Source: Ramlibacter agri (GTDB lineage: Bacteria; Pseudomonadota; Gammaproteobacteria; Burkholderiales; Burkholderiaceae_C). Taken from it: a stretch of 64,000 nucleotides of DNA. The notes beneath the pieces were generated by a model. That model saw only the letters and a program-made list of their open reading frames with translations. It made no database searches and had not been told where the DNA came from. A program made the position numbers and the translations under genes. This document shows, piece by piece, positions 1 to 64,000 of this stretch. The stretch's first letter is position 1. Each line of letters opens with the position of its first letter. The DNA is taken from contig NZ_JABBFX010000001.1 of NCBI RefSeq assembly GCF_012927085.1, positions 2,232,001 through 2,296,000 on the forward strand, given 5' to 3'.

Positions 1-3000
1 AGCTACAGCCTGCAGGTGGGCGCGAGCGGCGCGATCGCCTTCCAGCCGGTGAGCTTCGACCCTGGTACGGGCACGATGAGCGGGGCGACGGGTTCGTACT
101 TCATCGACCTCACGCCGGGCCGCGTGGACCTCACGGTCACGCCGCGCGCGCTGACGGCGAACGTGCTCAACCCGTCGTACGTCTATGGTTCGCCCACGGC
201 CGCGGCCACGCTCAGCGGCATCGCCAACAACGATGCCCTTTCGCTCAACGCGTCGTTGAACGGCAGCGCCGTCACGCTGGCGGGCGCCGCCGGCAGCTAC
301 GCCTTCGCGAACAACCTGCGCGTGGGCGTGCACGGCTACACGCTCCTGGGCCTCTCGGGCGCCGCAAGCTCCAACTACACGCTGGACCTGTCCGGCGTGC
401 CCAGCGGCGTCGTCAGCATTTCGCCCAAGCCGATCACCTACGCGGGCTCGAGCACCAGCCAGGCCTACGGCAGCGACGTGCTTCCTTCGCCCGAGCTTGT
501 GGGCGTGCTGCCCGGCGACGACGTCGGCGCCGGCACGCAGGCCATCACCGTCGTCAGCAGCGGCACTGCGGGCGGCAGCGGCACGCGGCCGGTGGGCGCC
601 TACCAGGTCGGCCTGGCTTCGCTGGGCGGCGCCGACAGCGGCAACTACGTCCTGGACACGGCAGGCAACGTGCCGATGCAGGTGTCCATCACGCCGAAGA
701 CGCTGTCGTGGCAAGTGGCGGGACCGATTGCCAGCACCTACGGCACGGCGGCCACCGGCATGGCGGCGACGCTGGGCGGCGTGGTCGACGGCGACGTGAT
801 CGCGCCCGTGTTCTTCGCCAGCGGCAACGCCATTGGCGCGCGGCTGGCGGCGGGCAGCTACCAACTGACCGTGGGCGGGCTGGACGGCACCGGCGCAGGC
901 AACTACCAGCTGGCCGGCAGCGGCCAGGCGTCCAGCCTGTTCGTCGCGCGCAAGCCCCTCACCTACGGCGGCGCGGACGTCACCCAGGTCTATGGCCAGG
1001 TCGACGCCGCCGGCGTGGAGCTGCAGGGCGTGGAAAGCGGTGACCGCGTGACGGCGGTGTCGGGCATGGCGTCCAGCAGCGTGTACGCGGGGCAGGGCGA
1101 GAGCAGCGCGCTGGCGCTCGGCGACTACTACACCTACGCAGCCTCGCTCACCGGCGCGGAAGCGGGCAACTACACCATCGCGGCGAGCGGCAACAGCTTG
1201 CGCCGGACCACCGTCACGGCGAAGACGCTGAACTTCCAGCTGGCGGGCGGGTCCGCCAACACGACTTACGGGACGGCGGCGACGCTGCCCTCCGTGTCGC
1301 TGGTCGGTGTCGTGAGCGGCGACCTCATCGGCGGCACGCTGGCGCTGTACCGCGGCGCCATCGCCAGCGCGGTGGCGGCCAACACGCCGGCGGGCAGCTA
1401 CACCTGGGGCCTCGAAGCCTTGACCGGCGCGGGCGCGGGCAACTACACGCTGGCCACCTCGGGCAACACGCTGGCTTCGCTGGTGATCGCGCCCAAGCCC
1501 ATCACGTGGCTGGTCGCCGCGGGCTCGGCCACCTATGGCGATGCGCTGTCCAACACGACGCTGTTCGACGGCGTGCTCGCCGGCGATTCCGTGCTGCCGG
1601 TGCTCTCGGCCCGCGGCGGCGACGGCAACGTGGTCGCGCGGCCGGTGGTCGGCACCAGCTACCTGGCTGGCGTGACCAGCCTGGACGGCGCCGCCGCCGG
1701 CAACTACGTCCTGCAAGGCGCGGGCAACACGGAGGGCGCGCTCACGATCACGCCCCGGACGGTGGGCTACAGCATCGCCGCCGCCAACGCCACCTACGGC
1801 ACGCTGGCCACGCCCGGCGCCGTGACCTGGAGCAACCTGGTGGCCGGCGACAGCCTCGCGCCGACCATCGCGTTCTCCTCGGGCGGCGTCGACCTGGTGC
1901 TCGATGCGCGCACCCACACGGGCTCGTACCTGCAGCGCGTGACGGGCATCCACGACGCCAACTACGTCCTCGCTTCCAGCGGCAACGTCGACAGCCTGCT
2001 GACGATCGCGCCCAAGCCGCTCAGCTTCTCCACGCCGGATGTGCAGTCGGTCTACGGCACCTCCGCGGTGCTGGGCGCCAGCACGCTGTCCGGCGTGCTG
2101 GCGGGGGACGACGTCACCGCCGGTCCGACGCTTTTCAACGGCATCGCCGTGCCGTACGCGCGCCTCGACGCCGGCACCTACGCCAACACGCTGGAGGTGC
2201 GCACCTTGGGCGGCGCGGACGCGTCCAACTACGTGATCACCGGCGCCGGCTCGACCTGGGGCACGCTGAGCGTGGCCCCCAAGGCGCTGAACTACTCGCT
2301 GGCCCTCTACTACAACAGCCTGCTCCTCGGCGGAACCACGACCTACGGCAACCTGTCGCGCAACGTGCTGTTCGAGTCCAGCCTCGCGGGGCAGGGCGCC
2401 GTCGCCACACTGGGCGGCGTGCTGCCCGAAGACCTCGGCCAGGTGGCGATGAACAGCAGCACGCTGGGCCTGCCTTCGCTGGCGACGTCGAGCTCGGGCA
2501 ACTACAGCGTGGGCACGTACACGTGGACCGGCGGCACGCTGTCCGGCGCGAAGTCGGGCAACTACACGGTGGCGGCAACGGGCAACAGCGACTTCACGCT
2601 GCAGATCGCCCCGCGCCCGCTGTCCGTGGTGATGGACATGCGCAACGGCGGCGGCGTCGTGCGTGCTGCCACCTACGGCACGACGGCGGGCTACGCGCCT
2701 TCCGTGACGCTGCCCGGCCTGATGTCCGGCGACAACGTGAGTACCGGCGCGGTGCTGGTCACGGCAGGCGGCAACCTCACGCTGTTGCCGGAGCGGCTGG
2801 CCGCGGGCAGCTACGCGATGGCGATGGCCGGGCCGCTGACGGGTGCGGATACCGCCAACTACACCGCCGTCCCCATCGACAACGGCTTCACGGTGCAGCC
2901 GCGCCAGCTCACCTACAACATCGCGAACAGCAGTTCCACCTACGGCCAGCTCGGTACGCCTGGCGGCATGACGCTCTCCGGCGTGCTGACGGGCGACGAC

Positions 3001-5919
3001 GTGAGCGGCAACGTGAACGTGACGCGCGGCAGCGCCAATGTCGTCCTGGCTGCGAATTCGGCGGCCGGCACCTACCTGCTGCAGTCCGCGGGCCTGGCCG
3101 GCGCCCAGGCCGGCAACTACACGCTGGCTTTCGGCAACGACGGCACGCACACCATCAACACCGCGCCGCTGACCCTGGTCTACGACCCGGCGACACTGAG
3201 CTTCACCTACGGCAGCACCTGGGCGCTGCCTTCGCTGGCCGGCGCGCTGTTCGGCGACGACGTGAGCTACAGCGCCACGGCGACGCCCACGCCGGTGACG
3301 GCCTACTCCTGGCTGCCGACGGCCGTGCGCGACCTGATGGCCCTGCCGCTGCTCGACGCGCAGCGTTACCGCATGGACGCGACGCTCGCCGGCGCCGGCA
3401 GCAGCAACTACCACATCACCAATCCGACGGCGACGATCAACGTCGCGCCCAAGCCGCTCACCAGCAACGTGCAGGACCGCACGACGGTCTATGGCGACTA
3501 CCTCGGCGTGCTGGCGCCGGAGCTGTCCGGCGTGCTGCCTGGCGACGACGTGCAGACGCGCTGGGAAGGCTTCACCGCCTACACGCCGCAGACCGCGGCC
3601 GGCGTCTACAGCCAGACGCTGCTGCTCGCCAGCACCGGCAAGTTCTACAACTACGTGCTGCCGCCCACCACCGCGCTCCTCACGATCAACAAGCGGCCGC
3701 TGGCCTATACGCCCAACGCATCGGCCAGCATCACCTACGGCGACAACTTCAGCGTGGGCTCCCTGGACGGCGTGCTGTTCGGCGACGACGTGACGGCCAA
3801 CGTGGGCTTCTCCAGCGCCACGCTGCCCGACATGCAGGTCTACCTGGGCAACATGACCTACGGCCCGCGCGCCAATGCCGGCACGCACGCCTACACCTTG
3901 CAGGTGGCCGGCCTGGCGGGCGCGGCCAGCGGCAACTACGTCATGGCGCCGATGACGTACAACGGCAGCGTGGTGGTGGCGCCGCGCGTGCTCACGTGGT
4001 CGGTGGCGGACACCTCGTTCACCTACGGCGGGCTGCGCAACTGCGACCCCGGCCAGGGCTGCAATGCCTGGGAGGCCATCACGCCGGCCTACGGCAACGT
4101 CACCTTGCAGGGCAAGCTCGACCTGGACGACGTCTGGGCGAGCCTGCTGCTGATCGACCAGGTCGGCCGCACCGGCACGATTTCGGCGGCGCTGCCGGCG
4201 GGCCCCTATTACCAGGTGGTGTCGGGGCTGACGGGCAGCAAGGCGGCCAACTACGTGGTCGCCGCGACCGGCAACACGCCCGGCGTGCTGACCGTGAAGC
4301 CGCAGTGGATCTGGTACGACGTGACCAGCGGCTCCTTCATGCCCGGCATCGGCATGATCGGCGACCCGGGGCGCGTCACCGGCCTGTACGGCCGCAACCC
4401 CGGCGACAGCGCCAACGGCATGATCCGCGCCGACATCACGCCCTTCGTGGTGGCGCGCGACGCCAACGGCAAGGCGCTGGAGGACCTGAGCAACCTCAGC
4501 GTCGGGCGCTACACGCTGCGCGTGGAAGGCATCACCGGCGCCGACGCCGGCAACTACCGCATCGCCCAGCCCGAATACGGCTTCCGCGACGGCGGCAGCA
4601 TGCCCGGCGTGTTCGACGTGTTCCCGGACGCCACGCTAGGCCTGGGCCTGACTTCGCTGGCGGCACCGCCGGCGCCGGCGCCGCTGGCGCCCGTCGTCGA
4701 AGCACCGGGCCAATACACCTATTTCAGGCCAAGCACCGGCCTGGGCACCGAGTTCGGCCGCTACGACAACGTGTCGGGCACCGATACCGACGTGACCATC
4801 GGCGACCGCGGCGGCTCCGTCTCGGGCCGCGCGCAGGGCGTAGTCGAAGGTTCGGTGTCGCTCGGCGATGCGGACCTGTCCGCGCAGGCGGGTTCGGCGG
4901 CCGAGGCCTTGCTGAAGTTCGGCGTCACCGGCATCAGTGCCAGCGCTTCGGCCGGCGTGCATGCCGACGTGCGCGTGGACCAGGGCCCCGGCTACGTGAT
5001 GGTGGGCGTGCAGGCCGATGCCGAGGCCGAGTTGTCCGCCAACCGGACCGGCGTCACCGTGGCGGGGCAGGCCCGCGCCGGCGCGACGGCCGAAGGCGGC
5101 GCCGACGGCGACATCGGCATCGGCGACGGCTCCGTCTCGGCCAACACCAGCGTGTTCGCCTATGCGCGCACCGACAACGAGTGGACGTTCAAGGACGGCA
5201 AGCTGGTGAGCAAGTTCGACGAAGCCGTGGGCGTGGGCGCCTCCGCCGGCACGAACCTCGGCCTGGCAAGCAGCGCGGGCAGCGTCGACGCCGGCATCAT
5301 CGTCTACAGCCCCGGCTCGCTGGGCGGCAAGCTGGATTTCAGCGGCGGCTACTCCGGCGGCACGCTGTCGCTGGGCCTGGACATCGGCGCGCAGATCGGC
5401 CTGTTCGGGGCCGGGGTCAGCCTGAACATCGACATCGATTTCGACAGCATCACCCAGGCCATGGGCGACAACAGCACCGTGTCGGCCATCACCAACTTCT
5501 TCGGCTTCAGCATCGCGGGCCGCTCGCAGCCGGACGACATGATGACCGCCGTCTTCCGTGGCGCCAGCCAGGGCACGCCCGAAGACCGCATCCGCTACCT
5601 GCGCCAGAACCCGTCCTGGGAGAACTACACCGGCACCTACGGCACCGACGCCTACGCCGCCAACGACTCCAACCGCCGCTTCATCGGCATGGTGGACTTG
5701 CTGGAGTCGCAGGCGAAGGACCTGCTGCAGCGCGAACTGAATTACCAGAAGACCTTCCTGGACCTGATGAAGACCGACCAGCGCGCGGCCGCCGAATACC
5801 TGCGCAGCGACAGCGTCGCGGCGATGAAGACCGAGGAACAGCGGCTGCAGGCCGCGTTCGCGAACATGGGCCTGCAGATGGCGATGCAGGACGGGAAGAT
5901 CGTGGCGGTGAACCTGTGA
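1..5919 (+). CDS. MBG/YDG-repeat exported protein, 5' end outside window
   Basis: The reading frame is open from the first base, so the N terminus lies outside the window; 1972 residues are visible. About 15 imperfect repeats of roughly 90-110 residues fill the first 1550 residues. Each has a [TV]YG motif, then about 15 residues on a GD[DS]V-like motif, then GA..GNY and a closing beta-strand such as 'ITPK' or 'IAPK'. This is the pattern of MBG/YDG domains in large bacterial surface and two-partner-secreted proteins. A Pro/Ala-rich linker (about 1555-1575) leads to a Gly/Ala-rich, low-complexity domain and then a helical, charged C-terminal tail with no obvious sorting signal. Two small exported proteins follow with overlapping codons. 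A TPS-type haemagglutinin N terminus would be expected upstream but cannot be seen. The family assignment is good; the role (adhesin or surface structure) is inferred. Confidence 0.85.
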   Translation, partial: SYSLQVGASGAIAFQPVSFDPGTGTMSGATGSYFIDLTPGRVDLTVTPRALTANVLNPSYVYGSPTAAATLSGIANNDALSLNASLNGSAVTLAGAAGSYAFANNLRVGVHGYTLLGLSGAASSNYTLDLSGVPSGVVSISPKPITYAGSSTSQAYGSDVLPSPELVGVLPGDDVGAGTQAITVVSSGTAGGSGTRPVGAYQVGLASLGGADSGNYVLDTAGNVPMQVSITPKTLSWQVAGPIASTYGTAATGMAATLGGVVDGDVIAPVFFASGNAIGARLAAGSYQLTVGGLDGTGAGNYQLAGSGQASSLFVARKPLTYGGADVTQVYGQVDAAGVELQGVESGDRVTAVSGMASSSVYAGQGESSALALGDYYTYAASLTGAEAGNYTIAASGNSLRRTTVTAKTLNFQLAGGSANTTYGTAATLPSVSLVGVVSGDLIGGTLALYRGAIASAVAANTPAGSYTWGLEALTGAGAGNYTLATSGNTLASLVIAPKPITWLVAAGSATYGDALSNTTLFDGVLAGDSVLPVLSARGGDGNVVARPVVGTSYLAGVTSLDGAAAGNYVLQGAGNTEGALTITPRTVGYSIAAANATYGTLATPGAVTWSNLVAGDSLAPTIAFSSGGVDLVLDARTHTGSYLQRVTGIHDANYVLASSGNVDSLLTIAPKPLSFSTPDVQSVYGTSAVLGASTLSGVLAGDDVTAGPTLFNGIAVPYARLDAGTYANTLEVRTLGGADASNYVITGAGSTWGTLSVAPKALNYSLALYYNSLLLGGTTTYGNLSRNVLFESSLAGQGAVATLGGVLPEDLGQVAMNSSTLGLPSLATSSSGNYSVGTYTWTGGTLSGAKSGNYTVAATGNSDFTLQIAPRPLSVVMDMRNGGGVVRAATYGTTAGYAPSVTLPGLMSGDNVSTGAVLVTAGGNLTLLPERLAAGSYAMAMAGPLTGADTANYTAVPIDNGFTVQPRQLTYNIANSSSTYGQLGTPGGMTLSGVLTGDDVSGNVNVTRGSANVVLAANSAAGTYLLQSAGLAGAQAGNYTLAFGNDGTHTINTAPLTLVYDPATLSFTYGSTWALPSLAGALFGDDVSYSATATPTPVTAYSWLPTAVRDLMALPLLDAQRYRMDATLAGAGSSNYHITNPTATINVAPKPLTSNVQDRTTVYGDYLGVLAPELSGVLPGDDVQTRWEGFTAYTPQTAAGVYSQTLLLASTGKFYNYVLPPTTALLTINKRPLAYTPNASASITYGDNFSVGSLDGVLFGDDVTANVGFSSATLPDMQVYLGNMTYGPRANAGTHAYTLQVAGLAGAASGNYVMAPMTYNGSVVVAPRVLTWSVADTSFTYGGLRNCDPGQGCNAWEAITPAYGNVTLQGKLDLDDVWASLLLIDQVGRTGTISAALPAGPYYQVVSGLTGSKAANYVVAATGNTPGVLTVKPQWIWYDVTSGSFMPGIGMIGDPGRVTGLYGRNPGDSANGMIRADITPFVVARDANGKALEDLSNLSVGRYTLRVEGITGADAGNYRIAQPEYGFRDGGSMPGVFDVFPDATLGLGLTSLAAPPAPAPLAPVVEAPGQYTYFRPSTGLGTEFGRYDNVSGTDTDVTIGDRGGSVSGRAQGVVEGSVSLGDADLSAQAGSAAEALLKFGVTGISASASAGVHADVRVDQGPGYVMVGVQADAEAELSANRTGVTVAGQARAGATAEGGADGDIGIGDGSVSANTSVFAYARTDNEWTFKDGKLVSKFDEAVGVGASAGTNLGLASSAGSVDAGIIVYSPGSLGGKLDFSGGYSGGTLSLGLDIGAQIGLFGAGVSLNIDIDFDSITQAMGDNSTVSAITNFFGFSIAGRSQPDDMMTAVFRGASQGTPEDRIRYLRQNPSWENYTGTYGTDAYAANDSNRRFIGMVDLLESQAKDLLQRELNYQKTFLDLMKTDQRAAAEYLRSDSVAAMKTEEQRLQAAFANMGLQMAMQDGKIVAVNL

Positions 5920-6647
5920 TGAAGATGAAAGCCCTGCATGCACTCCTCCTCGCCGTGGCCGGCCTCGTGACGGCCGTGCCCGCTGCCGCGCAAGCGCCCG
6001 CCGGGCCCATCGGCATCTCGCCCACGGGCCAGCCGCGCAGCTATGCGATGCGCTTCCAGCCCTACCAGCTGCAAGGCTACGGCCGCGCGCGCTTCGGCAT
6101 GACGCTGGACGAAGTGAAGGCCGCCATTGCGGCGGACTACCCTGGCGCTTCGGCGCCCAAGGAGGACGCCGACCTCGTCACCCGCACGCGGACCCTGATG
6201 GTGGTGGCGCCCACGCTGGCGCCTGGCCCCGGCCCCGCCACGCTGTCCTTCGTGTTCGGCGCGCAGAGCCATCGGCTGGCCGCCATCAACGTCTACTGGA
6301 TCGCGCCCGGCGAAGCCACCGCGCAGCAGCGCGAGGCGATCATCGCCGCGGGCTCGCAGCTGCTGGCGGGCCTGGTGGGCAGCTACTGGGCGCCGCTTTC
6401 CACGGCGCGCGGCCACGTGCTGGCGCCCGGCGTCGTCATCCTGTTCGCGAGCCGCGACGCGGCGGGCCATGGCATCGAGGTGCGCCTGGACGGCGTGCCG
6501 CTGGCCGTGCAACGCCCCGCGCGCGACGGCAAGCCGCGCCCGCTGGAACGCATGCCGGCGCCGCCCGGCCCGGCGCGCCTGCGCCTGGCCATCTCGGCGG
6601 ACCCGGAACACCCGGACGTGTTTCGCCTGCCGGCGGGGAGCTTCTGA
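5919..6647 (+). CDS. Exported protein of unknown function, paralogue of next gene
   Basis: This 242-residue protein begins at an ATG that shares its A with the stop of the MBG protein (TGATG), so translation is probably coupled. The N terminus (MKMKALHALLLAVAGLVTAV...AAAQA) is a clear Sec signal peptide. The mature part contains 'RFGMTLDEVKAAIAADYP' and 'LAPGPGPATLSFVFG', both matched by 'SFGLREAEVRAALARDFP' and 'LEPGPGPARVSYVFG' in the next gene. The two are therefore tandem paralogues. I do not recognise a named family. The position directly behind a giant repeat protein suggests a periplasmic accessory role, which is inference only. Confidence 0.75.
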   Translation: MKMKALHALLLAVAGLVTAVPAAAQAPAGPIGISPTGQPRSYAMRFQPYQLQGYGRARFGMTLDEVKAAIAADYPGASAPKEDADLVTRTRTLMVVAPTLAPGPGPATLSFVFGAQSHRLAAINVYWIAPGEATAQQREAIIAAGSQLLAGLVGSYWAPLSTARGHVLAPGVVILFASRDAAGHGIEVRLDGVPLAVQRPARDGKPRPLERMPAPPGPARLRLAISADPEHPDVFRLPAGSF

Positions 6648-7282
6648 TGCAGCGGCGATCCTTGCTGCTGGGGGCAGCCCTCGTTGGCGCGGTGCGCCTG
6701 GATGCACTGGCGCAGCCGGCGCCGGCCTACCGCGTGCGAGGCTTCCGCAGTGCCAGCTTCGGCCTGCGCGAAGCCGAGGTGCGTGCGGCGCTCGCGCGCG
6801 ACTTCCCCGCGGCCGCCGCAGGCGTGCGGCACGTGGAGAACCCCGCGGAGGGAACGACGGCGCTGGTCCTGCCCTTGCCGGCTCTGGAGCCCGGCCCCGG
6901 GCCTGCGCGCGTGAGCTACGTCTTCGGCGCCAGTTCGCAAAGGCTGATCCACGTGAGCGTGGTCTGGCAATCGGACGGCGCCATCGACGCCGCCGGTCGC
7001 GCGCGCTATGCCGCCGCCGGCAGCCAGCTCGCCGCCTATTTCCGCGCGCTGCCCTGGGGGCCCAAGGCGAGCGCCGTGCCTTCGCCCGCGGGACCGAACG
7101 GCCTCACGCTCTTCGTCGGCATCGACGAAGCCGGCGCGGGCGTGGAAGTGCGCGTGCTGGGCGTGGGCACCGTGGACCCGCAGGGCCGCGCCGGCCCAGA
7201 GCCTACGGGCCCCGCGCAACTGCGCGTGGCGTACCACGCCAACGTGGGCGCGCCGGACGTGCGGGCCACGGCGCGCGCGTGA
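6647..7282 (+). CDS. Exported protein of unknown function, second paralogue
   Basis: This 211-residue protein starts in a TGATG overlap with the preceding gene. The N terminus MQRRSLLLGAALVGAVRLDALAQ is a short signal peptide with an RR pair that could suit Tat or Sec export. The internal blocks 'FGLREAEVRAAL', 'PGPGPARVSYVFG' and 'GSQLAAYF' align with the previous protein. No catalytic motif is visible. Three overlapping genes in a row (MBG protein and both paralogues) imply one polycistronic message. Convergent with the 2OG-oxygenase-like gene six bases downstream; no clear terminator is seen between them. Confidence 0.75.
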   Translation: MQRRSLLLGAALVGAVRLDALAQPAPAYRVRGFRSASFGLREAEVRAALARDFPAAAAGVRHVENPAEGTTALVLPLPALEPGPGPARVSYVFGASSQRLIHVSVVWQSDGAIDAAGRARYAAAGSQLAAYFRALPWGPKASAVPSPAGPNGLTLFVGIDEAGAGVEVRVLGVGTVDPQGRAGPEPTGPAQLRVAYHANVGAPDVRATARA

Positions 7283-7288
7283 GCGCGG

Positions 7289-8134
7289 TCAGTCCCCGGG
7301 TCGCACCGGGGTGCTGCCGTCGTCGACGTGGCAGGTGCTGCGCTTCATCGAGTCGCGCAGCTCCCGCGGGCGCTTGACGGCGCCGCTGCGCTCGTCGAAT
7401 TCCGCCACGGCGAGGTCGAGGGCGCCCCGGCGCTCATGCTCTTCGACGGGAAGCCACGGGGCGCCGAGCGCAGCCCACTGGGCGTCGGCCAGCGGCAGTT
7501 CGCCCGTCAGGAACAGCTGCCGGCCCTGCGCGCCGGCGAGGAAGGATGCCTCGACGGCCTGGCCGCCATCGCCCGGGCGGGCCAGGCCGTGCGCCATGGT
7601 CTGGTCGAAGACGAGCAGGTCGCCTGGCGCCAGGGGCAGCTGCACGCCCGCATGCGGCATCACGAACTCCACGTCCGGGACGTCGAGCGCAAGAAGCCAG
7701 AACAGGCAGCGCGACCAGCGGCCGCGGACGTCGTTGTGGAAGCCGGCCCCGCGCGACGCGAGGTAGTCGATCCGTTCGGCAACGCTGTCGCGGTACGCGG
7801 CGAGGCCGTCGCCCAGCACGCCGGTCAGCTGCAAGGCCGAGGCGATGGCTGCTACGAGGTCAGCCACCCCGGGTGCGGTTGCGGCCAGGTCCGCGGGCGA
7901 GGTGTTCGCGTAGTCGATGTCCGAGAACGCGTCGATCCGCGTTCGTGCATAGCCTTGCGCCGACAGGCGCGCGAGCGCATCGGAATCGAGGAAGCCGGTG
8001 CGAATGACGTGGACGCGGTCATAGGGCGCGCGGGCGTCGAAGGCATGGCAGGGCTCTTCGCTGCGCACCGCGAAGGCCTCGAAGGGGCGAGGCACGCGAT
8101 ACGCATTGGCGGCGACGATGCGATGGTTCGACAC
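7289..8134 (-). CDS. 2-oxoglutarate/Fe(II) oxygenase-like protein
   Basis: This 281-residue protein uses a GTG start. A candidate non-haem iron triad is visible: H133-N-D135 in 'GAGFHNDV' and H182 in 'FDQTMAHGLA', spaced as in the 2OG-Fe(II) dioxygenase fold. The preceding 'LPLAPGDLLVFD' is also typical of the strand before the distal histidine. The substrate is unknown. The gene lies 21 bp behind a conserved hypothetical gene on the same strand and is probably co-transcribed with it. The C-terminal 60 residues after the fold are charged and unassigned. The fold assignment rests on motif spacing only, so an Fe-independent or inactive member is possible. Confidence 0.65.
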   Translation of the reverse strand: MSNHRIVAANAYRVPRPFEAFAVRSEEPCHAFDARAPYDRVHVIRTGFLDSDALARLSAQGYARTRIDAFSDIDYANTSPADLAATAPGVADLVAAIASALQLTGVLGDGLAAYRDSVAERIDYLASRGAGFHNDVRGRWSRCLFWLLALDVPDVEFVMPHAGVQLPLAPGDLLVFDQTMAHGLARPGDGGQAVEASFLAGAQGRQLFLTGELPLADAQWAALGAPWLPVEEHERRGALDLAVAEFDERSGAVKRPRELRDSMKRSTCHVDDGSTPVRPGD

Positions 8135-8155
8135 GGGTGGCGCGCCCCTGGGGGT

Positions 8156-8650
8156 TCACCGCACCGCTTGCGCGCTGAAGCCGGCCTCGGCCCAGGCCTC
8201 CGCGCTGGCGCGCGTGAGCCGGAAGCCGGGCGAGACGCGCGCTTCACCCAGCACTTCGTCCGACGCGTCCGTGGCGCGCAGCACGGCCGACGGGTTTTCC
8301 TCGTCCGGCTCGATGTCCAGCGTGACGCTCACGCGGCCGGCGTGGCAGGAAATGTCGATCTGCTTATGCAGCGCCGCATGCAACTGCTGCTCGTGCCGGC
8401 GCACGAATTCGGCGGCGGTCTTCACCAGCGTGTTGAAGGCGGAGGTGTCCAGGGGCTTGGGGTTCTTCTTGTCGCGGCCCATGGTCCAGGGGCCGACCAG
8501 CGCCGGCTCGACCTGGCCGTCGGGGGTCATGGCGACGGCCCAGCCGTCGTCGTCCTCGTTCTTGATGACGCGGGCCGTCCAGCCGTTGTCGCGCCAGAAG
8601 CCTGCTTCGTGAATCACCTGTTGTTCGGTGCCGTGGTCGGATTCGTCCAT
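8156..8650 (-). CDS. Conserved hypothetical protein, 164 residues
   Basis: The protein is small and acidic, beginning MDESDHGTEQQ, with no signal peptide and no membrane segment. The first half has alternating aromatic and charged strands ('GFWRDNGWTARVIKNEDDDGWAVAM') and the second half is helical then strand-rich. I do not recognise a named domain. The ATG is 72 bp from the divergent helicase start, so the two genes probably share a regulatory region. Downstream on the same strand is the 2OG-oxygenase-like gene. Confidence 0.6.
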   Translation of the reverse strand: MDESDHGTEQQVIHEAGFWRDNGWTARVIKNEDDDGWAVAMTPDGQVEPALVGPWTMGRDKKNPKPLDTSAFNTLVKTAAEFVRRHEQQLHAALHKQIDISCHAGRVSVTLDIEPDEENPSAVLRATDASDEVLGEARVSPGFRLTRASAEAWAEAGFSAQAVR

Positions 8651-8722
8651 CCCCGTGATTGTCGCCCGTGGCCAGGCCTTGCAATCGGGCCCCCCGGCCC
8701 CCATCTCGGCAAGTTCTGCAAA

Positions 8723-11854
<3,132 letters not shown>

Positions 11855-11929
11855 GCAGCGACGCCCGCTGCAGTGCACGACCCGCCGTGGTGGCCTATGC
11901 TTTCACCTTCGAATGAACAGGACCTCGCC

Positions 11930-12658
11930 ATGAACGCCAGCGCTTCGAATCCACCTCGCCGCCGCGGCGTCCTCCAGCTGCTGGCCGGCGGCTCGCTCGT
12001 TCTCGGCGGCGGGCTGCTGTGGCAGGACCCGGCGCGCTCGGCGGAGGCAGCCGCGCGCATCCCGCCGCCGGCGCAGGACCTGCCGCCTGCCGGCGGGCTG
12101 CAAAAGGCCGTCTTCGCGGGCGGCTGCTTCTGGGGCGTGCAGGGCGTCTACCAGCACGTGAAGGGCGTGCGCAACGCGCTCTCGGGCTACGCCGGCGGCA
12201 CGGCGCCGACCGCCGCCTACGAGCTGGTGAGCCGGGGCAACACCGGGCATGCGGAGTCGGTCGAGGTCACCTACGACCCTGCGCAGGTGAGCTACGGCAC
12301 GCTGCTGCAGATCTTCTTCGCCGTCGCGCACGATCCCACGCAGCTGAACCGGCAAGGCCCGGACGTGGGCACGCAATACCGATCCGCGATCTTCCCTGCC
12401 AGCCCGGCGCAGCGCGCGGTGGCGCAGGCCTATATCGCGCAGCTCGATGCAGCCCACGTCTACGGCAAGCCCATCGTGACGCGGCTGGAAGACAGCCGCG
12501 GCTTCTTCGCCGCGGAGGCCTACCACCAGGACTACCTGACGGAGAACCCGCAGCAGCCCTACATCGCGTACAACGACCTGCCGAAGATCGAGCACCTGAA
12601 GCAGCTGTTCCCGGAGCGCTACCAGGCCGACCCGGTGCTGGTGAAGCGGTCGAAGTAG
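11930..12658 (+). CDS. msrA: Peptide methionine-S-sulfoxide reductase, exported
   Basis: MsrA reduces the S-epimer of methionine sulfoxide in oxidised proteins. The catalytic motif GCFWG is at residues 65-69 (nucleophile C66), followed by the family blocks 'GYAGG', '[12 protein letters not shown]' and 'GTQYRSAIF'. The 242-residue protein has a leader with consecutive arginines ([15 protein letters not shown]) followed by a hydrophobic stretch, which indicates Tat export and a periplasmic rather than cytoplasmic enzyme. ATG 11930 was chosen over an upstream GTG-type extension because it places the twin-arginine leader at the N terminus. No msrB is adjacent. It ends five bases from the convergent aldehyde dehydrogenase stop. 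Confidence 0.9.
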
Positions 12659-12663
12659 CGCCG

Positions 12664-14112
12664 CTACGCCGTCGCCAGCCAGATCGCCTTCGGCTCCGTG
12701 AAGTTCTCGAGCGCGGCCTCGCCGTGCTCGCGCCCCAGCCCGGAATCGCGGGCGCCGCCCCAGGGCAGGCGCACGTCCGTGTAGCCGTAGGTGTTGATCC
12801 ACACCGTGCCGGCCTTCAAGGCGTTGGCCACGCGATGCACCCGGCCGATGTCGGCGCTCCAGACCCCGGCCGCCAGGCTGAACTGCGTGCCGTTGGCGAT
12901 GCGGATGGCGTCGGCCTCGTCGCGGAAGCGGATGACGCTGGCGACCGGGCCGAAGATCTCCTCCTGCGACACGCGCATCTCGTGCTTCACGTCGGCCAGC
13001 ACGGTCGGCGCGACGAAGTAGCCCTGGTCGCCCACGCGCGCGCCACCCGCCGCGAGCTTCGCGCCTTCGCTCCGCCCGATGGCTATGTAATCCAGCACCG
13101 TCTGCATCTGCTTGCCCGAGATGAGCGGTCCCATCGCCGTGCTGCTCTCCCGCGGGCTGCCGACGCGGATGGTGCTCGCGCGCTGCGCGAGCCGCTCCAC
13201 CACCTCGTCGTACACGGCGTCCTGGACCAGGATGCGCGAGCCCGCCGAACAGACCTGTCCGGCGTTGAAGAAGATGCCGGACGCGGCCGCGCGCACTGCG
13301 GCATCGAGGTCGGCGTTGGCAAAGACCAGGTTGGCGGACTTGCCACCCAGCTCCAGCGTCACCCGCTTGAAGTTGCCGGCCGCGCCCTGCATGATGCGCC
13401 GGCCGACCCCGGGCGAGCCGGTGAAGGTGACCTTGTCGACGTCGGGATGGTGGACGAGCGCCTCGCCCACCACGCTGCCCGAGCCGGTCACCACGTTGAA
13501 CACGCCCTCCGGCACGCCGGCCTCCAGCGCGAGTTCGGCCAGCCGCAAGGCCGACAGCGGCGTCAGCTCCGCCGGCTTCACCACCAGCGTGCAGCCGCAG
13601 GCCAGCGCCGGCGCGATCTTCCACATGCCGATCATCAGCGGGAAGTTCCAGGGCACGATGGCCGCGACGACACCCACGGGTTCGCGCACCGTGTAGGTCA
13701 ATGCGCCGGGCCGCGCGGGGACCACCTGGCCGTTGATCTTGTCGGCCCAGCCCGCGTAGTAGGCGAGGGTGTCGATGGCGGCGGGCACGTCCTGGCGGCG
13801 CACCGCGGCCAGCGGCTTGCCGCCATCCAGGCTTTCCAGCGCGATCAGTTCCTCTTCGTGCGCGCGCAGCAGCTCCGCCAGCCGGTAAAGGATGCGTCCA
13901 CGGTCGGCGGCGCGCATGCCGCTCCACGCGGGGAGCGCTGCGCGCGCGGCGGCGACCGCGCGGTCGGCGTCCTCGGCGGTGCCTTGCGCGACGTAGGCAA
14001 TGGGCTGTTCCGTGGCCGGATCGAGCGTGGTGGAGTAGGCGCGGTCGCGGGCTGCGACCCGCCGGCCGGCGATCAGCAGGTCGTGGGTGGGGAGGTCGGT
14101 GCGGGCGTTCAT
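12664..14112 (-). CDS. NAD(P)+-dependent aldehyde dehydrogenase
   Basis: This 482-residue member of the ALDH superfamily oxidises an aldehyde to the carboxylate. It shows 'PWNFPLMIGMWKIAPALA', the catalytic-glutamate block 'TLELGGKSANLVF' (about residue 255), the nucleophilic cysteine block 'FFNAGQVCSAGSR' (about 290), and 'EEIFGPVASVIRF'. The overall pattern is betaine/aminobutyraldehyde dehydrogenase-like, but the substrate cannot be read from sequence. The ATG has a good AGGAGA ribosome-binding site about 8 bp upstream. It is divergent from a ModE-like/PBP regulator, which may control it. Confidence 0.9.
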   Translation of the reverse strand: MNARTDLPTHDLLIAGRRVAARDRAYSTTLDPATEQPIAYVAQGTAEDADRAVAAARAALPAWSGMRAADRGRILYRLAELLRAHEEELIALESLDGGKPLAAVRRQDVPAAIDTLAYYAGWADKINGQVVPARPGALTYTVREPVGVVAAIVPWNFPLMIGMWKIAPALACGCTLVVKPAELTPLSALRLAELALEAGVPEGVFNVVTGSGSVVGEALVHHPDVDKVTFTGSPGVGRRIMQGAAGNFKRVTLELGGKSANLVFANADLDAAVRAAASGIFFNAGQVCSAGSRILVQDAVYDEVVERLAQRASTIRVGSPRESSTAMGPLISGKQMQTVLDYIAIGRSEGAKLAAGGARVGDQGYFVAPTVLADVKHEMRVSQEEIFGPVASVIRFRDEADAIRIANGTQFSLAAGVWSADIGRVHRVANALKAGTVWINTYGYTDVRLPWGGARDSGLGREHGEAALENFTEPKAIWLATA

Positions 14113-14326
14113 CGAAAGCGTCTCCTGTGCAGGGTTCGCCGCCAGCGTAGGGGGACATGCGGGGCCGGCGCAATATGAGACGGGTGTCGTCCAAATAGGC
14201 TCTGGAAAGCCGATATGGCGCTTGGCGCGGCCAGCGCTTAGCATGGGATCCTGCTGGGGCCGGCGGCTTCCCGAACCGGCTTTCGGCCGCATGTATTTCC
14301 CCCACGTTGCAAGAGGGCTGCCAGGC

Positions 14327-15415
14327 ATGCACGAGGTCACGATCAAGCCGGAATGGATCATCCGCCAGGCGGGTGGCGAGTCGCTGCCGCGGCGGCTGGT
14401 CGAACTGCTGGTGAAGGTGCACGAGCTGGGCAGCCTGGCGGCCGCCTGCAAGGCCACCGGCGTCTCCTACCGCTACGCCTGGGAGCTCCTGCGCCAGGGC
14501 GAAACGCTGTTCGGCGAGGCGCTGATCGTGATGGAGCGCGGCAAGGGCTCGAAGCTCACCATGCTCGGCGAAAAGCTGGTGTGGGCGGAAAAGCGCATCG
14601 TCGCCCGGCTGGCGCCGCTGCTCGCCTCGCTCGCTTCGGAACTCAGCGCCGAGATCGAGAAAGCCCGTTCGCCTTCACCGGGCCTGCTTCGCATCCATGC
14701 CAGCCACGGCTTCTCGATCCAGCTGCTGCACGACTTCCTCGCCGCGGCCAGCGTCGCCAACGAGCTGAAGTACCTGAGCAGCCTGGAGGCGGTCGTCTCG
14801 CTCCACAACGGCGAATGCGATGTCGCGGGCTTCCACGTTCCCGTGGGCGAGTTCGAGGCCGACGTGCTGCAGCACTATGGCCGGTGGCTCAACGCGCGCT
14901 CGCTGAAGGTCATCAGCATCGTCACGCGGCGCCAGGGCTTCATGGTGGCGCGCGGGAACCCGAAGGAGATCTACCGCGCCGGCGACCTGGCCCGGCCCGG
15001 CGTGAACTTCATCAACCGGCAGCCGGGGTCGGGCACGCGCCTGCTGCTGGAGCTGCTGCTGCGCAAGGATGGCGTGGCGCCCGCCAGCATCAAGGGCTAC
15101 GAGCGCTGCGAATACACGCATGCGGCGGTGGCCGCCTTCGTGGCGAGCGGCATGGCCGACGTCGGCTACGGCGTGGAAACGCCCGCGCGCCAGTTCAAGC
15201 TCGATTTCATCCCCAGCCAGACCGAGCGCTACTGCCTGATCTGCCACGAGAAGACCCTGGCTGCGCCGGCGCTGCAGCAGGTGCTCGCCGTCCTGCGCAG
15301 CACGAAGTACAAGACGGCCGTGAACCAATTGCCTGGCTACAAGGTGCAGAAGGCCGGCGTGGTGACGGACCTGCGCGACGCCTTCGGCTACTCGAGCACC
15401 ACCCGCGGAAAGTAG
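14327..15415 (+). CDS. ModE-like DNA-binding regulator with periplasmic-binding-protein-like effector domain
   Basis: This protein of about 362 residues has an N-terminal winged helix (about 20-95) of ModE type: 'LVKVHELGSLAAACKATGVSYRYAW' and 'GKGSKLTMLGEKLV'. A substrate-binding-protein-like domain follows (about 115-345) with 'QPGSGTRLLLELLL' and 'AAVAAFVASGMADVGYG'. This is the architecture of one-component regulators whose effector domain resembles TupA/ModA-type or molybdopterin-associated binding proteins. The ligand is unknown and need not be molybdate. ATG 14327 is preferred; ATG 14291 is an in-frame alternative. It is divergent from the aldehyde dehydrogenase, and its 3' end overlaps the convergent formamidase gene by 28 bp. 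Confidence 0.75.
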   Translation: MHEVTIKPEWIIRQAGGESLPRRLVELLVKVHELGSLAAACKATGVSYRYAWELLRQGETLFGEALIVMERGKGSKLTMLGEKLVWAEKRIVARLAPLLASLASELSAEIEKARSPSPGLLRIHASHGFSIQLLHDFLAAASVANELKYLSSLEAVVSLHNGECDVAGFHVPVGEFEADVLQHYGRWLNARSLKVISIVTRRQGFMVARGNPKEIYRAGDLARPGVNFINRQPGSGTRLLLELLLRKDGVAPASIKGYERCEYTHAAVAAFVASGMADVGYGVETPARQFKLDFIPSQTERYCLICHEKTLAAPALQQVLAVLRSTKYKTAVNQLPGYKVQKAGVVTDLRDAFGYSSTTRGK

Positions 15416-16329
15416 TACGACACCACCCAGTTGGGCACGTCGACGATGGAGCTGATGCGAAGGTCGGCGCAGACGCTGCACAGCATGTACGCGTCGAGCG
15501 GGTCGTAGCCGTAGCGGCTGGCGAGCAGTTCGACCATTTCCGAAACGGCCACGCGCGCGCCTTGCATCAGGTCGGGGCCGATGCCCGTGGTCACCTCGTA
15601 GCCCTTGCGGTCGAAGTGGTTCGTCACCGGCCCGGGCACCACGTAGCGCGGCATGCGCAGGCGGGCGCCCTTCACCAGCTCGAATTGCAGCACCACGTCG
15701 ATCGGGCTTTCGATGGCGGTGCCGCAGACCTCGCCATCGCCTTGCGCCGCATGCGTGTCGCCCACCGAGAACAGCGCGCCGGGCACTTCGATCGGCAGGT
15801 ACAGCTCGGTGCCCGCGGCGATGTCGCGTGCGTCCATGTTGCCGCCCACGTTGCGCGGCGGAATGATGCTGTGCAGCCCGGGAGCCGCGGGCGCGACGCC
15901 TATCGTGCCGGTAAAGGGCCGCAGCGGCACGCGGCCGCCCGGCCCGTACATGGCCGGCGCCAGGCCGGGGTCGTAGTTCCAGTGATGCAGGCGGGCGTGC
16001 GGGAACTGGTCGGTGAGCAGCCCGAAGCCGGGGATGTTGCCGGTCCAGCCCCAGCCCGAAGGACGCAGCGACAGCACGGTCACCTTCAAGGCGTCGCCTG
16101 GCTCGGCGCCATCGATATGGACGGGGCCGGTGACCGGGTTGACGCGCGCGAGGTCGAGCCGCTCCAGGTCCGCGGCCGTCGATTCGCGCGTCAGCTGGCC
16201 GGACGACGCATCGACCGTCTGGAATTCGATGGTCTCGCCCGGCGCGATCTGCAGGCAGGGCTGGAACGCGTTGTTCCAGCCGTGGTGGATGTGGTCCTTG
16301 TGGATCGTGTGGCCGGCCAGGGCGCCCAT
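15388..16329 (-). CDS. Acetamidase/formamidase family protein
   Basis: This 313-residue FmdA/AmdA family amidohydrolase would release ammonia from formamide or short-chain amides. Diagnostic blocks include 'VNPVTGPVHIDGAEPGDAL' (about 75-95), 'GDTHAAQGDGEVCGTAIE' (about 190-210) and the C-terminal 'DAYMLCSVCADLRIS'. The ATG has a GGAG-like site upstream. It lies 11 bp downstream of an SDR gene on the same strand, so the two are probably co-transcribed. The family also includes enzymes acting on other amides, so the substrate is open. The 3' end overlaps the convergent regulator gene. Confidence 0.88.
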   Translation of the reverse strand: MGALAGHTIHKDHIHHGWNNAFQPCLQIAPGETIEFQTVDASSGQLTRESTAADLERLDLARVNPVTGPVHIDGAEPGDALKVTVLSLRPSGWGWTGNIPGFGLLTDQFPHARLHHWNYDPGLAPAMYGPGGRVPLRPFTGTIGVAPAAPGLHSIIPPRNVGGNMDARDIAAGTELYLPIEVPGALFSVGDTHAAQGDGEVCGTAIESPIDVVLQFELVKGARLRMPRYVVPGPVTNHFDRKGYEVTTGIGPDLMQGARVAVSEMVELLASRYGYDPLDAYMLCSVCADLRISSIVDVPNWVVSYYFPRVVLE

Positions 16330-16340
16330 GGCTTGCTCCT

Positions 16341-17096
16341 TCAGACGGCGACGGTGAGCGCGCCGTCGATCACCAGGTTGGCGCCGGAGATGCGGCTGGC
16401 GGCGGGGCTGGCGATGAACACCACGCCGTTGGCCACCTCCTGCGGCGTGCCGAACCTGTGCGTCGGGTTGACCTTGAGCGTGGACGCGAACAGGTCGGGC
16501 ATGCCTTTCTCGATGTTCTGCCAGATGCCGCCGTCGAAGTAGGTGTTGCCCGGCGACACGCAGTTGACGCGGATGTTCTGGTCGACCAGCTTGCGGCTCA
16601 GGCCCTTGGCGTAGTGGATCAGCGCCGCCTTGGTGGCGCCATAGGAGCCTGCGGCAAAGTCGACCTCGAAGCCCGAGACGCTGGAGATGAGCACGATGGA
16701 GCCGCAGTCCGACTTCTCGAGGAAAGGCACCGCGGTGGCCACTGCATTGACCGTGTGCATCATGTCGGTGGCAAAGGACTTGGCCCAGCTCTCGGGCGAG
16801 TCGCCGACGGCCAGGGCGCTGACGTTGCACACCAGCACGTCGATGCCGTCCAGCGCCGCGGCGCTGGCCCGGACCCAGCTCTCCAGGGCGTTGGCGTCGG
16901 CGACGTCGAGCGCGCGGCCGAAGGCCGGCACGTCCTTCTTCCTCAGCGCGGCGACCGCGTCTTCCACCTCGCCGGCGTTGCGCGCGCAGACCGAGACACT
17001 GGCGCCTTCCGCGGCGAAGGTATCGGCGATGGCCCGGCCGATGCCCTTGGTGCCGCCGGTGACGAGTGCCCGCTTGCCCTTGAGTCCGAGGTCCAT
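16341..17096 (-). CDS. Short-chain dehydrogenase/reductase
   Basis: This 251-residue classical SDR has the cofactor motif 'TGGTKGIG' (13-20), an NxS-type variant of the NNAG motif ('VCNVSAL'), and the catalytic serine and YxxxK in 'SSVSGFEVDFAAGSYGATK'. 'CARN' after beta-2 suggests NADP(H) preference. It probably acts as an oxidoreductase on a small hydroxy or keto compound; the substrate is unknown. A GGAGA ribosome-binding site precedes the ATG. It is the first gene of a two-gene unit with the amidase. The 150 bp between this start and the FkbM gene stop has no other gene and should carry its promoter. Confidence 0.88.
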   Translation of the reverse strand: MDLGLKGKRALVTGGTKGIGRAIADTFAAEGASVSVCARNAGEVEDAVAALRKKDVPAFGRALDVADANALESWVRASAAALDGIDVLVCNVSALAVGDSPESWAKSFATDMMHTVNAVATAVPFLEKSDCGSIVLISSVSGFEVDFAAGSYGATKAALIHYAKGLSRKLVDQNIRVNCVSPGNTYFDGGIWQNIEKGMPDLFASTLKVNPTHRFGTPQEVANGVVFIASPAASRISGANLVIDGALTVAV

Positions 17097-17245
17097 GGCA
17101 TGTCTCCTTCCGGCAGGCATCTTGCCGCCGGGGTATCCCGCAGACAATCGCCGCCTGTCGGTGCCGCAGCCGGGCCGTAGCTGCGACATGGGCCGTCGCA
17201 ACCTGGACCTACGTGATCTTGACCACGGAACAACGCTCGGCGACT

Positions 17246-17941
17246 TCAGCAGTCGCAGACGTGGCTGCGCAGCAGCCGCTCCCCGAACCGTTCCCTGCAC
17301 GTCGCTTGCAGCTTCGCCGCGTCGTGCCCCGCGGCGCGCAGCGCATCGGAAGCGTGGATTTCCACGGCCAGCAGATCGGCCCGTCCGGCCACCGCGGGAT
17401 CGCGCAACAACTCGTGTTCCATGCCCTCGCAGTCCATCTTGAGGAAGCGGCAGCGCGCGGCGCTCGCCCGCCGCAACGCCGTGGCGAGGCTGACGGAAGC
17501 CGCGTGAACGTCCCGAGCGCCGGGAAGAAAGGCGCTTGCGCTCCCGCTGTTGCTGGGCGAGGCTCCGAGGTGCAGCGTCCGGCCGTCGCCGGAAAGCGCC
17601 TCGTTCCAGGCGAGCACGTTGCGCACGCCGTTTTCGCGCAGCGCCCAGGCGAGGTTGTCGAAATTCGCGGGCATGGGCTCGTACGCGTGGACGACGGCCT
17701 GCGGCCAGCGCAGGGCGCAGAAGATGCTCACGGCACCCACGTGTGCGCCCACGTCGAGCACCAGGTCGCCCGGCCGGAGCTCGAGGGCATCGAGGCCGTA
17801 GCGGTTGCACAGGAAGTCGTGGGCGATCGCTTCGAGTGCGTTCGAGCCCGGCGTGTCGCGCAGCAGCACGTCGATGCCTCGCCAGCGCAGCAGCTGCGTG
17901 CCGTCTTGCCGGCGGCTCAGGATGGGCTGGATGGCGCGCAC
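17246..17941 (-). CDS. FkbM family SAM-dependent methyltransferase
   Basis: The SAM-binding motif I is 'LVLDVGAHVGAVSIF' (about residues 55-69), followed by 'VHAYEPMPANFDNL' and the FkbM hallmark 'FLKMDCEGMEHELL' (about 170). These enzymes O-methylate sugars or other hydroxyl groups, often on polysaccharides and glycans. GTG 17941 is chosen as start because no in-frame ATG exists upstream of the domain. It overlaps the end of the glycosyltransferase gene by 25 bp, giving 231 residues. It is the last gene of the MACPF-protease-glycosyltransferase unit. Pairing with a glycosyltransferase suggests it methylates the glycan that enzyme makes (inference). Confidence 0.78.
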   Translation of the reverse strand: MRAIQPILSRRQDGTQLLRWRGIDVLLRDTPGSNALEAIAHDFLCNRYGLDALELRPGDLVLDVGAHVGAVSIFCALRWPQAVVHAYEPMPANFDNLAWALRENGVRNVLAWNEALSGDGRTLHLGASPSNSGSASAFLPGARDVHAASVSLATALRRASAARCRFLKMDCEGMEHELLRDPAVAGRADLLAVEIHASDALRAAGHDAAKLQATCRERFGERLLRSHVCDC

Positions 17942-19107
17942 GTCCGCAGGTCCGAGAAGATCGCTTCGAAACGCTGCGCCACCTGGGGCCAGGATTCCCC
18001 GTTGCGGCGCACGTGTTCCAGCGCCCTGGCGCTCCAGCTTTCCCGCAGCCGCGCGTTTCCATACAGCAACTCGAATTGCGCCGCCAGGGCGCCCGGGTCG
18101 ACCTCGTGCAGCGTACCCAGCGCCGGGTCCTCGCGAGCGGTGGACGCCGCCAGCAGCGCGTGCCCCCTCCAGGCGTCGCCGCAGCCCGTGTGGTCCGGCA
18201 CGATCTGGGCGGCGCCCGTGGCCGCGTGCTCGAATGCGACCAGGCCCCAGCCCTCGCCAACCGCGGTGTTCACGCCGACGTCGCAGGCGCCGTAGATCAG
18301 GTTCAGGTGTGGGTCGGTGACGCGCGGGTGCTCTGCGTCCCAGCGCGTGAACAGCAGGCGCTCGGCGATGCCGCGCCGCTCGGCATGCGGCAGCAGCCGG
18401 CAGCCCTGGTCGCGCATGCCCGCATGGAAGTACAGGTAGGCGTCTTCCTTGCCCCTGGCGAACCGGGCGAAGGCGTCGATCGTCAGGTCCAGCCGCTTGC
18501 GGGGCTGGTTGCGATTGGCGTTCAGCACGATGAAGGCGTCGTGCAGGTGGGGCCGCGACGCAAACAGCGTGGCCCTGGCCATGCGCCGGGCGCTGGCCGG
18601 CTCGGACGCCAGGGGAGCGAAGCGTTGCAGGTCGATGCCGTGGGGCACGACGCAGGTGGGCCTGTCGAAAGCGCCCAGCGAGCGCAGCACCTGCTCCAGG
18701 TAGCGCGCCGCGAAGTCGGTGAAGACGCAGAGCCGGTCGGCCTGCCCCAGTGGCGCCAGCGAGGCGTCGACGTGGAACTCGTGGTCGATGGGGCAATAGA
18801 CGACGACGGGCACGGCCGGCGCGGCCGCCTTGAGGGCGTGCACAGCCCGGGCCGCGGGAAAGGCTTCGAGGTACAGGAAGACGAGGTCTGGCTGGCTGGC
18901 CGCCGCCTGCGCCGCCAGCGCACGGAAGCCCGACCTGTCCTCGGGCGCCAGCCGTCCTGCCACCACGCATGGAAAGTCGGGATCCGCGGCGCCGCCCATC
19001 TCGAAGTGCGAGACCTCGTGCTGCGGCAGCCAGGCGGAGACGAGCGCCCGCAGCACGCGGCCGAAACCATAGCCTGCGGCGCCGTAGCCGACCGTGAGGA
19101 TCCGCAT
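17917..19107 (-). CDS. GT4-type glycosyltransferase
   Basis: This 396-residue GT-B fold protein starts MRILTVGYGAAGYGFG, the glycine-rich first strand-loop. 'VVPHGIDLQRFAPL' (about 170) marks the domain junction, 'NRNQPRKRLDLTIDAFARF' starts the donor domain, and 'GEGWGLVAFEHAATG' carries the E-x7-E motif of retaining GT4 enzymes. It transfers a sugar from a nucleotide donor to an unknown acceptor. No membrane segment is seen. The start is only 2 bp past the protease stop, and FkbM overlaps the end, so it is tightly co-transcribed with both. Confidence 0.85.
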   Translation of the reverse strand: MRILTVGYGAAGYGFGRVLRALVSAWLPQHEVSHFEMGGAADPDFPCVVAGRLAPEDRSGFRALAAQAAASQPDLVFLYLEAFPAARAVHALKAAAPAVPVVVYCPIDHEFHVDASLAPLGQADRLCVFTDFAARYLEQVLRSLGAFDRPTCVVPHGIDLQRFAPLASEPASARRMARATLFASRPHLHDAFIVLNANRNQPRKRLDLTIDAFARFARGKEDAYLYFHAGMRDQGCRLLPHAERRGIAERLLFTRWDAEHPRVTDPHLNLIYGACDVGVNTAVGEGWGLVAFEHAATGAAQIVPDHTGCGDAWRGHALLAASTAREDPALGTLHEVDPGALAAQFELLYGNARLRESWSARALEHVRRNGESWPQVAQRFEAIFSDLRTCAPSSPS

Positions 19108-19109
19108 GG

Positions 19110-20060
19110 TCAGGAAGGCCAGTCGCCATCCAACTGGTAGAAGTTGTTCTGGCCGGGGACGTTGGGATTCGCGTTCCAGACCGCCCGGCTGGCCAGGGAA
19201 GCGTCCGCGATCGACAGGCCCAGCGCGGGGCAGAACGTCCGGAGATGCTGGAGTGCCGCATCCGCACGCAAGACGGTGGTCCGGTTCTGCAGGTTGCTCT
19301 CGCCGTGGATCACGTAGCCGACGAGCATGGGTTCGGCGCCGCCGCAGTCGTAGACGACCGGTGCTCCCGAGAACCCTGGCTCCAGGACCCCGTCCTGGGG
19401 CAGGACGTCGAAGATGCAGCCGTTCGGGTCGACGTCCTCCACTTTCACGGAAATGTCCTTGATGCCAGTGACGAACTCGGTGCAGACACGAACGATGCTG
19501 TCCTTCTGCAGCGGGAAGTTCGGGCCGGGCGGAATGAACCCATTGCCCTGGCCGGGCAGGTGGAATGCGTCGCTTCGGAAGGCCCGGTTCGGGTTGACGA
19601 AGGCGACCGCGAGGTCCAGAGAGGCCATGGCCCAGGGGGGCGACTTCCAGACATCCGACGGGGCTGAATAAGCGCTCCGGTAGACGACGGGCCCCAGGAT
19701 TTCCGTCCCGATCTTCAGCGGGACCACGCCGGTCACCATCTCCCACTTGTCGGGGATCAGGCCTGGCACCCCGGTATTGACGAAAACGGTCTGCGTCTGG
19801 GTCAATGGGGGCGATGCGACGGGCCACGTGGTCGTTGGTCCCGCCTGTGGCGGTTCGCTACCGATGGTGTGAACGTTGTCGAGATACGCCCACATGCCTT
19901 TGCGGTAATAGCTTTTCTGCAGGACATGCGCCGGAAACACCGCATAGAGCCCCGGGCCATGCTGCGACTGCGCGAGGAACGCGATGGGCGCGAAGGTCGG
20001 GTTCATGTCCGAGACATCGTCGATCTTCATCAATCGCCCGATGCCGAATTCATTTGGCAT
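19110..20060 (-). CDS. Trypsin-like serine protease domain protein
   Basis: This 316-residue protein has a plausible chymotrypsin-fold triad in the right order: H45 in 'VFPAHVLQ', D149 in 'SLDLAVAFVN', and S231 in 'EPGFSGAPVVYD' (GxSGxP). 'VGYVIHGES' after the serine fits the strand that closes the substrate pocket. There is no signal peptide and no zymogen-type N terminus. I infer a protease or a protease-like domain; the triad is read from motifs only, so the protein might be inactive. It sits 14 bp after the MACPF gene and 2 bp before the glycosyltransferase gene. It may process the MACPF protein or act with it. Confidence 0.6.
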   Translation of the reverse strand: MPNEFGIGRLMKIDDVSDMNPTFAPIAFLAQSQHGPGLYAVFPAHVLQKSYYRKGMWAYLDNVHTIGSEPPQAGPTTTWPVASPPLTQTQTVFVNTGVPGLIPDKWEMVTGVVPLKIGTEILGPVVYRSAYSAPSDVWKSPPWAMASLDLAVAFVNPNRAFRSDAFHLPGQGNGFIPPGPNFPLQKDSIVRVCTEFVTGIKDISVKVEDVDPNGCIFDVLPQDGVLEPGFSGAPVVYDCGGAEPMLVGYVIHGESNLQNRTTVLRADAALQHLRTFCPALGLSIADASLASRAVWNANPNVPGQNNFYQLDGDWPS

Positions 20061-20074
20061 GGCTGGCCCCGCCT

Positions 20075-21610
20075 TCAGGACGGAACGTAGCGGAACACCC
20101 CGCCCGAGTACTCCGGCTTCAGGAAAGCCTCCAGCAGCAGCCCGCGCGTGGCGGTGTTGTCGTGCATCGCGAAGGCCTCCAGCGCCGGCGCGCTGCCGCC
20201 GTAGGTGCCGACGATGCCGTAGGAGACCAGGCCCAGGGCCGAGGAGGTATGCTTCAGGCTCCACCAGGTGTCCATGGCGTCGCCCGCGCCAAGGTTCTTC
20301 AGCAGGTTGGCGAGCGGCACGCTCGGATAGAGCTGCACGCCGGACACCCACCAGATCAGGATCGCCACGATGACGTCGCGGTTGCCTTGGTAGGGGTCGA
20401 GGTCCGCCACGACGGCGGCGTACTCCTTCAGCGTCTCCGGGTCGATCGAGTGCTCCGTGATCCGGTACGCCTTGTCCAGTTTCACGGCCAGCGTCGCGCG
20501 GTCCAGCACCAGCGCGCGCACGCCGGGCGAGCCCAGGCTGGGCGCCAGTGACAGCGGCTTGTCGTTCAGGTTGGCGAAGCCCGAGGAGCGCTTGTAGACG
20601 TCATAGTCGTCCGGCGTGTACAGCGTCAGGTTGTTGCCCGCATAGGCCTCGGTGGCCTCCTTCAAGGCCTGGGCCTGGGCGCCCGAGAACAGCGAATGGA
20701 TCGGGACCAGCGAGAAGTCCACCGGCATCGGCATGAAGCGCAGGTCGACCAGCCATTGGTTGTAGATCCAGTGGAAGTTGTCGTTGAAGCCGGGGACCAG
20801 CGCCTCGAGGATGGTGTTGGAGCCGGTGGCGCTGATGCGGACGATGCGCTTGGACGCCCAGTCCTCGCCCAGCTGGTTCCAGGCGACGCCGGCCTCCGCC
20901 TTCGCCGCGAAGAACACCGCCTTGGCTTCCAGCTTGAGCTTGGCCTTGAAGTCGGTTTCGGACTTGCTGTACGTCTTGTCGATCGCCGTGTAGTAGTCCA
21001 GCCGCCCGCCCATGTCCACCTCGTTCACGAAGTGCGTGCCGAACTTGTTGAAGAAGGCGAAGAAGGCGCGGACGTTTTCCTTGTCGGCCGGCTTGTACTC
21101 GGTGGGCAGGCCCTTGAAGTCCGCGTCGTCCAGCACCCACGGCGCCAGCTTGTCGATGGAGGCGTCCAGCAGCCGCAGCTTGTAGTTCTTGCTGCGCACG
21201 CAGACCAGGCCCAGGTAGTAGTCGGCGATCTGCTGGCCGACGCTGGAGAAGGCGGCGTCGAACTCCGCGCTGAACATGCCGTACTTGCCGGACACGTTCG
21301 CCTGCGCGCTGAAGTACTGGCTGACGCTGGACTTGGAGTTGAACGTCGTCGATTCGCCGCTCTGCACGCCGAGTTCCACCGGGTCGTCGACGTTCTGCGG
21401 CAGGAGGTAGAGCATGCCCGATTGCGGCGAGCGCCACACGCGCAGCGCCGGCTGGGTCATGTCGAACAGGGTGGCCTTGGCGGAGGCGGCGTTGTAGCGG
21501 CCGAAGATGTTGAAGCCCTTGCCGAGGACGGCGTGCCCGGGCACGAGGCTGGGAATTTCAGGCAGGCCCAGTTCGTGGCGTGCGTGCTTCAAGGCTGCGA
21601 TGTCCGGCAT
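20075..21610 (-). CDS. MACPF-domain pore-forming protein
   Basis: This 511-residue protein carries the membrane-attack-complex/perforin signature at residues 190-202: F-G-T-H-F, six residues, then G-G ('FGTHFVNEVDMGG'). The flanking regions fit the MACPF fold, with residues about 80-130 and 210-245 positioned where the two transmembrane-hairpin helical clusters lie in perforin-type proteins. The C-terminal third (about 300-511) is unassigned and ends in an aromatic-rich segment. There is no N-terminal signal peptide, so export, if any, uses another route or lysis. A very strong GGGGAGG ribosome-binding site precedes the ATG. It heads a four-gene operon (protease, glycosyltransferase, FkbM). 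Target and role (toxin, predation or defence) are inference. Confidence 0.82.
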   Translation of the reverse strand: MPDIAALKHARHELGLPEIPSLVPGHAVLGKGFNIFGRYNAASAKATLFDMTQPALRVWRSPQSGMLYLLPQNVDDPVELGVQSGESTTFNSKSSVSQYFSAQANVSGKYGMFSAEFDAAFSSVGQQIADYYLGLVCVRSKNYKLRLLDASIDKLAPWVLDDADFKGLPTEYKPADKENVRAFFAFFNKFGTHFVNEVDMGGRLDYYTAIDKTYSKSETDFKAKLKLEAKAVFFAAKAEAGVAWNQLGEDWASKRIVRISATGSNTILEALVPGFNDNFHWIYNQWLVDLRFMPMPVDFSLVPIHSLFSGAQAQALKEATEAYAGNNLTLYTPDDYDVYKRSSGFANLNDKPLSLAPSLGSPGVRALVLDRATLAVKLDKAYRITEHSIDPETLKEYAAVVADLDPYQGNRDVIVAILIWWVSGVQLYPSVPLANLLKNLGAGDAMDTWWSLKHTSSALGLVSYGIVGTYGGSAPALEAFAMHDNTATRGLLLEAFLKPEYSGGVFRYVPS

Positions 21611-21663
21611 GCGTCCTCCCCGTTTCGGAATGGCGGATGCTACGGAGGCGCGCGGAATCCGTA

Positions 21664-21683
21664 TGTCCCCAGAACAGGGGACA
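21664..21683. promoter_or_regulatory. Perfect 7-bp inverted repeat between MACPF and GSDH-like genes
   Basis: TGTCCCC (21664-21670) and GGGGACA (21677-21683) frame AGAACA, giving a perfect dyad. It sits in the 134-bp gap between divergent starts, 54 bp before the MACPF start and about 60 bp before the propeller enzyme start. The geometry fits an operator for a dimeric regulator that could control both units. No regulator gene is adjacent. Confidence 0.5.
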
Positions 21684-21744
21684 ACCGGGCGGCCGGCGGC
21701 TTTGTTAGAGTGCGCCGATGGCCGGCAAGGCCGGGGGAGCGATG

Positions 21745-23070
21745 ATGAGCGGACAGACGACTCTCTTCTCGCGCGGCGTCGCGCTGGTTGGCGAAGCCGC
21801 CGTGGCGTGGCGGCGCCGCACGCAAGGCCCCGTGCCGCCACCCGCCGTGGGCGGCGCGCCGGAGATTCCGGCCGGCCGCCCGCAAGGCGCCGTCCCCACG
21901 CTCAAGATGCCCACCGCGCGCGGCTGGGCGCTGGGGCAGTTGCCGGCGGCGGCGCCGGGACTCGCCGCCAACGCCTTCGCCACCGGCCTGAAGCATCCCC
22001 GCTGGATCCACGTGCTGCCGAACGGCGACGTCACCGTCGCCGAGGCGCTGTTCATGCCCGGGCCGCCGAAGACCGTGTTCGAGCGCGCCATGGTCGCGAC
22101 GATGAAGCGCGCGGCGGCGATCGGGCCCAGCCCGAACCGCATCACCTTGCTGCGCGACGCCGACGGCGACGGCACCGCGGAAATCCGCGACACGCTGCTC
22201 GAAGGCCTGAGCCAGCCGTTCGGCATGGCCTTGATCGGCGAAACCTTCTACGTCGGCAACACCGACGGCGTGATGGCGTTTCCCTACGCGCCGGGCAGCA
22301 CCCGCATCCAGGCCGCCGGCCGGCCGCTCGTGCGCTTCAAGCCCGGTGGCCACTGGACGCGCAGCCTGCTGGCCAGCCCCGACGGCCTGCGCCTGTATGC
22401 CGGCGTGGGCTCGCTCACCAACATCGGCGACCTGGGTTTCGAGGTGGAGCAGGAGCGCGCCTGCATCTTCGAGCTGGATCTCGCGAGCGGCCGCAGCCGG
22501 GTGTTCGCCGAGGGCCTGCGCAACCCGGTGGGCCTGGCTTGGGAGCCGCAGACGGGCGTGCTGTGGACGGTGGTCAACGAGCGCGACGGCCTCGGCGACG
22601 AAACCCCGCCCGACTACCTGACCTCGGTGCGCGAGGGCGGCTTCTACGGTTGGCCGTACTGCTATTGGGGCCGCACCGTCGACGACCGCGTGCAGCCGCA
22701 GGACGCAGCGCGGGTGGCGCAGGCGATCACGCCGGACTACGCGTTGGGCGGCCACACCGCATCGCTCGGCCTGTGCTGGATGCCGCGCGGCACGCTGCCC
22801 GGTTTCGACGAGGACGGCATGGTGATCGGTCAGCACGGCTCGTGGAACCGCAGCGTTTTGAGCGGCTACCGCGTGGTCTTCGTGCCCTTCGCCAACGGAC
22901 GCCCGAGCGGGCAGCCTCCGCGCGACATCCTGAGCGGCTTCCTGGCGCCGGACGAAAGCGAATCCTACGGCCGGCCGGTGGGCGTGGCGATCGGGCCCGA
23001 CCGGCATTCGCTGCTGGTGGCGGACGATGTCGGCGACGTGATCTGGCGAGTGGGGGCAGCGGGACGTTGA
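21745..23070 (+). CDS. Sorbosone-dehydrogenase-like PQQ/beta-propeller enzyme
   Basis: This protein of about 441 residues belongs to the soluble glucose/sorbosone dehydrogenase-like six-bladed propeller family (GSDH). Visible landmarks are 'GLKHPRWIHVLPNGDVTVAEA' (first blade), 'LLRDADGDGTAEIRDTLLEGL', 'SQPFGMAL', 'GLRNPVGLAWEPQTGVLWTVVNERD' (cofactor and calcium face), 'GGFYGWPYCYWG', and 'IGQHGSWNRSVLSGYRV'. ATG 21745 is chosen because a GGGGGAG sequence at 21733-21739 lies at good spacing; ATG 21742 and 21718 are alternatives. The N terminus is not a clear signal peptide, which is unusual for a PQQ enzyme. It is divergent from the MACPF operon. Cofactor and substrate are not provable here. 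Confidence 0.82.
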   Translation: MSGQTTLFSRGVALVGEAAVAWRRRTQGPVPPPAVGGAPEIPAGRPQGAVPTLKMPTARGWALGQLPAAAPGLAANAFATGLKHPRWIHVLPNGDVTVAEALFMPGPPKTVFERAMVATMKRAAAIGPSPNRITLLRDADGDGTAEIRDTLLEGLSQPFGMALIGETFYVGNTDGVMAFPYAPGSTRIQAAGRPLVRFKPGGHWTRSLLASPDGLRLYAGVGSLTNIGDLGFEVEQERACIFELDLASGRSRVFAEGLRNPVGLAWEPQTGVLWTVVNERDGLGDETPPDYLTSVREGGFYGWPYCYWGRTVDDRVQPQDAARVAQAITPDYALGGHTASLGLCWMPRGTLPGFDEDGMVIGQHGSWNRSVLSGYRVVFVPFANGRPSGQPPRDILSGFLAPDESESYGRPVGVAIGPDRHSLLVADDVGDVIWRVGAAGR

Positions 23071-23095
23071 ATGATCGGTGGCTTGGCCTGACCGT

Positions 23096-24175
23096 CTAGG
23101 CGACCGTGAACGCCTCGTGCACTGCGCTCTGGAAAGCGCCGCCATTCACCGGCCCGCCGCCCGCGACGTAGATCGTGTTGCCGATCGCCGCGGCGCCCAG
23201 GCCATGGCGCGGAGTGATCATCGGTGCGTACTGTTCCCAGCGGTCCCGCACCAGGTCGTAGGCCTCGTTCTGGCCGAACACCCGGTTCACGCCTTCGCCG
23301 CCCATGACGAAGATGCGTTGCCCCACCAGCACGGCGCCGTGCCCCGAGCGCGCCGTGGGCAGCGGGTTGCGCATGGTCCATTTGTCGGTGGCGGCTTCGT
23401 AACTGTGGTGCAGGTTGCTGTTGGTGTGGAAGCTGTCGACGCGTCCGCCGATGACATGGATCAGGCCGTTGGCCACCACTGCGCCGACGTGGTCGCGGCC
23501 GGTGGGCAGCGGCGCGGCGCGCGTCCAGCGGTCGGCCTGCGGGTCGTAGACCAGATGCCAGTCGACCGACTTCTTGGTGTCGAAGGTGTCGCCGATGGCG
23601 CCGCCGATCGCGTGCAGCTTGCCTTCGAAGTTGACGCAGGCCACCGAGCCGCCCGCCTGCGGCAGCGGCGCGATGGCGCGCCACTTGTCTTCGCGGGCGC
23701 TCCAGGCGTAGCACTCGGGGTCCGGGTGGCGGTTCTGCTCGAGGAAGCCGCCGATGGCGTACAGCGTGTCGCCCATTACCGCCACGCCCACGTGGTTGGC
23801 GCCGCGCGGCAGCGGCGCGGCGCGGCCCCAGGCATCGCGCTGCGGGTCGTAGACGTGGTGGTAGGCGCGGTCCACGCGCTGCTCGCCGTAGCCGCCCACC
23901 AGGTGCATGCGGCCGTTCATGGCGACGGCCCAGGCCATCTCGCTGCGCGGCAAGGGCAATGGCGCCTTCGGCGTCCAGCGGCCCGGCGTCGCGGCCTTGG
24001 GGGCCAGGCTGTCGAACAGGCTTTGAACGTCGGCTTCGGCCGGCCGGTCGATGCGGCCCGGCGCGTTCAGGCGTTCGTAGAGGGCGTCGTGGCCGGCGTG
24101 GCCGCCGCCCGTCTGCGCGCGGGCGGCGAACGCGGCGGCGCCGGCGAGCAGCAGCGAGCGGCGTGGGAGCGGCAT
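23096..24175 (-). CDS. Exported Kelch-repeat protein
   Basis: This 359-residue protein has the leader MPLPRRSLLLAGAAAFAARA (twin arginine, Tat-like or Sec). About six Kelch repeats of roughly 48 residues follow, each with a paired-glycine strand such as 'HLVGGYGE', 'YAIGGFLE', 'HAIGGAIG', 'HVIGGRVD', 'FVMGGEGV' and 'YVAGGGPV', preceded by 'W..APLP'-type turns. It would form a six-bladed beta-propeller in the periplasm. Kelch propellers bind ligands or proteins and sometimes act as sialate or galactose oxidase-like enzymes; no copper ligands are evident. It lies 9 bp downstream of the cupin gene and is probably co-transcribed. Confidence 0.85.
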   Translation of the reverse strand: MPLPRRSLLLAGAAAFAARAQTGGGHAGHDALYERLNAPGRIDRPAEADVQSLFDSLAPKAATPGRWTPKAPLPLPRSEMAWAVAMNGRMHLVGGYGEQRVDRAYHHVYDPQRDAWGRAAPLPRGANHVGVAVMGDTLYAIGGFLEQNRHPDPECYAWSAREDKWRAIAPLPQAGGSVACVNFEGKLHAIGGAIGDTFDTKKSVDWHLVYDPQADRWTRAAPLPTGRDHVGAVVANGLIHVIGGRVDSFHTNSNLHHSYEAATDKWTMRNPLPTARSGHGAVLVGQRIFVMGGEGVNRVFGQNEAYDLVRDRWEQYAPMITPRHGLGAAAIGNTIYVAGGGPVNGGAFQSAVHEAFTVA

Positions 24176-24184
24176 GGCGCCTCC

Positions 24185-24589
24185 TCAGGGCTTGAACACA
24201 TCCACCGGCAGCAGCACTACTGGCGTCAGGCCGCGGTTCTCCCACCAGTGCGAAACGTCCTGCTTCGCCACGACCATCTCGCCCGCCTTGTGCGGGATCT
24301 CGACGCCGTTGCGGATCTCGACCACGTCGCCCTGCAGCACGTATTCCAGCGTGGGCCGGCCCTTGTGGCTGTGCGCGGCCACGTGGCCGCCGGGCTCGAT
24401 GGTGACGGCGCGGGCGCGCAGCGCGCGGCCCTCGATGCCGTCGATCTCGCCGGCCAGTTCGATCTGGCCCAGCGACCTGGTGGAGGAACCCTTGGCGTCG
24501 GCAGGGCCGGCGACCTGGGAGAAGCCGTAGCCGCAGCCGAAGGCGGCAACGGCGACCAGCACGAAGGAGAAGCGCGGGCGAGCAGTCAT
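24185..24589 (-). CDS. Small exported cupin-domain protein
   Basis: This 134-residue protein has a hydrophobic N terminus (FSFVLVAVAAFGCGYGF) that could be an uncleaved anchor or a lipobox-like leader. It is followed by a single cupin barrel. Motif 1 is 'GGHVAAHSHKGRPTLEYVLQG' in spirit (H..H..E pattern, about residues 72-90), and motif 2 is 'HKAGEMVVAKQDVSHWWEN' with the final histidine. The metal site looks complete, so it may bind a metal and a small molecule. Function is unknown. It is the upstream partner of the Kelch gene, both probably exported. Confidence 0.78.
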   Translation of the reverse strand: MTARPRFSFVLVAVAAFGCGYGFSQVAGPADAKGSSTRSLGQIELAGEIDGIEGRALRARAVTIEPGGHVAAHSHKGRPTLEYVLQGDVVEIRNGVEIPHKAGEMVVAKQDVSHWWENRGLTPVVLLPVDVFKP

Positions 24590-24680
24590 CGGGTCCTCTG
24601 GAGGGTGGTTGTGGACCGGGGCATGCTACGGCGGGGGCGCGCCACCTGGGCCGGGGTGAACCCGGAGGCTTACCCCGTTT

Positions 24681-25505
24681 TCAGGACGCGCCCAGGAGCC
24701 GGTTCAACTCGGCCCCGCTGGCCGCGTCGGCGAAGCCGTCGAAACGGCCTTGCTCCGCGATGAGGCGGGCGCTGCGCATGAAACCACCCCAGGCCGAGCG
24801 CGCCAGCGCGCCGCCGACGCTGACGCGGCGCACGCCCATGGCCGCGAGCTCCTGCAGGTTGAAGGGCAGCGCCGAGCCCACCAGCAGGTTCACCGGCTTG
24901 GGCGCGACGGCCTGCACCACCGCGGTGATCTGTTCGCGGGTGGAGATGCCCGGCGCGTAGAGGCAATCGGCGCCGGCTTCGGCGTAGGCCTGCAGGCGCC
25001 GGATCGTGTCGTCCAGGTCCTTGCGGCCCCAGAAGAAGTTCTCGGCGCGGCCGACCAGCAGCACTTCGCCGCCGGCGTCGTCGACGGCCTTGCGGGCCGC
25101 GCGCATGCGCTCCACCGAAGCGGCGAGCGGACGGATCGGGTCGGCGGCGTCGCCGGTGGAGTCCTCGATGGAAACGCCGGCGATGCCTGTTTCGATGGCG
25201 AGCCGCACGTTGCGCGCGACGCCTTCGGCATCGTCGGCGAAGCCGTCCTCGAAGTCGGCGTTGAGCGGCAGCTCGGTCGCGGCCACCAGCTCGCGCAGGT
25301 GGGCGAGCACGCCTTCGAACTGCATGTCGCCGTCGGCCATGCCCCGGCTCCAGGCTGCGCCGGAGCTGGTGGTGGCCAGCGCCTGGAAGCCGAGCGACTG
25401 CAGGTAGCGGGCGCTGCCGACGTCCCAGGGGTTGGGAATGACGAAGCAGCCGGCGTCGTGAAGGCGGCGGAAGGCCTGGCGGCGGGCGGAGAAGGGAGAG
25501 GGCAT
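24681..25505 (-). CDS. Isocitrate lyase/PEP mutase family protein
   Basis: This 274-residue ICL/PEPM-type TIM barrel has 'FVIPNPWDVGSARYLQSLGFQALATTSSG' at the N terminus, 'NADFEDGF' (about 82) and 'GVSIEDSTGD' (about 110) for Mg2+ and phosphate-face binding, and 'VGRAENFFWG' in place of the 'RTDA' loop. This variant group cleaves or forms C-C bonds in 2-methylisocitrate- or oxaloacetate-like acids, but most members are uncharacterised. It is separated from the HpaI-type aldolase upstream by a 73-bp palindromic element (25535-25607), so it may or may not share its message. Confidence 0.85.
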   Translation of the reverse strand: MPSPFSARRQAFRRLHDAGCFVIPNPWDVGSARYLQSLGFQALATTSSGAAWSRGMADGDMQFEGVLAHLRELVAATELPLNADFEDGFADDAEGVARNVRLAIETGIAGVSIEDSTGDAADPIRPLAASVERMRAARKAVDDAGGEVLLVGRAENFFWGRKDLDDTIRRLQAYAEAGADCLYAPGISTREQITAVVQAVAPKPVNLLVGSALPFNLQELAAMGVRRVSVGGALARSAWGGFMRSARLIAEQGRFDGFADAASGAELNRLLGAS

Positions 25506-25534
25506 GCGGCGGACTCCTTGGGGGATGCCGCATT

Positions 25535-25607
25535 GTTGTCATTGCGGCCCCGAGCCGCAATCCATGCAGGCGTGGCGTGGATCCCGGATCGAGTCCGGGA
25601 TGACAAC
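25535..25607. repeat. Palindromic dispersed-repeat-like element, 73 bp
   Basis: The element is bounded by GTTGTCAT at 25535-25542 and its exact complement ATGACAAC at 25600-25607. It contains two further hairpins: ATTGCGG/CCGCAAT (25541-25561) and TCCCGGA/TCCGGGA (25582-25600). The outer and inner dyads together suggest a REP- or MITE-like mobile repeat inserted between the HpaI-aldolase and ICL/PEPM genes. It abuts the aldolase stop codon. It could also attenuate transcription. Confidence 0.65.
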
Positions 25608-26389
25608 TAATAGCTGCCTGAGGGCTTGGCCGCCCCTTCCCGCAGCTTCGCCAGCATCCCTCGCGCATTCCCCGTCAGCAGGCCCAGGTCCGAGCCGATC
25701 GCCACGAAGCGGAAGCCGGCCTCGCCGTACTGCCTGGCCTGCTCGGCCGACGCGGCCAGCGTCCCGGCCGGCTTGCCGAGTGCGTTGCAGCGGCGCGCGA
25801 AATCCTGCAGCGCGCGCTGCACGTCGGGATGCGCGCCATTGCCGTGCAGGCCCATCGAACCCGACAGGTCGGTCGGGCCGATGAACAGGGCGTCGACGCC
25901 CGGCACCGAAGCGATCTCCTCCAGCCCGTCCAGCGCGGCCGGCGTCTCGATCTGCACCACCACGCCGATGCGGCTGTTGGCCGTCTTGAAATGGTCCGGC
26001 ACCGCGCCGAAGCGCGAAGCGCGGCTGAGGCCCGCCATGCCGCGGATGCCTTCGGGCGGATAGCGCGTGGCCCGCACCGCGCGCTGCGCCTCTTCGGCAT
26101 CCTGCACGAAGGGGAAGAGCAGGGTGGACGCGCCGGCATCGAGCGCGCGCTTCACCAGCACGGTGTCGTTCCAGGCCATGCGCACCACCGGCACCGTGGG
26201 CGTGGTGCCCAGCGCTTGCAGCATGTGCGCGAGGTCCATCGTGTCGATCGGCGAGTGCTCGCCGTCGATGATGGCCCAGTCGAAGCCGCAGCAGCCGACG
26301 GCCTCGGCGATGAGCGGGCTGGCGGACATCAGGAAGGTGCCGGCGGAGGGGGCGGCGCCGGAGCTCAGTTGGTCGAGAAATGCGTTCAT
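25607..26389 (-). CDS. HpcH/HpaI-family class II aldolase
   Basis: This 260-residue protein has 'DWAIIDGEHSPID' (about 38-50) with the catalytic His region, 'LFPFVQDAEEAQRAVRATRYPPEGIRG', 'VVVQIETPAALD' with the metal-binding glutamate (about 147), and 'ALFIGPTDLSGSMG' with the metal-binding aspartate (about 172). These Mg2+/Mn2+-dependent enzymes cleave 4-hydroxy-2-oxo acids (2,4-dihydroxyhept-2-enedioate type) to pyruvate plus an aldehyde. It probably acts late in the catabolic route encoded by the genes upstream on the same strand. The 68-bp gap before it holds a hairpin and two direct repeats. Confidence 0.88.
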   Translation of the reverse strand: MNAFLDQLSSGAAPSAGTFLMSASPLIAEAVGCCGFDWAIIDGEHSPIDTMDLAHMLQALGTTPTVPVVRMAWNDTVLVKRALDAGASTLLFPFVQDAEEAQRAVRATRYPPEGIRGMAGLSRASRFGAVPDHFKTANSRIGVVVQIETPAALDGLEEIASVPGVDALFIGPTDLSGSMGLHGNGAHPDVQRALQDFARRCNALGKPAGTLAASAEQARQYGEAGFRFVAIGSDLGLLTGNARGMLAKLREGAAKPSGSY

Positions 26390-26404
26390 CGGAAGCCCTG
26401 GGTT

Positions 26405-26456
26405 CCCGCCTTCGCGGGCATGACGAGTGGGGGGCGCGGGAATGACGAGTGGGGGG
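26405..26456. repeat. Hairpin and 15-bp direct repeat between ThDP and aldolase genes
   Basis: A CCCGC-CTTC-GCGGG hairpin (26405-26418) is followed by two exact copies of a 15-bp sequence beginning ATGACGAG and ending in six Gs, at 26420-26434 and 26442-26456. 'CCGCCTTCGCGGGCATGACGA' resembles the short dispersed repeats often seen between genes in Burkholderiales. It lies just beyond the ThDP enzyme stop. Confidence 0.6.
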
Positions 26457-26457
26457 A

Positions 26458-28167
26458 TCAGCCGCGGCCGGTGACGTGGACGAGTGCTTGCCGCTTTTCT
26501 TCGCGGACGACGCGGAAGGCCCGCCGCAGCACGTCTTCCAGCTCGGCGCGCTCGGACACGCGGAAGCCGGCGCCGCCGCTGGCCTCCGCATAACGCGCGA
26601 AGTCGGGCAGCGGCGCGAGATTGGACAAGGGCGCGCTGCCGCCGGCGCGCACCTGCGCCGCCGCCGTCCCCTGCGGGTAGACGAGGGTGGCGGCGTTCTG
26701 CACCGCTTCCCAGCCGCCGTTGTCGAACACGATCACCAGCACAGGCAAGCCGTGCAATTGCGACGCGTGGTGGCAGGCCGCCGGATTGGCGAACAGGTAG
26801 GCGCCGTCGCCCAGCATGGCGACGACGGTGCGATCCGGCGCCGCTTGCTGCGCGCCCAGCGCCGCGGGAAAGCCCCAACCCAGGCCGGCCGAAGTGGGAT
26901 GCACGAAGTAGCGGCCGGGCTCGTCGAAGGGCATGCGCTCGCGGGCGACCGGGTATTCGTTGACGACGAGTGCGTCGGCCGGCAAGGTCGCCGTGACCGC
27001 CGCCGTGAGGAAGGACTTGCTGATCGCCCCGCCGCGCTGCGTGTCGGCATCGGCGCGGGCACGCGCGGCGCTGCGCAGCTCCCCGGCCCAAGCCAAGGCA
27101 CGCGCACGCCGCGCGTCGGCGTCGCGCAAGGCGCCGCAATCCTCCAGCGCGGAAGACAGCGCCGGCAGCAACTGCGCAATCGTCGTCGTGATCGCCAGGT
27201 CGGTGCGATGCCCGCGCAGCGGATAACGCGTGAACAGCGGGTCGGTGCCCGCATGCGCGACCAGCTTCGCCACCGGCTCGCCCTTCTTCGGCACCCAGGG
27301 CACGTCGGCTTCCAGGAACAACAGCGCGTCCGCGCGCTTCAGCACGACGACGTGGTCGTGCCCCAGGAAGAGGGGATGGCTGGACGGAAAGCAGGTGTAG
27401 CGCGAACGAGCATCGCCCACGGCGATGCCGAAGCGCTCGCTCAAGGACGCGAGCGCGGCCACCGTCGAAGGATCGGCCCCGCTGCCGGTGCAGAGGATGG
27501 CGGGGAATTCCGCCGATGCGAGAGCACGCGCCAGCTGCGCGACCGCCGCGGGATCGGGCGCGGGCCCGGCCGGCGCCACCTGCGCGGGAGCCGGCAGCGG
27601 CCAGGGCGCCGACTCCGGCAGCGGCGCCGCCAGCGCCTCGCGCGGCAGGGTCAGGCACACCGGGCCGCGCGGATGCGCCATGGCGATCGCCAGTGCGCGG
27701 TCGACCAGCTGGTGCACGTTGCTGCCATCACGCAGCTCGTAGTCCCACTTCACCAGCTCGCGCAGCATGCCGGCCTGGTCGAACATCTCCTGCGACCACT
27801 GGATCTCGCTGTCGCGCGAACCTTCGTGGCCGCCCTCGAACACCGGCGTGCGCCCCGGCGTGAAGAGGATCGGAACCTGGGCCCGCGCCGCGTTGAACAG
27901 CCCGCAGACCGCATTGGCCGCGCCTACGCTCACGTGCAGCATCACCGCCTGCGGCCGGCCCGTGACCATGTAGTAGCCATGGGCCATGCCGACCGCCACG
28001 TTCTCGTGCGTGGAGATCACCGGCTGCGGAAACGCCAGCCCGCTCTCCGCCGAACGCGCATAGGCCTCCACCAGCGGCGCCGTGTCGGTGCCGGCGCCGA
28101 TGTAGAACCGGTCCACCCCGCGCTCCTTCAGCAGCGCGAGGAAGGCCTCGGCGACGGTGGGCCTCAT
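26458..28167 (-). CDS. Thiamine-diphosphate-dependent decarboxylase/acetolactate synthase-like enzyme
   Basis: This 569-residue protein has the three-domain ThDP enzyme plan. The N-terminal Pyr domain carries the catalytic glutamate in 'ISTHENVAVGMAHGYY' (about residue 54). The middle domain follows, and the C-terminal PP domain has 'MLGDGAYLFANPAACHHA' (about 465), the GDG...N cofactor motif. The family includes acetolactate synthases, benzoylformate and oxalyl-CoA decarboxylases; the substrate here is not evident. It overlaps the upstream Bug protein gene by 4 bp (ATGA), so translation is coupled and both probably belong to one catabolic pathway. Confidence 0.87.
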   Translation of the reverse strand: MRPTVAEAFLALLKERGVDRFYIGAGTDTAPLVEAYARSAESGLAFPQPVISTHENVAVGMAHGYYMVTGRPQAVMLHVSVGAANAVCGLFNAARAQVPILFTPGRTPVFEGGHEGSRDSEIQWSQEMFDQAGMLRELVKWDYELRDGSNVHQLVDRALAIAMAHPRGPVCLTLPREALAAPLPESAPWPLPAPAQVAPAGPAPDPAAVAQLARALASAEFPAILCTGSGADPSTVAALASLSERFGIAVGDARSRYTCFPSSHPLFLGHDHVVVLKRADALLFLEADVPWVPKKGEPVAKLVAHAGTDPLFTRYPLRGHRTDLAITTTIAQLLPALSSALEDCGALRDADARRARALAWAGELRSAARARADADTQRGGAISKSFLTAAVTATLPADALVVNEYPVARERMPFDEPGRYFVHPTSAGLGWGFPAALGAQQAAPDRTVVAMLGDGAYLFANPAACHHASQLHGLPVLVIVFDNGGWEAVQNAATLVYPQGTAAAQVRAGGSAPLSNLAPLPDFARYAEASGGAGFRVSERAELEDVLRRAFRVVREEKRQALVHVTGRG

Positions 28168-29141
28168 TGCGGCTGGATGTTGGCGCGCTTGGCCACCGTC
28201 GCCCAGCGGTCCAGGTCGAAGGCGATGGCCTTGGCGAAGTCCTCCGAGGTGTTGCCCACCGGCTCGACGCCGATCTTCATGAAGGCTTCGCGCACCTCGG
28301 GCCGCTTCACCATCTCCACCACCACGTTCTGGATCTTGCGGACGATGGGCATGGGCGTGCCGGCCGGCGCGATGACGCCCACGAGCGTCGCCACCTCGGT
28401 GCCGGGCAGGCCGGCCTCGGCCACCGTCGGCACCTCGGGGAAGGCGGCGTTGCGGTGCTCGTCGGTGTAGGCCAGAGCGCGCAGCTTGCCCGCCTTCAGC
28501 AGGCCGGCGAGCGGCGGCACGTCGGCGATGGCGATGGTGACCTGCCCGCCGGTCAGCGCGATGGTCGACTCGCCGCTGCTTTTGTACGGGATGGCCAGGA
28601 AGTTGGTGCCGGTCTTCTGCTTGAACAGTTCCGTGGCCAGCTGGAACAGCGGCGCGCTCGACGCATAGGTCACCTCGTTCGGGTGCGCCTTGGCGTAGTC
28701 CACCAGCTCCTTCACCGTCTTGAACGGCTGCGTCGAATTGACGGTGATGAACAGCGGCAGGCGGCCCACCACCGAGATCGGCACGAAGTCCTTCTGCGGG
28801 TTGTAGGGCAAGGTCTTCTGCAGCACCGGGTTCATCACCAGCGGGCCCGAAGGCGCCATCATCAATGTGTAGCCGTCCGGCGCCGCCTTGGCCGCGTACT
28901 CGGTACCGGGGATGCCATTGGCGCCGGCCTTGTTCTCGACGATGCAGGGCTGGCCCAGCTTGTCCTGGATCTCCTTGGCGACCAGGCGCGCCAGCACGTC
29001 GGTGCCGCCACCCGGCGCATAGGGCACGACCAGCTTGATGACCTTGTTCGGGTAGTTGTCGCCCTGGGCGTGGGCGGCGTTCAGCAGGCAGGCGCCGGCG
29101 GCAAGCAGCAGCGCGCGGCGGAGGATGGACAGCTTGGGCAC
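28164..29141 (-). CDS. Bug-family (tripartite tricarboxylate) solute-binding protein
   Basis: This 325-residue periplasmic binding protein starts at GTG with the signal peptide LSILRRALLLAAGACLLNAAHA. The mature part opens with 'YPNKVIKLVVPYAPGGGTDVLARLVA' and has 'PYKSSGESTIALTGGQV', both hallmarks of TctC/Bug proteins that bind carboxylates and similar small molecules. No tctA or tctB membrane genes are in the window, as is common for this greatly expanded family in Burkholderiales. Its place between a Rieske oxygenase and a ThDP enzyme suggests it binds the pathway substrate. Confidence 0.92.
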   Translation of the reverse strand: MPKLSILRRALLLAAGACLLNAAHAQGDNYPNKVIKLVVPYAPGGGTDVLARLVAKEIQDKLGQPCIVENKAGANGIPGTEYAAKAAPDGYTLMMAPSGPLVMNPVLQKTLPYNPQKDFVPISVVGRLPLFITVNSTQPFKTVKELVDYAKAHPNEVTYASSAPLFQLATELFKQKTGTNFLAIPYKSSGESTIALTGGQVTIAIADVPPLAGLLKAGKLRALAYTDEHRNAAFPEVPTVAEAGLPGTEVATLVGVIAPAGTPMPIVRKIQNVVVEMVKRPEVREAFMKIGVEPVGNTSEDFAKAIAFDLDRWATVAKRANIQPQ

Positions 29142-29162
29142 GATGGGGGTTCCTTGTTCGAC

Positions 29163-30347
29163 TCAGGCGGCGGCCGCGGCGTTTTTCTGGCCGGGTTGGG
29201 TGGGCAGGGCTTGCGCCAGCTCGCGCTTGCGCCAGGGCTTGGTGGGCTTGCCGTTGCGCACGGCTTCCAGCTCGCGCCAGAAGATGCGGCGCAGGGTGAT
29301 GACGCCCAGGTCGCTCTTGCCCAGCATCTCGAGCTCGCGGTCGGCGATGATTCCCTGGCCCCGCTGCGCGATGTAGTCCTGCGCGGAGATCAGGCCGATC
29401 ACGTCGCCTTCCTCGGGGCCCTTGCGCTGCAGGAACAGTTCCTCGAAGTGCTCGTCGGCGTTGTACTGGCCGTACTTTTCGAACTGCTGCAGCAAGCGCT
29501 GCTTCTGGGCCTCGTCCTGCGCCTTCAGCGCATAGAGCGTGAAGCGGGTGCTGTGCTCGTCGTCGGCCGGCACCATCCAGATGACGAAGTCGATCCACGG
29601 GTCCGCGGGCGTCAGGCCCGGCACGACCACGTGGTTGTTGTTGGGGAAGGTCCAGTTCGACTTGCGCACGTTGCCGGCGCCGCGGCGGGCCGTCTGCTCG
29701 ATGCCGGCTTCGGTCTCGGCATAGGACAGCTCGGGGATCGCGTCGGTGACGGCATCGCCGAAGGAGGCGACGCGCAGCGCACGGTGCACGAAGCTGACGT
29801 GCGTGGCGTCCAGCGAGTTCTCGATCTGCTGGAACCAGTTGATCTTCCAGGTCTCCTTGGTGGCGACGATGGTCACGCCCTCGGCCTCCAGCGCGTCCTT
29901 GCGCGGCAGGTCGAACTCCGGCGCTTCGCCTTCACCGAGCCAGGCGAACACCAGGCCGCAATACTCGCGCACCGGGTAGCCGGCGATCTTCGCAGCGGGC
30001 GGCGGCGCCGCTTCCTTCTCCGCGGGCCGTTCGACGCAGGCGCCGCTGCCGTCGAAGCGCCAGCCGTGGTACATGCAGCGGATGGTGTCGCCGTGCACCC
30101 AGCCGGTGTGGAGCAGCGTCTGGCGGTGGCGGCAGCGGCCGGCCACCAGGTGCGCTTCGCCGCTGTCACCGCGGAACAGCGTGAGCTCGTCGCCCAGCAC
30201 CTTCACGGGAATCGCATCGCCCTTCTTCACGTCCGTGGACAGCGCGATGGGCTGCCAGAACAGGCGCAGCAGCTTGCCCATGTCCGTGTCCGGGGTGGTC
30301 TGCGTGAGCAGCTTCAACTGCTCGCCGCGGCTGATGGTGGTCGACAT
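29163..30347 (-). CDS. Rieske-type ring-hydroxylating oxygenase, large subunit
   Basis: This 394-residue protein has a Rieske [2Fe-2S] site, C72-R-H74 and C91-M-Y-H94, within 'GRCRHRQTLLHTGWVHGD' and 'IRCMYHGWRF'. The mononuclear iron region is 'ENSLDATHVSFVHRA' (H183 and H188). Length and motifs fit the phthalate 4,5-dioxygenase/O-demethylase group that works as a homo-oligomer with a separate ferredoxin-reductase. No reductase gene is next to it. It would hydroxylate or demethylate an aromatic or related substrate. It lies 22 bp after the BKACE gene and 21 bp before the Bug gene. Confidence 0.9.
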   Translation of the reverse strand: MSTTISRGEQLKLLTQTTPDTDMGKLLRLFWQPIALSTDVKKGDAIPVKVLGDELTLFRGDSGEAHLVAGRCRHRQTLLHTGWVHGDTIRCMYHGWRFDGSGACVERPAEKEAAPPPAAKIAGYPVREYCGLVFAWLGEGEAPEFDLPRKDALEAEGVTIVATKETWKINWFQQIENSLDATHVSFVHRALRVASFGDAVTDAIPELSYAETEAGIEQTARRGAGNVRKSNWTFPNNNHVVVPGLTPADPWIDFVIWMVPADDEHSTRFTLYALKAQDEAQKQRLLQQFEKYGQYNADEHFEELFLQRKGPEEGDVIGLISAQDYIAQRGQGIIADRELEMLGKSDLGVITLRRIFWRELEAVRNGKPTKPWRKRELAQALPTQPGQKNAAAAA

Positions 30348-30369
30348 GTCCTTCCTTCCTCGCTTGTAT

Positions 30370-31299
30370 TCAGAAGCCGACGTTGGCGGCGCCCTTGAGC
30401 TGCAGCATCGCGCGCGCCTGGTCCGGCGTCGCGACCTCCATCCCGAGTTCTTCCAGGATGCGGCGGATGCGCGCCACCTGTTCGGCGTTGCTCCTGGCCA
30501 GCTGGCCGGGGCCGCCCCACAGGCTGTCCTCCAGGCCCACGCGCACGTTGCCGCCCATGACGGCAGACTGCACGGCGACGCGCATCTGCGCGCGGCCGGC
30601 GCCCAGCACCGACCAGTAGTAGTCCTTGCCGAACAGGCGGTCGGCAGTGCGCTTCATGTGCATGACGTCCTCGACGTCGTTGCCGATGCCGCCGCGCAGG
30701 CCGAACACCGACTGGATGAACAGCGGGCCCTTCAGCAGGCCGCGGTCGCGGAAATGCGCCGCCGTGTACAGGTGGCCGATGTCGTAGCACTCCAGCTCGA
30801 AGCGGGTCTGGCTGGCGCTGCAGGATTCGAGGATGTAGGCGATGTCGCGGAAGGTGTTCTTGAACACGCGGTCGTCGCTCTCGGCGAGGTAGGGACGCTC
30901 CCACTCGTGGTCGAAGGACTTGAAGCGGTCCAGCATTTCGTAGAGCCCGAAGTTCATCGAACCCAGGTTGAGCGAGGCCACCTCGGGCTTCAGCTTCAGC
31001 GCCGGCTGCAGCCGCTCGGCCACCGGCATCGTCGGCGCGCCGCCGGTGGTGATGTTGACGACGACGTTGCTTTCCTTCTTGATGCGCGGCAGGAAACGCA
31101 GGAAGGCCTCGGGCGTCTGGTCGGGGCGGCCGTCCTTCTCGTTGCGCGCATGCAGGTGCACGATGGCCGCGCCCGCTTCGGCCGCGCCGATGGCGGCTTC
31201 GGCGATCTCGTCCGCCGTCACCGGCAGGTACGGCGACATGCTGGGCGTGTGGATGGAGCCGGTGACGGCGCAGGTGATGATGACCTTGTTCTGCGGCAT
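30370..31299 (-). CDS. BKACE-family beta-keto acid cleavage enzyme
   Basis: This 309-residue protein is a 3-keto-5-aminohexanoate cleavage enzyme family (DUF849) member. The Zn-binding H48-x-H50 lies in 'AAIVHLHARNEKDGRPDQ'. Further family blocks are 'VVVNITTGG' (about 80), 'ASLNLGSMNFG', 'ELECYDIGHL' and 'VRVGLEDSLWG' with the metal-binding glutamate. These enzymes condense a beta-keto acid with acetyl-CoA and yield acetoacetate plus a new CoA ester. The substrate cannot be assigned from sequence. It is 12 bp from the SDR gene and 22 bp from the Rieske gene, so it is clearly part of the same operon. Confidence 0.9.
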   Translation of the reverse strand: MPQNKVIITCAVTGSIHTPSMSPYLPVTADEIAEAAIGAAEAGAAIVHLHARNEKDGRPDQTPEAFLRFLPRIKKESNVVVNITTGGAPTMPVAERLQPALKLKPEVASLNLGSMNFGLYEMLDRFKSFDHEWERPYLAESDDRVFKNTFRDIAYILESCSASQTRFELECYDIGHLYTAAHFRDRGLLKGPLFIQSVFGLRGGIGNDVEDVMHMKRTADRLFGKDYYWSVLGAGRAQMRVAVQSAVMGGNVRVGLEDSLWGGPGQLARSNAEQVARIRRILEELGMEVATPDQARAMLQLKGAANVGF

Positions 31300-31311
31300 G
31301 TTCGCGTTTCC

Positions 31312-32076
31312 TTAGTGGGTGACGCCCGTGCGCTGCAGCAGCGCGGCGTCGTTGACAGTGAGGTCCTGGCCCTGCAGGTCGCTGGGGCGCTGGTCCGCCA
31401 GCCAGGCGACGACGCCGGCGGAGCGCTCGGGCGGCGCCAGGTTCTCGCGCGGCACCTGGCTGATCTCGTTCATGCCGGAGCCGCGGATGCGCACCTGCAT
31501 TTCGGTGTCCACCAGCCCCGGCGCGAGGCCGTAGGCGAGGATGCCGCGCGGGCCATATTCGAGCGCGGCGCAGCGCGTCAGCATGGCCAGGCCGGCCTTC
31601 GAACTGCAGTAGGCGGACCAGCCTTCGCGCGGGTTGTGCGCGGCGCCGGTGGAGATGTTGACGATCGTGCCCTTTGACTTCATCAGCGCAGGCAGCGCCG
31701 CATGCAGCACGTGGTAGCAGCCGACCAGGTTGGTCGTCACGGCCTGCGCCCAGGTGGCGGGGTCGGTGTCGTGCAGGTGGCCGATCGGCTCGATGACGCC
31801 GGCGTTGTTGACCACCACGTCGAGGCGGCCCCAGGCCGCCAGCATCTTGGCGATGGCCGCTTGCACCGAGGCGACATCGGCCACGTCGCAGGGCAGCACC
31901 AGGCAGGACTGGCCGGTGGCCAGCACGGCGTCGGCGACGCCGCGGGCGGCGTCCGGGTTGCGCACGGCCAGCACGGGCGCGATGCCGCGCCTGGCGAGGG
32001 CCACGGCCACGGCGGCACCGATGCCGCGCGCGGCGCCGGTGACGAAAGCCGTGCGCGCCGGGAGGTGTTCGCTCAC
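31312..32076 (-). CDS. Short-chain dehydrogenase/reductase
   Basis: This 254-residue SDR with a GTG start has 'TGAARGIGAAVAVALARRG' (cofactor loop), 'DVVVNNAGVIEP', and catalytic 'NISTGAAHNPREGWSAYCSSK' (S, Y and K present). 'AVRNPDAA' after beta-2 leaves the NAD/NADP preference open. It probably oxidises or reduces an intermediate of the Rieske/BKACE pathway. It starts 4 bp after the GntR gene stop and is followed 12 bp on by the BKACE gene, so regulator and pathway genes share a transcript. Confidence 0.88.
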   Translation of the reverse strand: MSEHLPARTAFVTGAARGIGAAVAVALARRGIAPVLAVRNPDAARGVADAVLATGQSCLVLPCDVADVASVQAAIAKMLAAWGRLDVVVNNAGVIEPIGHLHDTDPATWAQAVTTNLVGCYHVLHAALPALMKSKGTIVNISTGAAHNPREGWSAYCSSKAGLAMLTRCAALEYGPRGILAYGLAPGLVDTEMQVRIRGSGMNEISQVPRENLAPPERSAGVVAWLADQRPSDLQGQDLTVNDAALLQRTGVTH

Positions 32077-32080
32077 GCTG

Positions 32081-32824
32081 TCATTCCTTGAAGTTGTCGG
32101 CGGCCAGCAGGGCGTCGGCCGCGTCGGAGAGGTCGTCGTGGATGGCCTTGGAGGCGGCCTGGGTGTCCTGCCGGCGCAGCGCGCGCAGCAGGTCCATGTG
32201 GTGGTGGTCGGCGTTGGCCGTCGCGCCTTCGGGCACGCGGAACATCTGGTTCAGGTGCGGGCCGATCTGCATCCACATGCTCTCGATGACGGGCTGCATC
32301 ACCTCGGTGGCGGCAGCCTCGTACAGGCGGAAGTGGAAGCGGCGGTTGCAGGCCAGGTAGGCGGAGGCGTCGCGCTTGTGCAGCGCTTCGTCCATCGCGC
32401 GATGGTCGGCGGCCATCGCCTCGATCTGCGCCGGCGTGATGCGCACGGCGGCGCGCGCGGCCACCATCGGCTCCAGGCTCAGGCGGATCTGCAGGATCTC
32501 GAGGAAGCGCGCGCGGGTCATGATGGGCAGCACCACCGTGCGGTTGGGGCCCAGGTCCAGCGCGCGCTCGGCCACCAGGCGCTTCAGCGCGTCGCGCACC
32601 GGCATCGGGCTGGTGCCGAACACCGCGGCCAGCGCGCGGATGGTGAAGGTCTGGCCGGGGACGAAGTGGCCGTCCATCAAGGCCTGGCGCATGCGCTCGT
32701 AGGCGGCGTCGTGCAGGTTGCTGCTGCGATCGAGTTCGAGGGCGCTGGACTGCCCGAGGGCTGCATGGATGCCGACGACGCGCTTCTGGCGCGGGCTGCG
32801 CTTGGGGAGGGGAGTCACGCTCAT
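32081..32824 (-). CDS. GntR-family (FCD) transcriptional regulator
   Basis: This 247-residue protein has a winged helix at about 35-100 ('YERMRQALMDGHFVPGQTFTIRALAAVFGTSPMPVRDALKRL') and an all-helical FCD effector domain (about 105-235). The metal-binding residues are visible in 'ACNRRFHFRLYEAA' and 'DHHHMDLLRAL'. It is the first gene of the minus-strand catabolic operon and probably controls it in response to a carboxylate. Divergent from an ABC-type binding protein gene 177 bp away; both may be targets. Confidence 0.9.
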   Translation of the reverse strand: MSVTPLPKRSPRQKRVVGIHAALGQSSALELDRSSNLHDAAYERMRQALMDGHFVPGQTFTIRALAAVFGTSPMPVRDALKRLVAERALDLGPNRTVVLPIMTRARFLEILQIRLSLEPMVAARAAVRITPAQIEAMAADHRAMDEALHKRDASAYLACNRRFHFRLYEAAATEVMQPVIESMWMQIGPHLNQMFRVPEGATANADHHHMDLLRALRRQDTQAASKAIHDDLSDAADALLAADNFKE

Positions 32825-32837
32825 AGTGTGATAACAG

Positions 32838-32865
32838 TTTATGCACGCAGGCCCAAGCCGCGCAA
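32838..32865 (-). promoter_or_regulatory. Candidate promoter of the GntR-led operon
   Basis: On the minus strand TTGCGC (32860-32865) and CATAAA (32838-32843) are separated by 16 bp, and the downstream bases up to the GntR start are the most AT-rich of the intergenic region. The spacing and partial consensus match suggest a sigma-70 promoter. This is a visual call only. Confidence 0.35.
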
Positions 32866-33001
32866 GATAGATTCGGGTTTTCCATGAGAAGGGTGCCGCA
32901 GTTGCACCTGTTGTGCGCTAGGAAATTCGCCAGGGGCGGGCGGCGTTGGGTATCGATATAACAGCGGCATCCAAATCACCCGCCAGGGTTGGGGAGATGC
33001 C

Positions 33002-34120
33002 GTGATCAAGGGTATGAGGGGCAGGATTTGCCGCCATTTCGCCGTACTGGTATATCTGTCGGTCGCCGCCTGCGGCGCGGCCCGGGCCGAGATCCTGCTG
33101 GGGACGTCGTCGGACTATTCCAGCGCCAATGCGGCGCTCACGCGCGACTACATGCGCGGCATGCAGGCTTACCTGGACGAGGTGAATCGCAAGGGCGGCA
33201 TCCGCGGCGAGACGATCCGCATCGTCAGTGCGGACGACGGCTCCGACCCGCAGAAGACGGCAGAGAACACGCGCAAGCTGGTCGACAAAGACGAGGTACT
33301 GGCGCTGGTGGCCTACCGCGGCACCGCGGGCATGCTGAAGATCGTCCCCATCATCCAGGCCGCCGGCGTGCCGGAGATCGGCAGCACCAGCATGGCCAAG
33401 GCGCTGCGCGAGCCCGCGATGCGCGGCGTGTTCCACATGCGCCCCAGCACGGCCGACGAGATCGAGGCGGCGGTGAACCATGCCTGGACCATCGGCATGA
33501 CGCGCATCGCCGCCTACTACCAGGACGATGCTTTCGGCAACGAGGCGATCGAGGCCTTCCGCGCTTCATTGGCCAAGCGCGGCGCGCAGCCGGTGGCGGT
33601 GGCGGCGCTGAAGCGGGGCAGCACCGACGTGGCTTCGGGCGTCGACGCGCTGGCCAAGGTGCAGCCGCAGGCCGTGCTGATGCTGGGGCAGACCAAGCCG
33701 AACGCGGCGCTGATCAAGGGCCTGCGGGCGAAGGACGTGCATCCCATGTTCTTCGCGCTGAGCGTTTCGTCCGGGCTGCACGCGGAGTTGAACGAGGCCG
33801 CGGCGGGCATCATGGTGACGCAGGTGGCGCCGTATCCCTTCATCGCCCGCGAACCGGTCGTGACCGAGTACCAGTCGCTGCTGGCGGACAAGCATTACAG
33901 CTACGGCAGCCTGGAGGGTTTCCTGAACGCCAAGCTGGTGGTGCGCGCGCTGCAGAAGACGCCGTCCCCGATCACCCGCGCCAAGCTGATGGCCACGCTG
34001 GAGTCCATGGGCGACGAGGACCTGGGCGGCTTCCACATCTCCTACGGGAAGCAGAGCAACCTGGGCTCGCGCTACGTGAACCTCACGATGATCCGGCAGG
34101 ACGGGACTTTCGCGCGCTGA
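33002..34120 (+). CDS. ABC-transporter periplasmic binding protein (Leu/Ile/Val type)
   Basis: This 372-residue type I periplasmic binding protein has a signal peptide (HFAVLVYLSVAACGAARA). 'ILLGTSSDYSSANAALTRDYMRGMQAYLDEVNRKGGI' is typical of branched-chain amino acid/aromatic-acid binding proteins (Peripla_BP_6), and 'AYYQDDAFGNEAIEAF' marks the second lobe. A GTG start with a GGGGAG site 4-9 bp upstream decides the start. No permease or ATPase genes are adjacent, so it is an orphan component. It is divergent from the GntR regulator. The 3' end overlaps the convergent LysR gene by 38 bp. Confidence 0.88.
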   Translation: MIKGMRGRICRHFAVLVYLSVAACGAARAEILLGTSSDYSSANAALTRDYMRGMQAYLDEVNRKGGIRGETIRIVSADDGSDPQKTAENTRKLVDKDEVLALVAYRGTAGMLKIVPIIQAAGVPEIGSTSMAKALREPAMRGVFHMRPSTADEIEAAVNHAWTIGMTRIAAYYQDDAFGNEAIEAFRASLAKRGAQPVAVAALKRGSTDVASGVDALAKVQPQAVLMLGQTKPNAALIKGLRAKDVHPMFFALSVSSGLHAELNEAAAGIMVTQVAPYPFIAREPVVTEYQSLLADKHYSYGSLEGFLNAKLVVRALQKTPSPITRAKLMATLESMGDEDLGGFHISYGKQSNLGSRYVNLTMIRQDGTFAR

Positions 34121-35063
34121 CGGATTCGCGTGGCAGCACGTCGAGCAAGGCCTGCCGGAACTCGTGGAAGGCGCGCAGCCGCCGCAGCGAGGGCCGGTAC
34201 ATCATCCCCGCCGTGTAGCGGCCCACAGGGTCCGCCAGCTTCAGCGGCGCGAGGCCCTGCGCGGCCGCCGCGCTGGCGAGGGTGGACGGCAGCAGCATCA
34301 CGTGCAGGCCGTGCTGCAACAGGCGAAAGCCGAACTGCACCGAGGTCGTCTCGACCGCCGCCGCGGGTGTCGCGAGTCCCGCGCGGTCGAAGAAGTCGTT
34401 CACCAGCTGCCGCCCCGATACCGCTTCGCTGAACCAGATCCAGGGCACGGTCGCCAGGCCGGCCGCGGCCACCTTGCGCTTGCGCTGCAAGGGGTGCGCA
34501 GTGGCGGCGAAGACCAGGTGCTCCACTTCGATCAGCGGTTCGTATTCGATTTCGGGCGAGCGCTGCCGCTCCGGTGGGAAGCCACCCAGCACCAGGTCGA
34601 GTCGCCCCGAGTCCAGCATCGGCAAGGTGGCCTCGTTCATGCGCGTGAGCATGCTGACCTTCACGGCCGGCAGCCGCGCGCTGAGCGCGGCCACCGCATC
34701 GGCCGCCAGCTCGAAGGACCAGGCCGGGCCGGCCGCGATGCGCAGTTCGCCGGCGCTGCCGGTGAGCAGGTCGCTCAGCTCGCTGGCGGCGTAGTTGAAG
34801 TTCATCTCCACCAGCTCCGCGTGGTGCAGCAGCGCGGCGCCGAAAGGCGTGAGCGCCATGCCCTGCACGCTGCGCTCGAACAGCGTTACGTCCAGCGCCT
34901 GCTCCAGCTCCTGGATGCGCCGCGTCAGCGCCGACTGGCTGATGGCCGATTGCTCGGCCGCCTGCCGGATGCCGCCGGCGCGGGCCACGGCCAGGAAGTC
35001 GGCCAGCAGGTGCGCCCGCCGGGTCATGCGCTGCAGGATCTGCCGGGTGCTGGGTCGGTCCAT
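34083..35063 (-). CDS. LysR-family transcriptional regulator
   Basis: This 326-residue protein has an N-terminal winged helix with 'LADFLAVARAGGIRQAAEQSAISQSALTRRIQELEQAL', followed by the LysR substrate-binding domain ('GELRIAAGPAWSFEL', 'LDLVLGGFPPERQ'). ATG 35063 aligns the HTH as usual. It is divergent from the Bug/sulfatase pair 107 bp away, which it probably regulates. A small dyad AAGT-TCGC-ACTT at 35101-35112 in that gap is a possible operator. The 3' end overlaps the convergent binding-protein gene. Confidence 0.9.
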   Translation of the reverse strand: MDRPSTRQILQRMTRRAHLLADFLAVARAGGIRQAAEQSAISQSALTRRIQELEQALDVTLFERSVQGMALTPFGAALLHHAELVEMNFNYAASELSDLLTGSAGELRIAAGPAWSFELAADAVAALSARLPAVKVSMLTRMNEATLPMLDSGRLDLVLGGFPPERQRSPEIEYEPLIEVEHLVFAATAHPLQRKRKVAAAGLATVPWIWFSEAVSGRQLVNDFFDRAGLATPAAAVETTSVQFGFRLLQHGLHVMLLPSTLASAAAAQGLAPLKLADPVGRYTAGMMYRPSLRRLRAFHEFRQALLDVLPRESVSARKSRPAGSS

Positions 35064-35170
35064 GGGGCGTATTGTTGCGCGCAGCGCATCACCTGATCGG
35101 AAGTTCGCACTTTTCGGCAACGCCCCGCCTGCCTACAGTGACCGGGCAGAAATCCCCCTGGAGACAAACC

Positions 35171-36130
35171 TTGAAGCTTCTCGCCTCCGCGCTGCTGGCC
35201 TGCGCCACGCTCGCGCCTTCCCTGGCCGGCGCCCAGGCCTTTCCCTCCAAGCCCGTCACGCTGGTGGTCCCGTTCGCTCCCGGCGGCGGCGCCGATGTCG
35301 TCGCGCGCGTGCTTGCGCAGGCCATGCAACTGGGCCAGCCCATCCTCGTCGACAACAAGCCGGGCGCCGGCGGCACCATTGCGGCGAGCCTGGTCGCGAA
35401 GGCGCCGGCGGACGGCCACACGCTGCTGTTCGCGACGGCGGGCCACGCCGGCACGAAGGCGCTTTACCCGCACCTCACTTTCGACCCGGTGGCGGACTTT
35501 GCGCCGGTCATCGGCATTGCCGCGGCGCCGGTGGTGATCGCGGTGAACGCCAGCTCGCCCTACAAGACGCTGCAGGACTTCGTGCAGGCAGCGCGCGCCA
35601 AGCCCGGCAAGCTCAATTGCGCCGGCGGCGGCGGCGGCGCGACCGTCACCAACCTGGCCTTCGAACTGCTGAAGTCGGAGTTGAAGCTGGACATCACCGC
35701 CGTGCCCTACAAGGGCTCGGCACCCGCCATCACCGCGCTGCTCGGTGGCGAGATCGACTGCGACAGCGACGCGCTGGCCGCGCTGCTGCCGCAGATCCAG
35801 GGTGGCAAGCTGCGCGCACTGGCCGTGACCACCAAGCGCCGCTCCAGCCAGCTGCCCGACGTGCCCACGGTCGCCGAGACCGTGCTGCCCGGCATGGATG
35901 CGTCGGCCTGGTACGGCATCCTGGCGCCCAAGGGCACGCCGCAGCCCGTGGTCGACCGCCTGCAGAAGGAATTCGCTGCCGCTGCGCAGCAACCGCAGGT
36001 GGCCGAACGCGTGAAGGCGGTCGGCGCCGAGCCCCTCCACATGAATGCGCACGAGTTCGGCGCCTTCGTGGCCGCCGAGGCGCGCCGCTGGGGCGGGCTG
36101 ATCCAGAAGCTGGGACTGAAGGCGGAGTGA
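35171..36130 (+). CDS. Bug-family (tripartite tricarboxylate) solute-binding protein
   Basis: This 319-residue protein has a TTG start preceded by GGAG (35160-35163), since the signal peptide (KLLASALLACATLAPSLAGAQA) begins right there and no ATG is available in phase. The mature part shows 'FPSKPVTLVVPFAPGGGADVVARVLA' and 'PYKGSAPAITALLGGEID', as expected for Bug proteins. Its stop overlaps the ATG of the sulfatase (TGATG). The pairing suggests that the bound ligand may be related to the sulfatase substrate. No membrane subunits are nearby. Confidence 0.9.
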   Translation: MKLLASALLACATLAPSLAGAQAFPSKPVTLVVPFAPGGGADVVARVLAQAMQLGQPILVDNKPGAGGTIAASLVAKAPADGHTLLFATAGHAGTKALYPHLTFDPVADFAPVIGIAAAPVVIAVNASSPYKTLQDFVQAARAKPGKLNCAGGGGGATVTNLAFELLKSELKLDITAVPYKGSAPAITALLGGEIDCDSDALAALLPQIQGGKLRALAVTTKRRSSQLPDVPTVAETVLPGMDASAWYGILAPKGTPQPVVDRLQKEFAAAAQQPQVAERVKAVGAEPLHMNAHEFGAFVAAEARRWGGLIQKLGLKAE

Positions 36131-38364
36131 TGGCTGGCGACGCACAGTTCCAGGGCCGCATCGGCCGCACCTGGAAGGACTCCACGCCCTGGTGGCCGCC
36201 GGCACCGGCGGCGCCCGCGGGCGCGCCCAACGTGGTGTTCATCGTACTGGACGACGTCGGCTATTCCGACATCGGCTGCTACGGCTCCGAGATCCGGACG
36301 CCGCGGATGGATGCGCTGGCGGCCAACGGCGTGCGCTACAGCAACTTCCACGTGACCGCGATGTGCTCGCCGACGCGCGCCTGCTTGCTGACGGGGCGCA
36401 ACGCGCACAGCGTCGGCGTCGGCGCGATCGCGGAATGGGCCAACGGTTTCCCGGGCTACGAGGGCCGTATCTCGCGCCACGCCGCCACCGCCGCGGAGAT
36501 CTTCGGCGAGCACGCTTATGGCACCTACGCCATCGGCAAGTGGCACCTGTCCAACCTGGCCAACTACGTCAATGCGGGCCCGCACCCGGACTGGCCGCTG
36601 GGCCGCGGCTTCAGCCGCTGGTACGGCTTCCTCGGCGGCTACGTCGACCACTGGAACCCGGACCTGCACGAGGACAACCATCCCATCCGGCACCAGCCGC
36701 GCCCGGGCTACCACCTGAGCGAGGACCTGGTGGACCACGCCATCGCGCAGGTGCGCGACCACGTGAGCTCGGCGCGCGGCCGGCCTTTCATGACCTACCT
36801 GGCCTTCGGCGCCGGCCACTGGCCGCTGCACGTGCCGCGCGCGTACATCGAGCGCGTGCAGGGCCGCTACGACCAGGGCTGGGACGCGATCCGCGAAGCG
36901 CGGCTGGCGAAGCAGAAGGCCATGGGCCTGGTGCCGCAGGCCGCGCAGCTGGCGCCGCGCAACCCCGGCGTGCAGGCCTGGGAGGAACTCACGGCCCCCG
37001 AGCGCCAGGTGGCCGCGCGCCTGCAGGAGGCGTATGCGGCTTTCATGGAGCATACCGACGACCAGATCGGGCGGCTGGCGGACTACCTGTCGTCCATCGG
37101 CGAGTACGAGAACACCATCTTCGTGCTGCTGTCGGACAACGGCGCCAGCGGCGAGGGTGGCCCGACAGGCGCGCTGAACATCCGCAAGCACCTGCAGACC
37201 GAGACCGAGACCACCGGGTACGTGCTGCAGAACCTGGACCTGATCGGCGGCGAGCATTCCTTCCCGCACTATCCGCAGGGCTGGGCGCAGGTGTCGAACA
37301 CGCCGCTCAAGTGGTACAAGAAGAACACCCATGGCGGCGGCATCCGCGCGCCGCTGATCATCAGCTGGCCCAAGGGCATCGCCCAGCGCGGCGAAGTGCG
37401 CACGCAGTACCACCACGTCATCGACGTGCTGCCCACGGTGATGGAGCTGGCGGGCGTGAGCGCGCCCTCCGAGTACCGCGGCGTGCGGCAGTTGCCGATT
37501 CACGGCACCAGCATGGCCTACACCTTCGCCGACGCGGCGGCGCCTTCGCGCCGGCCGGTGCAGCACTTCGAAATGGTGGGGGACCGCGCCCTGTACCGCG
37601 AGGGCTGGAAGATCGTGGCGCGCCACCAGAAGGGCGTGGACTTCGATGCCGACCGGTGGGAGCTGTACGAGATGGGCCAGGACTACTCCGAGGTGAACGA
37701 CCTGGCCGCGGCCCAGCCCGAGCGCGTGCAGTCCATGGTGAAGCTCTGGTGGGAAGAGGCCGAGCGCTTCGGCGTGCTGCCGCTGGACGACCGCGAGTCC
37801 GAGCGCGCGCTCGACTGGTTCCGCAGTTCCGCGCCATCGCGCTACCGCTACCTGCCGGGGATGGCGCGGGCCGACCGGCTGATGATTCCGGCGATCAACG
37901 GGCGCAACTACCGCGTCCTGGCCGACGTGGACTTCGGCGCGGGCGCGGCGCAGGGTGCGATCCTCGCCTTCGGCAACCGCTTTGCCGGCATCGCGCTGTA
38001 TTGCAGCGGCGGCGAACTGGTGTTCGACTACATCTACAGCGAGGCGAAGACGCTCAGCCTGCGCCTGCCGCAGCCGGCCGGACGGCAGCAAGTGCGGGTG
38101 CTGTTCGAGCAGGCCGGCGAGCGCAAGGGCCGCTTCACGCTGGAAGCCGCGGGCTCGGCGCCGCAGGCCATGGACGTGCCGCGCACCTGGACGACCTATG
38201 GCGTCACCGCGGGGCTGACCTGCGGCTACGTCAACGTGCCGATCGTGCCGGCCTGTCCGGTGCCGGCGGCTTTCAGCGGCAGCATCGGTTGCGTGGACCT
38301 CGAACTGCTCGACGGGGCTCCCCGCGCGGACGGCGGCTTCGCGGCGATGTTGCAGGAGGAGTGA
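36130..38364 (+). CDS. Type I sulfatase (formylglycine-dependent), large form
   Basis: This 744-residue arylsulfatase-family enzyme has an active-site C79-S-P-T-R83, the core that FGE converts to formylglycine. Metal-binding D41-D42 are in 'FIVLDDVGYSDIG', with 'GKWHLSN' and 'LLSDNGASGEGG' further on. A long beta-sandwich-like C-terminal region (about 560-744) is shared in style with the sulfatase at 52622. There is no signal peptide, so it is predicted to be cytoplasmic. It is coupled to a Bug binding protein and probably LysR-controlled rather than part of the GGACC-motif regulon. The maturing FGE is encoded at 48249. Confidence 0.92.
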   Translation: MAGDAQFQGRIGRTWKDSTPWWPPAPAAPAGAPNVVFIVLDDVGYSDIGCYGSEIRTPRMDALAANGVRYSNFHVTAMCSPTRACLLTGRNAHSVGVGAIAEWANGFPGYEGRISRHAATAAEIFGEHAYGTYAIGKWHLSNLANYVNAGPHPDWPLGRGFSRWYGFLGGYVDHWNPDLHEDNHPIRHQPRPGYHLSEDLVDHAIAQVRDHVSSARGRPFMTYLAFGAGHWPLHVPRAYIERVQGRYDQGWDAIREARLAKQKAMGLVPQAAQLAPRNPGVQAWEELTAPERQVAARLQEAYAAFMEHTDDQIGRLADYLSSIGEYENTIFVLLSDNGASGEGGPTGALNIRKHLQTETETTGYVLQNLDLIGGEHSFPHYPQGWAQVSNTPLKWYKKNTHGGGIRAPLIISWPKGIAQRGEVRTQYHHVIDVLPTVMELAGVSAPSEYRGVRQLPIHGTSMAYTFADAAAPSRRPVQHFEMVGDRALYREGWKIVARHQKGVDFDADRWELYEMGQDYSEVNDLAAAQPERVQSMVKLWWEEAERFGVLPLDDRESERALDWFRSSAPSRYRYLPGMARADRLMIPAINGRNYRVLADVDFGAGAAQGAILAFGNRFAGIALYCSGGELVFDYIYSEAKTLSLRLPQPAGRQQVRVLFEQAGERKGRFTLEAAGSAPQAMDVPRTWTTYGVTAGLTCGYVNVPIVPACPVPAAFSGSIGCVDLELLDGAPRADGGFAAMLQEE

Positions 38365-38386
38365 TTCCCCGGGGGCCGGGAACCCT

Positions 38387-38398
38387 GGACCAAAGTCC
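38387..38398 (+). promoter_or_regulatory. Inverted-repeat operator candidate A (GGACCAAAGTCC)
   Basis: This dyad of the GGAC-N4-GTCC type lies 60 bp before the phospholipase D-like gene. It matches four other sites in this cluster. A second GTCCCC begins at 38415, exactly 20 bp after the right half-site, as it does at site C. Confidence 0.6.
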
Positions 38399-38458
38399 AA
38401 TGGGCGCACGAGCTGTCCCCTTGCATCGTCCAGCTCCACCGTCCATGAAAGGCCTCGC

Positions 38459-40003
38459 ATGCCCCGGGCTTCCCTTCTCATCGTGCTCTGGTTCTGCGCG
38501 ATGATCTGCGGCTGCTCCAGCCTGCCCGCCGTGCCCGAGAGGGCGCCGGAGCACGCGCTGGCGCAGAGTGGCGATACGCGCCTGGGCCGCGCGCTCGCCG
38601 GCGACGTGGCGGCGCACCCGGGCCGCACAGCCGTCCACCCGCTGCCCGGTGGCCTGGACGCTTTCGCGGCCAGGATGCTGCTGGCGCGGACCGCGGAGCG
38701 CAGCATCGACGCGCAGTACTACATCTGGCACGACGACATCACCGGCAGCCTGATGACGCAGGCGCTGTGGGAGGCCGCCGAACGCGGCGTGCGGGTGCGG
38801 CTGCTGCTGGACGACGCCAATACCGGCGGCCTGGACCCACTGCTCGCGATGCTGGATGGACACCCGAACATCGAGGTGCGCCTGTTCAACCCTTTCGCCA
38901 ACCGCAGCTGGCGGCTGGGCGACTTCGCGGTGGACTTCTCGCGCGTCAACCGCCGCATGCACAACAAGTCCTTTACCGTGGACAACCAGGTGAGCGTGGT
39001 CGGCGGGCGCAACATCGGCGACGAATACTTCGGCGCGGCGGAGTCGCTGGACTTCGCCGACCTCGACGTCGCCGTCGCGGGGGCCGTGGTGCGCGACGTG
39101 TCCTCCGAGTTCGACAACTACTGGAACAGCGCCTCGGCCTATCCCGTTGCCGGCATGCTGGCGCCCGTGTCCGACGTGGTGGCGCAGCAGCTGCGCGACG
39201 GCTGGGAAGAGGCCGCGCGCAAGCCCGAGGCCCAGCGCTACATGCAGGCGGTGCGCGACACCACGCTGGTGGCCGACGTGCTGTCCGGCCAGCTGCGCAT
39301 GGAGTGGGTGCCCGCGCGGCTGGTGTCCGACGATCCCGCCAAGGTGCTGAACCCGCCCGAGCGCCACGACCTGCACATGCTGCCGCGGCTGGAGGAGGCC
39401 CTGGGCCGGCCGCTGCGCGAGCTGGACCTGGTCTCGCCGTATTTCGTGCCGGCGCAGGAAGGCACGTCCGCGCTGCTGGCCATCGCGCAGCGCGGCGTGA
39501 AGGTGCGCGTGCTGACCAATTCGCTCGCCGCCACCGACGTGCTGCCTGTGTACGCAGGCTATGCGCGCTACCGCGAGCCGCTGCTGGGTGGCGGCGTACA
39601 GCTGTTCGAGCTGAAGCCCACCGCGGAAGTGCAGCGGCCCAAGACCCACGTGATCGGCAAGAGCGGTTCGCAGTCGGGCCTGCACGCCAAGACCTTTGCC
39701 GTCGACCGCGAGCGCATCTTCGTCGGCTCCTTCAACCTCGACCCGCGGTCGGCGCGCCTGAACACGGAGATGGGCGTCGTGCTCACCAGCACGAACCTGG
39801 CGGGACGGCTGTCCAGCCTGTTCGACGACAAGATCCGCGAAAGCGCCTACGAGGTGCGGCCGTCCCCGGAGGGCGCAGGGCTGGTCTGGGTGGACCGCAC
39901 GAGCGCCGGCGAAGCGGTGCATGCGTCCGAGCCGGGCAGCACCGCCTGGAAGCGCTTCGAAGCGGGCTTCCTGTCGCTGCTGCCGGTCGAGTGGATGTTG
40001 TAG
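38459..40003 (+). CDS. Phospholipase D-like (cardiolipin-synthase-type) lipoprotein
   Basis: This 514-residue protein has two HKD motifs: H168-x-K170-x4-D175 in 'RMHNKSFTVDNQ' followed by 'GGRN', and H409-x-K411-x4-D416 in 'GLHAKTFAVDRE' followed by 'GSFNLDPRS'. These form the two halves of a PLD active site acting on phosphodiesters. The leader 'LIVLWFCAMICGCSS' has a lipobox-like cysteine at 19, so the protein is probably anchored in a membrane facing the periplasm. It may remodel phospholipids or act as a phosphodiesterase. It carries operator candidate A upstream and is followed by a new unit with candidate B. Confidence 0.88.
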   Translation: MPRASLLIVLWFCAMICGCSSLPAVPERAPEHALAQSGDTRLGRALAGDVAAHPGRTAVHPLPGGLDAFAARMLLARTAERSIDAQYYIWHDDITGSLMTQALWEAAERGVRVRLLLDDANTGGLDPLLAMLDGHPNIEVRLFNPFANRSWRLGDFAVDFSRVNRRMHNKSFTVDNQVSVVGGRNIGDEYFGAAESLDFADLDVAVAGAVVRDVSSEFDNYWNSASAYPVAGMLAPVSDVVAQQLRDGWEEAARKPEAQRYMQAVRDTTLVADVLSGQLRMEWVPARLVSDDPAKVLNPPERHDLHMLPRLEEALGRPLRELDLVSPYFVPAQEGTSALLAIAQRGVKVRVLTNSLAATDVLPVYAGYARYREPLLGGGVQLFELKPTAEVQRPKTHVIGKSGSQSGLHAKTFAVDRERIFVGSFNLDPRSARLNTEMGVVLTSTNLAGRLSSLFDDKIRESAYEVRPSPEGAGLVWVDRTSAGEAVHASEPGSTAWKRFEAGFLSLLPVEWML

Positions 40004-40014
40004 CGCACTTCCTA

Positions 40015-40026
40015 GGACCAACGTCC
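40015..40026 (+). promoter_or_regulatory. Inverted-repeat operator candidate B (GGACCAACGTCC)
   Basis: This perfect GGAC-N4-GTCC dyad lies 68 bp before the outer-membrane channel gene and directly after the PLD gene stop. Its right flank GTCCAACTT (40023-40031) recurs upstream of the second channel gene at 45759-45767. Confidence 0.6.
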
Positions 40027-40094
40027 AACTTCCCGGGCGCGGCGGCGCGGCCGATCATCCACCGCCGCCGTTGCAAGGGCGGCAGGAAGCCTCC

Positions 40095-41057
40095 ATGGCC
40101 CGCCGCAAGCAACTCGAAGCCCTGTTCCTCCCGCTGCTCCTGCTGGCCGCTGTGCCGGCCGCGCGCGCCGACGAAGGCGGCGTCAGTTTCTGGTTGCCGG
40201 GCCAGTTCGGCAGCCTCGCCGCCGTGCCCGGCGCGCCGGGCTGGAGCCTGCCGATGGTGTACATCCACGAGAGCGTCAGCGGCGGCGGCGGCAAGGAATT
40301 CCCGCGCGGCGGCCGCATCGTGGCGGGCCTCGATTCGCGCGTGGACCTCGTGCTGCTCGTGCCCAGCTACACCTTTCCGCAGCCGGTGGCGGGCGGGCAG
40401 GCTGCACTGGCCATGGGCATAGGCGGCGGGCACATGCGCACGTCCATCGACGCGACGCTGACCGGGCCGCTCGGCAACTCGACGTCCGGCAGCCAGACCG
40501 ACACGCTGGATGGCGCGGCCGACCTCTATCCGCAGGGCTCGCTCAAGTGGAACAACGGCGTGCACAACACGATGGCCTACGTGATGGGCGGCGTGCCGGT
40601 GGGTTCGTATGCCAAGGGGCGGCTGTCCAACATCGGCACCAACCACTGGTCGCTCGATGGTGGCGGCGGCTACACCTACCTGGATCCCAAGGCCGGCAGG
40701 GAATTCTCGGCCGTCGCCGGCCTCACCTACAACTTCGAGAACCCCGACACCAACTACCGGAACGGCATCGACGGCCACGTCGACTGGGCGGCGTCGCAGT
40801 TCTTCACGAAGACCGTGCACGCCGGCCTGGTGGGTTACTTCTACCAGCAGCTCAGCGGCGACTCCGGCAGCGGCGCGACGCTGGGCGACTTCAAGTCGCG
40901 GGTGGCGGCCATCGGCCCGCAGGTGGGCTGGTTCTTCGACGGCGGCGGCAAGAAGTACTACGCCAACGCCAAGGCCTTCTGGGAATTCGGCGAGAAGAAC
41001 CGCGCGGCTGGCTGGAACCTCTGGCTGTCGCTGGTGGTTCCGCTCTCGTCGAAGTAG
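40095..41057 (+). CDS. Outer-membrane channel-like transporter (phenol-degradation MetA type)
   Basis: This 320-residue protein has a signal peptide (LEALFLPLLLLAAVPAARA). The rest is a run of amphipathic beta-strands with many glycines and aromatics ('GAPGWSLPMVYIHESVSG', 'GGGYTYLDPKAGREFSAVAGLTYNF') and a strand-like C terminus ending 'LWLSLVVPLSSK'. This matches the family of outer-membrane transporters associated with aromatic degradation (Phenol_MetA_deg). It probably lets a hydrophobic substrate through the outer membrane. The BASS symporter follows 9 bp downstream, so the pair could move one substrate across both membranes. Confidence 0.75.
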   Translation: MARRKQLEALFLPLLLLAAVPAARADEGGVSFWLPGQFGSLAAVPGAPGWSLPMVYIHESVSGGGGKEFPRGGRIVAGLDSRVDLVLLVPSYTFPQPVAGGQAALAMGIGGGHMRTSIDATLTGPLGNSTSGSQTDTLDGAADLYPQGSLKWNNGVHNTMAYVMGGVPVGSYAKGRLSNIGTNHWSLDGGGGYTYLDPKAGREFSAVAGLTYNFENPDTNYRNGIDGHVDWAASQFFTKTVHAGLVGYFYQQLSGDSGSGATLGDFKSRVAAIGPQVGWFFDGGGKKYYANAKAFWEFGEKNRAAGWNLWLSLVVPLSSK

Positions 41058-41066
41058 CAGGCCGCC

Positions 41067-41942
41067 ATGTCGATCACCGCATTGATCGGACTGGCCCTGC
41101 AGCTGAGCATGGCGCTGATCATCTGCAGCGTCGCCCTGGAGGCGAGCTTCGCCGACCTCATGTACCTGTGGCGCCGGCCCGGCCTGCTGGTGCGCTCGCT
41201 GGTCGCGATGCTGGTCGTGATGCCCCTGTTCGCGACGGCGATGCTGCTGAAGTTCGACCTGAACCACGCGGTCGTCACCGCGCTGCTGGCTTCGGCCATC
41301 TCGCCGGTGCCGCCCATCTTGCCCAACAAGCAGATCAAGGCCGGCGGCGAGGCGGCCTACGTCATCGGCCTGCTGACGACGACGGCGCTGGTGGCCATCG
41401 TCTACGTGCCGCTCAGCGCCGCGCTGCTGCAGCGCATGTTCCAGCGGCCGATCGACGTGGAAGTCGCCAGCATCGTCAAGATCGTCGCCACGTCCATGCT
41501 GCTGCCCGCGCTGGCCGGCATGGCGGTGCACGAGTGGGCGCCGAAGCTGGCGCGGCGCATCGAGAAGCCGCTGTCCCACTTCGCCACCGTGGTGCTGGTG
41601 CTCGCATGCATCCCGATCCTGATCAAGGAATGGCCGGCGATGGGACGGCTGGTCGGTGACTTCAGCGTCGTCGCGATGGTTTCCTTCGCGGTCGTCGGGC
41701 TGGCGGTAGGCCACCTGCTTGGCGGTCCCAGCGAGGGCGGCCGCACGGTGCTGGCGCTCGCCACGGCATCGCGGCATCCGGCGGTGGCCATCGCCATCAC
41801 GCACAACGCCATCGACAAGCCCGGCGTGATGGCGGCGGTGCTGTTGTCGCTGCTGGTGGGAACCATCGTTGCGATTCCGTACGTGCGCTGGCGCCAGCAC
41901 AGTTTCGAGGCTGCGGCGGTGGCCGGCAGCGGGCAGCACTGA
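41067..41942 (+). CDS. BASS-family sodium-dependent transporter
   Basis: This 291-residue polytopic membrane protein has about nine hydrophobic segments. Family-like blocks are 'AVVTALLASAISPVPPILPNKQ' (the crossover helix region) and 'GGRTVLALATASRHPAVAIAI', the equivalent of the conserved second crossover in bile acid:sodium symporters. The BASS/SLC10 family moves bile acids, pantoate, pyruvate and sulfated steroids. That range makes organosulfate import plausible in this sulfatase cluster (inference). It is co-transcribed with the channel gene upstream. Confidence 0.82.
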   Translation: MSITALIGLALQLSMALIICSVALEASFADLMYLWRRPGLLVRSLVAMLVVMPLFATAMLLKFDLNHAVVTALLASAISPVPPILPNKQIKAGGEAAYVIGLLTTTALVAIVYVPLSAALLQRMFQRPIDVEVASIVKIVATSMLLPALAGMAVHEWAPKLARRIEKPLSHFATVVLVLACIPILIKEWPAMGRLVGDFSVVAMVSFAVVGLAVGHLLGGPSEGGRTVLALATASRHPAVAIAITHNAIDKPGVMAAVLLSLLVGTIVAIPYVRWRQHSFEAAAVAGSGQH

Positions 41943-41959
41943 AGCGCCACGACCCGGTG

Positions 41960-41971
41960 AGACCAAGGTCC
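41960..41971 (+). promoter_or_regulatory. Inverted-repeat operator candidate C (AGACCAAGGTCC)
   Basis: The dyad lies 75 bp before the ClC-channel gene. It is followed by CATGG and TGCGCGAGCGG with GTCCCC starting at 41988, 20 bp after the right half-site. The downstream block matches site A in about 20 of 29 positions at identical spacing. Confidence 0.6.
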
Positions 41972-42046
41972 CATGGTTGCGCGAGCGGTCCCCCACCATC
42001 ATCGCCACGCGCCGCTGCACCGCACACCCATCCCACGAAATCGTCC

Positions 42047-43336
42047 ATGAGCAGTTCACGCAGCCACACCATGCTTGCCCTTGCGGCGCCGGCCCTGCTG
42101 GTGGGCGTCGGCTCCGCCCTCATCCTGCTGGTGGTCGTCATCGTCGCCAACCTGCTGCAGCGCGTGCTGTGGAACGTGCTGCCGCCGATGTTCGGCGCGA
42201 CGCCGGCGACGTGGTGGTGGATCCTCGGCATGCTCACCGTGTGCGGTCTCGTGGTCGGCCTCGTCGCGAAGTTCGTGCCGGGCCACGCCGGGCCCGACCC
42301 GGCGACGGTCTCCCTGTTCGGCCCGCCCATGCCTCTGGTCGTACTGCCTGGCCTGGCGCTCGTGCTGGTCCTCATGCTCGCGGGCGGCGTCAGCCTGGGG
42401 CCGGAAAACCCCATCGTCGCCATCGTCATCGGCCTCACGGTGGCCATCGGCACGCGCCTGATGCCGAAGGTGCCGGTGAAGGCCTGGGTCATCCTCGCCG
42501 TGGCCGGCATCATCGGCGCGATGTTCGGCACGCCGGTGGCGGCGGCCCTGCTGCTGTCGGAAATCTTCGGCGGCGGCGAGAACCAGCCGCCGTTGTGGGA
42601 CCGCATGTTCGCGCCGCTGCTGGCCGCCGGCGCCGGCGCCGTCACGATGACGCTGTTCGAGGCGCCGAACTTCGCGCTGCCGGTCGAGCCTTATGGCGCC
42701 GCCCGTGCGATCGATCTCCTGACCGGCACGGCGATCGTGCTCCTGTCCTGCGGCGTCGGCATGCTTGCCGTGTGGCTGTTCCTCTCGCTGCACCGGCTGT
42801 TCGTGGTGCTGCCGCAAGTGCTGGCGCTCACGCTCGGCGGCTTCCTGCTGGGCTTGCTGGGCATCGTCGGCGGGCCGCTCACGATGTTCAAGGGGCTGGG
42901 CGAGATGAAGACGATGGTGGAGCAGGTCGGCAATTTCGGCGTTTCCGCGCTCGCCATCTTCCTGGTGGTGCGCCTGCTGGCGACGGTGATCGCCGGCACC
43001 TGCGGCTTCCGCGGCGGCCGCATCTTTCCGATGGTGGCGGCCGGCGCGACCTTCGGCTTGCTGGTGCACTCGCTGATTCCCGCCATTCCGCTGTCGCTTT
43101 CGCTGGCCTGCGCGATCATGGGCTTCACCCTGGTGGCCACGCGCGACGGCTGGCTGAGCCTGTTCCTCGCCGCGGCCATGGTGCCGGGCCCGCACTTGCT
43201 GCCGCTGCTGTGCCTGATGGTGCTGCCGGCCTGGTTCGTGATGGCGGGGCGCGCGGAAATGATCGTCAAGACTCCGGCGCCGCGGCAAGGCGAGGCGGCC
43301 GGCCCCGCCTCGCCCGCGGCGAAGGCATCCGCATGA
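42047..43336 (+). CDS. ClC-family chloride/anion channel
   Basis: This 429-residue protein has about ten hydrophobic helices and the ClC filter-like motifs 'GGVSLGPENPIVAI' (GxEGP equivalent, about 118-131) and 'CGFRGGRIFPMVAAG' (GxFxP equivalent). This places it in the voltage-gated chloride channel/H+-antiporter superfamily, closest in style to the YfeO ion-channel group. It may balance the charge from anion uptake or release sulfate or chloride; the ion is not provable. The sulfatase at 43357 follows by 20 bp, with candidate site C upstream of the pair. Confidence 0.85.
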   Translation: MSSSRSHTMLALAAPALLVGVGSALILLVVVIVANLLQRVLWNVLPPMFGATPATWWWILGMLTVCGLVVGLVAKFVPGHAGPDPATVSLFGPPMPLVVLPGLALVLVLMLAGGVSLGPENPIVAIVIGLTVAIGTRLMPKVPVKAWVILAVAGIIGAMFGTPVAAALLLSEIFGGGENQPPLWDRMFAPLLAAGAGAVTMTLFEAPNFALPVEPYGAARAIDLLTGTAIVLLSCGVGMLAVWLFLSLHRLFVVLPQVLALTLGGFLLGLLGIVGGPLTMFKGLGEMKTMVEQVGNFGVSALAIFLVVRLLATVIAGTCGFRGGRIFPMVAAGATFGLLVHSLIPAIPLSLSLACAIMGFTLVATRDGWLSLFLAAAMVPGPHLLPLLCLMVLPAWFVMAGRAEMIVKTPAPRQGEAAGPASPAAKASA

Positions 43337-43356
43337 AGTTTCTCTGGAGGTGATAC

Positions 43357-44904
43357 ATGGCAAGCAAGGGATCGAAGCGCAAGCAACCCAACGTCCTCGT
43401 CATCTGGGGTGACGACATCGGCCAGTCCAACCTGAGCTGCTACACGCACGGGCTCATGGGCTACCGCACGCCCAACATCGACCGCATCGCCAAGGAAGGC
43501 ATGCTGTTCACCGACTCGTACGGCGAGCAGAGCTGCACCGCGGGGCGGTCGTCCTTCATCACGGGGCAGAGCGTCTACCGCACGGGCCTGTCCAAGGTGG
43601 GCATCCCGGCGGCGCCGATCGGCATGAACGACAAGATCGTGACGATCGCGGCCCTGCTGAAGGAGCAGGGCTACGCCACCGGCCAGTTCGGCAAGAACCA
43701 CCTGGGCGACCTGAACCACATGCTGCCCACCAACCACGGCTTCGACGAGTTCTACGGCAACCTGTACCACCTGAACGCCGAGGAAGAGCCGGAGATGGCC
43801 AACTACCCCAAGGACCCGAAGTTCCACGCGAAGTTCGGGCCGCGCGGCGTGATCCATTCCTGGGCGACCGACAAGGACGATCCGACGGAGATGCCGCGCT
43901 GGGGCAAGGTCGGCAAGCAGAAGATCGAGGACACGGGGCCGCTCACCAAGGAGCGCATGGAGACCTGCGACGACGACTTCGTCGCCCGGGCCAGCGAATT
44001 CATCCGGCAGCAGGAAAAGGCGGGCAAGCCGTGGTTCGTGTGGCTGAACACGACGCACATGCACATGTTCACGCACACCAAGAAGTCCAGCCTCGGCCAG
44101 GCCGGGCGCTGGCAGTCGCCCTACCACGACACCATGATCGACCACGACAAGAACGTGGGGCAGATGCTGGACCTGCTGGACGAACTGGGCATCGCCGAAG
44201 ACACCTTCGTGCAGTACTCCACCGACAACGGCCCGCACCGCAACTCCTGGCCCGATGGCGGCATGACGCCGTTCCGCAGCGAGAAGAACACCAACTGGGA
44301 AGGCGCCTTCCGCATCCCGATGCTGGTGCGCTGGCCCGGCAAGATAGCCGCCGGCTCGGTGGCCAACGGCATCGTGCAGCACCACGACTGGCTGCCGACC
44401 ATCCTGGCCCTGGCGGGCGCGCCGGACGTGCCGGAGAAGCTGAAGACGGGCTACCAGGCCATAGGCCGGACCTACAAGAACCACATCGACGGCTACAACC
44501 TGCTGCCCTACCTGACCGGCGAGCAGAAGGACTGCCCGCGCAACGTCTTCTTCTACATCAGCGACGACGGCGACATCCTCGGCATCCGCTACGACAACTG
44601 GAAGCTGGTGTTCATGGAGCAGCGCTGTCACGGCACCCTGCAGGTCTGGGCCGAGCCGTTCACGCGCCTGCGCCTGCCCAAGATCTACAACCTGCGGACG
44701 GACCCGTACGAGTTCGCGGACGTGACGTCCAACAGCTACTACGACTGGATGCTGCACAACGCCTACTTCATCTACGCGGCGCAGGCGGGCGCGGCCATGT
44801 TCGCGGAAACCTTCAAGGACTTCCCGCCGATCCAGCGGCCGAACACCTTCACCATCGACGACGCCATCGCGAAGATGGGCGAGGCCACGTCGGGCGCGAG
44901 CTGA
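43357..44904 (+). CDS. Type I sulfatase (formylglycine-dependent), compact form
   Basis: This 515-residue arylsulfatase-family enzyme has a C60-T-A-G-R64 active site (the CxAxR variant), metal-binding D19-D20 in 'VLVIWGDDIGQSNLS', 'GKNHLGD' and 'YSTDNGPHRNSWPDGG'. There is no signal peptide, so it is predicted cytoplasmic. The CTAGR core is a known alternative to CSPTR and is read by the same FGE. It is shorter than the other two sulfatases in the window and lacks their C-terminal beta-domain. It is preceded by a GGAGG ribosome-binding site and by the ClC-channel gene in the same unit. Confidence 0.93.
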   Translation: MASKGSKRKQPNVLVIWGDDIGQSNLSCYTHGLMGYRTPNIDRIAKEGMLFTDSYGEQSCTAGRSSFITGQSVYRTGLSKVGIPAAPIGMNDKIVTIAALLKEQGYATGQFGKNHLGDLNHMLPTNHGFDEFYGNLYHLNAEEEPEMANYPKDPKFHAKFGPRGVIHSWATDKDDPTEMPRWGKVGKQKIEDTGPLTKERMETCDDDFVARASEFIRQQEKAGKPWFVWLNTTHMHMFTHTKKSSLGQAGRWQSPYHDTMIDHDKNVGQMLDLLDELGIAEDTFVQYSTDNGPHRNSWPDGGMTPFRSEKNTNWEGAFRIPMLVRWPGKIAAGSVANGIVQHHDWLPTILALAGAPDVPEKLKTGYQAIGRTYKNHIDGYNLLPYLTGEQKDCPRNVFFYISDDGDILGIRYDNWKLVFMEQRCHGTLQVWAEPFTRLRLPKIYNLRTDPYEFADVTSNSYYDWMLHNAYFIYAAQAGAAMFAETFKDFPPIQRPNTFTIDDAIAKMGEATSGAS

Positions 44905-44910
44905 ACGCGG

Positions 44911-44933
44911 GGCCGGCCTCCGGGAGGCCGGCC
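44911..44933. terminator. Strong bidirectional hairpin between convergent genes
   Basis: A perfect 10-bp stem GGCCGGCCTC/GAGGCCGGCC with a CGG loop lies exactly between the sulfatase stop (44904) and the response-regulator stop (44943). No U-tract follows. The position supports a terminator or transcription barrier for both converging units. Confidence 0.7.
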
Positions 44934-44942
44934 ACTTCCACC

Positions 44943-45629
44943 CTATGGGTCGCCGGCGGCGGCAAGCGCGTGGCCCAGGCCGCTGCGTTCGAGGTTCCGC
45001 ACCAGGTGGGCCACCGCGCGAACTCCCATCTTCTGCAGGCCACGGGCGCGGTGCACCTTGACCGTCTTCTCCGTCGTCCCCAGCTCCCCCGCGATCTGCT
45101 TGTTCAGCTTGCCGCGGGCCACGAAGGCCAGGACCTGGCGCTCGCGCGGCGTCAATGACGCCAACTGCACGCGCATGCGCTCCTGGTCTTCATGCCGCAC
45201 GCGCAATGCAGCCTCGCGTGCGAGGGCCTTGTCGATGGCCGCGACCAGCGAGTCCTCATCGACCGGCTTCGTCAGGAAGTCGACCGCGCCGCTGCGGAAT
45301 GCGTTGGCGCAGGCCTGCACGTCCGCCTGGCCGGTGAGGAACACGATCGGCAGCGCGCTGCCCTGCGCGGCGAGCCGTTCCTGCAGCGCGAGGCCATCGA
45401 GGTCCGGCAGCGCGAGGTCCAGCAGGATGCATCCCGGCTGGCGCGCGTCGTGCGCGGCCAGGAAGTCGGCGGCCGTGGCGTGTGGCTGGACTTCGTAGCC
45501 GTGCGCCGCCAGCAGGCGGGCCAGCGCGGTGCGAACCTGGGTGTCGTCGTCGACGACGTGGACGCAAGCCGGCAGGCACGGCGTGCGCGACTGCCCTCCA
45601 GCCATGCCGGGCACATGATCGCTGTACAT
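44943..45629 (-). CDS. FixJ/NarL-type response regulator
   Basis: This 228-residue protein has a receiver domain (about 22-140) with acidic D27-D29, phosphoacceptor D71 in 'CILLDLALPDLDG', T99 and K121 in 'DFLTKPVDE'. A LuxR-type helix-turn-helix follows ('LTPRERQVLAFVARGKLNKQIAGELGTTEKTVKVHRARGLQKM', about 157-200). The order fits FixJ-family regulators. ATG 45629 has a strong AAGGGGAG site upstream. No histidine kinase gene is nearby, so it is an orphan. It is divergent from the second channel gene and sits in the centre of the sulfatase cluster, making it the prime candidate to bind the GGACC dyads. Confidence 0.92.
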   Translation of the reverse strand: MYSDHVPGMAGGQSRTPCLPACVHVVDDDTQVRTALARLLAAHGYEVQPHATAADFLAAHDARQPGCILLDLALPDLDGLALQERLAAQGSALPIVFLTGQADVQACANAFRSGAVDFLTKPVDEDSLVAAIDKALAREAALRVRHEDQERMRVQLASLTPRERQVLAFVARGKLNKQIAGELGTTEKTVKVHRARGLQKMGVRAVAHLVRNLERSGLGHALAAAGDP

Positions 45630-45756
45630 CTTCTCCCCTTTCCGGCGCCAATTGCCTCCCGGCAGCCAGACCGGAAAATCTTGTAGCGATCCGCGAAGCG
45701 TGTCGATATGCAGGTGATTGCATAGCGCGCGCGTCCGACCGCGCCGGGATGCCCCT

Positions 45757-45767
45757 TTGTCCAACTT
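45757..45767 (+). promoter_or_regulatory. Weak half-site F upstream of second channel gene
   Basis: TTGTCCAACTT here shares GTCCAACTT with the right half and flank of site B. The left half-site is degenerate. It lies 33 bp before the channel start and within the divergent gap with the response regulator, so it could serve either gene. Confidence 0.3.
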
Positions 45768-45800
45768 CTCCGCGACGCCCCGGCGGTGAATGATCCGGCG

Positions 45801-46580
45801 ATGAAGAAATCACTCGTGCTGTTCGGCGCTGCCTGTGCCAGCAGCGTCCCGTGCTGGGCCCAGCCGAGCACCGAGGAGATGAACGCCTCCAACAACCCGC
45901 TGCAGCCCTCGATCGGCCTGAACCTCCAGAACGCCTACACCGGCCGCTTCTACGGCCTGGGCGACCAGGATGCGAATTCCTTCCTGCTGCGGGGAACCCT
46001 GCCGCACAAGCTGTTCGGCATGCCGCAGCTGCTGCGCGCCACCTTGCCCATCACGACGACGCCCGACGTGCCGCCGTCCGGGCGCAAGACGGGCGTGGGC
46101 GACCTCAACCTGTTCGACCTGTTCCTGTTCAAGGAAGGGCGCATGGAAGTCGGCATCGGGCCGCAGTTCACCATCCCCACGGCCAGCCGCGACGAGACCG
46201 GCACCGGCAAGTGGCAGGCGGGGCTGGCGGGCACGGTGATCGCGCCGCAGCGCTGGGGCCTGCTGGGCGGCCTCGTCACCTGGCAGCATTCGTTCGCGGG
46301 CGACGAAGCGCGGCCGACGCAGAACAACCTGCAGGCGCAGCCTTTCTTCATTTACAACCTGCCGCAAGGGTGGTACCTGCGCAGCACGGCCACCTGGAAC
46401 TTCGACCTGCAACGGGACACCTACTCCATCCCGCTGGGCGCCGGACTCGGCTGGGTCTGGAAGGCCGGCAAGACGACGATGAACCTGTTCGCCGAGCCGC
46501 AGTGGACCGTGGCCCACGACGGCGACGGTGTGCCGAAGTTCCAGGTGTTCTTCGGGTTGAACATGCAGTTTCCCCTGTAG
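45801..46580 (+). CDS. Outer-membrane channel-like protein, second copy
   Basis: This 259-residue protein has a signal peptide (MKKSLVLFGAACASSVPCWA). The mature protein looks like a small beta-barrel with alternating hydrophobic strands: 'GVGDLNLFDLFLF', 'VGIGPQFTIPTASRD', 'GWYLRSTATWNFDLQ', and a C terminus ending in aromatic-flanked 'FFGLNMQFPL'. This style is seen in outer-membrane transporters that neighbour DUF1254 genes. ATG 45801 is preferred to a GTG at 45786 because it starts the signal peptide. It is followed 16 bp later by a DUF1254 gene. Confidence 0.68.
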   Translation: MKKSLVLFGAACASSVPCWAQPSTEEMNASNNPLQPSIGLNLQNAYTGRFYGLGDQDANSFLLRGTLPHKLFGMPQLLRATLPITTTPDVPPSGRKTGVGDLNLFDLFLFKEGRMEVGIGPQFTIPTASRDETGTGKWQAGLAGTVIAPQRWGLLGGLVTWQHSFAGDEARPTQNNLQAQPFFIYNLPQGWYLRSTATWNFDLQRDTYSIPLGAGLGWVWKAGKTTMNLFAEPQWTVAHDGDGVPKFQVFFGLNMQFPL

Positions 46581-46596
46581 GCAAGGAGTTCGACAA

Positions 46597-48009
46597 ATGA
46601 CCATGGACACCATCGCGGCGGAAGCCGCGCGCTATGAGTTCCAGTCGGGCTTTCCGACCGCGGAGACCGCCAGCCAGGCCTACGACGCCGCCGATTTCAG
46701 CCGCGCGGTGCAGGCCTACAAGTTCTTCTATCCGACGGTGTCGGGGGCGGCCATCGTGCGCGGCAACGAGCAGATCGGCGTGGTGGCGAACAAGGTGTTC
46801 GGCATCCTCGATTGCGCGCCCGCGCAGCTCGTGTTCACGGCCAACTCCGACACGCCTTATGGCCCCTTGATGCTCGACCTGGCGGCGAGTCCGCTGGTCG
46901 TGGAGCTGGCGCCCGGCCCGCTGATCGTGTGTTCCATGGACGTGAACCAGCGCTGGGTTGCCGACATGGGCTTGCCAGGTCCCGACGCGGGCCAGGGCGG
47001 CAAGCACCTGCTGGTCGGCCCGGACTACCGCGGCGAACTGCCCAAGGCGGGCTATTTCGTGCACCGGGCCAGCAGCAACCGGCAGATCGTCGGCGTCCGG
47101 TCGCTGCCCGTGGGGGGCGACGTGCCGGCGGCCAAGGAACGGCTGAAGACGATCAAGGTCTATCCGCTGCAGCCCGTCGCGGGCTGGACCGAACCGCGCT
47201 GGCTGGACGTCACCGGCAAGGAGCAGGACACGACCCCGCTCGCGTGGGAAGACAACCTGCAGTTCTGGCAGGTGCTGCACGACACGCTGCAGCAGGAGCC
47301 GCTGTTCGACGGCTACCACAACGAATACGGCGAGCTCGCCGCGCTCGGCATCGAGAAGGGCCAGCCGTTTGCGCCGGACGCGCGCATGAAGGCGATCCTG
47401 GCCAAGGCCGCGGTCGTCGCCAACGCGCAGATGCGGGTGCAGTCCTTCGGGGATCGCCGGCCCGACCGGCTGCCCTGGCCGGACCGGCAATGGCAGTGGG
47501 CCGCCTTGCGCTACGAGGACGGCGACTTCAACACGCAGCAGCACCTGGACCTGGAAGCGCGCGAGAAATGGTTCTTCCAGGCTGTAGGCGCATCGCCGGC
47601 CATGTTCCGCCGGGATGCGCAGGCGGGTTCGCTGTACTGGCTGGGCCTGCGGGATGCGGCCGGCGCTTACCTCGATGGCGGCAGGTCCTACCGCCTGGCC
47701 GTGCCGCTGCCGGTGCCGGGCAAGCTGTTCTGGTCGCTCACTGTGTACGACTCGGCCAGCCGCTCGCAGGTGCAGACGCCGCAGGGCAAGGCGGCGCTGC
47801 GTTCGCTGTTCGAGCTGAAGGACGCCACCGGCAGCTCGGTGGACCTGCACTTCGGCCCCGACCGGCCGCAAGGCCGCGCCGCGGACCGCTGGATCCAGAC
47901 CCTGCCCGGCAAGGGCTGGTTTGCCTACTTCCGCATTTACGGACCGCAGGCGCCTGCGTTCGACGGCAGCTGGAAGCCGGGCGACTTCGAGCTGCTGGCG
48001 AAGGGCTGA
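46597..48009 (+). CDS. DUF1254/DUF1214 domain protein
   Basis: This 470-residue protein has an N-terminal DUF1254 block ('AYKFFYPTVSGAAIVRGNEQ', 'FTANSDTPYGPLMLDLAASPLVVEL', then 'PLIVCSMDVNQRWVADMG') and a C-terminal DUF1214 block ('GAYLDGGRSYRLAVPLPVPGKLFWSLTVYDSASRSQV'). The DUF1254/DUF1214 fold is beta-rich, and its biochemical role is still unknown. There is no signal peptide in this copy, unlike many family members. A good AAGGAG site precedes the ATG. It shares the unit with the channel-like gene and is related to the protein at 50489. Confidence 0.88.
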   Translation: MTMDTIAAEAARYEFQSGFPTAETASQAYDAADFSRAVQAYKFFYPTVSGAAIVRGNEQIGVVANKVFGILDCAPAQLVFTANSDTPYGPLMLDLAASPLVVELAPGPLIVCSMDVNQRWVADMGLPGPDAGQGGKHLLVGPDYRGELPKAGYFVHRASSNRQIVGVRSLPVGGDVPAAKERLKTIKVYPLQPVAGWTEPRWLDVTGKEQDTTPLAWEDNLQFWQVLHDTLQQEPLFDGYHNEYGELAALGIEKGQPFAPDARMKAILAKAAVVANAQMRVQSFGDRRPDRLPWPDRQWQWAALRYEDGDFNTQQHLDLEAREKWFFQAVGASPAMFRRDAQAGSLYWLGLRDAAGAYLDGGRSYRLAVPLPVPGKLFWSLTVYDSASRSQVQTPQGKAALRSLFELKDATGSSVDLHFGPDRPQGRAADRWIQTLPGKGWFAYFRIYGPQAPAFDGSWKPGDFELLAKG

Positions 48010-48181
48010 GCACCCGCGCGGCGGCGCGGGCCTGGGCCTGGTTACCGGAGTCGGGCGATTCGCGCGCCGTCACGCGCTGCACGAAGCCTTCGATGGCAGC
48101 GCGGGCGCCACCCTCAGCCCATGAGCTGAGTTCCTGTGCCATGGCCCGCGATGTTGGTTGCGCATGCGAATGCTTTGCATT

Positions 48182-48193
48182 GGACCAAGGTGC
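48182..48193 (+). promoter_or_regulatory. Inverted-repeat operator candidate D (GGACCAAGGTGC)
   Basis: The dyad lies 55 bp before the FGE gene in the 239-bp gap after the DUF1254 gene. It is followed by CCATT and a GAGCGG, features shared with site C. The gap holds no other gene. Confidence 0.55.
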
Positions 48194-48248
48194 CATTCCT
48201 GCTGGGAGCGGGGCGTCGAACAATGCCTCGCGAACCCGTGGAGGACCG

Positions 48249-49223
48249 ATGAGTGCAGTCATGCAAGCGGCTGGCGCGACGCTGGCCGATGACACGATGG
48301 TGTGGATTCCCGGTGGCAGTTTCCGCATGGGCTCCGACCATCACTACGCGGAAGAAAAGCCCGCGCACTTCGTGCAGGTCGGCGGCTTCTGGATCGACCG
48401 CACGCCGGTGACCAACGCGCAATTCCGCGCCTTCGTCGAGGCGACGGGACACGTCACCTTCGCCGAGATCGCGCCCGATGCCAAGGACTATCCCGGCGCG
48501 CTGCCCGAGATGCTGCGGGCGGGCTCGCTGGTCTTCACGCCGCCGCAGCGGCCGGTGGACCTGCGCGATTTCTCGCAGTGGTGGCAGTTCTGCTTCGGCG
48601 CCGACTGGCTGCATCCGCTGGGCCCCGGCAGCGGCATCGAAGGGATCGACGACCATCCCGCGGTGCACCTGGCCTGGCGCGACGTCGAAGCCTATTGCGC
48701 CTGGGCCGGCAAGCAACTGGCCACCGAAGCCGAGTGGGAGTTCGCCGCGCGCGGCGGCCTGGACGGCGCCGAATACGCCTGGGGCGAGGAGTTCACGCCG
48801 GGTGGGCGCCACATGGCCAATACCTGGCAGGGCCGCTTCCCGCAGGAGAACCTGGGCGATGACGGCTTCGAGCGCACTTCCCCGGTGACGGCCTTCCCGC
48901 CCAATGGCTACGGCGTGCTGGACATGATCGGCAACGTCTGGGAGTGGACGCAGGACTGGTATTCCGCCGGCCACCCCGACAGCGCGCCGCGCCCTTGCTG
49001 CGCGCCGGTGAACCCGCGCGGACCCAGCGAGCAGGCCAGCTACGACCCCTGCCAGCTCGAAGTGCGCATCCCGCGCAAGGTGCTCAAGGGCGGCTCGCAC
49101 CTGTGCGCGCCCAACTACTGCCGCCGCTACCGGCCGGCGGCGCGGCACGCGCAGCCGGTGGACACCTCGACCAGCCACGTGGGCTTCCGCTGCGTGCGGC
49201 ACGGGCCGGGGCCGGCTGCATGA
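48249..49223 (+). CDS. Formylglycine-generating enzyme (sulfatase maturase)
   Basis: FGE oxidises the active-site cysteine of sulfatases to formylglycine, using O2 and copper. This 324-residue protein starts 'MVWIPGGSFRMGSD' (16-29) and has 'EAYCAWAGKQLATEAEWEFAA' and 'GYGVLDMIGNVWEWTQDWY'. The genuine FGE signature lies at the C terminus: 'GGSHLCAPNYC' with the copper-binding pair C286 and C291, then 'RYRPAARH' and 'DTSTSHVGFRC'. The pair separates true FGEs from other SUMF1/EgtB-fold proteins. There is no signal peptide, so it acts in the cytoplasm on the three sulfatases of this window. It heads a five-gene operon. Confidence 0.95.
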   Translation: MSAVMQAAGATLADDTMVWIPGGSFRMGSDHHYAEEKPAHFVQVGGFWIDRTPVTNAQFRAFVEATGHVTFAEIAPDAKDYPGALPEMLRAGSLVFTPPQRPVDLRDFSQWWQFCFGADWLHPLGPGSGIEGIDDHPAVHLAWRDVEAYCAWAGKQLATEAEWEFAARGGLDGAEYAWGEEFTPGGRHMANTWQGRFPQENLGDDGFERTSPVTAFPPNGYGVLDMIGNVWEWTQDWYSAGHPDSAPRPCCAPVNPRGPSEQASYDPCQLEVRIPRKVLKGGSHLCAPNYCRRYRPAARHAQPVDTSTSHVGFRCVRHGPGPAA

Positions 49224-49252
49224 GCCACGCTGTGCGGCCGGGAGCATGACCG

Positions 49253-49627
49253 ATGCGCGAATGGCTCGTCTACCTCACTGAACTGGCTGTCCTGGGCATC
49301 AACTTCATCGCGCTGGCGGTGATCGCCTACGCCACGCTGGAGGCGCTCGTGCGCGGCGTGCGCCTGGTGCGCCAGGCGGACGACCACTTGCGCGTTGACC
49401 TCTGGCTGCGCTATGGGCGCTGGCTGGTGGGCGGCCTCACCTTCCAGCTCGCCGCCGACATCGTCGAAACGGCGATCACCGACAACTGGGAATCCATCGG
49501 GCGGCTGGCGGCCATCGCGGCGATCCGCACGTTCGTCAACTACTCCCTCGAGCGCGACATCGAGGGCCTGCGGGAACGGCGCGAGCGGCGGGCGCGTGCA
49601 GCGTCGACCGGAGCCGTTCATGGCTGA
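49253..49627 (+). CDS. DUF1622 small membrane protein
   Basis: This 124-residue protein has three predicted membrane segments: 'LTELAVLGINFIALAVIAYAT', 'WLVGGLTFQLAADIVETAIT' and 'IGRLAAIAAIRTFVNYSL'. It ends with a highly basic tail. The helix containing 'RYGRWLVGGLTFQLAADIVET' is the DUF1622 pattern. The role is unknown. The last 8 bp overlap the acid phosphatase gene, so the two are translationally linked. Confidence 0.85.
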   Translation: MREWLVYLTELAVLGINFIALAVIAYATLEALVRGVRLVRQADDHLRVDLWLRYGRWLVGGLTFQLAADIVETAITDNWESIGRLAAIAAIRTFVNYSLERDIEGLRERRERRARAASTGAVHG

Positions 49628-50471
49628 GACGGCTCTCGTCCGCTGCGTGCGGCGTCTCGCTACGTGCGCCGCGCTCGCGGCTGCCGCCTGCGGCTGCGCC
49701 ACCGCTGTCGCTCCGGCCGGGCCGCAGCCTGTGCCCGAGATGCGGCCCGGCCTGCTCACCGGTTACCTGGGCCGCGAGCTGCCGGACAGCCTGCTGCTGT
49801 TGCCGGCGCCGCCCGCCGACGGCACGCCGGCCTTCGCGAACGACGAAGCGGTGCACACGGCGGCACAGCGGCTGCGCGGCACGCCGCGCTATGCGCAGGC
49901 GGCGCAGGATGCGGAGCTCGCGTTTCCCCACGCGCCCACCGCCTTCGCCTGCGCGCTGGGCGTGCCGATCACGCAGCAGCGGTCGCCCTATCTCTACCAG
50001 ATGCTGCAGCGCGTCTTCACCGACGCGGCTCTCGCGACCTACGCCGCCAAGGACCACTACCAGCGCGTGCGGCCCTTCGTGCGTCACCAGGAGGGCACCT
50101 GCCTGCCCGCGGACGAGGCGATGCTGCGCGGCGACGGCTCCTACCCCTCGGGGCACAGTTCGATCGGCTGGGCCTGGGCGCTGGTGCTGACCGAAGTTGC
50201 GCCCGAGCGCGCGGATGCGCTGCTCGCCCGCGGCCGCGCGTTCGGCGAAAGCCGCCTCGTGTGCAACGCGCACTGGCAGAGCGACGTGATCGAGGGCCGC
50301 AACGCCGCCGCCGGCGCGGTCGCCAAGCTGCACGGCAAACCGGAATTCAACTCGGACCTCGCGGCCGCGGCCGGCGAGGTCGCGGCCTTGCGGCGCGCCG
50401 GCGCAGCCCCCAACGCGGACTGCCAAGCCGAAGCAGCGGCGCTGCGCGTGCGCATCGACGGCGTGTTGTGA
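49620..50471 (+). CDS. Class A non-specific acid phosphatase (PAP2 family), lipoprotein-like
   Basis: This 283-residue protein has the PAP2 phosphatase motifs in order: K-x6-RP in 'KDHYQRVRPF', PSGH in 'GDGSYPSGHSS', and S-R-x5-H-x3-D in 'ESRLVCNAHWQSD'. The leader 'RLATCAALAAAACGCAT' contains a lipobox-like cysteine, so it is likely anchored in the periplasm. These enzymes release phosphate from a broad range of esters. It overlaps the DUF1622 gene. The DUF1254 gene follows 17 bp later. Confidence 0.9.
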   Translation: MAETALVRCVRRLATCAALAAAACGCATAVAPAGPQPVPEMRPGLLTGYLGRELPDSLLLLPAPPADGTPAFANDEAVHTAAQRLRGTPRYAQAAQDAELAFPHAPTAFACALGVPITQQRSPYLYQMLQRVFTDAALATYAAKDHYQRVRPFVRHQEGTCLPADEAMLRGDGSYPSGHSSIGWAWALVLTEVAPERADALLARGRAFGESRLVCNAHWQSDVIEGRNAAAGAVAKLHGKPEFNSDLAAAAGEVAALRRAGAAPNADCQAEAAALRVRIDGVL

Positions 50472-50488
50472 ACGTGGAGGTGTCCCGT

Positions 50489-51970
50489 ATGAATCCCGCC
50501 GACCTGGCCCGTGCCTTCAACCCCGCGCATGCGGGGCTCGCCGACGCCGCCGGCGCGCCGGCACAGCTGGCGAACGAGAAGTACGTCGAGTCGCTCGCGC
50601 GCATCGTCTTCTACTGGGGCTATCCGGCGGCCGATACCTTCGGCCGCACGAGCGGCTGGCACCTGATGAAAAGCCCGGGCGCCACCATGGGCCTGTTCCC
50701 CGGCGCGCCGAAGAACCACACGGGCTACGTCGACGACTACCTGCCCGCCGCGCAGCGCAAGGTGGTGACGCCCAACAACGACACCATCTACGGAGCCTGC
50801 TTCGCCGACCTGGCGGCGGACGCCGTCGTGGTGCAGACGCCCGCCGACGCGCCGCCGGGGCACTACTGGACGATCCAGGTCGTCGACGTGTTCACCACGG
50901 TGACGCACCAGCTCGGCTCCGCCTCGCGCACGCCGGGCGGCAAGTTCCTGCTGGTCGGCCCGGACTGGCAGGGGCAGGCGCCCGCGGGCTTCCTGGGCGT
51001 GCTGCGTTCGCCGACCCACGTGGCCGGCATCTTCTGCCGCAGCTTCGCGGCCCGCACGCCGGAGGCGAAGGCGCAGGCGCGCGCCGTGCTGAACCAGATC
51101 GGCGCCGTGCCGCTGAAGGAAGACCGGCCGGGGCCGCTGCGCTTCGACTGCGAGGCCAGCGCGCGCAACAAGGTCTATCCGCCCGGGCTGACGGCGGAAA
51201 TGCTGGCGGCCGACCCCGACCTGCTGCGCCACCGCCCGGTGAACGTGAGGACGTTCTGGGACGACCTGCAGAAGGCGCTGGACGCCAACCCGATCGTCAG
51301 CGCGGAAGACGCGCCGATGGCGGCGCAGGCGCGGGTGCTGCTGGCGCTGCGCGCCGCAGACCCGGCCTGGCGCGCGCTGGTCGATCGCGTCACGCTTGCC
51401 GCCGATGCCGAACTGCACGAGAGCGCGAAGTACCACCAGGCCGGCGTCACGGCCGGCAACGGCTGGCAGCGGCAGGAGAACGGCGGCGCCTGGGGCAGCG
51501 ACTGGTTCGGGCGGGCGCAGGCGGCGGTCATCTACATCTACGTCAACGACTTCCACGAGGCGGTCTACTTCATCCGCGGCACCGATGCGCAAGGCGAACT
51601 GCTGCAGGGCCGCTACCGCTACACGGTGACCTTCCCCAAGGGCGCGCTGCCGCCGGTGGACCGCGAGCGCGGCGGCTTCTGGTCGCTGACGATGTACGAC
51701 CAGGACTATTTCATGCTGGCCGACAGCCCCAATGGCCGCCACAACATCGGCACGGTGAACCTGGACGCGAACGAATTGAAGTTCGCGGCCGACGGCTCGC
51801 TGACGCTGCATCTTTCGCACGCCGAGCCGGCCGAGGCGCAGGCGCGCGCCAACTGGCTGCCGGCGCCGGCGGGCCAGTTCGCGTTGCTGGTGCGCGCCTA
51901 CGTGCCGGCGGCGGCCGTCCTCGATGGCAGCTACCGGCTGCCCGATGTCCACAAGAAAGCAGGAACCTGA
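50489..51970 (+). CDS. DUF1254/DUF1214 domain protein, second copy
   Basis: This 493-residue protein has DUF1254 blocks 'ARIVFYWGYPAADTFGR', 'VVTPNNDTIYGACFADLAADAVVVQTP' and 'YWTIQVVDVFTTVTHQLGS', then a DUF1214 block 'YRYTVTFPKGALPPVDRERGGFWSLTMYDQDYF'. It is homologous to the product at 46597 but with a different C-terminal half. ATG 50489 is chosen because GGAGG lies at 50476-50480. Like the first copy it lacks a signal peptide. It is in the FGE operon. The function of the family is unresolved. Confidence 0.88.
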   Translation: MNPADLARAFNPAHAGLADAAGAPAQLANEKYVESLARIVFYWGYPAADTFGRTSGWHLMKSPGATMGLFPGAPKNHTGYVDDYLPAAQRKVVTPNNDTIYGACFADLAADAVVVQTPADAPPGHYWTIQVVDVFTTVTHQLGSASRTPGGKFLLVGPDWQGQAPAGFLGVLRSPTHVAGIFCRSFAARTPEAKAQARAVLNQIGAVPLKEDRPGPLRFDCEASARNKVYPPGLTAEMLAADPDLLRHRPVNVRTFWDDLQKALDANPIVSAEDAPMAAQARVLLALRAADPAWRALVDRVTLAADAELHESAKYHQAGVTAGNGWQRQENGGAWGSDWFGRAQAAVIYIYVNDFHEAVYFIRGTDAQGELLQGRYRYTVTFPKGALPPVDRERGGFWSLTMYDQDYFMLADSPNGRHNIGTVNLDANELKFAADGSLTLHLSHAEPAEAQARANWLPAPAGQFALLVRAYVPAAAVLDGSYRLPDVHKKAGT

Positions 51971-51971
51971 G

Positions 51972-52616
51972 ATGGGCGACGCCTCCGACGACGACCTTGA
52001 ACGCCCCGAGCGCGTGCCGGAAACGGCGCCGCCGCCGGTGCCCGACATCGAGCCGCCGCCGACCGAGCCGTCGACGGTGCTGTCGCTGCACCGCACGCGG
52101 CTGTCGACGCACCGCACCTCGCTGTCGGAGCATCGCACCGCGCTGTCCGAACACCGCACGGATCTTTCCACCTTCCGCACGACGCTGTCGCGGCGGCGCA
52201 CCGAGATGTCGATGCGGCGCACCGGCATGTCCTTCCAGCGCACGCGGCTGAGCGCGGACCGCACGCTGATGTCGGTGATCCGCACATCGCTGTCCCTTAT
52301 CAGCTTCGGCTTCACCATCTACCAGATCTTCGAGAAGCTGTCCGCGAACGAGGTCATCAAGGGCGTGCACGCCAGCCGCAATTTCGGCCTGGCGCTGGTG
52401 TCGCTGGGCATCGTGATGCTGGCGATCGGCATCATCTACCACGTGCACTTCATGGTCGGCCTGCGCGACATCCGCAAGGAGATGCGCGAGCAGGGCTTGA
52501 TCCACGGCGACAGCGGCTTCCCGGCTTCCTTCACGCTGGTGACGGCGCTGATCCTGCTGGCGATCGGCGCCTTCGCGATCGTCAGCATGGTGTTCCACAT
52601 CGGGCCGTTCGGCTGA
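51972..52616 (+). CDS. DUF202-type membrane protein with heptad-amplified N terminus
   Basis: This 214-residue protein begins with a Pro-rich acidic segment (1-36) and then ten uninterrupted heptads (37-106) of the form [LM]-S-x-x-R-T-x. These run directly into 'LSLISFGFTIYQIFEKL', the first membrane helix of a DUF202/YidH-like module. Two more membrane helices follow ('FGLALVSLGIVMLAIGIIYHV' in style, and 'FTLVTALILLAIGAFAIVSMVF'). A normal DUF202 protein has only one or two RTxLS-type units before the first helix. The last gene of the FGE operon. Function is unknown; the long amphipathic or coiled-coil extension is the unusual part. Confidence 0.8.
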   Translation: MGDASDDDLERPERVPETAPPPVPDIEPPPTEPSTVLSLHRTRLSTHRTSLSEHRTALSEHRTDLSTFRTTLSRRRTEMSMRRTGMSFQRTRLSADRTLMSVIRTSLSLISFGFTIYQIFEKLSANEVIKGVHASRNFGLALVSLGIVMLAIGIIYHVHFMVGLRDIRKEMREQGLIHGDSGFPASFTLVTALILLAIGAFAIVSMVFHIGPFG

Positions 52617-52621
52617 ACCTG

Positions 52622-54916
52622 CTAGCGCGCCTCGACGGCGCCCAGTTCGATGGTCACGTGGTCGATCTTGCCCGTAAAGGCAAAGGGCAGCTCGTACGTG
52701 AAATCGATCGGCGAGCCGATGTCCATGCCGACGTCCAGGCCCTCGCCCAGCGAGATCTGGATCGGGATGGTCTTCTCCAGTCGGCCGCCGGCGAGCTTCT
52801 GGCCATTGGCGCTGAGCGTGAGCGCGCCGCCCTTGCCCATGCCGCCGCCGTCGTACCTGAAATCCACCACCAGCGTCACCTTGCCGGCCGGCAAGGGCTC
52901 CGGCGCGGCGAAGGTGAAGCGCTCCACCGACAGAAAGTTGTAGACGAAGGTCGGCACGCCGTCGCGGAAGTACAGGCCGTAGCCGCCTTCCAGCCCGCCG
53001 TGCGTCACTACCATCCCGTTGGACTTCGCGTCGGGCAGTTCCACTTCCGCCGTGATCGTCCAGGACTTGTTGCACATGGGCGGCGAGGCCGCGTCCGGGA
53101 CCGCGATGGTGCCGGGGTAGTAGGTGAGCTTGTTGCGGCCGCGAACCAGGCTGGGGCGGCCCATGGCCTCGGCGTTCATGCGGATCGTGGCGCGCCAGTC
53201 CAGCGGCAGCACGTTGTACTTGGAGGCTTCCACCCACCACATGTCCTGCAGCTGGCGCAGCTTGTCCGGGTGCTGCGCGGCCAGGTCGTTCGCCTGCGAG
53301 AAATCCTTCTCGACGTCGTACAGCTCCCAGGTCGCCTTGTCGGGGTCCCATTCGGCGCGGTTGGGGTCCCAGGGCACGAAGGACGGGCTGGAGGCCATCC
53401 AGCCGTCGTGGTACAGGCCGCGGTTGCAGCCCAGCTCGAAGTACTGCGTCTTGCGCGGCGCGGGGGCCTTGGCGTCCTCGAAGCTAGCGGCGAAGCTGGC
53501 GCCTTCGATGGGCTTCTGCACGATGCCGTTGAGGACGCTCGGCGCCGTGATGCCGCAGACTTCGTAGAGCGTGGGCACCAGGTCGATGGTGTGGACGAAC
53601 TGGCCGCGCAGCGCGCCACGGTCGCGGATGCGCTGGGGCCAGGAAATGATCATCGGGTTGCGCGTGCCGCCGAAGTGGCTGGCCACCTGCTTGGTCCACT
53701 GGAAGGGCGTGTTCATCGCGTGCGCCCAGGCCGAGGGGAAGTGGTTGAAGTGCTTCGGCCCGCCCAGTTCGTCGATGGCCTGGATGTTGTCCTGCCACTT
53801 CTCCGGGAAGCCGTTGAAGAACATGTTCTCGCACAGCGACCCTTCCAGGCCGCCTTCGGCGCTGGAGCCGTTGTCGCCGGCGATGTAGACGATCAGCGTG
53901 TTGTCGGCGTTGGGCAGCGCCTTCACCGCGTCGACGACGCGGCCCATCTGTTCGTCCGCGTGCGCGCCGTAGGCCGCGAACACTTCCATCATGCGCGCGT
54001 ACAGCCGCTGCTGGTCGGCGTTGAGCGAATCCCAGGCCGGCAGGCCACGCGAACGCGTGGTGAGCTGGGTGTCCGCCGGCACCACGCCCAGCTTCTTCTG
54101 CCGCTCCAGCGTCTGCTCGCGGTAGCGGTCCCAGCCGCCGTCGAACCGGCCCTTGAAGCGGGCGATCCAGTCCTGCGGCGTGTGGTGCGGCGCATGCGTC
54201 GCGCCCGGCGCGACGTACAGGAAGAAGGGCTTGTCGGGCGCGATGGAGGTGGCCTGCCGCACCCAGGCGATGGCGTGGTCGGCGAGGTCGGTGGTGAGGT
54301 GGTAGTCCGGGTCGGTCGACGCCGCCACCAGGTCGCGGTTGCGGTAGAGGATCGGGTTCCAGTGGTTCATGTCGCCACCGTTGAACCCGTAGAAGTAGTC
54401 GAAGCCCAGGCCGTTGGCCCAGCGGTCGAAGGGGCCGGCCGCGCTGGTTTCCCAGGTGGGCGTGTTGTGGTTCTTGCCGATCCAGGCGGTCATGTAGCCG
54501 TTCTGGCGCAGCACCTCGCCGATGGTGCCGCAGCTCTTGGGCAGGATGCAGGTGTAGCCGTCGTAGCCGGTCGCCAGCTCGGTGATGCCGGCGAAGGAGG
54601 TCGAGTGGTGGTTGCGGCCGGTGATGAGCGCCGCCCGCGTCGGGCTGCACAAGGCCGTGGTGTGGAAGCGGTTGTAGCGCAGGCCTTCGGCGGCGAGGCG
54701 GTCCATGGTGGGCGAGGGCACGCCGCCGCCGAAGGTGCTGAACTGGCCGAAGCCGACGTCGTCCAGCAGCACCAGCAGGATGTTGGGCGCGCCTTGCGGC
54801 GCCTTCACCGGTTGCGGAAACTGCGCCGGGGCGGAATCGAGGTAGGTGCGGCCGACCTCGCCGGGAAAGTGGAAGTCGGGGCGGGGAAGAATGTCGGGCG
54901 TGCCTTGCTGGCTCAT
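52622..54916 (-). CDS. Type I sulfatase (formylglycine-dependent), large form
   Basis: This 764-residue arylsulfatase has C90-S-P-T-R in 'TTALCSPTRAALITGR', metal-binding D52-D53 in 'LVLLDDVGFGQFS', 'GKNHNTPTWETS', and 'YIAGDNGSSAEGG'. A C-terminal jelly-roll-like region (about 610-764) has 'NKSWTITAEVELPDAKSNGMVVTHGG' and resembles the tail of the sulfatase at 36130. No signal peptide is seen. It is convergent with the DUF202 gene (5 bp between stops) and divergent from a flavoprotein gene. Operator candidate E lies 58 bp upstream. Confidence 0.93.
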   Translation of the reverse strand: MSQQGTPDILPRPDFHFPGEVGRTYLDSAPAQFPQPVKAPQGAPNILLVLLDDVGFGQFSTFGGGVPSPTMDRLAAEGLRYNRFHTTALCSPTRAALITGRNHHSTSFAGITELATGYDGYTCILPKSCGTIGEVLRQNGYMTAWIGKNHNTPTWETSAAGPFDRWANGLGFDYFYGFNGGDMNHWNPILYRNRDLVAASTDPDYHLTTDLADHAIAWVRQATSIAPDKPFFLYVAPGATHAPHHTPQDWIARFKGRFDGGWDRYREQTLERQKKLGVVPADTQLTTRSRGLPAWDSLNADQQRLYARMMEVFAAYGAHADEQMGRVVDAVKALPNADNTLIVYIAGDNGSSAEGGLEGSLCENMFFNGFPEKWQDNIQAIDELGGPKHFNHFPSAWAHAMNTPFQWTKQVASHFGGTRNPMIISWPQRIRDRGALRGQFVHTIDLVPTLYEVCGITAPSVLNGIVQKPIEGASFAASFEDAKAPAPRKTQYFELGCNRGLYHDGWMASSPSFVPWDPNRAEWDPDKATWELYDVEKDFSQANDLAAQHPDKLRQLQDMWWVEASKYNVLPLDWRATIRMNAEAMGRPSLVRGRNKLTYYPGTIAVPDAASPPMCNKSWTITAEVELPDAKSNGMVVTHGGLEGGYGLYFRDGVPTFVYNFLSVERFTFAAPEPLPAGKVTLVVDFRYDGGGMGKGGALTLSANGQKLAGGRLEKTIPIQISLGEGLDVGMDIGSPIDFTYELPFAFTGKIDHVTIELGAVEAR

Positions 54917-54974
54917 GCGTTGCTCCTGCCAAGTCGAGTGCGCAGTGTGGGCAGGGGGGCCGGCCGCAGCTATG

Positions 54975-54986
54975 GGACCTTCGTGC
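54975..54986 (-). promoter_or_regulatory. Inverted-repeat operator candidate E (GCACGAAGGTCC)
   Basis: Read on the minus strand the site is followed by CATAG and CTGCGGCCGG with a C-run, matching site C in AAGGTCCCAT and in the downstream TGCG and CCCC. It lies 58 bp before the sulfatase start and 48 bp before the divergent flavoprotein start. Confidence 0.55.
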
Positions 54987-55034
54987 CAAGCGGTCCGCCG
55001 CTTGGCGGCCCGCGTGCGGGACAATCGCGTCCCC

Positions 55035-56291
55035 ATGTCCCAAGTTTCCTCACGTGTCGCCATCGTCGGCGGCGGCCCCGCCGGGCTGATGGCAGCTGAA
55101 GTGCTGTCGCAGGCCGGCGTGCAGGCCGATGTCTACGATGCCATGCCTTCGCCCGGCCGCAAGTTCCTGCTGGCCGGCCGCGGCGGCCTGAACCTCACCC
55201 ATTCGGAAGGCTTCGAGCCCTTCCTGCAGCGCTATGGCGCGCGCAGTGCCCGCTTGCACGATGCGGTCGCAGCTTTCGACAACACCGCGGTGCGCGCCTG
55301 GGCCGAGGGCCTGGGCATCGCCACTTTCGTCGGCAGCTCGGGCCGCGTGTTCCCCACCGACATGAAGGCGGCGCCGCTGCTGCGCCACTGGGTGCACCGC
55401 CTGCGCAGCGCGGGCGTGCGCCTGCATGTGCGGCATCGTTGGACCGGTTTTGCCGAGGACGGCGCGCTGCGCTTCGCGGCGTCCACGGGCGAACAGCTGG
55501 TGCGCGCCGAGGCCACCGTGCTGGCGCTGGGCGGCGCCAGCTGGCCGCGGCTGGGGTCCGATGGCGCGTGGGCGCCGTGGCTGGAGCAGCGCGGCGTGGA
55601 CGTCGCGCCGCTGCAGCCTTCGAACTGCGGCTTCGACGTCGCGTCCACCAGCCCCGGCCGCGAAGGCTGGAGCGAGCACCTGCGCTCGCGCTTCGCGGGC
55701 CAGCCGCTGAAGCCGGTGGCCGGGCGCTTCGGCGACGACTACCAGCAGGGCGAGTTCGTGCTCACCGAGAGCGGCATCGAAGGCAGCCTGGTCTATGCCT
55801 TCAGTTCGAAGCTGCGCGATGCGATCGCCGCCGACGGGCAGGCGACGTGGCTGCTGGATCTCTTGCCGCAGCACAGCGGGCAGCAGGTGCGCGACGAAGT
55901 GGCGCGTCCGCGCGGTCCGCGCAGCCTGTCGACGCACTTGAAGAGCCGGTTGGGCCTGCAGGGCGCGAAGATGGCCTTGCTGCACGAGTTGTTGACGCCG
56001 GAGCAGATGCACGATCCGGCGCAGCTGGCGCACGCGATCAAGGCGCTGCCGGTGCCGCTGGCCAGGCCGCGGCCGATCGCGGAGGCGATCAGCACGGCCG
56101 GCGGCGTGCGCTTCGAGGCGGTGGATGGGCACGGCATGTTGAAGGCCGTGCCGGGGGTGTTCTGCGCCGGCGAGATGCTCGATTGGGAGGCGCCGACGGG
56201 TGGCTATCTCTTGACGGCGTGTTTTGCGCAGGGACGGCGAGCGGGTCTCGGCGCCCTGGATTGGTTGTCCTCTCGATCGGGCAACTCGTAG
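55035..56291 (+). CDS. BaiN/RdsA-type FAD-dependent oxidoreductase
   Basis: This 418-residue flavoprotein of the HI0933/BaiN family has an N-terminal 'VAIVGGGPAGLMAAEVLSQAG' dinucleotide fold, 'SPGRKFLLAGRGGLNLTHSE' binding FAD, 'VLALGGASWPRLGSDG', and the C-terminal 'GVFCAGEMLDWEAPTGGYLL', all family hallmarks. BaiN works on bile-acid intermediates in gut bacteria, but most members are uncharacterised. The 3' end runs into a large inverted repeat that overlaps the stop codon. Confidence 0.88.
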   Translation: MSQVSSRVAIVGGGPAGLMAAEVLSQAGVQADVYDAMPSPGRKFLLAGRGGLNLTHSEGFEPFLQRYGARSARLHDAVAAFDNTAVRAWAEGLGIATFVGSSGRVFPTDMKAAPLLRHWVHRLRSAGVRLHVRHRWTGFAEDGALRFAASTGEQLVRAEATVLALGGASWPRLGSDGAWAPWLEQRGVDVAPLQPSNCGFDVASTSPGREGWSEHLRSRFAGQPLKPVAGRFGDDYQQGEFVLTESGIEGSLVYAFSSKLRDAIAADGQATWLLDLLPQHSGQQVRDEVARPRGPRSLSTHLKSRLGLQGAKMALLHELLTPEQMHDPAQLAHAIKALPVPLARPRPIAEAISTAGGVRFEAVDGHGMLKAVPGVFCAGEMLDWEAPTGGYLLTACFAQGRRAGLGALDWLSSRSGNS

Positions 56292-56361
56292 GGTGCGCAG
56301 CTTGCTGCGCACCGCGCGAGGATGGTCCGTGGGCGGTGCGCAGCGAAGCTGCGCACCCTAC
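56288..56361. repeat. Large palindromic intergenic repeat
   Basis: Two inverted arms of about 28 bp (56288-56315 and 56333-56361) frame a 17-bp spacer. Each arm is itself a perfect hairpin, GGTGCGCAGC-TT-GCTGCGCACC and GGTGCGCAGC-GAA-GCTGCGCACC, and both ends read GTAGG/CCTAC. It starts within the flavoprotein stop codon and may act as a terminator for it and the convergent LysE gene. It looks like a REP-type dispersed element. Confidence 0.75.
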
Positions 56362-56378
56362 AGGCCCCGGCGCGGAAG

Positions 56379-57008
56379 TTACTTACGCGCGCCGAAAGCC
56401 GTCAACAAGCCCAGCCCGATGAAGGAGGTCCCGGCGAGCCGGTTGCCCCACACCGCCCCGCGCGGAACGCGCTTCAGCCGCGGCGCCACCAGGCTGGCCG
56501 TCAGCACGTAGCTCAGGTCCGTGCACGCCGCGATGCCGACGAACAGCGCGCCGAGCGACAGCGTCTGCACGAGCGGGCTGCTGTGCGCGTCCATGAACTG
56601 CGGCAGGAAGGCCGCGAAGAACAGCGTCGTCTTCGGGTTCAGCACGGCCACCACGAAGCCGTCGCGGAAGATGCGCTTCAAGGGCTGCGCCACCGGCGCG
56701 GCTCCTTCCGCAGCCGCGGCGGGCGCGCGCCAGAGCCGCACGCCGAGATAGACCAGGTAGCAGGCGCCGGCCCACTTCACCACGGTGAAGGCCGCGGCCG
56801 ACACGGCAAACAGCGCGGCCAGTCCCACGGCCGCACCGATTGCCAGCACCAGGTTGCCCAGCGCGACCCCGACCACCGAGGCCAGGCCGGACGAGCGCCC
56901 CTGCGCCAGCGTGCGCGCGAGGATGTAGACCACGGCCGGGCCGGGCGTGAGGGCCAGCACGAGGCTGGCGCCGACGAAGGCAAGAAGGAGGGGAGTCGCA
57001 GGCAGCAT
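56379..57008 (-). CDS. LysE/RhtB-family amino acid exporter
   Basis: This 209-residue inner-membrane protein has six predicted helices. 'LVLALTPGPAVVYILARTLAQGRSSGLASVVGVALGN' at the N terminus is the LysE/RhtB signature, and 'VAVLNPKTTLFFAAFLPQF' lies after the central loop. It exports amino acids or related compounds; the substrate is not readable. It is divergent from the IclR regulator with 130 bp between starts. Confidence 0.93.
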   Translation of the reverse strand: MLPATPLLLAFVGASLVLALTPGPAVVYILARTLAQGRSSGLASVVGVALGNLVLAIGAAVGLAALFAVSAAAFTVVKWAGACYLVYLGVRLWRAPAAAAEGAAPVAQPLKRIFRDGFVVAVLNPKTTLFFAAFLPQFMDAHSSPLVQTLSLGALFVGIAACTDLSYVLTASLVAPRLKRVPRGAVWGNRLAGTSFIGLGLLTAFGARK

Positions 57009-57107
57009 CCGCGCAGTATCCGTCCACTCGGCCTGGATCGAAAACGGACCGGCCGCCCGAAATTGGTAGAAACCCTCGGATATGGTCGCGTCGAAAGTGT
57101 CCAGAAC

Positions 57108-57120
57108 TCCATAAAATGGA
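57108..57120. promoter_or_regulatory. Candidate IclR operator (TCCAT-AAA-ATGGA)
   Basis: This perfect 5-bp inverted repeat around AAA lies 18 bp before the IclR start, within an AT-rich patch that stands out from the GC-rich background. IclR-family proteins often bind short AT-rich dyads near their own start, so autoregulation is likely. The call is visual. Confidence 0.5.
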
Positions 57121-57138
57121 AGCGTTGTCCAAAATCAA

Positions 57139-57975
57139 ATGACATCAACCCCTAATCCGCTGGCCGACCGGCCCGTCGTCCCCGATCCGGTGGACAGCCG
57201 TTCCGAAACCGTCAGCGCGCTGGAGCGCGGCCTGTCGGTGCTGCGCTGCTTCGCCGCCGAGCGCCCGGTGCTGGGCTACGCCGACATCGCGCGCATCACC
57301 GGCATCCCGCGGCCCACGGTGAACCGCCTCGTGGCGACCCTGCTGGCCAACGGCATGCTCAAGCCCGATCCGCTGTCCGACCGCTTCACCTTGGGCCCCG
57401 CGGTGCTGTCGCTGGCGCAGGTCTTCCTGGGCAGCCTGGACGTGCGCGCCGTCGCCCGCCCGCCGATGCAGGCGATGGCGGAAGAGACGCAGGCCTCGGT
57501 CTACCTCGCGGTGCGCGACGGCCTCGACATGGTGATGATCGAAGCCTGCCGCCCGCGCTTCTCCATCCTGGCGCCGCGGCTCGACGTGGGCTCGCGCGTG
57601 CCGATGGCCGTGTCGGCCCTGGGCCGCGCCTACATCGCCGCCTTGGCGGCCGAAGAAAAGAACCAGCTGCTCGATTCGCTGCGCCTGCTGCGCGGCCCCG
57701 AGTGGGCGTCGATCGAGCCGGGCCTGACGCGCGCCCTGGATGAAGCGCGGCGCCTCGGCTACTCCACCTCGCTCGGCGAGTTCTATCGCGAGATTTCCTC
57801 GGTGTCGGTGCCCCTGGTGGGCCCCGGCGGCGAGGTGATGGCGCTCAACTGCGGCGGCGCCGGCTTCGTCTTCACCGAGGACAAGCTGCGCGGCGAGATT
57901 GCGCCGCGCCTGCGGGCGGTGGCCGAGAAGGTCGCCGCCGAGATCGGCGGCCGCGTGCCGCCGGCGCAAGCCTGA
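57139..57975 (+). CDS. IclR-family transcriptional regulator
   Basis: This 278-residue protein has an N-terminal winged helix ('ALERGLSVLRCFAAERPVLGYADIARITGIPRPTVNRLVATL', about 25-75) and a C-terminal IclR effector domain (about 95-270) with 'PRLDVGSRVPMAVSALGRAYIAAL'. It probably controls the downstream Bug-Bug-dioxygenase genes and senses a small aromatic or carboxylic acid. The next gene starts 38 bp after its stop on the same strand. Confidence 0.92.
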   Translation: MTSTPNPLADRPVVPDPVDSRSETVSALERGLSVLRCFAAERPVLGYADIARITGIPRPTVNRLVATLLANGMLKPDPLSDRFTLGPAVLSLAQVFLGSLDVRAVARPPMQAMAEETQASVYLAVRDGLDMVMIEACRPRFSILAPRLDVGSRVPMAVSALGRAYIAALAAEEKNQLLDSLRLLRGPEWASIEPGLTRALDEARRLGYSTSLGEFYREISSVSVPLVGPGGEVMALNCGGAGFVFTEDKLRGEIAPRLRAVAEKVAAEIGGRVPPAQA

Positions 57976-58013
57976 TTCCAGAACACTTTCCCCTGATCCA
58001 ACGGAGACTTCGA

Positions 58014-58979
58014 ATGCAAGACATCAAGCGCCTGCTTGCCACCGCCGCCTGCGCGCTGCTGCCGCTGGCCGCGCTGGCCGCGGACCCCTTCCCCAGCAAG
58101 CCCGTGACGATCATCGTGCCCAACGCGCCCGGCGGCGCGGTGGACATCCTGGCCCGGCTGCTGGAAAAGAGCCTGCACGACACCTGGAAGCAGCCCGTGC
58201 TGGTGGTCTACAAGCCCGGCGCCGGCACCGTGATGGGCACCGACTTCGTCGCCAAGGCGCAGCCGGACGGCCACACGATCGGCATCGTGGTCACCTCGCA
58301 CGTGATCAACCCCAGCCTGCGCAAGAACATGCCCTTCGACACCGAGAAGGACCTGGCGCCGGTGTCCATGCTGGCGACCTCGCCGATCCTGATCTCCGCT
58401 TCCAACAAGCTGGCGGCGAACAACGTGAAGGAACTGATCGCGCTGGCCAAGAAGGAGCCGAACAAGCTGAGCTACGCGTCCCCGGGCAGCGGCAGCTCCA
58501 TGCACCTGGGCATGGAACTGCTGAAGTCGGACTCCGGCATCGACGTCCTGCATACGCCTTACAAGGGCTCGGGCGGCGCCTACCCCGACGTCATCGCCGG
58601 CCGCGTGGACCTGATCATCGACCCGCTGTTCTCCTCGCTGCCGCAGGTGAAGGCCGGCATGCTGAAGCCGATCGGCATCATGAGCGCCAAGCGCTCGTCG
58701 ATCGCGCCGAACATCCCCACCGTGGCGGAGACGATCCCCGGCTTCAACGTCGAGAGCATCTTCGGCGCCGTCGTCGCAGCGGGCGTGCCGAAGGACGTGG
58801 TCGCCAAGATCAGCGCCGACATGAACAAGGTGCTGGCTTCGCCCGAGGTGAAGGCCCGCATGGCCGAAGTGGGCCTGACGCCGGTCGGCACGACGCCGGA
58901 AGCTTTCGCGGCCTACATCCACACCGAGATCCCGAAGTGGGCGAAGGTGGTGAAGGCTTCGGGCGCCACCGCCGACTGA
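58014..58979 (+). CDS. Bug-family (tripartite tricarboxylate) solute-binding protein
   Basis: This 321-residue protein has a signal peptide (IKRLLATAACALLPLAALAA). The mature N terminus 'DPFPSKPVTIIVPNAPGGAVDILARLLEKSL' and 'PYKGSGGAYPDVIAGRVDLI' are Bug hallmarks. It is followed by a second Bug gene 28 bp downstream, with which it shares the same fold but not close sequence. Substrate is unknown. No membrane component is adjacent. Confidence 0.92.
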   Translation: MQDIKRLLATAACALLPLAALAADPFPSKPVTIIVPNAPGGAVDILARLLEKSLHDTWKQPVLVVYKPGAGTVMGTDFVAKAQPDGHTIGIVVTSHVINPSLRKNMPFDTEKDLAPVSMLATSPILISASNKLAANNVKELIALAKKEPNKLSYASPGSGSSMHLGMELLKSDSGIDVLHTPYKGSGGAYPDVIAGRVDLIIDPLFSSLPQVKAGMLKPIGIMSAKRSSIAPNIPTVAETIPGFNVESIFGAVVAAGVPKDVVAKISADMNKVLASPEVKARMAEVGLTPVGTTPEAFAAYIHTEIPKWAKVVKASGATAD

Positions 58980-59007
58980 TCGCGAACAGGGCACGGAGGA
59001 GACAAAC

Positions 59008-59970
59008 ATGAAAATCGCCCGACGCATTCTCCTGGCCTCCGCCGCCCTGCTGCCCCTGGCGGCAGCCGCGCAGGCGCCGGCCTGGCCCGACAAGCCCGTC
59101 AAGCTGGTCGTGCCCTTCACGCCCGGCGGGCCCACCGACACGGTGGCGCGGCTGCTGTCCAGGCAGCTGGAGGCGATCTGGAAGCAGCCCGTCGTGTTCG
59201 ACTACAAGCCGGGCGCCGGCACCGTGGTCGGCACGCAGGCGGTGGCGCGCTCGCCCGCCGACGGCTACACGCTGGGCATGGCGATCTCCGCGCTGACCAT
59301 CAACCCGAGCCTGCAGAAGCTGCCCTACGACACGGTGAAGGACATCGTCGGCGTCTCGCTGGTGGCGCAGGCGCACTTCGGGCTGTTCGCGAATCCCTCG
59401 GCGCCGTTCAACACGGTGCCGGAGCTGATAGCGTATGCGAAGAAGAACCCCAACGCGCTCAGCTTCGCCACGCCCGGCGCCGGCACCGGCACGCACCTGG
59501 CCGGCGAGATGCTGGCCCACATGGCCGGCATCACGATGGTCCACGTTCCCTACAAGGGCAGCGCGCCGGCGCAGGCGGACGTGGTGGGCGGGCGCGTGCC
59601 GCTGCTGTTCGACATCCTGTATTCGTCCATGCCCTTCGTGCAGGACAAGCGCCTGAAGGTCATCGCGCTGTCCAGCCCGAAGCGCGCGGCCTCCAACCCG
59701 GAGATTCCGCTGATCGCGGACACCGTGCCCGGCTTCAGCGCCATGAGCTCCATCGGCGTGATCGCGCCGGCCGGGCTGCCCGCGCCGCTGCTGCAGAAGA
59801 TCAGCGCCGACATCGCGCAGGCCGTGCGCAGCCCCGAGATGGGCGCGCGCATGGCGGCGCTGGGGCTGGAGCCGGTGGGTTCCACCTCGGAGCAATACAA
59901 CACGCAGATCCGGCAGGAGATCGACCGCTGGACCCAGGTGGTCAAGACTGCCAACATCAAGCTCGATTGA
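59008..59970 (+). CDS. Bug-family (tripartite tricarboxylate) solute-binding protein
   Basis: This 320-residue protein has a signal peptide (IARRILLASAALLPLAAAAQA). The mature part shows 'WPDKPVKLVVPFTPGGPTDTVARLLS' and 'PYKGSAPAQADVVGGRV'. A GGAGGAGA ribosome-binding site precedes the ATG. The gene sits 10 bp before a TauD-type dioxygenase gene, so the bound compound may be the dioxygenase substrate. It is the second of two tandem Bug genes. Confidence 0.92.
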   Translation: MKIARRILLASAALLPLAAAAQAPAWPDKPVKLVVPFTPGGPTDTVARLLSRQLEAIWKQPVVFDYKPGAGTVVGTQAVARSPADGYTLGMAISALTINPSLQKLPYDTVKDIVGVSLVAQAHFGLFANPSAPFNTVPELIAYAKKNPNALSFATPGAGTGTHLAGEMLAHMAGITMVHVPYKGSAPAQADVVGGRVPLLFDILYSSMPFVQDKRLKVIALSSPKRAASNPEIPLIADTVPGFSAMSSIGVIAPAGLPAPLLQKISADIAQAVRSPEMGARMAALGLEPVGSTSEQYNTQIRQEIDRWTQVVKTANIKLD

Positions 59971-59980
59971 GGAACAAGAC

Positions 59981-60841
59981 ATGAGCCTGCTCACCCTGAA
60001 ACCCCTGTCGCCCTTCGCTGCCGAAGCGAGCGGCATCGACCTCTCCCAGCCGCTGGCGCCGGAACAGACGCGCGCCATCGAGGACGCGATGGACCAGCAT
60101 GCGGTGCTGGTGTTCCGCAAGCAGCCGCTGTCCCAATCGCAGCAGATCACCTTCGCCAAGTCCTTCGGGCCGCTGGACCTGGGCTTGCGCAAGCTGAAGG
60201 GCGGCCCGCATCGCTTCGAATATGCGGAGCTGGCGGACATCTCCAACGTCAAGGCCGACGGCGACGTCGCCGACCGCCAGCACGCCAAGATCGTCGGCAA
60301 CGTGGCCAACCAGCTGTGGCACAGCGACAGCAGCTTCCAGAAGCCGCGTGCCAAGTACTCGATGCTGTCCGCCGTGGTGGTGCCGGCCTTCGGCGGCGAG
60401 ACCGAGTTCGCCGACCTGCGCATGGCCTACGACGCGCTGCCGGACTGGCGCAAGAAGCAGATCGACGGCCTGGAAGCCGAGCACTACGCGCTGCATTCGC
60501 GCTTCCTGCTGGGCGACACCAGCTACACCGACGCCCAGAAGGAAAGCATCGCGCCGGCCGACTGGCCGCTGGTGCAGACCGACCCGCGCTCGGGCCGCAA
60601 GATCCTGTTCGTCGGCGTGCACGCGCACCAGGTCAAGGGCATGACCGTGGCCGAAGGCCGCATGCTGCTGCTGGACCTGCTGGAACACGCGACGCAGCGC
60701 GAGTTCGTTTACCAGCACCACTGGCAGGTGGGCGACCTGGTGATGTGGGACAACACGGCGACGGTGCACCGCGGACGGTGGTTCGACTTTGCGGAGCGGC
60801 GGGAGCTGCGGCGGGCGACGACGGAGGAAGTCACCGCATAG
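59981..60841 (+). CDS. TauD/TfdA-family 2-oxoglutarate-dependent dioxygenase
   Basis: This 286-residue non-haem iron enzyme has the facial triad H114-x-D116 ('QLWHSDSSF') and H263 ('TATVHRGRWFD'), with an arginine in the C-terminal 'RRELRR' region for 2-oxoglutarate. The family hydroxylates taurine, 2,4-D, alkylsulfates and related compounds, often releasing an aldehyde. With two Bug proteins and an IclR regulator it forms a small catabolic unit. The substrate is not readable. Confidence 0.92.
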   Translation: MSLLTLKPLSPFAAEASGIDLSQPLAPEQTRAIEDAMDQHAVLVFRKQPLSQSQQITFAKSFGPLDLGLRKLKGGPHRFEYAELADISNVKADGDVADRQHAKIVGNVANQLWHSDSSFQKPRAKYSMLSAVVVPAFGGETEFADLRMAYDALPDWRKKQIDGLEAEHYALHSRFLLGDTSYTDAQKESIAPADWPLVQTDPRSGRKILFVGVHAHQVKGMTVAEGRMLLLDLLEHATQREFVYQHHWQVGDLVMWDNTATVHRGRWFDFAERRELRRATTEEVTA

Positions 60842-60920
60842 TCGTCATCCCCGCGGAGGCGGGGACCCAGGGCGTCCTGGCTCCCCACGTGCGCTTCGCT
60901 CCTCACGCGGGGGTGACGAG
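60841..60920. repeat. Palindromic dispersed-repeat-like element
   Basis: The element contains the perfect hairpin CCCCGC-GGAG-GCGGGG (60849-60864). Its outer ends (GTCGTCATCCCC at the left, GGGGTGACGAG at the right) form an imperfect inverted repeat. It fills the gap between convergent genes, directly after the dioxygenase stop. It resembles the element at 26405 in its GCGGAGGCGGG-type core. Confidence 0.6.
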
Positions 60921-60929
60921 GAAACCGCC

Positions 60930-61586
60930 TCACCGCCGCCAGGAATACTCCCCCATGAACGCGTCGCGCTGCGTGGCCGCCAAGGTGGCCGCCAGCGTCG
61001 CCTGGTCCATCGGAACGCAATAGGCCGGCCGCGCCCGCTCGAAGCGCCAGCCTTCGGCCAGCGGCCCGGCATCGACCACGTCGAAGCCGATCTCCTCCAC
61101 CAGCTTCGCCACCTGCGCCTTGGCGCCTGCATCATCCCCGGCGATGGGCAGGGCCTTGCGGTCCGGCGCACCCGCCGGGCGCGGGTTGTTCTGCAGGTCG
61201 TTGGCCATGATCGCGTTGAAGGCCTTCACCACACGCGACTGCGGCAGTTGTTTCGCGATCAGCTCGCTGGTGCCGAGGCCGCCCTCCAGTTCGGCGATGG
61301 GCCCATCGCGCTCCGGGTAGTGGTTCATGATGTCGATGACCACCTTGCCCGCCAAGGCGTCCGCCGGCAGTTCGCGCCAGGCGCTCATCGGGATCGCCAC
61401 GGCCACGACCTCGCCGAAGGCCGCGGCCTCTTCCACCGTGCCCACCTTGCACTTCAGCGAAGCGACCGTGCTGCGCAGGCTCTGCGGCCCGCGCGAGTTG
61501 CTCAGCATCACTGCGTGGCCGGCGCGCAGCAGGTTCTGCGCCAGGGCGCGCGCGATGAAGCCGGCGCCGATGATCCCTACTTGCAT
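60930..61586 (-). CDS. NADP-binding F420-type reductase/oxidoreductase
   Basis: This 218-residue Rossmann protein begins 'MQVGIIGAGFIARALAQNLLRAGHAVMLSNSRGP', the pattern of NADPH-dependent F420 reductase-like proteins (NADP_oxidored_F420). It has 'VVAVAIPMSAWRELP' and 'VVKAFNAIMANDL' further on. Actual F420 use is doubtful in this kind of organism, and it probably acts on an NADP-linked substrate. The gene overlaps the upstream Ldh2-type gene by 10 bp and is the last gene of the minus-strand unit. Confidence 0.83.
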   Translation of the reverse strand: MQVGIIGAGFIARALAQNLLRAGHAVMLSNSRGPQSLRSTVASLKCKVGTVEEAAAFGEVVAVAIPMSAWRELPADALAGKVVIDIMNHYPERDGPIAELEGGLGTSELIAKQLPQSRVVKAFNAIMANDLQNNPRPAGAPDRKALPIAGDDAGAKAQVAKLVEEIGFDVVDAGPLAEGWRFERARPAYCVPMDQATLAATLAATQRDAFMGEYSWRR

Positions 61587-62560
61587 GCGAGCTCCTTCAG
61601 GGCGTGATGGATGCGGTCGTCGACCTCGATGCGATCGGCCGCCGTGCGGCGATTGCGTTCCGCGGCCGAGCGTTCGAAAGGCACGCGCACGGGGCGCGCC
61701 GCATCGACAGGACGGTTCGCGCGCAGCAAGTCCGCGTACTCGGTCACACGGCGCTTGAACTCGCCAGGCGGCGTGAACAGGTCGGGGTTGAACACGGTGA
61801 TGAAGAAGCCGCAATCCCGCAGTTCCACCGGCACCGTCACCTGGCCGGCCATCATGGACAGCAGCTGCACCGACAGCGCCAGGCCCGAGCCCTTGTGGCC
61901 GCCCCAGGCGGTGAAGGCGCCGGCCATTGCCGCGACCGGGTCCAGCGTGGGCTGGCCCGCGCGGTCGAAGGCCTGGCCCGGCTCCAGCGTTTCACCCAGC
62001 CGCTTCTTCAGCGTCACCTCGCCCGCCATCACGCTCGAAGTGCCGATGTCCCAGATGACCGGCGTCCCGAGCGACGGGAAGCCGAAGGCGATCGGGTTGG
62101 TGTTGAAGCGCGGCTCGGTGCCGCCATGCGGCGCCACCTTGGGGCTGCCACTGCCGGTGATCATGCCGACGAAGCCGGCGGCGGTGACGCGCTCCAGGTA
62201 GTACGAGAACATGCCCGTGTACCAGGTCTTGCTGGCGCCCACGGCGGCCAGGCCAGTGGCACGGGCCTTGTCGATCGCGATGTCGGTGGCGCGGCGCCCC
62301 ACCAGGTAGCCGACCTGGTCGCCACCATCGAGGCAGGCGCTGGCGGGGCTTTGCTGCAGCACGCGGATCGGCCGGCGCTCGTCCACCCGGCGCAGGCGTT
62401 CGATGACGGACAGCGCGCGAGCGAGGCCGCCGAAGCCCAGGCCACGCAGTTCGCAGTCCACCAGGTGGTCGGCGATGATCTGCGACTCCTCGGCACTGTG
62501 CCCCACCGAGGCCATCGCGGCCTCGGCGAGCTGCCGGCATTCCTTGACGGAAAGTTGCAT
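61577..62560 (-). CDS. Malate/L-lactate dehydrogenase family (Ldh2) protein
   Basis: This 327-residue Ldh_2-type NAD(P)-dependent enzyme reduces or oxidises 2-keto/2-hydroxy acids and imines (ureidoglycolate, sulfolactate, delta-piperideine carboxylate). Visible blocks are 'DHLVDCELRGLGFGGLARAL', 'GGTEPRFNTNPIAFGFPS', 'DIGTSSVMAGEV' and 'AFTAWGGHKGSGLALSVQLLS'. The C terminus is more divergent and charged. It lies 10 bp downstream of the thiolase gene and overlaps the reductase gene. Confidence 0.88.
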   Translation of the reverse strand: MQLSVKECRQLAEAAMASVGHSAEESQIIADHLVDCELRGLGFGGLARALSVIERLRRVDERRPIRVLQQSPASACLDGGDQVGYLVGRRATDIAIDKARATGLAAVGASKTWYTGMFSYYLERVTAAGFVGMITGSGSPKVAPHGGTEPRFNTNPIAFGFPSLGTPVIWDIGTSSVMAGEVTLKKRLGETLEPGQAFDRAGQPTLDPVAAMAGAFTAWGGHKGSGLALSVQLLSMMAGQVTVPVELRDCGFFITVFNPDLFTPPGEFKRRVTEYADLLRANRPVDAARPVRVPFERSAAERNRRTAADRIEVDDRIHHALKELACK

Positions 62561-62570
62561 CGTCGTCTCC

Positions 62571-63761
62571 TCAGGCGCCGCCGAGGACCAGCGCGCTCTT
62601 CTGCCCGGTGCCGCCGCCGCTGGTGACCAGGCAGTGCCGCACGTTCGGCACCTGCAGCACGGCTTCGCCGCGCGCCTGCCGCACGCCCTCGATGATGAGG
62701 TTCAACCCGTGCAGGTAGGCCTCGGAATGCAGGCCGCCGGCGGTGTTGATCGGCAGCCGGCCGCCCTGGCGCAGCGCGCCGGACTGGATGAAGGCCGAGG
62801 TCTCGCCCTTGCCGCAGATGCCGTAGTCCTCCAGCGCCATGGGGATCAGCCCCGTGAAGGCGTCGTAGATCTGCGCCACGTCGATGTCGCCGGGCCCGAT
62901 GCCGGCCTGCTCGTAGATGGCCTTCGCCACCTCGCGCGAATTGATCGTCGCGTAGTCTTCCAGCGGCATGTTGTGCGAGCCCATGGGGCCCAGCGACCAG
63001 CGCGGGCCGCTCGCCATGGCGGCGCCGAGGATGGGCACCGACGGCCGCTGCAGTTTCTCGGCCACTTCGCGCGGCGCCACGATGATCGCGCAGGCGCCGT
63101 CGGTCTCCAGGCAGCAGTCGTTGAGCCGGAACGGGTCGGCCACCATGCGTGCGCCGAAGTAGCCTTCGCGATTCAGCGGCTTGCCTTTCATGACGGCGCG
63201 CGGATTGTGCTGCGCGTTGGCGCGCGAATTCATCGCGACCTCGCACAGGTCCTCCGCGGTGCTGCCCGACTCCTCCATGAAGCGGCGGTAGCCCAGGGCG
63301 ACCATCATGCCGGGCGACATCAGGCCGTAGGGCGCGATGTACGAGCCCCACAGCGGCCGTTCGCGGAACTGGCCGTAGCGCTCGTGCTGGCCCTGGCAGA
63401 TCGAGCGGTAGACGACGGCATAGCGGCACTGGCCGGTGGCCACGGCCATGGCCGCCAGCATCACGGCGCCCGAGCAGCCGCCACCGCCGCCGCCCCAGAC
63501 GATGGACGCGTAGCGCAGCAGGGGCGCGGCCAGCGCGGTCTGCACCACGGCCGGTTCGTGGCGCTCGAAGCCGAAGGAGGCGAAGCCGTCGATCTCGCCC
63601 GCGTGGATGCCCGCGTCGGCCGCGGCCGCGTGGATGGCCTGCAGGCACAGCTTGAGTTCGGGCGTGTCGTTGTGGCCGCCGCGGCGGGTGTAGCGGGTTT
63701 CGCCGACGCCGACGATGCAGGGTTGCAGGCGGCGCGGCAGGTCGTGGACGGGGAAGCTCAT
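62571..63761 (-). CDS. SCP2-type thiolase/acyl-CoA aldolase-like protein
   Basis: This 396-residue thiolase superfamily protein starts 'CIVGVGETRYTRRGG' and has a nucleophile-loop-like 'GGGGGGCSGAVMLAAMAV' (about 92-109) and 'NTAGGLHSEAYLHGLNLIIEGVRQARGEA' in the place of GHPxG. It ends 'LVTSGGGTGQKSALVLGG'. This pattern is that of SCP2-type thiolases and the Ltp2/BbsB group that act with a DUF35 partner as aldolases or thiolases. The partner is encoded directly upstream with a 4-bp overlap. Substrate is unknown. Confidence 0.86.
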   Translation of the reverse strand: MSFPVHDLPRRLQPCIVGVGETRYTRRGGHNDTPELKLCLQAIHAAAADAGIHAGEIDGFASFGFERHEPAVVQTALAAPLLRYASIVWGGGGGGCSGAVMLAAMAVATGQCRYAVVYRSICQGQHERYGQFRERPLWGSYIAPYGLMSPGMMVALGYRRFMEESGSTAEDLCEVAMNSRANAQHNPRAVMKGKPLNREGYFGARMVADPFRLNDCCLETDGACAIIVAPREVAEKLQRPSVPILGAAMASGPRWSLGPMGSHNMPLEDYATINSREVAKAIYEQAGIGPGDIDVAQIYDAFTGLIPMALEDYGICGKGETSAFIQSGALRQGGRLPINTAGGLHSEAYLHGLNLIIEGVRQARGEAVLQVPNVRHCLVTSGGGTGQKSALVLGGA

Positions 63762-64000
63762 TGCTGGCGCTCCCCCTGTTCGTCGGCGCGGCGGAAGCGC
63801 GGCAGCAGCGTGCCGTCACCCGCTTCCTCGAAGCAGACGGCCACCGGCAGGCCGATGCGCAGTTCCTCCGGCGCGACGTCCACGACGTTCGTGACGAGCC
63901 GCACGTCGTCGGCATCGTCCAGGAGGATCACGCAGACGTTGTAGGGCCCATGGTCCTTCAACGCCGGGTGGATGGCCTGGTGGCCGACCGTCCAGGTATA
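63758..64000 (-). CDS. DUF35 OB-fold acyl-CoA-associated protein, 5' end outside window
   Basis: This is the last 80 residues of a DUF35 (Zn-ribbon and OB-fold) protein; the frame is open at the right edge, so the start and the zinc ribbon lie outside. Visible OB-fold blocks are 'YTWTVGHQAIHPALK' and 'YNVCVILLDDADDVRLVTNV'. DUF35 proteins bind CoA esters and form complexes with SCP2-type thiolases, and the thiolase gene follows with a 4-bp ATGA overlap, which supports a two-subunit enzyme. Confidence 0.8.
   Translation of the reverse strand, partial: YTWTVGHQAIHPALKDHGPYNVCVILLDDADDVRLVTNVVDVAPEELRIGLPVAVCFEEAGDGTLLPRFRRADEQGERQQ

What the first reader, a model, noticed from the sequence alone, without database searches (positions are those of the whole stretch)
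38387..54986. Shared GGACC-NN-GGTCC inverted repeat before five transcription units of the sulfatase cluster
Seen directly: GGACCAAAGTCC (38387), GGACCAACGTCC (40015), AGACCAAGGTCC (41960), GGACCAAGGTGC (48182) and, on the minus strand, GCACGAAGGTCC (54975-54986). All are intergenic and lie 55-75 bp before the first start codon of a unit: PLD lipoprotein; channel plus BASS; ClC plus sulfatase; FGE operon; sulfatase. I did not notice this motif ahead of other genes in the window. An orphan FixJ-type regulator sits inside the cluster. I infer a previously undescribed local regulon for organosulfate handling.
Basis: partly seen in the sequence, partly recalled or inferred. Interest (0 to 1): 0.82.

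Follow-up and report, generated by a model that had tools for sequence, protein, structure and literature searches.

The report
Shared promoter switch for sulfatase genes
Five gene groups of a bacterial sulfatase cluster carry the same DNA switch in their promoters, and that switch belongs to a much larger gene-control network, for which I found no description, probably run by a small family of signal-responsive regulators, one of them encoded inside the cluster.

Summary
The five sites are the five best matches in the 64 kb window to a matrix built only from other species (25.8-14.1; next best 5.7, coding). The full element is a 16-bp palindrome, TKGGACCWWGGTCCMA. Of 134 sites examined in seven genomes of the genus, none is coding. 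Sites sit at a fixed distance from a -10-like A...T pair: 43 of 78 towards the gene, 8 of 78 away from it. In the window 4 of 5 sites have it exactly and one is shifted by 1 bp. So the palindrome is probably centred near -43.5, where an activator would replace the -35 box.

The regulon is not local. The window's genome has 38 sites (control 12), also before phospholipase, porin, channel, lipoprotein, kinase and regulator genes. It follows StyR/FixJ-type regulators: 7 of 14 genomes with one are motif-rich, 0 of 46 without. The cluster's own regulator groups with that clade. Orthologous sulfatase operons in three relatives are rearranged, yet keep a site. Closest known: StyR/TodT box and CrbR's ACTU motif. 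Unproven: binding, signal, and which paralogue acts here.

The parts
38385..38400 (+). site 1 (CTGGACCAAAGTCCAA), before the PLD lipoprotein gene
38424..38429 (+). predicted -10 element CATCGT
   Evidence: A at +40 and T at +44 from the site start
38459..40003 (+). PLD-like lipoprotein
   Evidence: PF13091, PF00614
40013..40028 (+). site 2 (TAGGACCAACGTCCAA), before channel + BASS
   Evidence: matrix score 14.1, intergenic
40053..40058 (+). predicted -10 element GATCAT (1 bp further than usual)
   Evidence: A/T pair at +41/+45
40095..41057 (+). outer-membrane channel-like protein
   Evidence: PF13557 Phenol_MetA_deg
41067..41942 (+). bile-acid:sodium-symporter-family (BASS) transporter
   Evidence: PF01758
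41958..41973 (+). site 3 (TGAGACCAAGGTCCCA), before ClC + sulfatase
   Evidence: matrix score 23.0, intergenic
41997..42002 (+). predicted -10 element CATCAT
   Evidence: A +40, T +44
42047..43336 (+). ClC-type chloride channel
   Evidence: PF00654
43357..44904 (+). sulfatase B
   Evidence: PF00884
44943..45629 (-). orphan StyR/FixJ-type response regulator, candidate regulator of the sites
   Evidence: Response_reg + GerE; best solved relative 1yio, E 7.5e-47; clade
45749..45764 (+). degenerate possible sixth site before a porin-like gene; weak
   Evidence: score 2.5-3.7, within chance; the A/T pair at +41/+45 would leave almost no 5' leader
48180..48195 (+). site 4 (TTGGACCAAGGTGCCA), before the FGE operon
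   Evidence: matrix score 25.8, intergenic
48219..48224 (+). predicted -10 element AACAAT
   Evidence: A +40, T +44
48249..49223 (+). formylglycine-generating enzyme, first gene of the FGE unit (then DUF1622, DUF1254/DUF1214, DUF202-like)
   Evidence: PF03781, E 7.7e-82; neighbours
52622..54916 (-). sulfatase C
   Evidence: PF00884
54944..54949 (-). predicted -10 element CACACT
   Evidence: A +40, T +44
54973..54988 (-). site 5 (TGGCACGAAGGTCCCA), before sulfatase C
   Evidence: matrix score 17.2, intergenic

Best explanation
The five repeats are operators of activator-dependent sigma-70-type promoters. A phosphorylated dimer of a StyR/TodT-like FixJ-family response regulator is proposed to bind the 16-bp palindrome TKGGACC(W)(W)GGTCCMA, centred near -43.5 from the predicted start of transcription, and to recruit RNA polymerase in place of a -35 box (class II activation). 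The same element forms a genome-wide regulon in a subset of species of this genus; the sulfatase cluster is one branch. The regulator encoded in the cluster is a paralogue of the regulator of a core two-component locus elsewhere in the genome (MASE1 histidine kinase, two FixJ-type regulators, a lone receiver), and it or that regulator acts on the five sites. Shown by computation: element, placement, spacing to the -10 pair, conservation, co-occurrence with the regulator clade. Inferred: binding, phosphorylation, activation rather than repression, identity of the acting paralogue, the signal.
For: Other-species matrix ranks exactly the five sites on top. 0 of 134 examined sites coding, where the same gene finder% of 440 kb coding. 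-10 pair at a fixed offset: 43 of 78 gene-facing sides against 8 of 78 opposite sides, other offsets 0-9; window 4 of 5 exact, 1 shifted by 1 bp, chance of at least 4 of 5 about 1.5e-6. Motif-rich genomes: 7 of 14 with a regulator hit at E<=1e-42, 0 of 46 without, Fisher 8.9e-6. Window regulator in a supported 11-row set (95/86) whose other rows come from motif-rich genomes or from G248 and G034, which have a site near their regulators. Sites lie beside regulator/receiver genes in G000, G097, G206, G211, G213, G254. Sulfatase-B and BASS relatives (at the cut-offs used) occur in only 4 of 60 genomes of the genus, all motif-rich, Fisher 7.2e-5; 3 of 3 orthologous operons of each keep a site despite rearrangement.
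Against: No binding, expression or start-site data. The motif-rich genomes may be one clade, so the Fisher values overstate independence (not tested). Half of the genomes with a regulator hit (7 of 14) are not motif-rich. G214 is motif-rich, but its best regulator falls outside the clade. Two remoter sulfatase-B homologues (65% in G254, 51% in G214) have no good site (0.6, 8.3). Of 8 gene-facing sides at the orthologous clusters only 5 have the exact -10 pair (read). Outside the genus most sulfatase clusters lack the box: in the loci L032-L140 there are 10 places scoring >=10 against 8 for the reversed matrix, and the Burkholderiales MAG L106, with kinase, regulator, receiver and cluster together, has none >=4. 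The pattern used to collect training sites was designed after seeing the window sites.
Confidence: 0.78

Rival explanations
1. The palindrome is real, but the orphan regulator in the cluster does not act on it; the core-locus regulator (G000:C1:1157346-1157969, 57% identical) or another paralogue runs all sites, and the local gene does something else or has decayed.
For: Four clade or near-clade regulators in the genome; the core locus has kinase, regulators, receiver and four sites in about 10 kb; the local regulator has no kinase gene beside it in the window and no strong site at its own promoter.
Against: Regulators of this type sit beside sulfatase genes in other genomes too: L036/L151, L106, L125, L069, L074, with a box nearby in L036, L069, L074 and L125. 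The window regulator keeps the recognition-helix run TVKVHRAR of the clade.
Confidence: 0.4
2. A repressor or roadblock: the same protein bound at -43.5 shuts the promoters off.
For: Position alone does not exclude repression; no expression data.
Against: No -35 consensus is visible and the spacing to -10 is strict, which is expected of activator-dependent promoters; CrbR's ACTU motif at -52 to -36 is required for activation (PMC5715377, section 16).
Confidence: 0.12
3. An unrelated DNA-binding protein family uses the palindrome, and the FixJ-type genes are merely frequent neighbours.
For: No direct test.
Against: Genus-wide co-occurrence, sites at regulator genes themselves, AC-N4-GT core shared with the box of the StyR/TodT group (PMC5874301 passage).
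Confidence: 0.1
4. Chance matches or a repeat without regulatory role (mobile repeat, RNA hairpin).
For: The short consensus alone is not enriched in the window.
Against: 0 of 134 coding, fixed -10 spacing, conserved positions; conserved bases stop at the palindrome edges and the -10; the site would lie upstream of the transcript, and a 2-base loop cannot close a hairpin.
Confidence: 0.02

Closest known systems
StyR/TodT/TmoT/TutB group of FixJ-family response regulators and their box ATAAAC-N4-GTTTAT (PMC5874301, passages read)
   Same: REC + LuxR/GerE architecture; best solved relative of the window regulator is 1yio/1zn2, listed as 'response regulatory protein', which I recall as StyR (E 7.5e-47); palindrome with AC-N4-GT core; StyR Lys175 and Val176 are kept.
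   Different: Outer bases TKGG/CCMA instead of ATAA/TTAT; the place of StyR His179 is Ala; targets are not aromatic degradation genes; the regulon is far larger.
ACTU motif of CrbR/ErdR in Pseudomonas and Vibrio (PMC5715377, section 16 and passages read)
   Same: Imperfect inverted repeat with a similar core (e.g. GACCAAGGTC in listed sites) bound by a LuxR-family response regulator; located -52 to -36, nearly the same as the -51 to -36 inferred here.
   Different: Outer bases differ; acetate-use genes, small regulon; the SLC5/STAC kinase CrbS was not sought here; I did not compare CrbR by sequence.
FixJ (solved structure 5xso/5xt2)
   Same: Same family, second-best full-length match (E 9.9e-35).
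   Different: Lower similarity; nitrogen-fixation and microaerobic targets (recalled).

Membership tests
FixJ/NarL-type response regulators (window regulator) | Receiver domain plus C-terminal LuxR-type HTH | tested here: met
   Response_reg 6.2e-27 and GerE 1.1e-17
StyR/TodT-like group | Closest relatives of known structure are StyR-like | tested here: met
   1yio best hit, 163 bits, next 123 bits; name StyR recalled
StyR/TodT-like group | Recognition-helix residues Lys175, Val176, His179 | tested here: not met
   Lys and Val kept, His179 position is Ala: 2 of 3
StyR/TodT-like group | Box ATAAAC-N4-GTTTAT | tested here: not met
   Only AC-N4-GT is shared; consensus here TKGGAC-N4-GTCCMA
CrbS/CrbR acetate system | ACTU motif before acs/actP and SLC5/STAC kinase | not tested
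   acs/actP and SLC5 kinases were not searched for; among the target genes given to Pfam none is acs or actP
Class II activator promoters | Operator at about -41.5 with fixed spacing to -10 | tested here: met
   A/T pair at +40/+44 in 43 of 78 gene-facing sides, 8 of 78 opposite sides; transcription start itself is inferred
Class II activator promoters | Binding and activation by the regulator | not testable with these tools
   needs EMSA, footprint, reporter

The most novel reading that the evidence does not exclude
A lineage-specific global regulon in which three to four paralogous StyR-like regulators per genome share one operator sequence, with a sulfatase/organic-anion uptake island plugged into it together with its own private copy of the regulator. 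The island and its operators have been rearranged repeatedly while the operator was regained or kept at each new operon head, so that envelope remodelling, ion channels and sulfate-ester scavenging are switched together by one signal read by MASE1-type kinases.
Probability: 0.35. Interest if true: 0.66.

Novelty: new member of a known kind. Interest (0 to 1): 0.52.

Why it matters
It turns a hand-spotted repeat into a testable regulon with a defined operator, predicted promoters and named candidate regulators, in bacteria for which I found no description of this control. It gives a handle on what induces a widespread sulfatase cluster, and an example of how StyR-like regulators can move from narrow catabolic control to a genome-wide regulon with a changed operator (GGAC-N4-GTCC, with the His179 position changed to Ala).

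Tried and rejected
Only the full palindrome with at most 2 mismatches separates. CrbR identity (first idea, from memory) was weakened: the similarity of the motif is real but the closest solved relative is 1yio. A search for the box in sulfatase clusters of other phyla gave little. The degenerate place at 45749-45764 is not claimed. Paper searches for a prior description (PMC open-licence library only) found none of this motif or regulon; others returned no paper, and of the others I looked inside five only (PMC5715377, PMC8402216, PMC9927547, PMC5874301, PMC9100948; passages, plus one whole section of PMC5715377).

Slips: the fragment given for FGE was out of frame (0 families), repaired. In one search two queries were badly framed (an in-frame stop shown as X in DUF1254b), repaired. 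The tree lacked the window protein through my own filter and was rebuilt, whose bootstrap had not fully settled. A threshold of E<=1e-49 for the regulator (7 of 10 against 0 of 50) was chosen after seeing the data; the report uses the search's own E<=1e-42 cut-off. Dropped rows: of 109 sites with at most 1 mismatch in the seven genomes 100 were examined; of 202 with at most 2 mismatches 134 were; most unexamined ones are in G206, G097 and the 2-mismatch class. In the -10 test, sites with starts on both sides or on neither were left out (82 of 134 used).

Full report
The observation. They precede the PLD gene, the channel-BASS pair, the ClC-sulfatase pair, the FGE unit and a sulfatase on the minus strand (domains), 55-75 bp before the start codons.

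The real element. A look at FixJ-type neighbours in other genomes suggested a longer palindrome, and a scan with TKGGACCWWGGTCCMA separated cleanly. In the window's genome 18 places match with at most 1 mismatch against 2 for the control and 38 against 12 with at most 2. In a sample of 200 genomes of the family (own genome included), 22 other genomes hold 29 places in all, mostly single (sum), with controls scattered likewise. In 369 genomes of the class (own included) exact matches occur only in the own genome (4) and in G596 (2); the control had 2 places in 2 genomes.

Placement. I took stretches around sites from seven genomes of the genus and called genes with a simple codon-usage gene finder trained on the window. 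Of 134 sites none is coding, although that finder% of 440 kb of the same regions coding. A start codon follows within 100 bp at 97 and within 120 bp at 108 of 134; 5 have none within 250 bp.

Promoter geometry. When 82 sites with a start on one side only are aligned in gene direction, apart from the palindrome the two strongest positions are A at +40 and T at +44 from the site start, the second and last base of a -10 hexamer. Outside the window 43 of 78 gene-facing sides have both, 58 of 78 allowing 1 bp; facing away 8 and 13 of 78. Other offsets on the gene-facing side count 0 to 9. The 8 on the far side exceed the neighbouring offsets too, perhaps because some sites serve two genes. Of the five window sites four have the exact pair and the fifth has it 1 bp further on. 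With a start about 7 bp after the -10 hexamer (general knowledge) the palindrome spans about -51 to -36. This is nearly the place of the ACTU motif of CrbR, -52 to -36, which is needed for activation (PMC5715377, section 16).

The regulon. Targets are broad: HlyD-type fusion protein, YSC84-like (one below the Pfam cut-off), DUF2189, CusF-like, DUF308, glycosidase, carbonic anhydrase, META/MliC lipoprotein; MscS, solute-binding protein, Omp85-like, PLD, patatin, MASE1 kinase, kinase, AI-2E family, DcaP porin (patatin and MASE1 kinase are genes of the core locus, not all with a site directly in front); DUF3141, PPK2, SBF, DUF748, MscS, aquaporin, DUF3300; sulfatases, channel, oxidase subunit, DUF1254, CoA transferase. 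Thirty protein groups recur in at least two of the seven genomes within 240 bp of a site. An envelope- or stress-type regulon is my reading; no signal is known.

The regulator. The window regulator is a receiver-GerE protein; its closest solved relative is 1yio, E 7.5e-47. Among 60 genomes of the genus (own included) seven are motif-rich (38, 36, 36, 31, 26, 18 and 17 places; controls 12, 8, 5, 6, 9, 4, 5) and the other 53 have at most 7. All seven have a regulator hit at E<=1e-42, which 14 of 60 have: 7 of 14 against 0 of 46. The genomes are related, so this is support and not proof. In a tree of 34 regulators the window protein falls in an 11-row set (95/86) with regulators of motif-rich genomes and of G248 and G034; G248 and G034 have a site near their regulators. 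The motif-rich label needs 6 changes on that tree, and G214's regulator lies elsewhere, so the fit is not perfect. In the core locus of the own genome (L141) sites stand before a FixJ-type regulator, a kinase and lipoproteins; in G097, G206, G211, G213 and G254 a site stands between or beside the FixJ-type regulator and a lone receiver gene.

Specificity. Passages of PMC5874301 give ATAAAC-N4-GTTTAT for the StyR/TodT group and name Lys175, Val176 and His179 of StyR. The alignment to 1yio shows the first two kept and Ala at the third. The shared AC-N4-GT core with changed outer bases fits this, but is inference.

Orthologues. Sulfatase B (E<=1e-150) and BASS (E<=1e-40) are found in only 4 of 60 genomes of the genus, the same four, all motif-rich (Fisher 7.2e-5). 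In G214 a site heads an operon BASS ... sulfatase B, FGE, DUF1622, DUF1254, DUF202-like; in G211 one heads BASS, sulfatase B, FGE; in G254 one precedes sulfatase B and another precedes DUF202-like, BASS, FGE, DUF1622. So 3 of 3 orthologous sulfatase-B operons and 3 of 3 BASS operons have a site; two remoter sulfatase-B homologues (65%, 51%) do not. Of eight gene-facing sides at these places five show the exact -10 pair, read.

Beyond the genus. A FixJ-type regulator with a lone receiver lies in or beside sulfatase genes in Steroidobacter and Peristeroidobacter (L074, L069), an uncultured bacterium (L125), a Burkholderiales MAG (L106) and G107 (L151) (domains for L074, L106, L125, L151). Good boxes are present in L074 (26.3) and L125 (26.8), weaker ones in L069 (14.4) and L036 (10.1), none in L106. 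Over all those loci places scoring >=10 are no commoner than for the reversed matrix (10 against 8), so only the few high-scoring cases count.

Verdict. A genuine promoter element and regulon, filed as a new member of a known kind (FixJ/StyR-type two-component control with a changed box), not a purely local organosulfate regulon.

Noticed in passing
L141 (G000:C1:1140001-1160000), 9295-19482: Core two-component locus: lipoprotein, kinase, patatin with Omp85-type end, YSC84, FixJ-type regulator, MASE1 kinase, second FixJ-type regulator and a lone receiver, with four sites of the motif.
   Followed up: partly
window 43357-44904 and loci L061-L140: Sulfatase B is 80-85% identical in records named Flavihumibacter (Bacteroidota), Hyphomicrobium, Sphingomonas and Microvirga, and about 68% in two Methanolobus MAGs, which suggests recent horizontal spread or mislabelled contigs.
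   Followed up: no
L088: A record titled Bacillus subtilis SK7B5 carries a sulfatase cluster laid out as in Stenotrophomonas loci; probably contamination of that assembly.
   Followed up: no
G596 (L350, L351): A genome of another family in the class has two exact palindromes, intergenic, one beside a gene like those next to FixJ-type regulators in L152 and L159.
   Followed up: partly
window 45749-45764: Degenerate copy of the element between the regulator and a porin-like gene; the related gene of G254 (74% identical) has a good site nearby (L366, 27.3).
   Followed up: partly
L332, L342, L291 and others: DUF3141, DUF3300, DUF748 and a roughly 665-aa protein without Pfam match recur as targets of the motif in several genomes; their functions are unknown.
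   Followed up: no
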